Shown here in pieces: positions 1-64,000 of a stretch of DNA of 64,000 nt. Both the position numbers and the translations under genes were made by a program. The number at the start of each line of letters is the position of its first letter. The stretch's first letter is position 1. The notes under the pieces were generated by a model, which worked only from the letters and a program-made list of their open reading frames with translations, ran no database searches and was not told the origin of the DNA. Source of the DNA: Nymphaea colorata (lineage: Eukaryota > Streptophyta > Magnoliopsida > Nymphaeales > Nymphaeaceae); the NCBI RefSeq assembly GCF_008831285.2, contig NC_045145.1, positions 14,462,040-14,526,039 on the forward strand, given 5' to 3'.

Positions 1-152
1 TCTGAAAATTATATCTTAACTTCTTCTGTTAAACTGTGTATTTGTGTGTTCAGTGATTGAGTATTTCTTCTGCTTTGGTGATTGGGTTCTTTACATTTAT
101 TCAATTGATCTTCATGTAGTCATCTAGTGTTTCCATGTTGTTTCATTAATAG

Positions 153-3100
153 GAAAATGCTATTGAGGAGATAAAAAAGGAGCTTCAGGCAAGGCCAACT
201 GTCAAGCAAATTGATGATCTCCGGAAAAAAGTTAAAATTTTGCAGGTATTTAAATTTTTTATTGGTGATTTTTGAGGTTGATTTCTTTAATTTTCTGCTG
301 ATTTTTCCAATATTTTTGAGTCAATTGAAAGCTAAATCCTAATTAATTTTGTCAATCCTTTTAACATTTTGTTTTCTTTGACAAAGTACCTTATTGCAGT
401 TATTTTTCTTATCATTTTGTTGAGGACTATTGTTCTTTCATTTGTCATATCTCAGTAATTTTCCAAGAAAATTTTCTTCTGACTGAAAGATTGATGATTA
501 ACATACTAGAGTTCCTCCATGTTACTTTTTCTCATTTGTCATGAATTGTAATGTATATTGGTCAGTTCGCTTGCTTAGATGCACTGTATAGGTCCTATAT
601 GGTAAACCAAAATCAGCTTTAAACCTAGTTTCCTGTGTAAAACATGCTTCGAAGTGGTTCTTGCACACATTTTAGGTATCAAAAAATGGCATGGAAACTA
701 CTTGCTTCAGATGCATTGTGCAGGTCCTCCATGGGAAACTAAAGCCAGCTTTTGACCTAGTTTCCAGTGAAAACATGCTTGGAAGAAAATACATGGTTCT
801 TGCTCACAGTCTGGGTAGCACCAAATGGGCACAGAATGCACTTAACGCGAATTTTGTTTTTATTGAAAACATGAACTGTTGAGGCACAACACGACCAAAA
901 TGTTTTCGTTTCTTCTTTTTAGAATCATTTTCAGCTCATATATGCATTTCAAAGATTCTTGGTCTTAGATCATGAAACTGTGTTTCTACTTTCAATTACC
1001 AAATAGTTTCTTGGTCGAGTTAAAGCTTTTGAGTGCTGTCTACGTAGGCTGTAGGTTATAATTCAATCGAAGCTGAAGATTGGGAAATAGCGACCAGTGG
1101 TGAGGAGATGAGCAAGTTAGAATCCCTGTTGCTTGACAAGAACAAGAAGATGGAGCACGAGCTCACACAGTTGAAGGTAAAATTATTTGGTTGCTGTTTC
1201 AGCATGATATTTGTTTTATTGCTTGAACCTACTTGGGCGTGCTCACACACACATCTGCTCACATATTTTTCTCAGTTCAGTTTGGTTGATAAGTTCTTTG
1301 TTTTCTTGGCAAGGTAAAACTTTCTGAGAAGGAAAAAGCATTAAATGCTGCTGAAGCTAAAGCAGCAGAGCTGACAATTACGTTGAATGAACAGCAGAAG
1401 TTAATCACTAAGTTGGAGGATGACATTTTAAAGGTATGTAGTTACATCAATTCTTGTTGATCGTACAACTATTCTTGCAGAGAATGGTCACTGTAAAATT
1501 CAGTTGCATTCTTCGTTAATGTTCCCTGCTTTGGGGCAAAATTATTAAAGGAAACATGGCACCAAGTGAAAACATTTCTATCATTGATTATAAATGTTAT
1601 TTTCAGGTATATTTGTTTTGCCTGCTTCCGTTATGCATTTGGCTGTTTGAAATATTATAATTTCTTTATTCATATTAAATATTGAAAATAAGTTAGTTAC
1701 GTAATAATCTGGTCCTGACCTAATACAATGGCATGATTTATTGTCAAATGACTCAGTTAGTAACATGGATATGAAGAATATTTCAGGCATGGCCTATAGA
1801 AAATTATCTTCTGTTGTTCCTTTGGACGTTGGGGCTTTGAACTGTCGTTTTTTTGTTTTTGTATTATTTTGTTGCTAAAGAGTCAGTTACATGATAATGC
1901 AGGGATATAATTCTGTAGAAAGAAGAACTAACCGATTTGACGATTGGGAGTTGCCAGAAATGGGGGTCCATGATATTCTTGAGGTACTTTATTTGCATCT
2001 GTCAAAAACCACAAGTTGTCTGATCAATGCATGAGGTGTGAATGTTTTCTTAAGTTAAAAGTATGTACTTAATCAATTACCAATATACAAGACTTACCAC
2101 CACCTTTGTTCTCTAATCCTTGGAGATGCTCGAGTTGTTGAGGTACACTATCACACACTATGATTATCACATCTATGACAAGATGCTAAGAGTGACATAT
2201 GTTAGTTGCTGAACTTTTAGCTAGTTTCAAATCCATCAGTATCCACCAAATAACATTGACTCCATGTAATTAATATGAAAAAAAATTGAGAATATGTCAC
2301 CACATGAAAATAGTGAATGATATGTTACTAGTGTTCAAGCTTTTTTTGAAATTCAATTATGCCTTATTTAGTAGATCATGTTCAAAGCCCATTGAATTAG
2401 TTTCCCATTCAGCAGATGGAGGCATGCCATAGTGTTGTCATTACCTTCACTTAACAAATGTTAGCTTAACACATCTGGATAAGCATTTTCCACTGAGTAA
2501 TATCTGTGCTATCTACCTTTCGTTTTCCATAAAATTAGTTTTGCCGGTGATGAAGGGTTCTTGACTAATTTTTGTTGCTAAATAAAGAATTCAGGTTCAA
2601 GATCTGCTTTGCCAGATCAGGATCAAAATTCAATGCTTCAGGTGATCTGTAGTCAAAGAGATCGATTCAGAAAAAGATTACAAGAGTCTGAAGAGGTAAG
2701 TTGTGGACCCTGAGTGAGCAGCGTTTGATTTTTTTCTTTTTTTTCAGTTGTGTGGTTTCTCAGTTCTTTTGCATTTACTTTTTCATGACTATATCTGTTG
2801 CCTATTTCCGCTTCCCTTTCCTTTTGACTGAATATTTTCATGGGTCTGTTTATTCAGATGAGAATTTCCAGAAATTCTAGTGACATGGTTTTCTAAATTA
2901 TGACAGGAAGTGAGACAGTTGAAGGAGAAAATAAGATCCTTGAATGCAGAGCTTGAGAAGACTAAATCTGATAATGTAAAGCTCTATGGGAAGATTCGTT
3001 ATGTTCAAGATTACACTCAGGAAAAACCGGTATCTAGGGGTTCCAAGAAGGTGATTGTTATGAGCTTGACATTCAAAGTTCTACTTCTATCTCATATTTT

Positions 3101-5934
3101 ATGCTGACATTGTGCTATTTTTTTCAGCGTGGAGAGGATATAGAAAGTGGGTTCAGTTCTGATGTAGAAGTGAAATACAAGAAAATGTATGAGGAGGATA
3201 TAAATCCTTTTGTAGCTTTCTCAAAGAAGGTATTCTACTTTTTCCTATTGTCAGTATAATACCTGATAACAATTTATCTTAATGGCTCTTTGAGAGATGC
3301 TAAAGGGTGTCTTATAAATGAGGTTAGTAAAAAAAATATGTGTATTTTTACTAGCTCATCTACTGTAGCTCAATTGGGAATAGATATTAACCTTTGAAAG
3401 GAAGAAAGAAGACAAAATTCTTATGTGAGTGGTTGAAGCAACAGCAAAAATCTTCATTGTGCATATAGAGATTGGCAATGAAATTGTTACGCGCAGCTTG
3501 GTAGTATGATATTGAAGGGAGATTAGTGGGCCATGTGACACATAGTTCCCTTTGCATGGGTTGTGAACTGGTGATAGTTGATTAAAATGGTTCGTCTCTG
3601 AACCAGTTTGTTAAAACCTTAATACGCTTGGTCCAACATTTGCAGCTCCTTTACTTGAAAGGCTATTTTTTTAAAAGGGTAAAAATTTTTGGGGTGAGTT
3701 TTCCAATTTGAGTAATTGATAATTTATATAACTGAACACTAGAGGATAGCATTACTTAGCCATATGGTCATGCTTCAGATAAATGCTTGCAACATGAGTT
3801 TCAGCCATACATGTGAATTGTTTGCATCTTCTCATAGCACAAATCTTAAGAAGTTTCTATTACTGCTGCAACCTTTTGTCTTTCCTGATTTTATAGATGA
3901 ACTTAATTAATAAATATTCCCATTGTCATAGTTTCAGTCAATCTATACTCAGAATATTTCAGGGAGACAAAACTTTTATATAGGCATGTTAATTATGTTT
4001 TATAAGCTATCTCTAACAGAATGTTCACAAATCGCCGTGGTATAAAAGCTAATGTGATGATTCTGGATTCAAGTTCCTTTTTTTTTTGTTAATGTAATGC
4101 TTTAAATTCTCTTATTTGAATAATGAAATACTGTACTTTTTTTATGTGCTTTAGATGCTTGAGAAAGAATTTCAAGCATATTTTTCTTTGGCACTTTTTG
4201 GACTTGAGTGATTTTGAGAGCTAATACATTGTTATTAGGCACGTTGGTATGTTTCACAATACTTCATCAGATTCAACTCTACTTTTCTTAGTCCTTGTTT
4301 TGACTGCATCTTTGCTGGATTAGACTGTAGGACTATCTCATATGAAATGTGTTGTCATCTACCCTCTTGGTTGACTGATTTATCCTCTGAATTTTCTTTG
4401 CCATGCATTCTGCCTTTGTACGGGCATTGTAACATTTTTCTTATAAAATGATTTGAATCAGGAAAAGGAGCAAAGGTACAGGGAGCTTGGAATAAGAGAT
4501 AAGATCACCCTTAGCAGTGGACGCTTTCTTCTGGGCAACAAGTATTCCTTTCCTTTCCTTATATTCCATAAAACGATGTTCTGTAGCCTCTCTAGATTTG
4601 TAGTTGAATTCTGTTGTTTACATTGCTGCCGTCTCCTATGTTTTGAGTTGCCTACACCGAACAAGTTCTTCCAATATTAGTACAATATCTTTTATGTGCA
4701 AACTCTTTGAACCATCTAGCTATATGATCAGGACACAAAAGCTTTGCTGGTATGCTTGTATTGTCCAATACCGTTTGTGGCATTCAACTAATTTCCTTGG
4801 TGAAAAGTATCCATCAGTTCATGGAAAAGGAAAAAGTGCTCATGCTAGTCTGGAGGCTTGATGTTTTCATTAGCCCACTGTTCGCCCATATCTCTTCTCG
4901 GGCCGTTTTATTCTGTGAAAATGTTTATGTTTCTTTCTTTGAAGATTTGTTTTTCCCATACCCTGGTGAGATGGTAGAATTGAAGAGTCTAATAATAAAT
5001 CCAAACAATTGCTTTTGGCAACTGAAATGCTTGCCAAGCGTTTCAGCTCATGATGAATAAGTCTAAAAAATGGATACACGGTCATTTATCAGAGGATCTC
5101 GAACTGAGCAGTACACTTAACAAAATTGTTAAACTGTTCATTCTCATTTATTGTCTGTCCTGCTTAGATTTTTATATATATGGATTAAGTTACATTCTCA
5201 TTTTTATATATTCACTTGTCTAATAGTGATATGATTCACTTTTCTAATAATGATATGATAAAATAGTCAACTGATTAGCCTACGAGACTCAGCACAAGTA
5301 ATATGTACGGTTGTTGTTCAATAATGGCATCGTGCCTTACTGAGCATTTGACCAAGAGTTTGAATCTTGCATTCAAGTCAGCTCCCCCTCTACTCAGCTT
5401 CAACTCTATCTTCAGTGAGGCTTTAGTCAGCAACATATTTTTTGTCCCGATTCCTCATGAGGTAATGAACAGGATCTTGTGTACAAAATGCCAGCTTGTC
5501 CACTCAGAAACTCCAGTAGACTTTTATTTTTACTTGTGATGTCGCCATTTTCAGTGGATTGATAGATGCTCCGTCAATGTTTATATGAAAGGAAGGCAGC
5601 TATGTAGATCGTATGAACATCTGCATGCTCCCTGTTGTGCTTATGCACGTGCCTTCTAGTTAAATAACTAGTACCATTTGGTAACAATTCTTCATTTGCA
5701 GATATGCTCGAACTTTCATATTTTTCTACTCCATTGGGCTTCATCTGCTTGTGTTCACCAGCCTATATAGGATGTCAGCGCTAAGCTATCTCGGGTAACT
5801 GAAATATATAATTCTTTGGGATGATTTCTCTGTTTCTTATGTTGAAGCTGACTGATACCTTCTTTTGCAGAACCACTCCTGCAGCAAAGGATGTTACAGT
5901 TCTGGGAACTGCCAAGAGCCTCACAATGCATTGA
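153..5934 (+). CDS. CASP: Golgi membrane golgin CASP, 3' part (5' end outside window)
   Basis: Ten exons read in one frame: 153-245, 1048-1176, 1314-1433, 1903-1983, 2588-2695, 2907-3050, 3128-3229, 4462-4541, 5702-5794, 5871-5934 (337 residues plus TGA). The product matches the C-terminal half of plant CASP, a tail-anchored golgin thought to tether vesicles at the Golgi rim. Visible parts are a charged coiled coil (about residues 1-205), the signature blocks NVKLYGKIRYVQDY, EEDINPFVAFSKKE and RDKITLSSGRFLLGNKYART, then one membrane span (FIFFYSIGLHLLVFTSLY) with the Tyr and His that are conserved in CASP spans. The tail ends in TAKSLTMH. All junctions are GT-AG. The weakest is the acceptor at 2586-2587, which has no good pyrimidine tract but is the only one there that keeps the frame. 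The introns of about 0.8-1.2 kb (246-1047, 3230-4461, 4542-5701) hold no other gene I can see. Family assignment is secure; exact exon ends are inferred. Confidence 0.93.
570..830 (+). repeat. Imperfect tandem duplication in a CASP intron
   Basis: Two direct copies of about 125 bp lie head to tail, roughly 570-690 and 701-830. Shared blocks include CTTGCTT-AGATGCA, AGGTCCT, AAACCTAGTTTCC / GACCTAGTTTCC and AAACATGCTT. They sit inside the 802-base intron and have no coding content. The copies differ at many positions, so the duplication is not recent. Confidence 0.75.
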
Positions 5935-7326
5935 TTTTATATGCCAATTTTGTATACATCTGGGACCTTTTTAGTTGCTTCTGTATCATAAATTTTCTTC
6001 TTAAGGATCTAAAGTTATGATGTCTATAAAATCACCCTAGATGTGTTCAACTTCCAAGTAACTATACCTCTGATAAGTTCCTATCCAGTACGAAAAATAC
6101 GAGTTATTGAGTGGCTGATCCATTTCTACAGCGGGGGGATCGCCTGAGGCTAGACTGCACGCATCAAACGATTGAATATTCAGCAACAAAGGTTTTTGCT
6201 GTTGCATTTTGTGACCTAACAGCAAAGAAAAGAAATTGCACAAAGTTGACACTTCTAAGTGTCCCATGTGCTGCTGTTAGGAATCCCATTAACCATTAAA
6301 TTCTAAGGGTACTCTTATGAGCGTCATTCTCTGCAGTTCCAGCAAGCTTATTTGCGTTTTGCACATACAGTCGCTAGACGGTTAGATTGTGATTTTCAAG
6401 TGGGAGGCCAAGAGTTCAATACCATGGGATACGTTTTTCCACATAATTTAACAATGGCTTGTCAGGATCTTAGCTTGGAGACAAAATTAGATAGCTATCA
6501 ATCTGTACAAATAAGATTAAGCAAAGAAAGCGATTATTCTTTTACGTTGTGTATTCTTTTACTTTTCACACGGAACAGGAATGCAAGCGGCAATGCAAAT
6601 ATGACATCATGAGTTCGACTTTTTGGTGGTCTGTCCCTTACAGAATCCAAAACTGAAAGCTGAGGATAAAACAAGATTAAGCATGAAAAGGCAACACAAC
6701 CCATACCTCTCATGGGATTTAGACTCAGTTTTGAACATTCACTTTTTTTTTTTTTTTGAATCTAGATCTAAACGTTTACATTTAATTTTCTTCAGATACC
6801 CATTCCTGCACTTCATTTTAGTTCGGTTGGATAGCCTGTATAGGTTAGTATCAGATATCCAATAACATTTGAATAAATGATGTATCTACTTCATGACGCC
6901 GCACCTTCGCGAGCAAGCCACTTACACCCACCATTCCCCTGACCGTTCTTTTCTCCCTTGGTGGTGGCTTTTCCTATTTCTAGCAGAGCCAATACAAATC
7001 CGAGGGCTAGGGTGTCAAGCCCTCGGGCCAAATACATAAATCATCAACCAAATAATGACATCTGAAATACTTAAGAGTGGAGCCCGCATTTTGTGACTGA
7101 GACTACGTCATTTGTACATTGACACCTGTTCCCGCTGCTCGCCTGTTTAGCAACTCCTTCACACCTTGATCAAGATGCGTAAGCATCCCTTCTTACGTTT
7201 ATACAAATGGATATACCAAGGCCAGGAACTTGCTTACTTGCTCCATCTGTTGAGATCTCTGATTACACCAGCCAGACACATCACGGCCTCACGTTACAAA
7301 ACCATGAAGCAAAATCAGTTAACGCA
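5935..7326. other. Intergenic spacer between convergent CASP and ATAD5 genes
   Basis: This 1.4 kb spacer lies between the CASP stop and the ATAD5 stop and should hold both 3' untranslated regions and polyadenylation sites. A few small open frames occur (for example 6111-6299 and 6352-6612), but none has a recognisable motif or supporting splice sites. A T-run lies near 6746-6760. I see no gene. Confidence 0.6.
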
Positions 7327-10300
7327 TCAAGTTGGATCAACCTTCACAATGGATTTCGGGTCTCTTTTCTTGTAGCAGGCATGCTGATCTAACATAAGGA
7401 CATCTTCGGCAGACATTGAAAAGGGACCTGTCCTCAAGTAATGACGGGAACCTCTAAACCTGCAAACAACACGGTATCAAATCAAAGCATTGTGTATTTT
7501 ATCATGTCTGTCACGTATTGGCTCGGGAAGGCACGTAGTACCTGCCACATTTTCGGGACTTGCCTTCTTGGGCAAGACGAGTAGATTCTCCTTTGGATAT
7601 TTGGCTCAAAAATGACAAGTATTCGTGGAAGGCAGCACCCCTCGACGCCAAATATGACCGTATAGGGACGACCGTCAACAGTGCATCGGAAAGCATCGAA
7701 TCATCCTCAAGTCTGAAGAGCAAAGCAGGAACAGTTACAAGAAACTCAAAATTGCACAACGCCTTCAAATGATGACCTAGCTTAATGAACAATGTCGTAT
7801 GACATGATTAAAACAAAGCTGCTTATGAATATGATAACGTTGTACCTAGAGGGTACAAATAGCGCAAGTGGAAAGTTATGAAAGCTTGATGCCGATGCTC
7901 GTATCATGAACATGAGAAAAGAATAACCTTATCATCATAGACAACCTTTCATCAGGTATCAAACGTAAAATCTCTCCGAGCCAGAGCTATCAATTCCAGA
8001 AAAATATTGGATCGCTTTAAGTGTATGAAGAATTCTCGTTTAATTTTGGGTTTGAAATATGGACACGACGAAATCAAGATTGATCAAGAAAATAAAATTA
8101 TTAATCCTTCAAAATGATCGTGTTCTCAGAAAATATTGAATTCCTTTTAAAAATTAGACAACCGGGAGACAAAAAATCAAGACATCAGTGAGAGGAAAGG
8201 CTTATAACAGTAGGGCGTGTTCGATAGCATAAAAATTGTCAAGTAAAATTTTTCAGAAAATATTGGATCGCTTTAAGCGTATCGAGAATTTTCGTTTGAT
8301 TTTGTATTTGGTATATGGACACGACCAAATCAAGGTTGATGAAGAAAACAAAATTATTAATCCTTCAAACGATCGTGTTCTCAGAAAATATTGATTTTTT
8401 TTTTTCAAATTAAACCCGGAGACAACAAATCAAGACGGCAAAGGGAGGAAAGGCTATAACAGTAAGGCGTGTTCGATAAGAATTTCAACAAGTAAAATTT
8501 TCAGAAAATATTGGATCGCTTTAAGCGTATGAAGAATTATCATTTGATTTTTGGTTTGACATACCGACACGACCAAATCAAGGTTAATCAAGAAAACAAA
8601 AATTATTAGTCATTCAAAATGATCCTGTTCTCAGAAAAAATTAAATTTCTTTTAAAAATGAGACAACTCGGAGACAACAAATCAAAAACATCAGTGAGAG
8701 GAAAGGCTATAACAGTAGGGCGTGATTCGATAGCATAAAACTTTTCAACAAGTAAAATTTTCAGAAAATATTGGATCGCATTAAGCATACTAAGTATTCT
8801 CGTTTAATTTTGTGTTTGATATATATGGACACGACCAAATCAAGATTGATCAAGAAAGCAAAATTATTAATCCTTCAAAATGATCATGTTCGTAGAAAAA
8901 AATTGAATTTCTTTTAAAAATTAAACCCGGAGACAACAAATCAATACATCAGTGGGAGGAAGCGGTATAACAGTAGGGCGTGTTCGGTAGCATAAAAATT
9001 TTCAGAAAATATTGGATCGCTTTAAGCGTATCAAGAATTCTCGTTTAATTTTGTGTTTGATATATGGACAGGACCAAATCAAGGTTGATCAAGAAAACAA
9101 GATTATTAATCCTTCAAAATGATCGTGTTCTCAGAAAATATTGAATTTCTTTTAAAAATTACACAACCCGGAGACAACAAATCAAGACATCCCTGCGAGG
9201 AAAGGCTATAACAGTAGGGCATGTTCGGTAGCATAAAATTTTCAACAAGTAAAATTTTCAGAAAATATTGGATCGCATTAACCGTAGCAAGAACTCTCGT
9301 TTATTTTATGTTTGATATATATAGACACGACCAATTTAAGATTTATCAAGGAAACATAATTATTAGCCTTCAAAATGATCGTGTTCTCAGAAAATATCGA
9401 ATTTCTTGGAAAAATTAGACACCCCCCCCCAGACAACGAGAGAAGACATCAGTGGGAGGAAAGGCTATAACAGTAGGGCGTGTTCGATAGCATAAAAATT
9501 TTCAACAAGTAAATTTTTCTGGCTGTACCACGTGGAAATTGTTTAGCAAACAGTTGGACCCCTGTAAGGCTGATTTTTTTCTTTCCCTAAAATTTTTTCA
9601 TTTCGAATGTCAGACGAGAGATTTTTCTGAAAAATTTACCCGTGTGTATGGACAGGTGGATTTTCATCCGTCCATTACACAAATTCGTTTAGGCTAATTA
9701 AACGTTCCTTATGAAAATAAAACTAACCTGTCAGGCAGCATGCCTTCTTCCATCAATTCCTCAAAAATCTTTAGTTGGATTGAGGAGCCATGACCACTCT
9801 CCTGAGCAACCAGCGTCCCTATTGTTAGACCATCCATGCTGGAGACCAGAATCTCCGACGCCAAGTCCAACTCGATGGCGGGGTCCAGGTGTCTCCTTAT
9901 TGGAGCACTCTTCTTTGCGTAGAAGCAAAGGCCATGCTCAGCAAATGTGGACATTAAGTCAACATGTCGATCGCCCTCATCAAATATTGATGCCTGCGCA
10001 GGATACTGCAGATATACTTGATAAGATTCGCGAGCTCAAAGGGAAGCTCTGCTGGTGTTTTCCGCTCACCGAAAGCAACTTAGTTATAAACACTCACCTT
10101 GAAAAGCACACAGCCAGCGGTACGCATCACATCGGCATCAGAAATAAGTTGAGTCAGCCCACTGGCTATCTTTAACGAAGAAGATGCGCTTTGTTCTGTT
10201 TCAATACAAAACCTGATTTCCGAGCCCTGGCTTCGCAGCTTCTTCCACGTCTCTTGAACTAAATCAGCTACAACTAGTCGTTTCGGTTTCGTTTTATTCA

Positions 10301-13300
10301 TGAAACTGCTACTGAAATCCGCACGGCTGCATTCATCAATCAAAGGACACGTTCTAAAAATAGCCAGGGGGGGCTCAAAATGACAATCATTACAGCCAGG
10401 AACTGATTCTGCAGCCGTGTCACAGGCATCCCAGCATAGAGTTTCAGAAACCCTGTCCGGTTCTCCATCGGTTTGTGCTAAGTTAATTATCTCCATTCCA
10501 AGTTCTTTAAGCATATCTGAACTGCCCAAGCAAGTGTTTTGCGCAAGATCAGGAAAACAAGCCACTGATGATATTTGCTCCAAATATCCGTTGTCTATTT
10601 CTGTTTCAGGAACAAAAGATAGTCCTGGGATGCAAGAAATTTCAGGAGATCCATTCAAGTAATGAGTGCAACCGACTCCATTTGTTTTGGGACCTCCCAG
10701 AAGATTCTCGTGTAACGTCGCATCTAGATGGTTCGCCTCAGGATGTTCTTGCATGGAAAAAGAATTATTTGGCACATCTAGCAAGGACTCTTCACCAAGA
10801 TGCTGAGGCAGCCGCTCTGACAGATATACTTTGTCAATGTAAGGCTCATCTTCGGAATCTGAAACTACGACACGTCTTTTTTGCCTCGACTGCTTGGTGG
10901 TTTCCACAGTCTTGCAAGGACTAATATCGGATAGAATCGATGACTCTAAAGCAAAATCATGCATAGCCAACTTCCATTTTGATAAGCCATCCTCGTTGTT
11001 ACTCATGTCTTCATTCTTATGACCTAACCGATCCTCCAAATTTTCCGCAGTACTCAGCTCTTCTGTTATTGTCTCATCCAGAGCAATGGCTTTCGTCTTG
11101 GCCAACGATTTAGAGACCTCCTGTTCTATATACTCCGACAGCTGGGATGGAAGGCCCCATGGAATCACCTTCTTTATCACATAGTGTCCAGCATCAATGT
11201 TGAAAGGTACTGGCCCATAAGCACATAATGACTTATTGCCTGAAAGCCATCGGAAACCATCATAGTTCACCCACAAAGAAAAAGAAGGGAAGGGAGAAGG
11301 CATAAATGATTAGCTATGACAAGGAGAAACAACTTGTTATATAAGTTCGTTCGTGTCATGCACTTGAAATTAGAGAGAACTTAAGCACCTTCAGCAGGCA
11401 ACTTACATTATCTACACATGGAAGAATATTCAGTCCTACAATTCAAAAAAAAAATACAACGGATATAAAAACGTAGAAGGGACATACAAACTGCATTTAT
11501 CCATCATGCAGAGAACAGACTCTGCTTTATAATCTTCAGCAGATAATTTGACGACTTGCAACTCACCATTTTGGGTAAGACAACACATACACATATAAGG
11601 AAAACATGCACAAACCTGCAAAAGATACAAAAAATGCAGCCAAGGGCATGCCCGTGCGTGCTGTAGACAATCAAAGCGAATACTGCAAATCAAGTACCGA
11701 TGACGAGCATACCATCTATGATATACCACAGTTCCATTAGCTCTGTTTAAAAAGCCAAACCCACCATGGTATCATTGAAGGTCATGATTTCCAGCTTCAT
11801 TGTCGCTTAGGAGTAAACATTGCAGAATAATGAACCATATAGAATAACTATCTGATAAAGTTGCTTCCTATTTCTTGACAATGGTACATGTTCATCATTC
11901 TTGAAGTTTTTCCAAGGTGATCCAACACATGAAGCCATGCAATACTAGCACAATGTAATAAAATTTCTCATCCATAATTTTTCCAGAGGCTTACCTCCTT
12001 GATCTGTTCGACCCTGACACCAGAACTGAAGGAACATGAGGGTCTTTCGTATATCACGTTGACAAAATCTAACCACAAGCTCTATTAACTGCAGTGAAAT
12101 GTTGATAGCTTCGGAAACACAAACCTACAAAAAGATATTCAGTTAATTGTAACTTTTTTGGACATCCAAAAGAAATTTTAATAGATAGATGAAACAATAT
12201 ACCATATACACATGGGAAACCAACTCATCTACTGAAGGAAGAGTGAAATTGATCGTGACCCTATCCACAAGCGGAGGCAGAATAGGGTCCTCACCTGTAA
12301 AGTTGCAGATGTTCAACTTTAAGAATGGAAACAAGATAAATGCATAAGAACCATAAAGTTATATTTCATTGCAAGCCGGACAACGCCCTTACTATTGCTT
12401 GTCAGAATAATAGGCCGCTTGGTTGTTTCAGCAAGTTCAACTATAGTTGCAATCAACCCACGATCTTCATCAAGTGTTGCATCGAAATCCTCAAACAGGA
12501 TCAAAGTCTTACTAGCAACTTGATTACCTAAACCCCTACACTCCATAAAATTGCAAGAAACTTCCATTTCCAAAGCATTCTCTTGTTCTAGGCAAGAAAC
12601 AGATTCAAAATTCACTTTTCTGAGGTCTCCTGAATTTCCACACTCCAGGCTTTTATTTTCAATTGGGAAGGTTCCTATACCATGTTGATTCTGTGAACCA
12701 ACAGGGTCTTCATGAGACCTGCAATGGTAATGAAATTAAAGTATTAGAACTTGTCAACAGCTCAAAGGTATCAAAGACTGTTAAAGAGTTCATCGTCTAT
12801 GCGCTTGTAGTGCTTCCCTGCTAGTGATGCACATGAGGGAGAAAACAAGAAATTTACATGTGCTTTCCTGTTTTCTGAAAGATACCTTTGCAGCATTCTA
12901 GTTGTTATTTGAAAAGCTACAGGTTCATCAACATAGGTTCGTTCTAATCAATAACTTGGTGGTGCTGCTTGAAGCTTCCCATGCATTTTTGCCTTTCTCT
13001 CTCCCTCTCAGGTGCTAGAGATTTGTTCAAAATGCAACTATGGTTATTGAACCATCCAAAAAGTTCCTTGTACAAGGTTGGCATTATTAGTCAATGACAT
13101 AGTTGATTACCAAGAAACTCTATCATCAAAAGTCAGTAGGATGATCAAGGAAGTACTTGTATGTGTGGTGCAAGGTTAGAATTATAATATGATAACAGAA
13201 TTGGGACTTCTTTCACCATTGCCACTTCTGCTAGCTCAGGTGGCCATCATGATTTTGTTATGCACCAGGACCACAAAAGTAACAGAAGCAATACCTCCAT

Positions 13301-16300
13301 CCAGAAATCCACAAGGTGTAGAAAAGAAACATTAAACAAAGAGACATTACAAACCACTTTTTCAGGCATTGTGATTCCATAGCTTCCCGAAACTTTTGCT
13401 TCACAACTGTTCCACTCCGCCAATCAGATGCACTGACCTACAAAACAAAAATAGAGGATAAACTTCTTAAACAATTGATTCGCTAGATTGATAGTTTCAC
13501 TAAAAGAATGCACATATGCTCCTTTAAAATTTTCAGATAACAGTCAATGCACAACTGACTGTTAGGCACCCTTGTTTGGTTGGTTGCATTCCAAGGAACT
13601 GCTAAAATATAATAGGAAGCTAGCTTCAGTCACAATTTGAAAAAGAAAGAAAAGAGCATTGATAGCTTGGACAGTCAGACTACGGTTACCACATGCAGAA
13701 AACAGAAGAAGCGTGTTGAGATAAAGCTATTGGATCAGGTACCCTACCTGCCATTCTGCATCCTGAGCTTTCCCATGGTGATCAGTGCTCACCACAGGTT
13801 TCCTTGCATGATCAAATTAAAGAAGAAAAAACATCAGAATCATAGATACCTCAATTATTTGAAAACCTTGCTCTTTGGCACACGCATAAATTGCTGCAGA
13901 TTTCCCACTCTACATAAAAACAAAAAGAGAGTGAAAGATGAAATGGTTGCCTCATCATTTACTGTTGCAGTACATGAAAAGAACATCCAGTTACATGAAC
14001 ATAGTTACATACCCCGATAGGTCCAGTTAGCAATAGAATATTTTTTAGTGCAATCCCATACATGTCATTTACAGCATCATCATCTTCAATCCATTCATGG
14101 TCGTCATTATGAGAAGAAATTTTATCATTCGCAGGGTTCTGAATATACCAGGAATGCATCCACTCATTTATAAACTTAACTGAGTCAAGGTTGCCACATA
14201 CCTGCAAAAAAGGTCCGGTAAATGGCTACTTCAAGTGAAGATTTATGAATCCAAATGATCACGAGTTATGTACATCATAAAATTTAAGTTTCTGTGAACA
14301 ATGCATGCAAGAGCATAACCTCTGACGCCCTGTCTGGTTGGTATTTGTCAACCCACAAGTTGGCAACAGGTTGAAGGCTGCTACACCGAAGATAGTATGG
14401 CTTCATCCTGGAGATGCAGACATATGATGTGAAAGCTACGCAAATCAAGCTCAAAGCTAACCAATATTATCTTCTGAAGGAAATGGAGACATCATCAAAA
14501 TACACAGGCAACCAACAGTTTGATATCCAGACAACAGCATGGTGTCTTATGATACAACTTCTTAGCTGTTCCCAACTTGTCTCTGTGTTGACATAATCTA
14601 TGTTCCACTGCAGACAAGCTAGTATGATCCTATCAAAGACGAATAATTTAGCATGGCAGCAGTAGATTGACAAGTTTAAAATTGCACTTATGAGTGGCAG
14701 ATTTAGTTAAAAAAAAAAAAGTTCTTGAAAACACCTCCAAAAAATGTCCTGTGTTCTCCCCTTAAATGTCACATATTTTCATTCAGTACCAGACATAGTC
14801 AAGAATCAAATGAAAGTGCACCGACAGCAACAGAACTCTTCAGAAATTTAGGCAAGAAAAGAGAACACCCTCATACAACAAATGCAGATTTTGTGGATGT
14901 CAAATTCCATACAATGAGTCAACAAGGATTGCCAAGCCAGAAACAGTTTTGCTGAATTCTCTTACTTCACCTTCTTACTTCACCCATATGGGAGGTTACA
15001 ACTTACAAGTATCATAAAGGTCAGGATTCATGGCAATTTCTTGAAAGGAAAGGTGATGGACAGGACTAATTTCTTGAAAGGTGCCCACGAGCGGATTTGA
15101 TTTGATGTAGACACCAGGGCGTCGGCTTTCATCCTATTCGCTATGGGCACTGTACTCTTTCCTTCTATCAGCGGGGACAAGATGAATGTGGTCTTGGCGG
15201 AGTTCGTCCAGAATGACAACAGGAACCAGAATTGCAATTGTATGCCATTAGTGCTGACCATACCAAAAAGCTCATACTTTGAAGAAGCACTCGCAAAGCG
15301 TAGGGCTTTGCTCGTGACGCTGGGGGCTTTGCTAATTTCCGTCACTCAGGTTACCTTTTGAATCAAAGTAGCGACGAAAGAAAGGATTGGGATAGATTTG
15401 TCCAGCCGTCCGATCCTCCCATGTCCGAAGCGGAAATAAGAATCATGGTTGATTTTAGTGAAGGCCATCAAGATTTGGCTGATTCAGAGGCATTGAAAAG
15501 CTGGCTCGCTTCTCACGACTGGTAAAATGAATGAGTCTTGTCTTGAGTTCATACCAAGTACCAACAAGCTGAGATTGACCTTGCTCGACAGTTGTTCCAC
15601 TAACGGGCCATTTGGTAACAGTAACATGTTCCATTTACCCTAAAAATTAGGGCAGGTTCATGGAACACTTTAAAACCTGTTCCATGAACCTACTTCAACT
15701 TTTTAGGATAAATACACAGAACAGTAACATACTGTTACTGTTGCCATACCCCTAAACGACTCTGGAGTTGACAGATATTAAAAAAATTATCTAAGTTTCA
15801 CCTGTCTTTGACAAGATTGAAATTAATAGATAAGAAAACTACAGAATTAACCAAAAGGATCTCCTCAATCAACTACGAAGTTAACAATCTCTGAAGTTTA
15901 ATCAAAATGATGTACCCAAGAAGACAACGCAAGTAAGGCACCCAAAATGGCATGCCCATGTAAAATATCCAAAACATGGTGCTTGCCTCATGAACCTTGT
16001 TTTGAATAATCTATAGCAAGCAACAATATTTGGCTTTATTATTATGTACTTTCTCATAAGGATTAGTTTGCCAGTTATTGATATCTAGTACATTGAATTG
16101 TTCTCGCAAATGAGATTTGTCCATGAACCAAAATATGGACAAGCGACAGAATACAAAAATATTTTCAGTTGCTAAACATATCAATGGCTAAAACTCATTT
16201 ACTAATTGTTCATGCACCTCAAACAAAATTTGAGAATCACTAAAGAATTATAGACAAGCCATTCAAAGAAAGCCAAATACAAAGAAGATAAGATAGAAAA

Positions 16301-19300
16301 TTTTCCAACCTTTCGTCATGTAGTTCTCCACATACATGATTCCTTGTTATGTCAACAGGGGCACGGTCCTGCTAATATACATGTTCATATGGTGAGTACC
16401 CATACATATCATTGAATATCCAGCTTCATAAAAGGATATGAATAACCATGGCATCTGTCTATATTTGTCTAACTAAAAGAAATAAACAAAATCCTATTGT
16501 AACAGAAAAAGTTATACATACGTATGCTTAAAAGAACAGATATGTATGTAACTATGTATATATATATACATGTGTGTGTGTGTGTGTGTGTGTGAAATTA
16601 CAACTGAAAACCAGTCATTTTTTGTCAAACACAAGATGTTGAGATAGAAAGTTTTCACATTGAATGCAGAATTCCATGCTTCTCATGCATTTTTAGTAAA
16701 AATTGTACATTGAATTGTAAAAACATATGAAATTATAGTTAATATGTTGCTTATACAACAGTTATATTGAAGCAGAAATTGAACAACAGCATTTGAAATA
16801 GTATCTGGTGTAGAAATAGTTATATTACATGTTAACATGATATAAATGCAGTCAAATACAGGCCGCTATGCTGCTCATACATCTACAGGGGCCTCCTGTC
16901 AAATTGTATCTGGCCTTTAAACATGAGAGTGCATGGTTTTCATACACAAAAACACACACATATACTTTTAAAATTAGTAGTATTATCCTATAATAAATAG
17001 TCAGGTATGAAATGTACAGCATGACTGATGACCCACATAAATTGGCAAAAGTAGAACTGAGCTTCCAATAAAGAGTATCTTTTACAGGAACTAAAGAAAA
17101 GTGGCTCCAAATGCGGCTTTAACCATGGTCCCATCAGAAAATCGCTATACCACCTTCAAATTCTAGTCACTGAATATTAGATATTTTTATACGTCTATAG
17201 CAACTAAATATAAAGCCATTTTGTGCTAATGAAAGCACATGCATAATAAGCTATTGCACTTCCACCAAAGCAACCCCCACCAGCACACATTCACACACAC
17301 ACAGACAGGAAGAAACAGAGAGAGAGAGAGACTTTCTTACACGTGCTTCCATCTCAACTTCACAATTCTGCTCACCAATCAACAAAGAAGAACATGAGGT
17401 CGAGGCTGTCGACCCACTTTCTCTTCTCTCAAGCTGCTGTTCCAGAAATGTTGATTCTGCCAAATTTGGAATATTCACAAAGCTATCAATTTTTAGAGGC
17501 TTGGATCCATGAAGCCATGCCAAAGTCATATCCTCTACAATAATAGGATCAGCACGTTTAAGTACGTTTCCCTCAAAAACCACCCAATCTTGCCAATTCA
17601 ATAATACCTCATCCTCCTGAAAGAGGAAAAAAATAAATAAACAAATACTTTAATGACTGCCAAGACTTTCTGAGGAACACTAAGGAAAATTAACTAATGG
17701 TCATGAAATGGGAATGAAGAAGAAATATACCTGACTTGTCTGCAGCACATGTAATGGAGCATATGGCATGGTCATATCCTCTTGCAAGACAGAGTCACAA
17801 CGATTTCCCCAGTGACATACCTCTGACAATCTTTTTGATGTTTGACATGAAACAAAAAATGGATGTATTTGTTTTCCAGCAAAGAGGCGAGCATTTTCCT
17901 AAAAGATTAAATGATTGTGATCATAGGCAACAAAATTCATAGTAGCAGAAACTGGTTTCTGTAATTCAGCATTCATGACAATACCAATACGTTAATTATA
18001 GTTGCATAGTTTCCTATGCTAAACCCACAACGTGGCATTTGGTGAGGGGGATTCCAACAGTGCAAATGAAATAAGCATCACATTTTTCAAAAAAAGCCCT
18101 CTTGAATCAAATGCAGGAAAAAACATAAAGGGAAATAATCAAACGCAGGAAATGCATAAAGTGGAGCTGTTTGTATGGTAATATAGTTTCCAATGTTGCT
18201 GGTAACAAAAAGCGGGCTAATCGAACAGCGATAAAACAAAGTATCTCACAAAATCAGCAGTATGCACTCCAAATGACAAACTATATTATTTTTATGTTAG
18301 CCAAGCTTCACAAAAGGATAATGTTGCTGATCACTACGGGAGTTACTAAAGATCTGCTCACCAGCCATTTATGAACAAAGAACAATGAGAATTCATTCTC
18401 TCCTCAAAGCAGAAAGAAACACATATTCAAGCACTATTACATTAAGCAGACAATATAGCTGGTTGTGGTGTTGCAGACAAGGACATAAGAGGAATAAATA
18501 TGCAGTAAAAAATTATTTTAAGAAATTGATCAGAATTCCTTGTAAACTTAGGAGCAAAAATCTCTTTGCCTAAGATGTACAAGATCCATCTAGAACTTCA
18601 AAATTCTCAATTGAAATATTCAAATGAAACTCATGCTCATTCTCCCTATGCAATTGACAGAATATACACCATAAAACGTGTAGGAGATTTAGAAGAATGG
18701 CCCTACAACACAAGAGCACGTTCTTGCAAAAAATTTCCTTCCCAACCAATGATAGTCCAGATCAAGCAACAGTTAATCCACCCAGAACTGTTACAAACAG
18801 GAAGCATTTGTATGTGCAAGATAAAATTGCATGCATATCAAGCTATCAACACAAACAAGACTTGGAGAGTAGAGGCAAGAAGCTTGCACATGCGCATCAT
18901 ACCAATATGCAAAACTGCACACATGTCAGTTAAGGGCTCAAGCATTTTGAGATAAAACAACAAAATAGGCCTGTGCTTTTTCATTTCATTGGTTGTTTGA
19001 ATGGAAAACAATTTGTTGCCTATCGGGAGAACATTTATCTGTGAAATACACACATTCATTCTGGATTTGTCTCTTTCGACCATAACCCTTCTTTGTGCAA
19101 TTTTAGTGCTTCACTTGATACAGTAACATTTAAGGGATCAAGAGCTGCACTCTTTCTAGCAATTTCATTTTGCATGCACGGATTGGGTGCCTAGTTCATA
19201 CTTCATAGACATCTGCTACCCTTATCTGTACCAAACCAAAATGCAGTAAAGGCATCACATTGAGAATCCATCGACAAGTGTCCAATTATCAGATGCTGCA

Positions 19301-21181
19301 AATGTACAATCAGTATTAAACCGTCATCTTCAGCAACTTTCTTTGTCTATTTCAAATACCAGCTTATGCATGCCACTTCCATTTCTGGTTTAAGTGTTTA
19401 ACCCGTTTGGTTCATCATGTCATTGAAAGATAAAAAACTGGTTTCAATGACCAACAGACACGTTGCTATGAGTTGTTTAATCTTTATTTCAAGAACGGAT
19501 CTAAAACCTGATCTAAGGTTGCAATTGCAACCAAAAGCATCTTAGTACATCTTGTATGGAACCTACGGACTTTCAGGACAAGTAAAAACTTGTGAAGACC
19601 CTAGAAAAAAGCACAATGTCATCAAACTGAAAATCATGGCTCCAGATGTGAATCCTATTTCTCAAATCCCAGGTAGAATGACTTCATAATATTTCCAAGG
19701 AGTCTTCTTATTATAAAAAGAGAATCTAACCATCAGATGCAAGAACTTTATGACTAGCATATACCAGAAAAATTAACTATAAATCCATAACCCATTGCCA
19801 TCCCTTTTGCACCAATGACAAAAGGAAACAAACGTTCACTTACTTCTGCCGCCCTTTTTGCTTCCAATCTGAGATCGATAGCTTTAGCGGGTGAACCATT
19901 GTTACTACGGTCAGATCGGTTACTAGCAGCAAAGTGGTTGCCTTCAAGCATTCGAATCTGGCCTCGCAATCCATTCTCCTCGCCAGAGGATAAATTGTCT
20001 TTCAACATCCTCAACTGTTGATGCATTTCATCTGCATCAGTACAGACAACAGTAAAACGTTATGCATTCTTCATTTGGCAGTCTTATTGGATATAAATTC
20101 ACTCTGATTATTAGTATTACTAAATGTGCTAAACTGAACATAAGTTATATGGCATAAATCTGAATTTGAAATCAGACAGCGATGTCTTTTAATTTGTTTA
20201 GCTGTCCAGTGTTTGTTAACCACAAAGTTTGAAATTCATATGCTATCGAATTCATACTTCTACTTTGGACTTGAATCCAATCATCCTAGTTTACGTGGAT
20301 TCCATACTGATAAATGGCTCAGTTGATCCAATGTCGTGGACACATGGTCAGCCCTAATCATGTGGAAACTATGCTAACACTGCTCCAAGAAATTGTTATG
20401 TAGAAAAAAAGGCATGTTTAGAGCTTTGAAACCTGCAATTGTGGTGTCTCCGGGAACGTGCTCTCCTTTCTCCTGCTGGAGACTTTTACGCCGCTTTCTC
20501 CTTTCAGATAATTTTACAAAGAAATCTGATCCTGAAACATACAAGTTGAGGGTATTAAAATACATGTCGAGAATTTTCCACATGGATTTATCGCCAAACG
20601 ATCCAATGCCGGTCGGAATTATAAAAGGAAATCGAAATTGCCTTTCTTACCCGAGCTCAGCGCAGAACATTCCTCGTTTTGGGAACCGATTGGCCCCTTA
20701 GAATTATCGATTTCGTTATTCGACGCATTGTTCCGCTTAGCCTGTGGTTTTAACCAACAACGAAGTCAGAAACAAGTTCGTAAACACAATTTACGAAAGC
20801 GAAGGGACGAACAAAAAAGAGACGCGGATAGAGAAAAGTTCAGGTTCTGCAGAAAAAGCAGCCGAGTACCCTTATCAAAGACCTCGGCGTGGTCTTCCCC
20901 TTAGTTTTCGTTAGCTTCCGTCCACCCGAACCACCTTCTCCATCAGCCACACCTTCATACTCCCCTTCGCCCTCGATTCCATCCCTCTCGAGATCAAGCG
21001 GAAGCTTTCGGACACACTGCCTAGCCGGCCGGCGATGCTTGCTTCCAGACCCCTGCGATCCATAAGCGCCAGACGTGCCGGTTTCTTCACCCTTCTCGTC
21101 GGGCTGATCCGGCATCGGTTGGCTCGGGGTCTTCGGCGACCTTCTGCCGAAGAATTCCATCAGGTTCTTGCGAGGTGCCAT
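7327..21181 (-). CDS. ATAD5: ATAD5/ELG1-like AAA+ ATPase (PCNA-unloading RFC-like subunit)
   Basis: Eighteen exons on the minus strand: 21181-20870, 20741-20651, 20531-20433, 20031-19844, 17898-17731, 17616-17341, 16368-16310, 14407-14320, 14201-14013, 13909-13850, 13437-13355, 12718-12393, 12294-12203, 12124-11995, 11239-10098, 10005-9728, 7712-7542, 7459-7327. The frame is continuous for 1294 residues. Known role of the family: large subunit of an RFC-like complex with RFC2-5 that removes PCNA from DNA after replication. Visible landmarks: a PIP-like RKNLMEFFG at the N-terminus; RLFAGKQIHPFF (about residue 235); LWVDKYQPDRASEVCGN (about 410); Walker A GPIGSGKSA split between two exons (about 487-495); Walker B LILFEDFD (about 608); sensor 1 ILTSNS; an RDIRKTLMFLQFWCQ sensor-2 region (about 705); and C-terminal VPIRSYLASRGAAFHEYLS. 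The ATG at 21181 is the first in frame; the open frame runs to 21244 without another ATG. The 59-base exon and the exon at 14320-14407 are recognised mainly from phase and conserved sequence. Length is typical for a plant homologue. Confidence 0.93.
7985..9510. repeat. Six-copy tandem repeat, unit about 250 bp, in the penultimate ATAD5 intron
   Basis: The block TTGGATCGC recurs at about 8007, 8263, 8511, 8771, 9012 and 9268, giving spacings of 256, 248, 260, 241 and 256 bp. Every unit carries the same ordered blocks: GGACACGACCAAATCAAG, CAAAATGATCGTGTTCTCAG, GGAGACAACAAATCAAGACA, TATAACAGTAGGGCGTGTTC and AAGTAAAATTTTCAGAAAAT. The last unit decays into unique sequence after about 9510. The repeat makes up most of the 2 kb intron 7713-9727. 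No open frame spans it. Confidence 0.92.
15050..15530 (+). pseudogene. Coding-like remnant of unknown origin inside an ATAD5 intron
   Basis: On the strand opposite to ATAD5, about 480 bases look like decayed coding sequence. One frame reads FDVDTRASAFILFAMG and TVLFPSISGDKMNVVLAEFV (about 15096-15210) and stays open to 15361. Another frame then reads SDPPMSEAEIRIMVDFSEGH up to a stop near 15522. The first stretch is reminiscent of the plant mobile domain found in transposon-derived proteins, but that is a by-eye impression. A stop and a frame change break the reading, so I treat it as a captured or transposon-derived fragment. Confidence 0.35.
15604..15757. mobile_element. MITE-like element with terminal inverted repeats
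   Basis: The left end (GGGCCATTTGGTAACAGTAA from about 15604) is an imperfect inverted copy of the right end, whose reverse complement reads GGGGTATGGCAACAGTAACA. Inside, ATGTTCCAT and CATGGAACA blocks also face each other. The result is a roughly 155-base palindromic element with no coding capacity, in the 1.9 kb ATAD5 intron 14408-16309. Target-site duplication was not resolved. Confidence 0.6.
16551..16594. repeat. TA/TG compound microsatellite
   Basis: A short TA run is followed by an uninterrupted TG run of about 12 units, in the ATAD5 intron 16369-17340. It is simple sequence with no other signal. Confidence 0.9.
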
Positions 21182-23145
21182 GGATCGGGCCAACCAGCCC
21201 TGAATTGGGACGGAGAATAACCCTTCCGGAGCGATCGCCGGCACGCGGAGGCGATTTCGCCGGAGTTAGGGCATGTAGTGACCGAGACGACTGGTATGGT
21301 ATGAGGAGAAGGGGAGAGCGTCGTTAGGGCGGGGTATGTAAATTGGAGGGAAAATTGTCCCCTTTTCCGAATGCGTGGAAGCATCTTTCCCGCCATTCTT
21401 ACCTCTGTTGACCATAATTTGACCTCCGGAATGGGCTCAGCGGGTTGAACCTTCTTGACCCGACTACTCCCCGACCGGATCCCGTAGTCGTCGTTCGCCT
21501 CTCTTGGAGCTTGTTTGGTTGCCCAACAAGAAATGCCCAAGTTCATGACTTTAAATACCTTATCCAGATTTGACGTGAATTAGACTTCGTATGTCTTGTC
21601 ATTTATATAATAGTAAGTCACATATATTATCACCCACATGTAACTTTCTAGATGCTATAAAATCACTTATGCATATCAAATTTATGAATATCACAATTGT
21701 ACCTTTTCAATAACAATATATCATTACCATTTAAACCAAAATATCATTACCATTTCCTCTATCGCAACATAACCGATGTTTTAATTGGAGTGAAGTGGTT
21801 CGCACTTGTAAAATTAGAAATGCGTATCTTGAATTGAGACAAAAACATGCATCTCAGTGGGTTTTTTGCATGCTGTAGAGGCAAAAGCTCGATTAATTCT
21901 AACAGTCTCCAACGACTGTGCACAACCTCTAGCAAACCACAGGCAGTTTGACTCATGATTAATCATATTTGAGTTAAGGCCTGCCGTGGTTATGTTTGCT
22001 ATTGGGTCAAGCAACTGTTCCACATGGTTTAGACATCCAAAATTGAAAAGGGACCAGCTTTAATGATCAAACTTGGGTTCAATATGAGTTTGTTTATAGA
22101 ACTGGTTATAATAATTTAAATCCCCAAAATCTCAATAATTAGAAACTGCTTAAAGTCAGGTTCAATCCATCATTAATGAGGTTGGCAACTAGCCCTTTTT
22201 ATAGAGTTTAGAGCTACGTTGGAACCAGATGAACTTATAGTTACTCCATTCAGCTTGGAAGAAGCGTTTGTCACCATCAATCATCCAGCTAATGCCTATA
22301 AGAATCGAGCCGACGACCAGACTCTCACTCACCTGCCAGCTTTACCAGCTATGCTATTTAATTTAATATGCGACTAAAAGCAACCCAAAACAACATTTCA
22401 CATAATTCCGTTTATTTGGATTCTTATGCTTCAGCAGCCGGCATGAACGCATACACAAATTACAACATACCAAACGAAACATATATCTTATTTAGCCTAT
22501 GACTAAACCAATCACCGTAGTATTTATTGCCTTTTCGTTCCTTTTGAATCGACGAATTAAAACCGCTACGACGTATGCCCTAAAGATAGATGAAAAGTAA
22601 TTCTGCTCCATAGAATCATAATTCTAAAATTCTGGTTCAAGAATGATGCTACAATTTTGAAATCAATTTTTTTTTTGTTTGATATACCAATCATCATTTC
22701 ATTGAAAACTGAGATTTTTAGTGATAAAATTTCACAATTCAGGCCTCATCAAACACCCGCTAACGGACTTGATGAACATTGAAGCCGGACCAGGTCCAAA
22801 GATTTGGAACTGTTTTCATCCTAAGTTGTATCGTGCTGCATCAACAGTTTCAAATAAAACTACTTGTAGTATTAATTGAGTTCCGGGATGGGACCCGAAC
22901 ACAGGCTACCATGTTGGGGGTTTGAAGAAAAAGATATAGGGACAGGTCCGTTGTAAAAGGGTAGCCCCTAATTTCCAATAAGAACAGGAGATCCAATTGA
23001 GGATATCGTAGTATCAAGAACCCTGGAAGAAGACTTTGGACTCCATCTTTTCTGATAGCGCGGTGAAGGACAAAGGACAAGTGGGTCTGGTGGTGTTGAC
23101 GCATAAGAGACGGGGAATCCACGAAAAAAAAAGGCATCACCCCAC
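21182..23145. other. 5' flank of ATAD5 and AT-rich spacer
   Basis: About 21182-21480 is GC-richer and should hold the ATAD5 promoter and leader; no clear TATA box is visible, which suits a housekeeping gene. From 21500 to 22850 the DNA is AT-rich with no credible open frame. The sequence near 21509-21540 (GCTTGTTTGGTTGCCCAACA) and near 22740-22762 (CATCAAACACCCGCTAA) look like worn ends of small transposons, but I could not pair them. Confidence 0.45.
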
Positions 23146-23298
23146 AAGCGAGAGAAGCGTGGGGCCGGGAGCCAGGCAGGCCACCGAAGGGCAGAGGATG
23201 CTCGCGCCGGCCAGTGTGGGCCTTTCTCCGGTCGGCCCAACGTGCATGGCCCCCGCGGCAGAACAGTGCTCACCTGTGGCGCCCCGCATTCCTCGCTT
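23146..23298 (+). ncRNA. Hairpin element A (MIRNA-like candidate)
   Basis: 5' arm 23146-23166 (AAGCGAGAGAAGCGTGGGGC) pairs with 3' arm 23278-23298 (GGCGCCCCGCATTCCTCGCT). About 15 of 21 positions pair canonically, including GCGAG with CTCGC, and one more as G-U. The loop is about 110 bases. The 3' arm carries the core shared by all seven elements. The surrounding 250 bases are clearly GC-richer than their neighbours. Small open frames cross it on both strands (23036-23497 plus, 23137-23529 minus), which is expected of GC-rich DNA and not evidence for a protein. No SAUR gene lies in the 2 kb to its left. Confidence 0.4.
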
Positions 23299-25289
23299 CG
23301 CCGCCTGCCTCCTGTGCCGTGCCGTTCCTGCAGCTGCCGGTGGTTCCTCTCTTTCTGTGGGTGCTGATTTACTCATCTGGATCGGCCGGTGCCCGGCGGT
23401 AGGCGCAGAAATGATGAGTTCTTCAATACGGTACCGGTGCCATGCCGTGCTAAATGGCAGTGACATGATGTATATCGTTAGCAAGATACATATATAGTAC
23501 GTGCGTCTGAGTACGTAGTGAAAATACATATATTCTGATCATACAAGTTGGCAATCATGAAGGGTTTCACTGGATGTTACCTTGGTGTCAAGGATCCAGC
23601 GCTCTATAGAGTTCCGGTCTCCAAAAAGAGAGTGGGGGAGAAAGATTTCATGGAAGACTTGTGGGCAGAGGATGTATAATCATAATTTGCACATCTCTTC
23701 GCTGGTTGCTGTACAAACAGTAATTGCCAAACGTACAAATAAATGCTCGGCGATCTTCACAAGTTGGTTAACTATTTTAACGCATTTAAATGCTCGGATC
23801 CAATCATATGTTTAAATATAAAACAGATTTCTATAAGCTCAGCATGCTAAAAGGCCTCAAAACATTGAAACCACATTTGCATAGTTTCCCTCACGAAGAA
23901 TACCGGCTAAGATATTTAGGAAAAGTGTGCTGAGTCCGCACACATAAGCGCGTGCCGACACACACATAATTTGTTTCTTATCTGTGTGTCTGTTTGCAAG
24001 TACATTGGATTAAATCGAAATTTATATGACTTAGGCTAAGTACAACGTGACAATATATATGCAGGAATAACACTAAAATCTTTGAGATTCACACTACATC
24101 CTTGATAATTCAATTTTTTATTATCAATTTTTTATTTTTAACGCTCACAGTAGAATATAACGCATGATAGACGATTTAGGGGTTGTTTGGAAGCAGTGAC
24201 ACTATGTGAGTACTCCATGAATATGGCCGAAAGAGATAAATCTATCATAAACTTTGAGCAGTTTCATGTGACACTCACATAAAATCCTTACAACCAGATA
24301 ACCTTTTAAGGAGTATTTTGTACTTGCCGACTGTACTCCTACTTTGGGCAATTGAAGATACAATATGGAAGCAAATTGATATGCAATAAAGGTCACAATA
24401 TTAATTAGATACATATAATTGTATGATCCTTCTTCTATGGCTTTTTGAATGAAAGAATATTCTTATTGTCATCTCGTTGATCAGTTTTTAGAGATTTATT
24501 TCATTGTTGGGATAAACAATTTTTCAATATTCTGCCTGTATAAAAACTTAAAGGAGGTCGAAAACTTAGTACGGGATTAACTTGTTTATCTCACATTTGA
24601 AGTGGTCAAAGCTTTAAAAAGTGTGTTTTTCTTTGTTTTTTTTTCGCAGTGAAGTTTTTTGAGAAAGTGCAAACCGCAAAGCTTATTTCCACTCGATCGC
24701 CAAGGTTGGCATGTAGCAAATAAAGAGATAACAAACGTGTTGGATATATAAACGCATTGGGAATTAATGTTAAAGACTATTAGGGTTATTTAAATATGAG
24801 ATCACAACTCTTGCAGAATATCATTTAGTCCATTTGCTGTGTCGAGTGGGATTCCGTTCCTATATTCCCGCTTTTCACTCCTAGCTCTTTTGTTGAGGAA
24901 GGGCTTGCCTTTTCGTGTCATTTTGTCCTTCTTATTAGCGATCAGTTTGTGATATTAAATGGCATGAATGGAAAGACGGATGCGCCGATGAACTTCAAAT
25001 TGGAAAACGAAGCATAAAACGGAGACTGTTGAGAAGAAACTCAAAGAGAAACGTCAGAATTCTTTCCTTTACACGATCAGGAAGACAGTTGATTACATAG
25101 TTTAATTTCACTTAATACTCCTCACAATAAGGCCACCAATTAACAGGTGCACCACACAACCTTCTCCATTCTCCCCGTATTAAGCTACTATAGCAAACTT
25201 TAGTTGTACGACGTCCAAGTAATACATAAAGAAGTTAGTAGAATCCGCTACTTGATTAATTAACCACAAAGAGGTCAGAAGCAAAAAGT
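23299..25289. other. Spacer with no recognisable gene
   Basis: AT-rich intergenic DNA between hairpin element A and the first SAUR gene. I see no conserved motif, splice pattern or repeat structure beyond short homopolymers. Confidence 0.5.
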
Positions 25290-25760
25290 TCAGCTACTAA
25301 ACTCACGATCCTCGTTGTGGTAAAAACTCAAGAGCTCCTCCACCATCTCCTGATTCTGGACCATGGGGTCCTTCTTCTTGAGCAGCCAAAGGATGTGCTC
25401 GAAGAGAAAGGATTCGCATGGAAGCCTGATTCCTCCGTTGCTGGAGAAGCCGAATTCTTCCTCTGCCTCCTTCAGCAGGGCCTTGAAGATGGCTTGGCTC
25501 AGGTAACTGAGGGGGATCACGAATCTCCTCATTGTCCCTTCCTTGCCAACGTAGACCGCAAAGCAGCCCTTGGGCACGTGCGAGCAGCAGCGGCCATCGT
25601 TGGCTTCATCAGGGGAGCTGACGGCGCCGTCCTTGAAGGAGAAGACGCATCTGGGGGAGAGAGGCGCGGACTCGAACTTTGGCAGTCGGAAGACACTGCC
25701 TGATGGCTTCAAGCAGTACTTGCTCAGACTCTCAGGCAACCGGGCTCTCTGCAACAGCAT
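25290..25760 (-). CDS. SAUR family auxin-responsive protein, copy 1
   Basis: Intronless 156-residue protein. The SAUR domain (about residues 60-135) is complete: [55 protein letters not shown] and [12 protein letters not shown] proteins are small auxin-induced proteins; known members inhibit PP2C.D phosphatases, which activates plasma-membrane proton pumps and cell expansion. The N-terminal extension (RLPESLSKYCLKPSG, VFRLPKFESAPLSPRCVFSF) is shared with the other three copies here. The ATG at 25758-25760 is preceded by a CT-rich leader and a TATA box. A TGTCTC auxin element on the plus strand at 26291-26296 lies about 530 bases upstream. No subfamily name is given because the window alone does not settle it. 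Confidence 0.95.
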   Translation of the reverse strand: MLLQRARLPESLSKYCLKPSGSVFRLPKFESAPLSPRCVFSFKDGAVSSPDEANDGRCCSHVPKGCFAVYVGKEGTMRRFVIPLSYLSQAIFKALLKEAEEEFGFSSNGGIRLPCESFLFEHILWLLKKKDPMVQNQEMVEELLSFYHNEDREFSS

Positions 25761-25852
25761 GTTTGCTTTCCACCTTCTTACTTAGCGAGCGAGAGAAACA
25801 AAGCGAGAGGGAGAGAAAGAGATGATGTTACGATAGGAACAGTTGAGGTGGC

Positions 25853-25860
25853 AATTTATA
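25853..25860 (-). promoter_or_regulatory. TATA box of SAUR copy 1
   Basis: TATAAATT on the minus strand, 93 bases upstream of the ATG. Between them lies a leader rich in CTCTC on the coding strand, as in the other SAUR copies. Confidence 0.7.
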
Positions 25861-27295
25861 GAGAAACGAACTTACTCTTATGCCACATAATATAGTATTC
25901 AGTATATAGTAGATTTCATCTGCAGAAGCTTTTGAACCCAAGGTTGAATTTGAAGCTCTAACTTCACAGATTTTAATTTGCACTACCATGATCCATATAA
26001 AATGGAAAGACGCTGAAATGGATCGACCAAATTCAGTTCGATCTTTTGCCAATATCATGGCACCTTTGGAATATTATTGGGCATCCTTGGAAGTGTAAGC
26101 ATTTTGCTTCTTTTGGACTCCAGGTTCCCTATTTTATTAACCTCCAATTGAAATCCTCAACATACATAATCCTCAAATTCGGTGAGAAGTTGGTTTGTTA
26201 ATATCGTGTATCATTTCACCTTTAGTTTAGATCTGCAGTTGCTTTGCCTTTTCAAATGTGGAGTTTTGGATGGAAGCAATGACACTGGCCTGTCTCTTTC
26301 TTTGTGCACATCTTCATGGCGACAACTTTTGTCGTCATATTTATGAAGCTCTCTCTCTCTCTCTCACTCAAGAGTTATTTGCCGACTATTTCTGTATATC
26401 TGGTGACGGCTTGTCACCATGCTGTTTAATGAGTCTTCCCTCTTGATCGGCTTTTTCTCTCCCAACAACTTTTTCTCAAAGGGGAAACCCTTAATTCAGA
26501 TAGCCTGTTGGCAGCTCTTGTTTGGGTTGGTTTCAGATGCGGAGTGGCTGAGCTACTCACTCACTGTATATTTGAAGGGCATTTGATATATAAATATTCA
26601 TAGCCAATATGTAAATCATAAGCTAATCTAGCCTTGAGCTCTCCAGGTTCGGTTTGCCGGGCTGTTATAAACAAAGCGGATCAATACAACGGCGACCAAA
26701 CCAACCCCACAGAGTGATCATTTTAATGTGACATTAATAAAATGACGCATTTTGGAAAAGTGTTGTTGGATTGACGAATTTAATTTAGACTATGGATCAG
26801 AGTATCAACACGGTTCGAATTTAATGAACAGTAAAAAATTTGATTTCGTTCGCCAACTGGAATATCTTGGCTGTTCTCTCTTCATACTACAGCATGCTGC
26901 ATCTAGATATTAAGTCTCGAGACGTCGCCGAGCAATCTGGGCCACTCAAATATTTCGGATGCGAACTAGATATTTCTTTGTTAATGCTGTGACTTAATAT
27001 TATTTTCAAGCACAAATCACATGCTTTAATTTTTATCCTCTTTATCCGCATCCACATCCAGAATCTCTCCAACGCATTAAGTTTGTTCCTAATTTTGTCA
27101 TTTTCAACTACTCCAAATATCCATGTTATTATGTCTGGTTCTAATTCTGTCATTTTCGATAAATACTCCAAGTTGATGCTATTATGGTTCGTGTAGGAAA
27201 TTAAACAAGCAAAAACCCCTTGATCATTTATTTTAAAAATTTATGTTCAATACTTTTTTTTTTGCTCTTGCATTAATCATCTCTATTAGGGGTGA
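25861..27295. other. Upstream region of SAUR copy 1
   Basis: AT-rich DNA with a short CT run at 26350-26366. No gene is visible. A minus-strand open frame at 26887-27171 has no recognisable motif. Confidence 0.5.
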
Positions 27296-27760
27296 ACAAT
27301 GAGTCGAGCTACTCGAGCTCGACTTGTTAAAGCTCGGCTCGTGAACGAGTTCGAGCCGCGAGTCATTTGCTTAACAAGTCGAGATCGAGTTTATGAGTCG
27401 CGGGTTTTAGCTCAACACGTAACTGTCGGGTCGAGCTCGAGCCGTACTCAAGTCAATATATTCAAACGAGTTTACGAGTTTGTCGAGCCTTAATTGAGTC
27501 GAGCTCGAACTCAACACATAACGATGAACATCAATTCTATTCAAACGAGTTTGTCGAGCTTTAATTGAGTTGAGCTCGAGCTCAACACGTAACGATGAAT
27601 ATCAATTCTACTCAAACGAGTTTGTCCAGCCTTAATTGAGTTGAACTCGAGCTCAACACGTAACTGCCGAGTCGAGCTCGAGCTACTTCTGTCGAGCTAT
27701 TCTCGAGCTCGAAGTTTCAATAGTCAAGCCGAGTTCGAGCTACTTCTCATCCAGACACGC
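27296..27760. repeat. Tandem repeat rich in CTCGAGCTC, unit about 79 bp
   Basis: The unit contains AACTCAACACGTAACGATGA, AATATCAATTCTACTCAAAC, GAGTTTGTCGAGCCTTAATT and GAGTCGAGCTCGA. At least three consecutive units lie between about 27400 and 27665, flanked by degenerate GAGCTCGAGC sequence. The palindromic CTCGAGCTCG blocks give open frames by chance (27299-27493, 27641-27886), which I do not call genes. It resembles dispersed plant repeats of this composition. Confidence 0.8.
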
Positions 27761-28485
27761 TCATGGTTGGTCCAATATGGAGCGGGGCCTAAGATCAGAT
27801 CCCCAAACGAATTGGATTGTCAAGTAAATGAGTTTTTGGATTGTTATGGTATTTACAGAATTGGCCCACAGCATGAAGCAAGCTGACGTGGGAGCATGTG
27901 ACTAGTGCTGACTAGGCTATAAAAATCTTTATCTTGGAGGAGAGGATATGGCGATTGCAAGTTGCAACCGAGGTGGAGCCCACGCAAGTCCAACGCAAAT
28001 GAGTATGATAAATTTCTCGTCATGCTGTCCAGAATCCATAGAGACCAGGGCGAGCTGTAAAATGGAAAGCGGGCCCAATAATTGGCTTTAGAAGAAGTGG
28101 GTCCGGACCCAGTTGTCCGACTGCGACCAGACCGGCTCGGGCTAATATGTGGCGCTCGTTTTTTGAGTCATAAATCCGCCGAGGCAACATGACCTTTTCA
28201 CAAATGCACATCGACTAGTTTGGCTCAGACGTGCTTTGAAAATGTTGTCTATGTAATCCGAAACTAAAAGAAAAAAGAGGAGCACCGGTAGGCCCTATTG
28301 GCGACGAGTATCACCATCTTAGAAGAAAAAATCATGCCAAATTTAAGTTCTCCTATGATGATATTGATCACTTATCTATGAAAGTTCCTTCATATATTGA
28401 TTACGCTTTTTGTATAAAAAATCAAAGGAGGCCCTCGTCTCTTATAGTCATGAGTTTATGGGTATTCGTATTCGTGTTCACGAGA

Positions 28486-28493
28486 ATATAAAG
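28486..28493 (+). promoter_or_regulatory. Possible TATA box for hairpin element B
   Basis: ATATAAAG lies 49 bases upstream of the 5' arm of element B, in the same orientation. The spacing would start a transcript just before the hairpin. There is no other evidence for transcription. Confidence 0.35.
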
Positions 28494-28541
28494 GGGAGGA
28501 GGCCTGAGTTGGAGGGAAGGCCCACACAGGATGTAGCTGTA

Positions 28542-28658
28542 GTGGGCGGGGAAGGTGCAGGCCATATGGGCTTGCTCGCCGTCATCCCAACAGCCACGGC
28601 TCCACCCCTAGCAGGATGCAGCCACATGTGCTTGTGTGGCGCTCCGCATTTCGCGCTT
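28542..28658 (+). ncRNA. Hairpin element B (MIRNA-like candidate)
   Basis: 5' arm 28542-28574 (GGGCGGGGAAGGTGCAGGCC, then CATATGGGCTTG) pairs with 3' arm 28619-28658 (CAGCCACATGTGCTTG, then GGCGCTCCGCATTTCGCGC). The inner block CATATGGGCTTG pairs at about 10 of 12 positions with CAGCCACATGTG. The outer block pairs at about 14 of 19 plus G-U pairs. The loop is about 44 bases. Precursor size and arm layout fit a plant MIRNA. It lies 2.8 kb upstream of SAUR copy 1. Confidence 0.45.
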
Positions 28659-29089
28659 TTCCGCTGCCTTTGACGCCGTTGCGGCCAAACACGTCATGCA
28701 TGCTTAACTACACACAATCTTTTCCTTTCACCACCAGAGTCGATCGATTAAATGATGTGCCATATCACACTACCAACGAAATGACCCATCAACCCCTCAC
28801 TCTCTATTCCTCTTTTATCCAACAATCACCATCTAAGCAATGGTTGGGCTCAAAAGAAAAAAGTTAATAATAATAACACTAGAAAACCTTCCTAAATTCA
28901 AGCTCAGAATGAATGAAATGCACATGCATTATCATGCAGGTTTGATTATGCAAGAATACCAAATAAAGATGCTAAGTGATATGCATTATAAAAGAAATCA
29001 CAGAAGGAGGCGGCAATGGCATGGCATTAGCTCCTTTTATTGTAACCATGTTTCTTGAGAAAACACCGAAAACGATAGGGGACGTTTGA

Positions 29090-29900
29090 AATGTGGTTTA
29101 TAAAATTGTATATAAACCCTTTGCCAAACCCGATTCGGCGATCGCCCATTTCATTTTCCGTCGACTTCCCTCTTTCTCTGTCCCTCTCGTGCCTTCTCCA
29201 ACCGAAGCTGTATGGCTGACTCCGGCCCTCTCCAGCCTCCGGCAGTCCTCCCGGCCACCAGCGACGCAACAGTACTCGACAACCAGGGTAAAGATAGTAT
29301 TTTTTATTTGATCTATTGGTAGGACGCAAGCTGCGGGCACTGAAGCTGTCCAGAAAACCCAGATTGCGCTGCCGTCCTGACCTCCCAAGATCTCTTCGGG
29401 AATGCTTTCGGTTCCGGAGATACCAAGATTACAATTCAGTTTCTACCCCCACTGGGGACAAACCCAGTGAATCCCCCAGGGTAAGGTACAAGAAGGGCTT
29501 TTCCCGCCTATTCTAGGTCTGAACCTACTACACAGATGGGTTCAAGGCCTTACAACCGTTGCGTACAAGAATGCCCTCAGCCTCACTCAACAAACCATAC
29601 AATCATGCCTACGCGGACAAACCATTCCCCAACCCATAGGTAGGTTCACAGTTATGGCTGAAAGCGAGTAACCCACCCCGTTCTATAGGGAGAAAGTGAG
29701 GATATACAAATTTTTCCATTTCATTTCTCTCGGTGGACCCCGACGGCTGCAGCAGCCCGCTCTGACGAGAACCGGCTCCAACCCGCACATAGTGTAAATC
29801 TACTGCAACAAGACGCCATCTTAAGCCAACCTTGGGTTCAGTCTTCCATTGACCTAAGAAGTCTCGTATCTAAAAACCCCTTTTTCTTAAACAAAAAAGT
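29090..29900. other. GC-richer block of unknown nature
   Basis: About 800 bases stand out from their AT-rich surroundings. A plus-strand ATG at 29212 opens MADSGPLQPPAVLPATSDAT and meets a possible donor (CAG/GTAAAG) near 29287. The downstream sequence keeps a coding-like composition, but every frame breaks within about 200 bases. It could be a captured first exon or a decayed gene piece. I do not recognise it. Confidence 0.3.
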
Positions 29901-32900
29901 CTTTTCAATATCTTTTAAAAACGAAAAAACTGCATGAAGCGCATGGTTAATTAGGGTGCCATTGTTTCATTCAACCACTTTTTTAAAAAGACATACTTTA
30001 CTTTTTTAATAATCATGTATATTTCATATTTTTAGTCAATTTACAGCCGCGTTACCCGATCGACGATTCTCGCTGCTGAATAAATGACATTTAAAATCAG
30101 TTTAGACTGATGCGTGATGTCAAATTGTTATCCGGTCCGGTGCAGTGCTCTAATAAATAACTTGTTTTGAGAAGAGGGCAGGTGCGAATAGAAATAGTGG
30201 GAAAAGTGAAGAAAAAGAGAGCTCACCTTAAACCCACATAACAAGGAAAACTTAGAAAATGAGGGGAGAATGCTCTCTCAGCAGCGCAGCATAGCTGGTT
30301 GGTTTCAGAGACGCATGTCTCTCACCTTGATTTTTATAGGTGCTATTCAATTGTAATATAAATAGTGACATAGATGACATTCGAGTTGAACAGTGTCTGT
30401 GTCTTGTAAAACCACTCATGTCCCACGTTGATTAACAATGCATCCTCAATTCTATTTTCACATGTGTTACTGTACACATGGTGACATACATGATATTCGA
30501 GTTGAACAGTGTCTCATAAAACCTCTATGACTTCACCCTCACCCTTCAACCTTTAAGGTGGACCGACAGATCCACCTACCATAATCAAACTTGAGATGCA
30601 CAGTTCACGTGCCATAAGTTCGACCAGCTATACTACTCAACCGTTGGATATTGAGAGACAGACAGACAAACATCAAGAAGCAAGGCTGCTAGGGGGGAAA
30701 GAACAATGAAAAACTTTAAAGAAATTCTTCTTTAGGAAGCCTATCTATCCTCGAGTGGACCGGTTTCGAAAATTTCTAAAGAGATTACTTTTGGAGGAGA
30801 TTTTTCAAAACTTGGTTTCATTTGATTTGATCGAGTGAACCACCAAATTGAATTGGGAATGATGTGAACGGAGCTTTTCTAAGCATTGGATTATGGTTAA
30901 TCTCAAATGCAAATGAATGATCAGGCCGTTATTGCAACATATATGAATGATTAATTTTGTTTCTCCAACACCATACCATCCACCTCATGCATTATGATCA
31001 ACAGTCACAAATCATAACGTAACAAAATTGGAGATTCGGTCAGGTGGACAATTATATCCAACCATTTTAATAAAAAGATTTGCCTAAAAGGCTTATGTAT
31101 CGCTGTGGTTTAAGCTGCTGAAAGCAAATTATTTGAACGCGAACCTGCTCTAAATTTTGTCATTTCCTTCACCACGTGTTTATGTAAAACATTTTATTTA
31201 ATGTCTATCTCCGGAAGCAGTGGATACTTCTCAGAAATGCATGATGAGAAAAGAAAGATTGACAAGTGACCAGAAAGAACAAAAAACAAATGATGCTGAG
31301 AGATCTGGCTCGTCTCGTATAGCCCAACTTGGAGCCTGAAGTACCCTACTAAAGCTAATAAAATATTAATTTAGTTCTTGCGTTTCTTACGGAGAATGTG
31401 ACCTGCTACCTCCACCTGTCTGCAACAATGGGAATAACAAATTAATAAATCTCATTTTTTTGTTTTTTTCTGTCCTTAATTTCAGCTCCAAACTTAATTA
31501 TAATCTCGTGAGTCGTTGTCACAGATATTTTATACGTTATCTTGCACAAGCAATGGATGCCTCGCTCAAATTTTTGAAAAAAATTAATGAGTAAATTTTA
31601 ATTTTTCAAAATGTGACGAGGGGCCATGGGCCGATGAGGGAAGCGAAGTTGGATCGGTAAGAGAAGATGTTGCTAGCTGGAGAACCAATAAAAAAAAATA
31701 TATATTTTTTTGGTCTGTCCAAATCAACAAAGTATTAACCCTAAAGAGTGTTATTGCTTACAATAAATATAAATAATCAATGAAGGCATTACCTATAGGA
31801 GTGAAGTTGTACGCATGTATTAATTATGGGTCGCTGCCCAGTAGCAAGAAATGCAAGTGGGGCTGATATTTTTCCGATGGTAAAAACAAGTGAGGCCTGC
31901 AATTTTCTCCTTCTAAGTAGACGGATATTTGATGTCTAGTGGACGAAGTCTCAATTGCTCAACCATGTCTTTTGGGGCAAGCATGAAGATATTTAAATCC
32001 CATGAAAAATTTGAGAAATTGTTGTGCTTTTTGCTTTCGTTATGAGCAGACATACAAATTAGATTATTTTTTTTTAAAATTAGTTTGTCCATAAGGTAAA
32101 AATAACCTCCTACCATGAACGTTACTGTGTTCAAATTGATTTTGTTCTTCGGCTACTCTATCTCATTATATAAGTTAGTTCACAAAAAACAAGCTGTCAC
32201 ATAATATACCCCATTAACTTTTAATATGGTGAAATCAGTTCTTAGAGAGTTTATGGTGAGAAGAGAAGAAAGGAAAAGATATTTTAATATCTCTACTGCC
32301 AAACTTAGAAAGATTATCCTCCGGCGAATCCTGCCTAAACATGAGCAATCAATTACACTGGACGTTGATAGCTAAGAAAATAAAATTGGCAAGTAAACTA
32401 AAACGAGAAACAACGAAATAATAAATATGATGATTCACATGGTTCAAACAGTGTTGTAGTGACATACTGACATTGGATGCATTCTCAATAGTAAAGAAGG
32501 CATCAAATAGTAAAGTTGGCTGCAAAATTTATAACGAAAGTTAGCACCCGACCCAAAAATTAGCGACTTAATCTTTTTAATAAACCAAGACAAGGAAAAA
32601 TATATATGTCACCAATCCCTACTGCTACTTTAAAAATTTAACTCTAACACAACATAAATAGTAGAACAGCTTGCGATCAGTTAGATCAATCTCACTCAAA
32701 GAAAGAGAAATCACAGCAAACTCAATATAAACCACACTTAAGAAGTAGAATCAACACATAGCAATGAAAACCAAATTCTAGGACTTGTCACAATCAAGGT
32801 ACAGGATAATCAGCTCCAAAAACCATTTGTACATTGATATAGTAAAAAAACATGCATAGGAGGAACATGCTACTAAAATATCTCACAACCAATCTATCAA

Positions 32901-33510
32901 TCAATCGGACAATTATGATATGGCATTTAGTATCTTCAGCAACAAGGAAGCTCAAAATAGAAGAAATTATTCATGTTTAAAATTACTGCAAATTATAGAT
33001 TTTTAAAGAGAGAGATAGAAAGAGAGGTAGACTAATGACAATGAATTATTTAGACATCTTGTAAAACTTTGCGGCGGCCTCCTTCTGGACTCACGTGAAG
33101 CAGTCGTTCGGAGTCGAATTGAGGGTCGCAGGAGACTGTGTCTTGAGAAACATCCGATAAAATTGGAACGATACAGAGGGTCGGAGAGCACAGCCTTTGC
33201 TATTCGAGTGACAATCTTGAGCCTTCATCAATTTCCAGTTAAATTCTCTGTCTCAACAGTTGAGTCCATTGATTTATCTGTCTCATTCTAACCACGTCAG
33301 TTACAGGGGAATGCCAATTAAGTAATTCCCTAGCTTGCAGTAACTATTCTTTTGAATCAAAATTTTTCAAGAGGGCGCGCCATTATTGGATTTTTGTCCA
33401 TTCACTTACAGGTGAACCAGACGAGTCTGTTTTGGAGAGGAGCAAAGGAGGATAAGACAGGCAGAAAAAGGAGCCCGCGGAGGACAAGAAGGTACGTCCA
33501 TGCAGGAGAC
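29901..33510. other. AT-rich spacer without a recognisable gene
   Basis: Apart from the direct repeat at 30365-30522, I find no gene, RNA or structured repeat in this 3.6 kb. A few short open frames (31913-32134 minus, 33003-33191 minus) lack motifs. Confidence 0.5.
30365..30522 (+). repeat. Direct repeat, two copies about 115 bp apart
   Basis: GACATTCGAGTTGAACAGTG near 30377 recurs as GATATTCGAGTTGAACAGTG near 30491. Both copies are preceded by a GTGACATA-ATGA block and followed by a TGTCT...AAAACC block. Confidence 0.75.
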
Positions 33511-33679
33511 CAAGAAGGAAAAGAGGGGTCGTCTCGTCGTTGATATGCGACGGCAAATGGGAGAAAGGAAAATGATATCGCATGAGAGGTGCGTGTAGTA
33601 ATCTGCGACATCCATGGCCCCAATACTCCTCTCCCTTTCAACACAGCCACATGCATTTGTGGTCTCCCGCATTTCTCGC
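33511..33679 (+). ncRNA. Hairpin element C (MIRNA-like candidate)
   Basis: The 3' arm is 33644-33679 and includes TTTGTGGTCTCCCGCATTTC. Two alternative 5' partners exist. One is 33552-33586 (GGCAAATGGGAGAAAGGAAA), whose AAATG, GGAGA and AAATG blocks pair with CATTT, TCTCC and CATTT with a 57-base loop. The other is 33511-33528 (CAAGAAGGAAAAGAGGGG), which pairs with the outer part as in the other copies. Block pairing is clear but the bulges are larger than in an ideal miRNA duplex. Confidence 0.4.
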
Positions 33680-35259
33680 TTCTGCTCTCTGATCTTTCTC
33701 CTTCTCTCTCTATTGACTGATCAGTTAGGGCTGCGATGCAGGCGGCCTCAACTACTATATTACTTAATTCTAAAACGGCAACAGATAAATCTATAAACTA
33801 GAGTTTGTAGGTGTTCTTCCCTCTTTGAGTCTAGGAGGTCTTCCTTTTGCAGGTTTGTCTTTCCTGCAAAAGTTCCTGAGATCTTATTTTCAGGAAGCTG
33901 AATGCAATTAAGGGTGTTGAAGTTATACTGTTGTGATAAATGTCTCTGATTCTTACTCTGGAATTAATATATACTTTTCGATTATATGCATCAAATTTTC
34001 AGTACTTTTTGTTATTGAAACTTACAAGGTGTTGATGACACATTTGCTTGTATCGTGTTTGTATGCTCCCCTACTCCACAATGCGAAAACAAAGATGATC
34101 CCAACCTGAGGTAAACAAAATCTCGCAGTTCTTGTTGGTATTTGATAGAGCTGCATGCAGACTCTTGAGAGTCCACGCCAGCTAAATACATTTATATCCA
34201 TGTCGGTAAGAATCGGATCCATGCATTAAATGGAAAATGGCAATAACCCTCAAATGGGATCCAATCAATTCGCAACTCTGATTCAGAAGCCGCAGAAGCA
34301 CTTCGGATACTTTTCACCATAATTCTCATTCCAAATTAACTGTGCAAACAAGAAACCGATATATCTCCATGAACCTTCAGCTACACATACTTATATATAA
34401 TTAGCCGCATTAATTCGCCGTCGTGGCTAAATGTCTCAACAAATGCGTGTAAAGAAACCGTCGGCGTAAATCTTTTTTAGCGCCTTATGAACGAACAAAA
34501 AAAAAAAAAGTAAATCAAAGAGCTGATCCAGGCAAAAAAGAAAAGGGATATTCTAAAAATCTCTTGGTCGGGATGGGCCCAACTTCTCAAACTGGACTCA
34601 CTCAACAGTGGGCCTGGGCTTGCTGCATTGTTCCCAAGCAGATCATTCTATAAGAGATGCGTCTGTCTGTTTCATGGGTGAGACAAGGCGCATAAACGAG
34701 GTCAAGGGCTTGAACTGATTAAATGGCCTTACTACTAACGCCAGTTCCATGACCTTTCGAGCTTGGGTTTCTCTTTCAATTAATTAATTAATTAATTTCA
34801 CGCAAGCACAAAAATCAATTCTACCATTCTCGAGTTGAATCTTCCACTTTTTTATTTCAGGGTCTAGAGACAATAAGATCCGCTTTTTTATTTCAGGGTC
34901 TAGAGCTACGTTAGTATCATACAATAAGATCTCCATGTGCTTCAATTTACACGTAAGACTCACCTCCTTTTCTAACACATGAGTATAACATCCTAACTGA
35001 AAACACTCCAAACAATGCATCTCAACCCACATATTTTAGCTATGGCCCTCAAGGCCTCTAATTAATTAATTTGAAAAAAAAAACAAGCTTGCATTAGCTT
35101 TAGAAGTTATAATTAGCCACTTTGCTCGTGAAAAGATACAACCAAACCAAGGTCATGAAATGAACTTCAACAGTCATATTATACAAAACTCGTTTCTCCC
35201 TAAATTCTTGCCATAGACGGAAAAATAAACCAATATACAAAAGGAAAAACGGAAAAAAA
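33680..35259. other. Spacer before SAUR copy 2, with a small tandem duplication
   Basis: At 34847-34905 the block TTTTTATTTCAGGGTCTAGA occurs twice, 36 bases apart, with AATAAGATC repeated alongside. The rest is AT-rich with no recognisable gene. Confidence 0.5.
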
Positions 35260-35739
35260 TCAAATCAAAGAAACCGACTCATGGGCTGATGGGCCGCAAT
35301 CTTCGTCGCCGTAAAAGTTCATGAGGTCGTCCAGCTTGAGATTCTTGATCATGGGGTCGTCATTCTCGAGCATCCACAGGATGTGCTCGAAGAGAAGGGA
35401 TCCACAGGGAAGTCTGATCCCTCCGCTGCTGGAGAAACCGAATTCTTCCTCTGCTTTCTTCAGCAAGTCCTGGAAGATGGCGTGGTTCAGGTAGCTGAGG
35501 GGGATCACGAATCTCCTCATCCCGCCCTCCTTGCCAACGTACACGGCGAAGCAACCCTTGGGCACAACGTGGAATAAGTCACGGTCGCCAGCTTCATCGC
35601 CGGAGTCCATGTCTTCGCCCAAGAGGACGGACTTCGGCGAACAAAAGGACGATTCAAGATTGGCAACTCGGAAGAGAGCAGGCTTCAATTTCAACTTGCT
35701 CAAGCTCATCTTAGCCAGTCTCCCTCTTTGCAGCAGCAT
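35260..35739 (-). CDS. SAUR family auxin-responsive protein, copy 2
   Basis: Intronless 159-residue protein with an intact SAUR domain: [56 protein letters not shown] and FEHILWML. The N-terminus ([20 protein letters not shown]) is more diverged than in the other copies. The C-terminal tail is longer and ends [15 protein letters not shown], unlike the FYH-type ends of copies 1 and 4. Start at the ATG 35737-35739, preceded by a GAGA run (CT-rich in the mRNA) at about 35770-35785 and a TATA box. Expected role as for other SAURs: auxin-dependent control of cell expansion. Confidence 0.95.
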
Positions 35740-35848
35740 GGCTGTAATTTTTTTCCTTCCCTTGTCGCTAGAGAGAGAGAGAGAGAACGGCAGATGAGTT
35801 TGAAACGTGAGAGAGAGGACGACGCTGAGTTTGAACCAGTGGAACAGT

Positions 35849-35863
35849 CTATATATAGAGACA
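35849..35863 (-). promoter_or_regulatory. TATA box with adjoining TGTCTC auxin-response element of SAUR copy 2
   Basis: On the minus strand, TGTCTC (35863-35858) runs directly into CTATATATAG (35858-35849), about 110 bases upstream of the ATG. TGTCTC is the classical ARF-binding core. Placement at the TATA box is tight; function is inferred from the motif only. Confidence 0.6.
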
Positions 35864-35999
35864 GGCCGGAAGAAGGCAATAATGGAAATGAATGCTACAG
35901 ATCCCCTCTTCTTCCTTTGCTTTCATTCACTTTTTTGGTGTTTAACAATTTTTTTATGGAAACCAAAGCATGCAAACTGAGGATACAACATCATATCAA

Positions 36000-36177
36000 G
36001 AAGTCGATGGAAGGAGTCTGGAAAAGCTCACGCGGTCAGTTTCTCTATAAGTAAATCACGAAGTCGATGGAAGGAGTCTGGAAAATCTCACGCGGTGAGT
36101 TTCTCTATTAGTAAGTCACGAAGTCGATGGAAGGAGTCTGGAAAAGCTCACGCGGTGAGTTTCTCTATTAGTAATTC
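36000..36177 (+). repeat. Three near-identical tandem copies of a 60 bp unit
   Basis: The unit begins GAAGTCGATGGAAGGAGTCT, continues with GGAAAAGCTCACGCGGTGAG and ends in TTTCTCTATTAGTAA. Starts are at about 36000, 36060 and 36120. Only a few bases differ, so the amplification is recent. It lies 260 bases upstream of the SAUR copy 2 start, in its promoter region. Confidence 0.95.
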
Positions 36178-36677
36178 AGTATAATGATCTGCATGGGACC
36201 AAGGTCGGTCTAACTCCAATTTACGTATCAAAAACAAGAAACAGAAAAATGGTTTTTTCCCTATGCGTTTATAATTAATTGCATATATAATCATGTTTAT
36301 GAGTCAATAGATGGTTTTCCCTTTTTCAATGCGAAAGATGTGGCCTTCACGATGCATGCATAAAATTAAAGTTGTCACCGTATCGGAGTGAAACATCAAT
36401 TTGGATTTCAGATCATTATCAAACATTGCCAAACATTTTTTTTTTAGCTGTTATCCTCATGATAGGTGGACCAAAGGATATTTTTACAAGTGGATTACTT
36501 CAAGCTAAAAAATAATGGTAGTACATTGTCTGAATCCTTGTGTGCCGTATCATATTTCAATCCAATAACTTCTTTTGTGCATGGCTCGTGGGAAGTGCCA
36601 TTTCATCATAGACACGTACTCCCTCTCCTTCTCATGGCTACACATAACAATAAGAGTTCAGGCACATTGCCAAAGGA

Positions 36678-36685
36678 TCTCTCTC

Positions 36686-36737
<52 letters not shown>
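36678..36737. repeat. CT/TA compound microsatellite
   Basis: A CT run of about 38 bases is followed by a TA run of about 20. The neighbouring open frame that ends in serine-leucine and tyrosine-isoleucine repeats is an artefact of this run. Confidence 0.95.
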
Positions 36738-38008
36738 ATATTCCACTTAATTTCTTTTTATCCGTACATCTTCAGATATCTTACCAATTCAGTGTGGTTG
36801 GAATTTCCTAGAAAAGCCAAAGAGATGAATGACCATGGTTGTTACTAAAAAAAATTTAAAGAATAAGCAGGCAAACGGCACTTAAAGGACCAGTGTTTAA
36901 TTTGTACTTCTATGTGCTTATATTTGGCGACTCTCTCATTATAGTAAACGTTTAGTACATAAGCTAATTCGTTGGATCCACGCTGTTCACTTTGGTGAAG
37001 AATGAGTTTAATGCATGACCAGCAATAATGATGTTACCGAAGCAGGGCCGACAGTTTCTAGTGAAGTTGGAAACCGCGGGCCGTGAAGACGTAAGAAAAC
37101 CTTGGGCGCTACAGTGCTGGCTTGGTTGATAATGGGCCTTGTCAAAAATGCATGTTGCAATATATATGTATATACACATGTATATCGGTGGATATGCATC
37201 TCTCTTGAGTCCATGCACTACAATCTGATCATTCTTTTTAGTGTGAATTTCAAATTTTTGGTTCATTACTCCTTATGTTCTTGGTACCAGTCACTGCACT
37301 ATGCATTTTATTCTCAAGATTCCGGGTACCAGTCGCTGCATTACGCCTTTTATTCTTAACATTCTTTGTATCACTCACTGCACCTAACCAGCTTGTATAA
37401 AATACACGTATGTATGTGTGCGTGGGCACATGTGGTAAACTAATATGGTAACTTCAGTGGCTTTGCTAGGTCGTGAAGTCGATGAAATAAGTTATAGAAC
37501 AGACACACACACATGTCCTGCCCAGGCACACACACATATATATATCTTGCCTATATGTGGACAAGCAATGTAGTAGTTTCCGTGGCTTTGGTAGCATGTG
37601 AAGTTGATAAGAAAAGTGAGAGGCAGAGAAAGAGAGAGAGAGAGGTTCTGATTACTAGACTAAAATACATAAAAAAGTGAAACACATGACAGACGATCAC
37701 GCGGATTCATGGCAGACGATCACGCAGATTAATCGATCCTATGCTTATACGGTCTCCTACTCCTAGCAAGATCCTATATACAATTCACAAATGAAAAAAG
37801 AAATGAAATCATTGACTAAGTTGTTGCAACTGTGGGGGCAAAACATTCTGGAATTACGATAAAGTTCGTAAGACCACGGGTGCATGCCCTTCGGTCCAGT
37901 TTTACTTCCAACTCCAATGACAGCTTAGATTTTGTGACAATCATAGATAGACGACAAACCAGGATCACCATAGTAACTGTATACCCGCAAGATAAGAAGA
38001 TGTCATTC
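36738..38008. other. Spacer with short tandem repeat
   Basis: At about 37287-37365 the block GTACCAGTC-CTGCA...TTTTATTCT occurs twice, 39 bases apart, with a third weaker copy. Short GA and CA/TA runs follow near 37500-37645. No gene is recognised. Confidence 0.5.
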
Positions 38009-40425
38009 AATAATTTGGAGGATGCAGCTTTCATGGCACGCAGCAAAGGCAGCTGAATCTTCTCTTGATGAACAGTGCACGGTGGCATGGACCCCTTAAA
38101 TGACAGATATCAGAGAACTCAACTTAAGCAAAAGCTAAGGACACTCAACCATGGGAAACGGACTGCTCATTCTGACATTTAAGGAAAATCAGAAGGCCCA
38201 GGGCCTGGGCCCGGTTACTTGATGTTGGCCCCTCCGACTAAACCTAATTCCTCTCAAATTGGCCTTTTCTGAGGGGTGCTTTCTTTTATATAGGGAAAAA
38301 AAAGAGAACTTATTGCATGGATAATTTAACAATGTTGAAACAATTAAAAGGTTGGCAGTCCTTAGCACGAAAGCAACATGACATAAGGGGTGAGGGCCAC
38401 CTTAGCTCTGAATGGTAGCCGTGATATTGAGCATCGCCATGATATAACAGAAGGACTAGCTTTTGTACCATAATCTTTAGGGAAGGACCAGCTCATATAA
38501 GTACTAATTCGATTGCCCACTTCCGCCGGCCGATTAAGTAACTAGTCGGACATTTTGTAGGGTTTCCCGACTGATTATGCACATTTACAAACAAAATAAT
38601 AATGAACAAAAAAACAAATTCAAGCCCACTAATTTATATTTAGAGAGAGACAGTAACAATTACTTTGTGCAACTAGCTAGATAGAATGTGAGAGCATGTT
38701 GTTGGTTTCTCCTACCTACAATGCAAGCAACAGGATTACTATGACCTCCATATATATATACATATATATATATATTTATAACCATGTGCCCATACTGTAA
38801 TGTATACGTTGTTTGGCGTTGATCGGTCCCGCGGAGGAGGAAGGAACGACCGCAGCCCACCAGTGGTGCCCCGCGTTTCTCGCCTCCTTTCTTTCTCCGG
38901 TCGGTACGTCTTGTCTGTCCGTTAGTTTTACGACTCTAGCCCTTCCCATGATAATGTAATCTGTAGGTGGACGGGATCATGTAATTCAAATTTATTATGA
39001 ATTCGGATACGTCATAGATATTTTTTTTTTCATTCACTTCCAAATCCAAATTCCAACAAACCTGAAAATATCCAAGGTATACCCCTAATCTAATATTGGT
39101 GTTTCTTTTGCCACAGTTTGAAGGGGTGAATGATTCGTGAGACCCATCAAACAAAATTTCTTAAATGTTTTTACTGAGGTCAACTTGTATCTTTTAAAAA
39201 TCCTAGCAGGGACTAAACTGATTTAAAAAAAAAATTTTAAATTTTTTAGTAAATGTATTGGATTTTGGTCCGCACAGCCAGCAAGAAATAGGATGTCCAA
39301 ATAATACATGTAGGTCTAATAATTAGTTACGCAAAATCTAGGAAAACGCACCAAGAATAAAGATATAACATGTAAACGTACGATAATTTAATTATTGCAT
39401 TTAGCCGGCTAACTTTATAAGGATTTGTTCCAACGCCCCGCTTTCCGTCTCGAACTTCAACTGTGGTTTGACATGAGCTAGAGAAAACCAAAGAAACTAA
39501 GTCTAGTGAGAACAATTGGACAATCCCAATTTCTAGAACCAAACTTCCCAGGAAAATATGAAGACAGTGCAGAATGAGCAAAGGTAAATAAAATTAGGAT
39601 TCGATTGAAGTGAATGCGATGGAATTCCACCAGAAAATGAAGACAAGATGCTAAGCTCCAAACAAAAAAAAGGTAAAGAAGGAGAAGAGGAAATTTAGGT
39701 TGCAATTTCTTATAGATACCAAATATTGTCAACATAGCTAGGAGAGAGAGAGAGAGAGAGAGAGAGGTTTCACCAGGACAATGCATGCCATTCTGATGCC
39801 ACTACCGTCATAGCGACAAGGAACATGAAAATGATCAATCATGTGTTAATTAATGAATCCAATTCAAATCGGGCATACTCTTAACTATATCTGTTTTTTT
39901 TTTTTTTCATGTTACATATATGGATTTAAATTAGACTTCATGTACAAATGAAGAAAAAACTAAATTATATTTGAATCTGAATCCGAAACCACAATTTGAC
40001 CGTAATCTGAATCCGATTTTTAAATTGACATCCAATTAATTCACCACGGATATTTACATAAAACTAGATGTTAAGAACTGATTTTCAAGATGTATGAATA
40101 TTGATGAAGCTGGATATTTGTGAATATAATTCTAATCGGTATTTATTTAAATTCAAATCTGAAACTAAATCCATTCAGATGTCACTTATTAAATCTGTAA
40201 TCGAGCCAATTTCGTCATCGAATGTTAAAATTTTCCATTTCTAATTTCCCGGAATCATTTTGGTGGGATATCAGATCCAAATCGGATTGACTGAAATCCT
40301 TAAAAACGATCAGGGTAAGACAGTAATTTCTCGTAAAACTTAATGACGACCCTCGAAGACTCAAAAAGCCGATTTTCGCAAATTGTTTTTTAACCCAGGC
40401 AGTTAAATGAAATGTGGTACATGTC
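38009..40425. repeat. Segmental duplication, copy 1
   Basis: This segment is collinear with 42178-45680. Shared anchors are ATTTGGAGGATGCAGCTTTC / ATTTAGAGGATGAAGCTTCC, TTATTGCATGGATAATTTAA, GGGAAGGACCA-CTCAT, GTTGATCGGTCCCGCGGAGG, CTTTCTTTCTCCGGTCGGT and, near the end, ACGACCCTCGAAGACTCAAA. It contains hairpin element D. It is shorter than copy 2, which has gained insertions. Confidence 0.85.
38833..38887 (+). ncRNA. Hairpin element D (compact, degenerate copy)
   Basis: It carries the family core as GTGGTGCCCCGCGTTTCTCG. GGAGG at 38833-38837 can pair with CCTCC at 38883-38887, and CACCA pairs with TGGTG in the middle. The wide loop of copies A to C is missing, so it may no longer be processed like them. 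It sits in segmental duplication copy 1, 3.1 kb upstream of SAUR copy 2. Confidence 0.3.
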
Positions 40426-42177
40426 GATTCAAATTCTTGCTTTTAACTATATATACCTCATGAATATGAAACTAATCAGCCTTAACTTTTTATTTTCAAT
40501 CTACAAACTTAACAAATTTACAATAGTTTTAAATCTTTATGTTGAAATAGGTTAGCTAGAAGATTCACGTCTGAAATTAGGTAAATCTTAAACCCGCAAT
40601 CTCCTTGTTGATTATAAAACACAATGTATATCACCATATATATTGCATTGACTAAAACAAGTTTCAAACCAAGTCAACCAATTTTGGGCGAGCCAAATCA
40701 AGTAGAACGAATCTCCCACAGGGTCGCGCACTTAGCAGCAGTAGCGGGGCTACGTTAAAGCTCCCATTGCACATGCAACTCAAACTCCATGCTGACCCGG
40801 AAGAAGGCTTTTTGTGAGATTATTTTCTTTATTATTAGATATGAAGGCCCCTGCCAGCCTCCCTTGCACTATCCCCTAATCGTTAAGTTGGTATATATAT
40901 ATATATATATATATGATTGGACTTCCCTGCATAAATATTACAATCTAGCAATAATAATATCATCAACATGTGAAAATCACACTATTCGGATGCCGTGGCA
41001 ATCAGACATGTTAATTAATTAGCACAAGGCTACCTGAACCAATATTGGTGCATCAAATCTCTCAAATCAAGCTCCTGGTGCTTGCTTTGGTTCATAAATG
41101 GCTTGTTTACACTCAACTCATAATGTGGTAAATCTTGGGGAGTTGAGTGTCGAAAACTTCTTCTTTCAAGCAGCCATGAAGAAATTGTTAGTATTGTCTA
41201 ACCAATGCCATGCCTGCAGTTTAGGAAGAGATGAATTTTTGGTACCAAGTGTTCAGTGCCTTCATAGGTGTTACCATTCTGGTTCTCAGATCTCCTCTCC
41301 CTAGAAGTGACATTTTAATCGAATGGTCGTCCGGCCAAGGAGTTGGAGTTGCAGGAATTGGGTTATAAGATTCATTCCCTCCTTCCGTGAAAATATAGGT
41401 CGGATTCCGTATGGAAATTAAACATGAAGCAGGACATCCGTTTCTTTTGTTATTGCACGATTTATAGAATGTCGAATCAGATATACTTTTATTGTTTTAT
41501 CGGATTCAAATACGAACTAGGGAAAATCATATCCAAACCTAAAATTCAATTTCACAGTCCGAATCCAATACAAAACCAAATTTTCCACTCATCTCTGAAT
41601 TCGAATTTTGAACTATAGGATATTTATTTTAAACCAAGTCTGATCTAAATCTGCATCCGAATCTGATCAGATAATCTGAATCCGATTCTGATGGATACCA
41701 TTTTTTAAAAATCTGAATCCAATCCAATTTCTTAATCACATATTAAATTTTCTTAGTTCTGATTTTTTCAAAATGATTGAGTCAAATATCTGATCCAAAT
41801 TCGGATGTATTGCGTATTCCTGAAACCCGGTTCATTGAACGGAATTAGTAAGAAAATTAAACGATGCGCGCATCAATTGTATTTGTCCCGACCAAGAAGT
41901 TGATATCCCTACACTGGAACTTGGTTTTTGTGTCAGGATTAAATGCAAAATTTTCCCACAAGTGCACCTTGACGTGAAGAAGGCTTTGTGTAGTCCCGAG
42001 GGCATGAAATGGTTGGGTAGGTGGTCACATGAAGGTTTCATCATCGATTTGATTCCTGTGTATGCTATTCTCCTTCCCTATAAGTAATGGGATTACAACA
42101 CTGTAGGTGACTGGTGTATTGTCCTTTACTTAGGTTTCAATGCAGCTCTCAACCTCTTAGTTTTTTCTTCCATGCAG
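40426..42177. other. Spacer with a TA microsatellite and an AT-rich repeat
   Basis: A TA run lies at 40892-40914. From about 41400 to 41830 the DNA is made of degenerate AATCTGAATCCGAATC-type hexamers like those at 42562-42955 and 43040-43456. The open frame at 41098-41304 is unrecognised. No gene is called. Confidence 0.5.
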
Positions 42178-42561
42178 CGATAATTTAGAGGATGAAGCTT
42201 CCATGGCAGCATGTGACAGCCGAATCTTCATCTTGATGAACATTCATGAACAGTGCATGGTTTGCAAATCGCATGGAACCCTAAAATGACAGATATCAAG
42301 AGCTCGACTTAGGCAAAGTTGAGGGAAAGGGACTAGGCTCATCGTGTCATCAAGGAAAATCAGGAGGAATAATGAGCCCAGGTCTTGGGCCTTTCCAATC
42401 AAATTTAGTAGGTCCTCTCAAAGTGGCCTTTTTGCGCGGCAGTCTTTTATAAGGAAAAAAAGAAAAACTTATTATTGCATGGATAATTTAATAATATAGA
42501 AACAATTAAAAGGTTGGCAATTCTTAGTGCCAAAGGAACAAGACATAAGAGGTGAGCGTAG

Positions 42562-42955
42562 GGATGCCAATAATATTCCCTTAATCATATCCATTTTCTC
42601 AGATATTCACATATTCAAATTCGATACCAATAAGAAAAAGTCATATTTGAATCTGAACTCGAAATTTAATTAGAATCCAATTTTTATATTCATATCTGAA
42701 TCCAAATCCAAAATTTTGCACCATATTTTGCCAATTTTCAAAATGTAATAGCATTAGATACAAGATCTTTGCCTAAAAAAGAATCCAATCCAAATTCAAT
42801 CGGATATTTATGTATATTTGAATCTAAATCAATTCCAATTGGATGTCATTTATTAAATACTAATCTGATCCAATTTCTTAATTATATATTAATTTTTTTT
42901 CCATATTTGATTTTTTGAGATTGGTCGATAGATATATGATATATTGACATTCTTA
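42562..42955. mobile_element. AT-rich GGGATGCCAA-type dispersed element
   Basis: It begins GGGATGCCAATAATATTCCC and interrupts a sequence that is continuous in segmental duplication copy 1. The body is degenerate repeats of AATCTGAAT/TCCAAATC type. No coding capacity. Confidence 0.6.
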
Positions 42956-43039
42956 GGCGAGGGTCACCAGAGCTCTAAATGGTAGCCAGCTCTTGTACCA
43001 TAACCTTTAGGGAAGGACCAACTCATGTAATTAGTCCTC

Positions 43040-43456
43040 AATATATCCGATTTGAAACGGATATCCGACCGATCCGATCCGAAAAAATCGGATATGGATA
43101 AAAAATTAATATTCGATTAAGAAATCGGATCGGATTCAGATTTAATAAATGACATCCGATCGGATTCGGATTCGGATATACATAAATATCGAATCGGATT
43201 CGGATCAGATTCATTTTTAGACAAATATCCTCTATCTAATACTTGAAAAATGGCAAAATCCAGTTCAAAATTCGGATTCAAATATAAATATAAAAATTAG
43301 ATTCAGATCATATTCAGATTGTAAAATCGAATTTCGGATTCGGATATGACTTTGCTTTATTCGAATTCGAATCTGAATCCGAATATATGAATATCCGAAA
43401 AAACGGATATAGTTAAAGATGTATCCGATCCAAATCCAATCAGTTGGCATCCCTAA
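43040..43456. mobile_element. Second AT-rich element, ATCCGATCCG-rich, opposite orientation
   Basis: Hexamer-like ATCGGATTCGGAT repeats fill this block. It ends AGTTGGCATCCCTAA, the reverse complement of the GGGATGCCAA start of the element at 42562, so the two belong to one family in opposite orientation. It also interrupts sequence continuous in duplication copy 1. Confidence 0.6.
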
Positions 43457-43665
43457 TCTCACTTTCCCAACTGATTATACATATATAGAAATAAAATAAT
43501 AATAGACAAAAAACAAATTCAAAGCCCACAAATTCATATTTGGAGAGAGTGACGCTTACTTTTGGCAACTAGCTAGATAGATTGAGAGAGCATGTTGTTC
43601 TTGGTTTCTCCTAGCTAGAGTGCATGCAACAGAGATTACGGTGACTTTTATCTTCCATTTAGGAG

Positions 43666-43675
43666 CTTATATACC
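43666..43675 (+). promoter_or_regulatory. Possible TATA box for hairpin element E
   Basis: CTTATATACC lies about 60 bases upstream of the hairpin and is followed by AAACCATGTGCCC. The paralogous copy D has TATATTTATAACCATGTGCC at the same place. The shared arrangement is suggestive only. Confidence 0.3.
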
Positions 43676-43732
43676 TAAACCATGTGCCCTAGCAGTACAC
43701 CGTACACGTTGTTGGGCGTTGATCGGTCCCGC

Positions 43733-43775
43733 GGAGGCGGAAGCAACCGACGAAGCCACCGCACTTTTCGCCTCC
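43733..43775 (+). ncRNA. Hairpin element E (compact copy)
   Basis: GGAGGCGGAAG at 43733-43743 faces CTTTTCGCCTCC at 43764-43775 and gives about ten base pairs around a 20-base loop. The conserved core is eroded here (CCACCGCACTTTTCGCC). It is the paralogue of D in the segmental duplication; its stem is stronger but its loop is very short. Confidence 0.3.
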
Positions 43776-44399
43776 TTTCTTTCTCCGGTCGGTTCGTCTT
43801 GTCTGCCCATAAGTTTCACGACTCTAGCTCTTCATATTATCATGTAAACTGTAGGTGGACGGGACCCGCCCCGTTTCCACTTCATTAGGTACCACACGGG
43901 TATGACATGCATGTCAATGAAACCAATTCCTTTAATGAGTTTGAAAACCTGGTTTTGGTGACCAGGTTGTCAAGAATGAAAAACTTGGTTTTTATTTCAA
44001 AAATGGGTTTTTGAGGTGTTGAGTAACACCAATGTTTCACAGACGATGAACTTTGTTGAACACCAATGGGTTTTTGAGGTCATCATATAAGTGCTTTGAT
44101 GATGGACGATTTACAGGTTTTACTAAGCACAAAACATGCGTGAGTTGTTTGTTTTCAGCCCATGAAACTGCTTTATGCTTTTATACTTGGTTGATGCTTC
44201 TTTGAGAACACATGAGATGATGAAGAGATTGTAGATTGGTTACATAAATCAAGGTCTGAATGAGATAAAGCAAGCCTGCACGAGTCTGAATGAGATAAAC
44301 CAAGGTTTTAATGCTGATTATGCAAACTATGTAGGTGATGGAATGTCCAGCCTGTGTGGAGGCTTCCAACACTATGAAGTGGCTTCCCTATTTTCTATC

Positions 44400-45060
44400 A
44401 TTGCATTGCAATTAAGGAATCATATTTTTGAAAACTAAATATGCAACAAGAGACTGAAACCCCTCCTGGGAACCCTCTCAAACATTCCCCCCCACCAACT
44501 CTATCGCACCATTCTAAGCATATTCCAATATCCGAGCTTCTCCTAGGCATTTCGTCGAACAGTTGCCGCTCGGAATCACACCTCCCGCTACCCATGTGAA
44601 TTCATTTCATCTGAACCTCATCTCGTTGTTAACGCATTAAAACAAGATTGAATCAAACTATTCATCACAAACCATTAAAAAAAAAAAAAAACTCAAAGAA
44701 ATTGGTACCCAGAAGAAGAAATGCATCAATTGAATCCGAAGAGGGATTGGAATCCCCTTGGACTCCCCGCAGTAGACGCAATTGAAGGGAGGCGGAAGAT
44801 GGTCCGCTGGATTGGAATCCCGTTGGGGTCACCCTAGATCGCGTGCGTTGGAGGGGACGGTCCCAGCCTCATGGGCATTGCAGACCGTGCAGAAATACTG
44901 CTGCTGAGATGGTGGTTGGTTCGTCGGGGCTGGATAGGCGTACGGGAACCCGACAGCTGATTCCTCCTCTGCTCTCTTGCCTCCCCTTCCACATCACAAA
45001 CAAAAGAGAAGACGACTCCCCAACACACCAAAAATACCAGAAAGAAGAAGAATCGAAAGA
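44400..45060 (-). pseudogene. Mosaic of possible gene fragments
   Basis: Within the third insertion of duplication copy 2, minus-strand frames look coding for short stretches. One reads PTNQPPSQQQYFCTVCNAHE near 44880-44940, a Cys-x2-Cys stretch. A second, near 44540-44580, reads SERQLFDEMPRRSSDIG, reminiscent of a PPR repeat. Stops and frame changes separate them. They could be captured exons (Pack-MULE-like) or worn pseudogene pieces. The assignments are tentative. Confidence 0.3.
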
Positions 45061-45680
45061 AAGGGAAAGGACAACACCAGATTAATGAGAGAGGGTAGAA
45101 AGAGAGAAGGGGGAGAGGAAACTGGGTGTCTATCGCTGAACAGATTCTTAATTATATATGTTTTTTCCTGTATGATGTTACATACGTGGATTCAAATTCG
45201 AATTCATCTACAAATGTAGGAAAAAAAACTAATCATATCAATATCTGAAATCGAATCTGATTTTTAAAGTTTACATCCAAATTCGAATCCATACTGAATC
45301 TGAATTACGTTATGATATGTTAACGATCGATTTTCAAAACATAAGAATATTGGAGAAGGATATCTATATAAAGCTAAATCTGATATGAATCTAAGTTTCG
45401 TCAGATATTTAAATTCAAATCTAAATCTGAATCCAAGCAGATGTCATTGAATAAATCCATATTGGATCCAATTTCTTAATTGAATGTTAAAATTATTTTA
45501 ATTTTCTTGAGTCAATATGGTGGGACGTCAGATCCAAATCAGATTTCTTGAAATTCTTAAAAATGATCTGGGGAAGACAGCAGTTCCTCTTAAAACTTAA
45601 TAACGACCCTCGGAGACTCAAAAAGCAGATTTGCATAAATTGTTCGTTTTAACCCTGGTAGTTGGATGAAAAATTATTGT

Positions 45681-47516
45681 GGTGCTTCTGTCATATGCCT
45701 ATCTTTGGGGCGTGTTTTCATGATTTTTTGATCTATATATCTTTTTAGCCTTAACTGAAAAAAAAACAAAACAAAGATCAACAGGTTGGCCAGATCTATA
45801 AGTGGGTGCATAAAGTTTTGATCGATCAGAAAAGTATACCGGCCTGGTAGATCAGAATACTGCAGAAGATTGTCGTAGGTTGAACATAATATATTTCGCT
45901 TAGTATTCAATTTAGATTTTCAATTATATTGTCAAAAGATATAAAAAATGGGGTAGCTTTGATTTCTATGAAATCTAGCCTAGAGTGCAACATAAATTAT
46001 TTCCATGCAATTAGTAAATAATTAGTTAGTTTTGTCAACATTGGTTCTTCTTTTAGTCGCCGTTCGAGTTGCTGCTGGTTTATGGAATTTTAGAATTATT
46101 ATTCTCATTTTTTTTTTAAAATGAGAACTGCACGCATTATCGAATAAAAAAATTTATGTACAAAATTATAAGCTATTTTTGGAATCAAAATTCCGGAATT
46201 ACAGCTCTACCTTGTCCCTGTGGGACTGATTATGGAATTTTGAATTTTCTTTATGCATGGCACAAGGCATGAAGACTTCGATTCATGAATTTTAAAACTT
46301 TAATTCTTTTTCATTAAAAAAAAAATCATTTTCAATTTTGATTCAATGGAAGTTCGATGTGAAATTTTGGTTCCCAAGTTTGATTCCAAAGTCAAAATTC
46401 CGAGACATCAACTGCACTGCACCCCCTTAAGGTAGTAGTGTAGTGTTTGACGGCGGCTTGGAGAATCGTGGATAGGGGGATTGGTGACCCATTTTGTTTC
46501 ACTTAATATGGAAAACGAAACGCAAGAAAGTGCATTGCAGAGTAGAGGACAAACAGTGAAGTCAATGAGGGAACAAGCCACCTCCATTTATTAAATGGCA
46601 AAACTACAAAACTAGTGGAAGTTACCCCGACCCCCTGATGAAGCAATATCGCATACAAATTTCGATTCCATTTAAAAATGTATTTTTTAATTCAATAAAA
46701 CAAAAAACTACAAGGACAAAAGAATGCTGAAAACGATGCCGTCCTTAAAAATAAATAAATCAAAAATATGATAGAGAACTACAAAGACAACTGAAAAATA
46801 TGATCTCAATCACCAAAAAAGCAGCTTACGATAAGACGAGTGCATTATTTCTTTTTGTTTCTCCGGTTCATTAATATATATATATATGTATATATATATA
46901 CACCACACACTTTGACCGAGCGTAGCGGACCATGTTCAGCTGGTCCACATACTGATCTAAGCCAAGAGGGGCTTGGCACAAGTCAGTTCTACTTCGAGGT
47001 CGACCTACACATATAACTAAGAACTACTCGATCTAACTCAGTTTCCACGTCAATTAAGAGAGACGGAGGTTTCCTTTATCAAAATTTTTATTTAACAAAC
47101 ATAGCACAAGCTTAAGTGCATCGAAACTTTTGATTGCCCCTGCCACGTACAAAAAGATGGTGCAAGGCTTCCTCATGCATGCATCTCTGCTGCACCGAGG
47201 AGCTTTGTGATTTTCGTGTCTTTCACCACATTTCTATGTTTGAAGAACAAAAAAAGGTTGGCAACAAGCAGAACTGAAGAACAGCCTCTTCTACTTCTTA
47301 ATTTTCACCAAATACTGCCACTAAAAATGAAGAAAAAGAAGGACAAATGCAACACTACTCAATCACGCAACCTATCACAAAGCAGGAAAACGGTCCTCCT
47401 GTTCTCCCTCAAACATTCTAATACCCTAAACCAAGTAACTGACAAGGACCAGAGAAACCTCTTCTCCTTAGCTAAAGTTATGTACCGATCTCTTAAAAAG
47501 GAAAGCAAGAGAATAA
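45681..47516. other. AT-rich spacer 3' of SAUR copy 3
   Basis: A TA run lies at 46874-46902. No gene is recognised. The region just downstream of the SAUR stop, about 47100-47516, should hold its 3' untranslated region. Confidence 0.5.
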
Positions 47517-47981
47517 TCATGAGCTCTTCCATTCGTCGCCAACTTCGTGGTAAAGCTCTAAGATCTCTTCCAGTTGTAGATTCTGAACAATCGGATCCTT
47601 GTTTTCGAGTAGCCACAGAATATGCTCGAAAAGAAGAGGTTGGCAGGGAAGCCTGATTCCTCCGTTGGTTGAGAAGCCAAACTCTTCCTCTGCCTTCTTC
47701 AGTAATGCCCTGAAAATGCTGTGGTTTAGATAGCTGAGCGGGATCACAAACCTTCTCATCCCCTCCCCAACGTAGACGGCGAGGCAACCCTTTGGTACGC
47801 GTGAGGAGTGGCCGCCACCATTGGCATCAGCTTCCTCGCCAGATTCTGCGCCTTCCAAGGGGAAGACGCATTTTGGAGAGAGAGGTGGAGGTTCGAATTT
47901 GGGTAGTCGGAAGACAACGGCTGGTGGTTTCAAGTTCCATTTCCTTAGGCGCACAGGCAGACGACCTGTCTGCGACAACAT
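47517..47981 (-). CDS. SAUR family auxin-responsive protein, copy 3
   Basis: Intronless 154-residue protein. The domain reads [55 protein letters not shown] and FEHILWLL. The N-terminal extension (RLPVRLRKWNLKPPAVVFRL, PKFEPPPLSPKCVFPLEG) is closest to copy 4. The open frame continues upstream to 48203, but I chose the ATG at 47981. It gives the same N-terminus (ML...GRLP) as the other copies, and a TATA box falls inside the longer frame. The glycine-rich segment EADANGGGHSS before the domain is specific to this copy. Role as for other SAURs. Confidence 0.95.
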   Translation of the reverse strand: MLSQTGRLPVRLRKWNLKPPAVVFRLPKFEPPPLSPKCVFPLEGAESGEEADANGGGHSSRVPKGCLAVYVGEGMRRFVIPLSYLNHSIFRALLKKAEEEFGFSTNGGIRLPCQPLLFEHILWLLENKDPIVQNLQLEEILELYHEVGDEWKSS

Positions 47982-48082
47982 TTTCTTGCTTATTCGGTTG
48001 AGTGTGAGAGAGGATTGATGAAGGGATACAGACAAAGGTCGGCGAAGAGAGGACATATGGTGGAATGGAGAAAGAAGCAGGC

Positions 48083-48092
48083 GATATATATA
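48083..48092 (-). promoter_or_regulatory. TATA box of SAUR copy 3
   Basis: TATATATATC on the minus strand about 105 bases upstream of the ATG at 47981. Its position rules out the longer upstream reading frame as translated sequence. Confidence 0.65.
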
Positions 48093-48217
48093 GACGGACG
48101 AAGGCAGTGATCTGAGAAAAAAATCCAGTGTCCCTTGCTTTCTTCTTTCTCTAGTGTTCCTAGCTTTTTTTCTTTCTCTTCCTGTTTTCTTCATCTTTTC
48201 CATTTTTCATGTGCACA

Positions 48218-48545
48218 TTAAAACCTGAGCTGATTAAAACCTGAGCTGGGCCGGCCGGCCAGACACCGAAACCTGGGCCCAAGCTTGAGCCCTACCATTA
48301 AAACCCAAGCACAAGCTCGGTTTGAGCTCATCCTGATTAAATTAAAAAAATAATATAAAAAAATAATTAATTTTAATAAATTATTATATATATACATTAA
48401 TAAAATAAATATTAAAAAAAATTTATCGGGCTTACCTGAGCCCTGATGCCTTTTTTTTGGGGTTTGGGCCTGGACTTGAGTGGAACCAAAAAAAAAACTG
48501 AGTACCGGCCGACAGCCCAACCGGGTGCCCAACCTTATCATCACG
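48218..48545. repeat. Dispersed repeat with GGGCC/CCTGAGC ends and an AT-rich middle
   Basis: Both flanks are GC-rich with alternating GAGCTC, GGGCCC and CCTGAGCC blocks, and the middle 100 bases are nearly pure A and T. At its left edge the block TTAAAACCTGAGCTG is duplicated. Such elements are common dispersed plant repeats. It sits only about 130 bases beyond the TATA box of SAUR copy 3 and so replaces the upstream promoter that the other copies have. Confidence 0.6.
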
Positions 48546-49932
48546 CATCCTTGTTAATTTGAGTCCTCACTATCCCAGCGTTCTTGGGTCAGATGCATTT
48601 CCTGTAGGGTAAAATGAACTTTTGGACGCTTTTGATGGCCTCACATTTAAAATATATGGATGTGGCATTTACTGATGTGGTATTAAACTATACTCATCTG
48701 CATTGAGAAAAGGTCATATTTAAGATTGGATGTGGAGGGTGGATCTGATTTTAATATCCCTGATGTCAAGTTGAATTAAATAGTGTGTATTGCAAGATCT
48801 TAGTTTAAACAAACTAAGAATTTTAGTAACATAGATCTTAAATCCATGTTACATGTACAAATTTACTATCGATTTTAAGTCGGAGGGGAAGGGGCATCTG
48901 ACCTATGAATCATATCACGGTGGATATGATCACATATCCACGGTGAAACAAACCCACCAATAGGGTACTTCCCCTTTGGGGATTGAAACTCCACGAAGAA
49001 ACTGACTACAATGCATTGATTAAACTCGTACTCATCCACACTCGCCTTGACTTGGTGCATGTTGCTTTCTTGCTCTCCCTCCAGGTCGCATTGAGATGGC
49101 AGTTGATAACCATTGTCCTGAAACTACCAACCAAGCAAGGAACCGTGATCGCGGTGACCTGTTTTATTTTTGTCCTTATATTTGAGCCATGTACGAATCA
49201 TCGTGCTCTTGACCGCGTGTCCAAGTGAAACAAGAGTCCTTCATATAGCAATGTTAGCTCTCACTCTGTCTCTGTCCTTCCCTCATTCATGGTTATAGAA
49301 AAAAGTAAGTTTGACTGCATCCGTCTAGCTTCAAAGTGTTGACATTTCATCGATTCGCTGGTGATTCTTCCGACGTGCACTCAATTTTTTAGAATTAGGA
49401 AGCTGAACCTTGCGGTCTAGCAAATAATCCATATTTTGGTTTTCATCTTCCACATAAAGGCTGTTCAATGAGTATAACACGATGGCTGTCATTGCTGAGG
49501 TTATGGTGCCTTCTCGTCAATCTAAGTTTTCTTTTCATTTTCGAGTTATTTAAAATGGGCTGTAACACTTTCAATGAAAATGCAGTTCTCTCCACTTCTT
49601 AGATCAATGACATCTGTTGGACCGCTGGTGGTAGCAGAAGAAAGGAAGCCTCGAACACTCTATAGGCTGGGCCACCATGGACCCATGCAGTTGATCGGCC
49701 ATGTCCAGTACTTCAGATGCAACCAAAATCAGTCAATTTCGAAAGCCAGATTCTTCGGCTCTTATGCATGATCATGAGGGAATGTGTTGTGAGTAGTCGA
49801 TTCAAATGAACCGAATGGCTTTTGTTTCTGTTCCATTAAATAAAACTTGAAAGCAAAGACAAAAAGAAGCCACATAGAGGCACAGTCAAAAGAATCCGAG
49901 TGGATGCCATGGTTAAGGTAAAACGCCCATCC
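48546..49932. other. Spacer without a recognised gene
   Basis: Two short plus-strand frames (48983-49228 and 49574-49771) have fairly balanced codon composition but no motif I know. I see nothing else. Confidence 0.45.
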
Positions 49933-50106
49933 TAACTGGCTGCCTTTTTCTCGCTGACGAAATCGAGTAAGGACGCGTGTTGTATCCTCGCCGGTGCTTC
50001 ATCCTGAGCACTGTACCACGCAATCTTCTCCGGGAGTGGTGGCAGGGCAGGGTCTGCACAGTGTCCCATGTGCTTGACAGAGGGAAGCAACAGTGGGAGA
50101 AGGAAC
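49933..50106 (-). pseudogene. Exon-like coding fragment, unrecognised
   Basis: A 57-codon minus-strand frame, GC-richer than its surroundings, reads KHMGHCADPALPPLPEKIAW, then YSAQDEAPARIQHASLLDFV and SEKKAAS before a stop. It looks like the last exon of a protein: charged, no low complexity, normal codon use. The frame is closed upstream by a stop at 50107-50109 and no ATG fits. I cannot name the parent gene, so it is best seen as an orphan exon or pseudogene remnant. Confidence 0.35.
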
Positions 50107-51121
50107 TAATATGTGCACTGGAGATGAAGATGATTGAAATTTAATGTGGACGAACCAACGTAGATATGGTAAAGCTAGGAGATGCCCAAGCGACTGTAAA
50201 GATCGGATGTGTCCTGTAGCCACCTTCCACTCAAGACGTCAGCGTTTTTTATGAGAATCCAGATCCGAACCTGTTACTGCGTCACATTTGCAAATTCCAA
50301 GAAGCAGTATCGATGCTCGCATGCATTTTACTGTAATTGCAATCATTAATTTCTATATTCATCTGTCATACTGCACGTGTTAGCATGCCGAAACTAGACG
50401 CGAGTCGAGCAGATCAGGTTGAACAAATCGAGCAATATTTTAGAAGATTAATTTGGACCTCTTGCTAGTGTTTTTTTTTTCCTGAGTTACAGCCAATTCC
50501 TATACACTACCTGAATAATGGATCTGGTTTTATCCAAACCGAGAGGATCGATGCAAATTCATTGGACTCCTACCTAGAAAGAAAGCAATTTGAAGCCACC
50601 CATAGATCCTGTTATACAAATTTAGGCTGCTCAATTAATGGCTGCAAGCAGAACTGCTGCAAATTAAGGATTAACTGCAGATAAGGGAAGGAGTGGCACC
50701 TACTCTACGTTAGAAAACATGACTACATAAGGCTCCTTTTAGTCAATACGTCTGTTAGGAGCTTAAGAGAAATCACTAGCTCTGTTCCTGAATTAAGCAA
50801 AAAAATATAGGGTTTTGGCCTTACAAAAATTCCAAAATATTTTTTTGGCCGTTTGTGTAGTTATTATTGTCAAGCCTAGCTCACTCTCACCAACTTTCTC
50901 TTTCTTTCTTATCGTGATCTTAGGTCAGTTGTGGACCCCAGTAGCGGCCAATAGGAATCCGACACATGTCTCGTCGATGGTCCCCAACGACGGAAGCATA
51001 AGGTACGTGGCACAAGATGAGAGATTACATATCATAAGAAGCAATAGTATGGTGTGGTTGGGAGCAGCATTGTCCTTGTCCTTGGTGTATTCAACTGTAG
51101 GGGTTTGGTGCTGATGCAATG

Positions 51122-51301
51122 GCGGCAGGAAGCCATAAACAAGGAGGGAGGATAGGGACGAGACGGTGATGAAGTACGGGAAGAGTTGCGGCCCCCATTT
51201 ATAACAGGAAGGAATTATATGGAAAGGGACATGACAGGGAAAGGTCGGCTCTCCGCCATCACCCGTCATGTGCGCTTCTTGTGGCACCCCGCATCCGCCG
51301 C
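51122..51301 (+). ncRNA. Hairpin element F (MIRNA-like candidate)
   Basis: Outer stem: GCGGCAGGAAGCC at 51122-51134 pairs with GCATCCGCCGC at 51291-51301 (GCGGC with GCCGC, GGA with TCC, GC with GC). Inner stem: GACATGACAGGG at 51228-51239 pairs with CCCGTCATGTGC at 51262-51273, about 11 of 12. The conserved core is CTTGTGGCACCCCGCATCCG. It lies 3.3 kb upstream of SAUR copy 3. Confidence 0.4.
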
Positions 51302-54300
51302 TGCTTGGCTCTGCCACCGCTGCTGGTAATTTTCTTGCGTTCTTGTGAAGAAAAAGGGGAGGGATATGTGAAAGTAAAAACCCATGTCGGCAGCACTTTC
51401 ATTGGCACCTAGGGCCGGGAAAGGGAAAGAAATCCGAGCTCAGGTCGTTCATGCGGCCAGTTGCGCTTACCCCTTTCTCAGTAATGATGATAGATTTCCG
51501 ATTTTAGCGAATTGAAATGAACGAAAGAAGTTGAAAGAGTGAATGAGACTACGAGAAGGAGCAAGATGACGCTAGCTGCATCGCATTTCACGACTGCAAG
51601 AGAGCACGAGCCAAGCTGGAACAGCTAGCTTGTCTCCGTTCCCCAATTCTAATAGTTTAAGTGAACAAAACAAATGTTCTTGAAATTATATATGCGGTTG
51701 CTTCATGGAGACTTCATTCTCGATTATCTTTTCGTTGATGATTTGTCGCCCTCGAATAGTGTATGTTCAGCCACAAAAAGGCGGACAGGGAGACTGAATA
51801 CTGTCCGATGTCTATATTAAACAAAACCCTTTTGCACATGCTGGATAACGCACGTTTAATCACACAGAGAGAGCTCAAGATAGTCAGGCGACTTTCGCTA
51901 TATATATATATATATATATGCAACTTGGTGCATGCATATATGTTAAATGACCATACAGACACTTATAATGTCACAAATATCACGAGATCAGAATTTTGTA
52001 TTAAATCCCAACGTAATATGAAAAATGAATTTCCATAATTTTCACATTATTGGACATGTTTTTTTGAAGAGATATTATGCTGATGTCAAGATGTTTGGAA
52101 AAAATCCAATGCAATTGCTTCTAAATTCTGCAATTATGCGGTATGGACAAAGATTAGACATTAGTGTTTAAGACAAACCACAGCAGTGATTACGGTAATC
52201 CTGTCCCCTCACCATCCAAATGGAACTATGACTAATTGTTGACGTTCGAACGTATTGGTCAGATGAAATGGTTCAACGTTTCGAACTGTTACATGTATAT
52301 CGCTTGGGTTAAGAATCATTTTACGAAAAACTTCCTTTATGATGGCAAATGTTAAGTTTTAAGAGAAATTAATCAAATTGTACCCTGATTATTTTCATGT
52401 TGGAGTGGTCAGAATGGTACACCTCTCTCTCTCTTTCTCTCTCTGTCTCTCTCTCATACATGCAGTAATCTTATCTTGTCAGGTCTCACTGTTGAAGTCT
52501 AGAACAAATCCAACCTAAATAATTTCCTCATTCAGTGTCATATATTTCTTATTTTTGAGTTTGCATCGGAATTTGTGTTCGAACTTTGCGTTTTAACCCT
52601 TCTTTTGATTATTGTTTTTACGTTTTAAATTGTCTCTTAACTTTTACTCTCAATTTAGTTTTCCTCATTTTGGCTTCATATATAGATCGCCACCTGGGAA
52701 TCCTGATTCTTGCCCACTTGGTTTTATTTCACGTCTACGAGTGAAGTTATTGCTAATCCTGTAGCCTTCTTTGAAACCAAAGCGAGCAGATACCAGATAG
52801 TAAACATTCTTTTTTCTTTTGTTTTTTGAGCATTTTTTCTATAAGTGGAGTTCCCCCTCTTTTTTAATTTCAGCTTCGTTTCCATTCGTTGGATTTACAG
52901 AAAAGAGGAATAAAAAAATTCACCAGTAGGCTGTAGTGGAGACTTCTGATCTCTAGGATCGATTGCACATTCGTTGGTATCAGGGATGGCCTGAACTTAG
53001 AATCTGCAGTGAGAAACTACAGATGCGCAGCTAAGGTGGTAAATAACAAATTATCTTGCAAACAGACTCACACACGATGTCTCAATTGTCATAAGAACGT
53101 AAAGAGTTTCTCCATTAAAGGAAATGTCATAAGAACCTAAAGAATTTCTCCATTAGAGGCCAACGTATATAACTTGAAATATGAGTTGATCGATCATATT
53201 TTTTTCCATTTTTCTGCATGTTATTGTGTGACCTATTGTTCTTATGTCATGCAGGTGTTTGGATGAATTAAAAATCTAATGCAAATGCTTCTAAAATATT
53301 CTGTTACTAGGCAGTCTGGACAAAGAAAGGGCTCAGGACTTTAATGCCAAGCACTGCATGTGATTGATCCTGTCTGCGCATCGTCCAAATGGAACTGTAT
53401 CTTGGTGTTACTGCACCCACTGGTCACAGGCCATCGAATTTTTAGTTGAATACCATATTTTTTATACATTTATGACACGGCGTACATAAATGAACTACAG
53501 TTCTTTTTTTAACTGGTTGCCGAAACGACACGTTTCTCTTGGTCCAGGTTGCAATTGGCTTATCAAGCCTTTTCTTTTTCCAAGATCTTTTGGAGTTTTC
53601 CCTGGTAAACATTTCTCAACAGTATAATGGCTGTGATCAATATAAGAAACTGAATTGGTACTCTATGTGCAATGTAACTCTTCAAGTTTGAAAAACCCTT
53701 AAAAATTAAATTGACTTGTATACATGGTCTTTTTGAAAATTTTATGTGCAACAAGAGTTTATAATGCAGTGCATGCAAATAAAGTGGTTTAAAAAGGCCA
53801 GCAATGTGCAGGGAATCAAGTGCATGGTAGAAAACAACTAAGCGAATAGGTCGTGTTCAATCTTAGCTTAAGAAAGGGATATTGATTTGGATGATGTGGG
53901 AGAAGCAGCTGCTTGGAGAAGGAGTTACGTGCACGGTGCACAGATTTCAAGGCATGCCAACTATACCTTTGGCCCACTTTTATGGGTGCGTGGCGTACAC
54001 AAAAACTTGTGCACAATGCAAATGTGCAAAGGCCTGTACATATAACTAGGTTCGAGCCACTTGTGGTTCTTGTGTTCTTTATTATGGTGCTCAAAATGCA
54101 TCCTTCCATTGTGGATCCAAGGCTTGTTAAGGCCCCCCTCTCTTTCTATACTCAGAATCAAGAAGGTGCACCATTCTTTTTTGCTTTCACAAGGAAACCG
54201 AACCTCAGCTGCGGAGCAGTCTATGTCACTAAGCCAACCAATTTTGGGTCTAGGAAAGAGACCCACCTTATAAGTCATTTAACAACGCATCCTTTTCTCT

Positions 54301-56573
54301 GCGTCATTGTTTCAACATGCCCATGTTTAGCAATATTTACTAAAATAAATACCCAAGTATATGTGGAATAGGTAGGGAATTTTAGTTGTGGACAACTAGA
54401 ATTGTAACAACTCTATATTTATCTCCGTCTTGAATGCGCATTACTGGGAACTCAACTAGGAGAGAGTAAACATTTACTCAAGAAAGAAACAGATTTAGCA
54501 GTCAAGGTTGATAGAACTGGTTAAATCTAGTTTCCCGTTAGGTGTAACATAACAACTCAATGTAACACAGTAAACAAAAAATTGACAACTTCACTTGATG
54601 GAAGAAGGACAATCGTTATGCATAGGATTCCTTTTCTTTTTCTTCTTTTTGACAAGTTAGTAAGCAGATTCTGGGTAAGATATTAATTTGTCTTTATAGT
54701 CTGTATGCCGATGGCAGTAGTCATATCACAGCCGTACATCATGTTTCCACCAGCACCCAAATGACATGAAGTTGGCAATGGGGATAGGGATTCAAATCCA
54801 CTGAACGTGTCCCATTACTGAAATCCAAACTTGCTTCCATTTGGTCAGATCTATTGAAGAAATTTGAATTCCGCTGGAAATGGCATTTGAATTCATGAGC
54901 ATGCATCACTTCCACAATCGAATATGCAATTTCGCCCTCCGGCATTAAACTTTCCAATACACATTTGGCCTGATCAGTACAAATGCTGGATCTTGTACTA
55001 GTTGGAATTGAATCCTGCCATAGCAAATTGATGTCCCAACCCAAGTTTAAGTAAATTTGAATCCAATCACCTAAAATATGACTGAACATATCCGGTAAAG
55101 GCTGGATTTCCTACCCAACCCAAACCATTTACACCCGTAAGTGGGGAAGAACGGCCAGAGAAATATTCCGAGGGATTTACATCGAGGAAATTAAGTGGCA
55201 GTTTCTGTCGTTGTATGTATATTAAAAAGCTAATTGGCGAGAAGACAAACAGGTGCACCGTGCACGTTAGTACAGAAACTTAAACGACTGACGACTCTGT
55301 TTATTTAAAGGAGCAGTCATTTTCTCAACCGCTGCCTGATGTTCAACTTTTCTTGTTTCTGTGTTTTTTTTTCTCCTTTCTTGATTTATATGCTGTCCTG
55401 CACTAAGTGATCTTACGCACTTCCCTTTCTTCTGCATTACTGTAGTAAAAGAAAAGAACAACTTATCATATGTAGGGTCTCCGCATAGAGCTACCCTACA
55501 TATGAACCGAGATCCGTCCATATCCAAAGAATACGTGATGTACTTTTACATATAGCTCGAACTGATCATATTCTAAGCACAATGCCTTTAATTTGGACGT
55601 GATAAGTCGTCAAAGTCAGGGTGAAGGGTACCGCATGAAGCCATACCAGTTTGTTCTCAACCACATATATGATCACTATATTGTTTACAAGAGAGGTGGC
55701 GATGCACATAACTTCATTCTCCATGACGGTCTTCTGAAAACTGCTCTCCTTACATATGCAGGCAGGTGGAGAATTGAAAGAACTCGCCCTCCACATATAG
55801 GCGCTTCAGTAGATGGCTACGTGCATCAGGTTAACTTCGCAGCTAGCTCTTTACGTAAGTGCGTTCATCTCCATGTGTGTATGTATGTGCGCGTGCATGA
55901 TGTGTTGACGTCTGAATGACAATAAAGATGGGGAGGTTGGCGTGTAAAATTTGAACTTTCATCACAGACTTTAGATCTTAACACTTTACAGACGTGACAG
56001 ATAGTACATAGCTCCTTCAACAGCACCTTAGATTAATTATATATGCTTATGGATCCTTTAAATACCTCAACCAAGAAACATGCAATAACCACAAGTCATC
56101 TCAACTGCAAGAGACTTCCTCTTAGCCACCTTCTTTGACAACCATATATTTAGAAAGAGCTTGGGGCTGAAAGTCGGCTGACATAGTTGATACTTTTCTT
56201 GGTTGGTGTACCCTCTGTTTCCAATTGTGACGTAAGTCTAGGGCGTTGTTTGTCCTCTCATGACTTAAACCTACTTTAGAAGAGTCCAACTGAATTTGGA
56301 ATGTTCAAATCTATAAGACTCAAAAAGAAAAGCATGAAACTTTGATTTATTAATCCAAATTTTTAGAGAATGAGTTTACCTAATGGCTTATATTTTTTAA
56401 TCATAAAATGTATTCCACAAGTCGAATTTTTACCTTAACGGTTTTTGGAAGCTTGATCTCATCTATTCGGTTGGATTGATCGTAAGAAGCTGATCAGGCC
56501 ATGGGAAGTGAGATGGCTCTTTAAACATTACACGCGCATATACATGACACACACACACAGACACACACTAAAA

Positions 56574-56578
<5 letters not shown>
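51302..56578. other. Long spacer with an old internal duplication
   Basis: About 52079-52262 and 53246-53432 are related: ATGCAATTGCTTCTAAA / ATGCAAATGCTTCTAAA, GGACAAAGA and CATCCAAATGGAACTAT / CGTCCAAATGGAACTGT recur in order. CT and TA microsatellites lie at 52424-52455 and 51899-51919. No gene is recognised. The open frame at 53913-54371 has no motif. Confidence 0.5.

Positions 56579-56626
<48 letters not shown>
56579..56626. repeat. GA microsatellite
   Basis: Uninterrupted GA repeat of about 24 units, 310 bases beyond the stop codon of SAUR copy 4. Confidence 0.97.
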
Positions 56627-56629
<3 letters not shown>

Positions 56630-56936
56630 CTGAAATTCGATTTTATTAAACTTGATAAGAGAAGCCTACAATAGAAGAGCAATAGTAAAGTTTTTTCCAC
56701 TAGTGATTACAAGATATAGGAAAAAAAGTGTGGGAAAACACGAGAATACTCGAAAACACCATAAAATGGTGTACATAACCCACCCTTTTCCCCTCAAACA
56801 AGCCCCTTCCCATAAAGACCATACAAGCAAAAAATATAATACCTGTGGAGTCCCTTGTATATTTGCAGAGAGAACCCGCAGGAAATAAAAAGCAAAGGAA
56901 AAAAAAAAAGGAAGAAGGAAGGAAAGAGGTTCGAAG

Positions 56937-57395
56937 TTAGCAGTTGCATTTGGTTTCTTCATGGTAAAAGCTCAAAAGCTCCTCCACCATCTCGAGGTTT
57001 TGGATCATGGGATCATTGTTTCTGAGTAACCACAAGATGTGCTCGAAGAGAAGGGTTTCGCAGGGAAGTCTGATGCCTCCGCTGATAGAGAAACCGAACT
57101 CTTCTTCTGCCATCTTCAGTAAGGCCTTGAAGATAGGGTGGCTAAGGTAGCTGACAGGGATTATGAACCTTCTGGCTTCCTCGCCTACATAAACGGCGAG
57201 GTAGCCCTTGGGTAAGTAGGAGAAAAGGCCGTCAGGGCCGGCCTCGTCATCCGAATCGACGACATCTTGAAAGGACATGACAGACTTGGGAGAGCGAGGG
57301 GGTGATTCGGATTTGGGTAGCCGGAAAACTTTAGTTGGTGACTTCAGGTTCCATTTGGCTAGGCTCTCCGGCAACCGGCCTTTTGGCAGAGGCAT
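56937..57395 (-). CDS. SAUR family auxin-responsive protein, copy 4
   Basis: Intronless 152-residue protein with a complete SAUR domain: [54 protein letters not shown] and FEHILWLL. The domain Cys after PKG seen in copies 1 to 3 (PKGC) is Tyr here (PKGY). N-terminus [20 protein letters not shown] matches copies 1 and 3. The tail [17 protein letters not shown] is shared with copy 1 up to FYH. Start at the ATG 57393-57395 with a strongly GA/CT-repetitive leader and a TATA box upstream. Role as for other SAURs. Confidence 0.95.
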
Positions 57396-57555
57396 GTCTG
57401 CACCTCCTCGCTTCCTTTTAGAGAGATGGAGAGAGCGAGAGAGAAGAAGAAAGGGAGAGAGAGAAATGGAGGTGGCGGAAGATAAAGGAAGGAGGAGATG
57501 GTGGCGAGAGAAGTAGCGGTGGATGGTGCGGAGAAACCAACAGATGCTGATGGGC

Positions 57556-57562
57556 TTATATA
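57556..57562 (-). promoter_or_regulatory. TATA box of SAUR copy 4
   Basis: TATATAA on the minus strand, about 160 bases upstream of the ATG. The interval is rich in CTCTC on the coding strand. Confidence 0.7.
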
Positions 57563-60500
57563 GAGGAGAAGTGAGAGGGTATTGACGTGTAAGAATTTGA
57601 GAAGCTCTGTTATCTTTATTCTTACATTTTTCTTGCCATGGTCATTCAATATAACTGGAACAACGCAATATTTTAGAAAATAGAAGTACGTAAGAGTGTC
57701 ATGTTGACATGAGAGATCTTTGCAAGTACACTTTATCAGTTTGAATGTTTTAAATGCAGTTCTTTAATTTCCATAGATGTGTTTCTCTTTAATATTTTTC
57801 GGTAGTAGTGCTTCCTCTTTAACATTTTCCTAAAGTGCTGTTTGACTTCCAGTATTTTCCCTGCTGGCGCTGTGTGGTGGGGATGGTCTGGTTCTTAAGA
57901 AGTTCGTGCGGAGAGGCTAAGCCATGCGTGCATGTTTTGCTTGTGAGGGATCATTTCATTTTAGATATAAGAGAATGAATTTGAAAAAGAATAGAAAATT
58001 TCAATTACAATTAAAAATAAAATGCATTTTAATGAATGCCAATGGAATACAGGGCGTGTGTAATGTGGCCAGAATAGGTAGCAAGCTAGAAAAAGGTGGA
58101 CAGGTAAATTTAAATGGCGTCATTTTTGCATTGCTCAAAATTGATATGCTTGCACGTAATGACGTAACCTGTGATTATGCTATGCGAATCCTTTTCTTAT
58201 TAGAATTCATGGATGTTGCTGAAGTGACGAGTTTCCTGGAAGGAGCATTCTTTATATATCATGGTCTATGCCTCCACAGTAAACAGGTTCTGCTCTCTCT
58301 CTCTCCCACCAGTTTTTCCTGGTCTCTAGGCAGTGAAAGCGTAGGGGGGAGGAGCTTTCGTTTTCAAGAGTTCTTTGATTATTCAATGGTTCATTGGATG
58401 TATTCTTCAGGTCCAACTGCATCGGACACTAAGACAGACCATGTGATTTGCCATATCAGAAACCGTAGCTGCATAAAGGGAGATCCTCTTGCACATTTGC
58501 TGGAAGATCTTTGCAATTCATTGAATGATGGCAGAGAATCTCCCTAGGTAGAAGAAAAACATCAAACAGCTAGATCCATGGTGTACACCACAACCAACCT
58601 TTTAAGACGCCGCCCATGAAAGATAAATGCAGAATGCATAGAATCCGAAAGACTATAATTTCAAGTTATGAACTTCATAATGTCGTCTTTCCTTATAAAC
58701 TTAAGTGATGAACTTCATAATGTCGTCCACCAAGATCAATCTTGGCCTACAAAGTATCATATTCCTCGTCTGGCAATTGAGGACATGGCCGATTCTGCCT
58801 CACTTCCACCAAATTATTGGTGGCCAATGGCCAAAAAGGAACAAAAGGCAGTGATTGAAGTTCCAGGGAGACCAGCATTCATCGTGCTAGAAGAACAACT
58901 TGGAAGATTTAACAGTTGGAAGAAGTTATAGGCCAGTGAGGCCTGAGGTGTGATGGTGGACTTTCTTCGATCATCATCGCCATCACTAAATATCGTACCT
59001 CGCATGGGACCAACCTCCTATTGACAACTTGACAAAATTATTCACTTTCTCTTCTTGTCTTTTTTTAATCTCTTCTACACCTTATTTGAATCTAAACACG
59101 GTTTTCTTGTTTTCCAGATTTACTGTACTTATTAGATTCAACATCAGGGGGAAAACAGTAAAGATTTACAATTAACCAAAAAAAAAAAAAGGTTGAATAA
59201 GAATGAATGAGAAAGACAAAAATAACAGTGCTTTTCTCCCGTGGAAGTAAGCCATTTCGGCCAAGCTACCTATATGTGTGTTTCCTTTTCATCTCTCCTC
59301 CAGATTCTATCTATATTTTGTCCTTGTTTGGTCCCTTTTATTTATTTTTCATGGGATAGGAGAAGGGACTTCATGCTATTTGTGAAGCTGGCATTTCAGC
59401 CTTTTGTTACGTAACTAGCATTGTATTGACATATATAAGGGATCAGAGAGTGGCATTTTCATACTCTGATGCTTCTATTGTCGCTTCTTGCAGTGAGATA
59501 TTTACCGCTGACTTCACTTCTAATCTTATGGCTATCCATATCGATGTGTAACATGGAAAACCAAGATCAGAATAGAGGACAGAAGCCTTTGTAACAAAGA
59601 AGTAAAATTGTTTTTTTAACGTGTGAAGACGATATAAGAACAATTCAGAGACTATTCCAGATTTTTTATATTCTTGGTACAAAATCATATCATTAATCAT
59701 AAGGTCCTGTGCATTACGGTCGATGGTAGCAACATCCGCAGAACGTCTGCGTGGGGGTTGCACGCTAAGAACTGTGCTTTAACTATTTACTCTTGTCTGT
59801 TTCTGCAATTTAAGGACATATTTGGAGCGTTTTCAAACTGTTAACACCGTTTATCAAATTCATCCTTGCAATGTAGCATAATAGACGACGCCAAACGGCA
59901 ATTGTAACTGATAATAGTTTGACAGATCTTTTGCAAGCTCCGCATTTAGATCATTATGAACATTAACAAGCATTGATTTAACTCTTTATTCTTGTCTGCT
60001 TCTGCCATTTCAAGACAAATTTGGAGTAGTTTTTGATCCATGAAGGACGTTTACCCTCGTCCAAGAAATTAAATGCAAGATCATTTTCAACAGTAAGTTA
60101 TGTGTCAGCTTGTGATTATTTACACTGTTGAGGTTATTGGATTTTCTAGCAGCTAAGGTCTGGACAGTAAAATCGTTGTCAGATTTGAAGAAGAAAGTAG
60201 TAAGACTCAGGATTGATTGCACCAAATTTAATGCCCGTCGCAATCTTGTCATGGGATCAAGGAGAAAATGGGAGAAAAATGTGGATCATGTCCACCGGCA
60301 TCTTCCACGCTATTTTGGGGCTTTCTTAGGCAATGGGGTCAGATCATGGAAAATGAATCTACCATAATAGGGCGGAGCCAGGAATTTTTGTTGGGAAAGA
60401 AACCTAGGTAAAGTAATTAAATTTTAATCTTTTCAAAAGTTTTAGATTCAAAATTAATAGGCAAATGAATGAGGGGCATAATATATAATGTAGATCGTCT

Positions 60501-61360
60501 GTGCGTGTTTTTTTTTTTTTTCAATTTTTAGTACGCACCGAAAGTTAGGCATTGATATTGTTTTAACAAGGGAACTCTAGCTAATTTAGACTAAGAATTA
60601 TTTGGATACAATCAAACTTGAATTGGACACAGTTAAAGATGTCACGGACGTTAGTTTTGAAGCGTTTTTCCTTATATCAATTGCAAAGTGATTGCTATTC
60701 AATGTTCGGTTGACATTAGTTTTTAGAAATATTGAAGTGCTCATCGTTTTTTGCCATCCCAAACAAAAATCATTCTTATAAAAGTGACCATAAACTACGC
60801 TCATTGATTAATCGGCAAAACCAGCTAGAGAAAAATCCGCTTACAAGTAAAGTAACTTATGTATATGTATATATATGTACATAATCGTAGTTGTTATTTT
60901 ATATGACATAAAAGTTGTATGGGCAATCGATTTTGAAACGATTCACGGTAGAAGTTAAATTGGAATAAAGAAAAACCAAGTTGAAAATTCAAACAACTAA
61001 GAATGCATGTAGAATATTATGATCAGAGCACATGACAACGTTCTAAAAGGAATTATAATATATGGCATATTTTTTTTGTTAAAAGAGCAGAAACAAACAC
61101 TCATTAATAATGATTGATCAAACATTCGCCTGCGAGAAAATAAGTGTCTGATGTCGACGTTGCACTCGCACCTTCCTTCAACTCGTCCACTTTTATCTTT
61201 CCATAAAACCTTCCAGAAAAACCAAGACACCATTTATGTGTTGCGTTGTTTTTACAAAGATCTAACCAAACAAATAAATTCTAAAGAATTGTGAGTCAAG
61301 AGCTTGGATTTGTGCAACATGTTATTCCTATTTTTTCAATTTTCATACCTAAAGTTCATT
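57563..61360. other. Spacer with open frames of unclear status
   Basis: A 207-codon plus-strand frame at 57924-58547 and an 87-codon frame at 58668-58931 are the longest here. Neither shows a motif, signal peptide or domain I recognise, and no splice model joins them convincingly. The block ATGAACTTCATAATGTCGTC occurs twice at about 58668 and 58709. The remainder is AT-rich. Confidence 0.35.
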
Positions 61361-61522
61361 TTTAGGAGCATTAAAATTCTTTACACATGTTAAAATAGTC
61401 TTTACTGATGGTATTGAAAGCCCCTTGATGAAAAGTGTTAAAATTTTTAGGAGCATTAAAATTCTTTACCTATGTTAAAATAGTCTTTACTGATGGTATT
61501 GAAAGCCCCTTGATGAAAAGTG
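61361..61522 (+). repeat. Recent tandem duplication, 85 bp unit, two copies
   Basis: AGGAGCATTAAAATTCTTTA starts at 61364 and again at 61449. The following AGTCTTTACTGATGGTATTG and AAAGCCCCTTGATGAAAAGT are identical in both, so the duplication is recent. It lies just upstream of hairpin element G. Confidence 0.95.
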
Positions 61523-61748
61523 TATGGAATATCCCTTTTTAGACAAGCTTGTAGGGTGCCAAAGTTTGTGAACTTTTTTCTTGCATGCAAACAAAACGTA
61601 TTCCAAGTGAACTGTCCGGACGGGATTGGGCCCAAAGTGGGTAAGCAATACGTGGCAGCGGATAAGGAAGAGGTGTTTGATCGGAACCGGTGCAGCTTTC
61701 TTTGTCCTTTTTTAAAAATTAGGGAGTTCGGTGCTGAGAGCGATGGAC

Positions 61749-61890
61749 GCAGCTGGGAGGTGGGGCATGGGGGACGGATGGAACGGAACGGGCGGGAACG
61801 GGACAGGGTTGGCGCGATCGTGAACACACAAACGAAGTCACGTCTGGTCCATCATGTGAGCTGCCTGCGGACGCCCGCATTTTCCGCTGC
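61749..61890 (+). ncRNA. Hairpin element G (MIRNA-like candidate)
   Basis: 5' arm 61749-61765 (GCAGCTGGGAGGTGGGG) pairs with 3' arm 61874-61890 (CCCGCATTTTCCGCTGC). GCAGC pairs with GCTGC, then after one bulged base nearly every position pairs, three as G-U. The loop is about 108 bases. The core GCGGACGCCCGCATTTTCC matches the family. It lies 4.4 kb upstream of SAUR copy 4. Confidence 0.42.
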
Positions 61891-64000
61891 TCCGCCGTTC
61901 CTTTTTTCGGTGCATCCCGTCTTTCAGGAGGACGTACATGTATAAGACAACAATTTTTTAAATTAAAAATAATAATAAATTTGAGGGACCACATCTATAA
62001 AATGATTAGCAACGACATTTTTTAAATTAAACATATCGTATTTCCAATTTTTTATGCGAAAAAAAATTGTCCAAAGCTCTAGATAATATTGTGAACACGG
62101 TGGACATGTACCTGCCACACGTCCAGGTGGTACGGGACTCACTAGCCGCCTCTTAAGAGAAAAGGGAAGCGCTTTTGGTCCTACACAAGTTAATCATTCT
62201 ACGCGCGTGGGTACTTCTGGTGGTGTCCGAGCACAGGATCAAGATCAAGAGAATTACGCTGACATTGTTCCATCACACCATTAGAAAATCGTCGATATTG
62301 ATCAAAAATTAACTGTGCGAAAAAGTTGAGATTTTCTCTCTTAAACAATAGAAATTCAAGAAAAAGAAGCCCTTAATACTTCCATTTCCATTCTTGTATA
62401 AAAAAAAATCTCTTTTATTAAAAGCCTACGTAAAGGCATTTACCAAACGCATTAATTCATAAGTGGATCGCATGATAGATGGTTAATTTAGTGTTCCTAC
62501 CATCCAATCATTCCTATGAGAAAGCCAATGCTTTTACATGCTCAAAACACTATCACAAACTTCAAATTGTTGAAAGTAACTGTAGAATTTAGATTGTTGG
62601 ACTTATACGATCTATGATTATAACTTTTGATGCCGCAAATTCAAGTCATTGAGTTAGATGTGTCGGTCATCTCAACAACTCTACCTAGACATTTAGCAAT
62701 AAGGACACTTTGTGAATGTTTGACACAAATTTATGAAACAATGGTTCTCTAAATCTGTATTAATTTTTGTGACAGATTTATGTAATATTCATTAAGTGTT
62801 TCTACTAAGTGTTTCTACTGTCAAACGGCCCTTACAGTTCTTATATTCTTATATACTAGCAATGTCTATGCGTGTACACTGTGAAGGCTCTTTATCTTGG
62901 TCCATTAAGATATTTCTCACTATCTTCAAACCAACTGTTGGTACGCCCATCTCAACTTAATATATAACCTAAAAGCACCGTAGAGGAAAAAGTGGCCCAT
63001 AAATATGTTTTGGGCTATCATATATCACGATGAAGTCCATACATAATTGCATTCCTAACACAGCAGAAAATTCGGTCTTAACAAACCTGACGAAACATTA
63101 AGGAAATTCCTAAAACCTTCAATAACAGTGTATAATATATAGTTGTTCTTTTTCTTGGTGGCTACATTTTTTTGTTTTTTCTTTTTCTGCACAATTAAAA
63201 TTTAAAAAGGTCCTGTTCACCAACCCGCGTCGGATCAGTTAAAACCTAGTTCAAGGTCATTCAAGAAATTGCATGGTTAAACAATTCAAGAAATTGCATG
63301 GTTAAACAAATTGACCATCTCAGTTACCATGAAACGGTTAGATTCTCTTCAATTATAAGAAGCAGTGGGCGGAGCCATATGTTGGCAGTTGCCCACACAG
63401 CCCCTCAAAGTTTATTTATCTTCATAAATTGGTGTGAACACCTTCAAATATTTGCATGATTATACTACCAAAAATTATAGAAAGTGTAAATAATGAACAA
63501 AACCTTCATCTCGAGAAACCATTCACTGGATTAAGGCGAACAATAATGGTTGGAAGTGGGTGAAAGTGATGATGTTCTTCTAAAGCTCTGTACTAGCCAA
63601 GGTACGTCTGCCTTTTCCATTGTCGGCCCCCACATGAAACTGAGATTCAGTATCCTCCTAACCACTACTATTTCCCACTAGGAATAACTGAAAAGGTTTG
63701 TTTGATGATAATAATCAATTTTCTTAATGGAGGCCTTAGAATCACATGGGATGTTATTTGCCGTAATCTTTCTTATGGGGACAGATCTTTCCTCACTTCA
63801 TTTTGTCCTCTCCGTCCCTCGGAGAGAAAAACAGAGCAACTTGGAACCATACCTTCCTTCTGTTGCTGGTACAATGACATGCAGAAAGCGTCCGATCACA
63901 GAGGACGGGTCGGTACTCAAAGGACATGCAAACAAGACAAAGAAGAAGCCAGTGAGAGAGATAAACCAAACCTCTCCATGTTAATTAACTCTTACTGTAG
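61891..64000. other. Right-hand end of window, no recognised gene
   Basis: AT-rich DNA. The block CAAGAAATTGCATGGTTAAA is tandemly doubled at about 63263-63308. A plus-strand frame at 63727-63984 begins with an ATG but has no recognisable domain; it could be a first exon of something beyond the window. Confidence 0.4.

Follow-up and report, generated by a model that had tools for sequence, protein, structure and literature searches.

A short noncoding core repeated through a tandem SAUR array of Nymphaea colorata looks like shared regulatory DNA

SAUR genes and core copies at the locus

The window, by which we mean the whole 64,000-nucleotide stretch of Nymphaea colorata DNA analysed here, contains four minus-strand SAUR genes: S1 (25290..25760; 156 aa), S2 (35260..35739; 159 aa), S3 (47517..47981; 154 aa from the ATG at 47981, with limits set by tblastn) and S4 (56937..57395; 152 aa). 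A first-pass annotation had called these genes, and the call was confirmed by the Auxin_inducible domain PF02519, found in 4/4 at E 1e-26 to 6e-28 (S1, 6.6e-27; S2, 1e-26; S3, 6.2e-28 on a longer mechanical ORF that begins at 48203; S4, 4.8e-27). A fifth gene, S5, lies outside the window at window-equivalent 64238-64681 and is placed by tblastn and genome search only. Pairs among S1-S4 have a dS of about 0.8-1.75. No SAUR pseudogene better than E 0.6 (nhmmer) or E 1.2 (tblastn) was found in the window spacers, and Pfam gave just one weak, sub-threshold match on ten other window ORFs. A scan of a prokaryote collection with S1 gave a single short match, in a MAG contig, and no copy of the element described below.

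Interspersed with these genes is a 24-nt core resembling TGTGGnnnCCCGCATTTCTCGCTT, of which six plus-strand copies in the window stand above shuffles. An 18-mer from the first-pass annotation, allowing up to 3 mismatches, had 4 window matches versus 0.03 expected. When a 24-column weight matrix was scanned over the window on either strand, its top six matches, all on the plus strand, began at 23275, 28635, 33658, 38862, 51280 and 61866. In a leave-one-out control with 200 shuffles (letters permuted inside 500-base blocks), five of the six copies beat every shuffle; the exception, the weakest-scoring copy at 61866, was outscored by 2/200.

Two of these copies are E1 (23275..23298), 2.0 kb past the 3’ end of S1, and E3 (33658..33681). 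The other four, E2 (28635..28658), E4 (38862..38885), E6 (51280..51303) and E7 (61866..61889), lie 2.9, 3.1, 3.3 and 4.5 kb upstream of the starts of S1, S2, S3 and S4, respectively. Genome search added E8 at window-equivalent 69723, which is 5.7 kb outside the window and 5.0 kb upstream of the S5 start. The six copies all agree at eleven of the 24 positions of the core, and ten of these are kept in E8. Seven same-strand copies had originally been counted in the window; six stand, while the one at 43.76 kb (E5, 43754..43777, plus strand) has lost most of the core. Its alignment to the E4 region identifies it as a degenerate duplicate arising from local duplication (38563-38976 versus 43463-43864, 77% over 425 columns). 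Element density is about one per 6.6 kb, with at least one element in every spacer of the array. Two unbiased k-mer rankings were dominated by chance matches.

Distribution in the genome and divergence around the core

We searched two core patterns across the 408-Mb genome. All matches with at most 2 mismatches (3/8 rows for the first pattern, 5/13 for the second) fell inside this array. With the first pattern 5/8 rows were in the array, its reversed control giving 7 matches genome-wide; with the second, the remaining 8/13 rows were on other contigs, each with exactly 3 mismatches, and the reversed control gave 3 matches. Both patterns failed to recover E6 and E7, so comparably diverged copies elsewhere would escape. 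SAUR-like matches numbered 92 in the genome. Five are in the array (E 3e-103 to 1.6e-47) and the other 87 are far weaker (best E 5.6e-17).

In the searches made, the five close SAUR genes and the good copies of the element share a single 46 kb and occur nowhere else in the genome. In the 10 kb adjoining on the left, and in about 34 kb beyond the last element on the right, there was no SAUR gene (tblastn, E up to 1e-3) and no further element (nhmmer, cutoff E 1). For 4/8 of the off-array 3-mismatch matches, the 6 kb on the side where a SAUR gene would be expected contained none. By coordinates, none of the 87 SAUR-like matches outside the array adjoins a match of either pattern, which argues against a core common to SAUR genes in general. 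The earlier proposal of a tandem duplication carrying element and SAUR genes together is therefore well supported, both being confined to the same 46 kb as far as searched. The open-licence literature searched contained no report of this core element.

Conservation, judged here between paralogs of one genome, drops sharply outside the core: element flanks did not align between copies at E 1e-4, except for E4/E5. Since the flanks are unalignable and the SAUR copies are old, the core looks constrained. It is also noncoding. Divergence within it is equal at the three codon positions (0.29-0.33, both strands, all frames), as compared with 0.20-0.25 at second and 0.36-0.51 at third positions of the SAUR coding sequences. 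A minus-strand frame reading approximately S-x-K-C-G-x-P-Q was rejected because of this equal divergence.

Could the core be a passive relic, devoid of function, that survived tandem duplication by chance or gene conversion? The loss of most of the core in E5 and the divergence between copies, which are identical at 16-25 of 30 positions, are what such a relic would show. However, it would have to have kept 11/24 positions invariant amid flanks that are unalignable (bar E4/E5) and beside SAUR genes separated by a dS of 0.82-1.75, and gene conversion restricted to about 24 nt is unlikely. We regard this account as improbable.

The purine-rich upstream side and the hairpin reading

The upstream side of the element is purine-rich (averaging 0.67 and 0.62 over six copies in two 50-base bins that span -150 to -51), and the core bin is C/T-rich with a CpG peak. 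A similar purine-to-C/T shift, with a CpG peak nearby, accompanies plant transcription starts. This profile, together with the constant strand of the copies and TATA-like stretches seen by eye upstream of E2, E4, E5 and E6, would fit a family of unannotated plus-strand transcripts, from lncRNA or short-peptide genes interleaved with the SAUR genes, that have the core in their promoter or 5’ leader. We consider this the main rival to a regulatory DNA element, although an unlikely one: the plus-strand sequence downstream is not common to the copies at E 1e-4, save for the E4/E5 duplicate, and the core has no codon-position bias. Moreover, TATA-like words are frequent at this composition and none is clear at E1, E3 or E7, while tandem duplication predicts constant orientation equally well.

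Most copies had been credited with a G-rich upstream partner able to form a stem. The purine richness holds as a mean; an inverted core above shuffle level was present upstream of E1 only and of no other copy. This minus-strand copy, at 23146..23169, about 105 nt upstream of the E1 core, is the G-rich partner named originally and the seventh-best matrix match in the window (score 19.5; shuffle maxima had a 95th percentile of 17.8 and a top of 20.6). It resembles a terminal inverted repeat, as would be expected had a small dispersed transposable element inserted repeatedly and left the elements as its remnants. Close copies are nevertheless limited to 46 kb of 408 Mb by the two patterns and share one orientation, and the copies have no common borders beyond the core, making this the most remote of the explanations considered. 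A G-quadruplex was likewise discarded as a family feature, because the window contains a single canonical motif, near E7.

The first-pass annotation had read the copies as a tandem MIRNA-like family duplicated with the SAUR genes; the joint duplication stands, and the hairpin RNA part is not supported. The comparison it had proposed, of 250-nt folds with shuffles, went against it: across 28 folds, taking each of 7 copies in two windows on both strands, z ranged from -1.71 to +1.53, and none had excess stability. Some local results do lean towards a stem. Folding gives reasonable stems for E1, E4 and E7, two 100-nt windows containing the E3 core reached z -3.7 and -3.0 on the plus strand, and duplexes between core and upstream side, set against dinucleotide shuffles, gave plus-strand fractions of 0.04-0.12 in 6/7 copies (E6, 0.855) and minus-strand fractions of 0.03 for E1 and 0.005 for E3. 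When arms were swapped between copies, a copy’s own upstream arm was better at p<0.05 in 8/18 settings, which are not independent (p 0.0097-0.53), and the downstream arm in 0/9.

The arm signal was gone against shuffles that keep 25-nt block composition (Fisher p 0.35-0.46). We gave these shuffles more weight than the swap test because the latter does not keep the block-wise base make-up of the upstream sides. A relaxed miRNA-duplex test, made up of the mismatch and bulge limits of PMC12594335, was passed by 6/7 copies and also by 41/60 GC-matched control sites. Predicted partner positions are unrelated between copies (E1, about -62 to -88; E4, -3 to -24; E7, -95 to -116), and RNAalifold found no compensatory pair, a weak test here as the flanks align poorly. 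No Rfam match overlapped any element, and core 12-mers appeared in the open-licence literature searched only in two unrelated papers. Thus the swap test leans towards a specific shared stem, whereas the folds, the composition-kept shuffles, the partner positions and RNAalifold speak against one, and no conserved foldback was found in which the core would sit in a miRNA/miRNA* duplex. Despite the G-rich upstream side, a family of hairpin RNA genes, MIRNA-like or otherwise, is very unlikely.

A candidate distal regulatory element

Plant SAUR genes have expanded by tandem duplication, and how their copies retain or change expression has been studied mostly via proximal promoters. The array raises the question of whether tandem SAUR genes carry their own duplicated distal regulation. 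On the sequence evidence, shared regulatory DNA seems a better description of the core than a hairpin RNA gene. We propose, with a probability of roughly 0.55, that it is a paralogous conserved noncoding sequence (CNS), a 5’-distal DNA regulatory element copied with the SAUR unit. One or more transcription factors would probably bind it, and it may serve the five SAUR genes as a distal enhancer (or boundary), tandem duplication of the SAUR unit presumably having carried it along with its orientation unchanged. A short distal core that outlasted the divergence of the DNA around it and that, within the searches made, is limited to one SAUR group offers a well-defined object for deletion and reporter experiments on this question.

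Several features are those of a 5’-distal CNS: the core is noncoding, it was kept while its flanks diverged, and its distance from the gene exceeds 1 kb. It resembles the 5’-distal grass CNSs of PMC3708275, which are noncoding, a few tens of bp long, more than 1 kb from a gene and islands in diverged sequence. The plant CNS lengths given there have a mean of about 35-37 bp and a median of 26-27 bp, with about 20% being 5’-distal, and the core length of 24-35 nt fits this range. Unlike the grass CNSs, which come from orthologs of two species, the core is recognised between tandem paralogs of one genome. An upstream element conserved with the members of one gene family also recalls the BOX1/BOX2 CNSs of the developmental PLETHORA genes, whose control of expression was demonstrated with mutants and reporters, according to PMC12545816; those boxes are described as unusually long and eudicot-conserved, while the SAUR-array core is short and known from one genome’s sequence. 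The tandem copies on one strand and a conserved stretch of about 21-24 nt are also seen in plant MIRNA families, from which the core differs in having no conserved partner arm, excess fold stability or covariation.

The proposed element is not a SAUR core promoter, since all five genes have their own TATA-like box near the ATG, judged by eye. A further reading is rather unlikely, namely an array-specific regulatory or boundary module that would coordinate or partition expression of the five genes, or plus-strand ncRNA start sites that would regulate the minus-strand SAUR genes. An element lies 2.9-5.0 kb upstream of every SAUR start, which is not in itself striking because elements occur about once per 6.6 kb. 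A model with one element per gene has no need of E1, E3 and E5.

Copies of a noncoding core on the plus strand

The first-pass annotation had described seven copies of a GC-rich element. Its 18-mer matched the window at four sites with at most three mismatches, all four on the plus strand, against 0.03 expected. Six of the seven places carry an alignable 24-nt core, always on the plus strand: 23275 (E1), 28635 (E2), 33658 (E3), 38862 (E4), 51280 (E6) and 61866 (E7). The remaining one, E5 (about 43.76 kb), is without most of the core; it sits within a 0.4-kb stretch with 77% identity to the surroundings of E4 and is best explained as a duplicate of the E4 copy that has since degenerated. An imperfect palindrome of about 836 bp (42581–43416, 68% self-inverted) adjoins this duplicate. 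A further core, E8, was found by genome search at 69723 in window numbering, 5.7 kb past the window.

When both strands of the window were scanned with a matrix, the top six matches were E1–E4, E6 and E7 (29.6–36.9 bits; the next scored 19.5). In leave-one-out tests five of these six outscored all 200 shuffles, while E7 was matched by 2 of 200. Eleven of the 12 invariant columns, among 65 aligned, fall inside the core. The core gives no indication of being coding sequence: its divergence is even across codon positions (0.29–0.33), whereas the SAUR coding sequences diverge by 0.20–0.25 at second and 0.36–0.51 at third positions. Two features lie upstream of E7, a recent tandem duplication directly before it (61358–61523, 85-bp period, 98% identical) and the window's only canonical G-quadruplex motif (61790–61808).

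Association with one SAUR group

The window's four SAUR genes (S1–S4), each with PF02519, are on the minus strand. Reading 40 kb to the right of the window, on the 25.1-Mb contig C8 of the 407.8-Mb assembly, added a fifth (S5, 64238–64681 in window numbering) and, beyond S5 and E8, no further SAUR or core; neither occurs in the 10 kb to the left. The array runs E1 S1 E2 E3 S2 E4 E5 S3 E6 S4 E7 S5 E8, with an element 2875, 3123, 3299, 4471 and 5042 nt upstream of the starts of S1–S5, an arrangement partly predicted by density alone, at about one element per 6.6 kb.

Genome-wide counts for two core patterns are lower bounds. With up to three mismatches, TGTGGNNNCCCGCATTTCTCGCTT had at least 8 matches against at least 7 for the reversed control; of the 8, 7 were forward and 1 reverse, and 5 lay in the array. 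GTGGYGCCCCGCATTTCNCGC had at least 13, against at least 3 for its control; among those listed, the 5 at 1–2 mismatches were all in the array and the 8 at 3 mismatches on other contigs. Both patterns missed E6 and E7, so copies elsewhere of like divergence would also be missed. Searching with the S1 protein returned 92 matches at E ≤1e-5; five, all in this array, reached 1.6e-47 or better, followed by a gap down to 5.6e-17. Large SAUR arrays on contig C2 (about 17.21–17.31 and 7.02–7.07 Mb) have matches on both strands, and no element-pattern match lay on C2 among those listed. Together, the pattern and protein searches bear out the proposal that the element travels with SAUR genes, and place it with one SAUR group rather than SAUR genes generally. 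Separately, a metagenome-assembled contig labelled Omnitrophota (L001) carries, near its end, a 30-residue SAUR-like segment (599–688, 57% identity), which may be a chance match, plant contamination or a true relative.

The hairpin RNA proposal

The elements had been read as MIRNA-like hairpins with, in most copies, a G-rich upstream partner. Twenty-eight folds of 250 nt showed no excess stability over shuffles (z –1.71 to +1.53). Folding in 100-nt windows (210 folds, each against 40 shuffles) gave its lowest z, –4.3, in an E3 window beyond the core; an E3 window containing the core reached –3.7, and the next such window –3.0. Core-to-upstream duplexes ranked low among dinucleotide shuffles (fractions 0.04–0.12 in six of seven copies on the plus strand), and in 8 of 18 settings (p <0.05) a copy's own upstream side paired with its core better than those of other copies did (downstream, 0 of 9). 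This signal was gone against shuffles keeping 25-nt-block composition (single copies, p 0.10–0.95; Fisher p over six copies, 0.35–0.46), and the predicted partner segments have no homology between copies. Overall, these tests do not support the hairpin reading.

A relaxed miRNA duplex test, patterned on plant criteria published in PMC12594335, counted a copy as passing if at least one of its 28 folds qualified. Six of seven copies passed (mean 6.0 folds), as did 41 of 60 GC-matched controls (mean 4.6). RNAalifold, run on an alignment with poor flanks, predicted five local pairs; the covariation term was 0.03, and no pair showed a double change. Rfam returned nothing at gathering level, its sole matches (E 0.18 or worse) lying away from the elements. 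We conclude that base composition largely accounts for the G-rich partner; E1, alone in having an inverted core copy above shuffle level (23146–23169), is a possible exception.

Probable constraint and a candidate distal role

SAUR pairs among S1–S4 are old (dS 0.82–1.75) and element flanks do not align between copies at E 1e-4, E4/E5 excepted, yet cores agree at 16–25 of 30 positions, a pattern characteristic of a short noncoding sequence under constraint. The remaining noncoding self-matches are local repeats, many between 38 and 46 kb. Tandem units also occur at 8001–9519 (about 255 bp, 83–85% alike by self-comparison), at 35996–36178 (three of 60 bp, directly upstream of S2) and at 27474–27686 (three of 71 bp, head to tail, rich in GAGCTCGAG-like words, at a local CpG peak).

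On this sequence comparison, the core is most likely a constrained element of the plant 5'-distal conserved noncoding sequence (CNS) type. Its length and distance agree with those of such CNSs (PMC3708275), and control of expression has been demonstrated for upstream CNSs of PLETHORA genes (PMC12545816). The main rival is that the core is a plus-strand promoter, kept in play by a shift from purine-rich to C/T-rich composition across it. Paralog conservation, compared here in one species, demonstrates retention of the core, not its role. SAUR upstream sequences, read by eye, have TATA-like boxes close to the start codon, so the element would work from a distance. Directly upstream of the core, E2, E3, E6, E7 and E8 carry CATGTG/CACATG words, which we take to resemble E-boxes.
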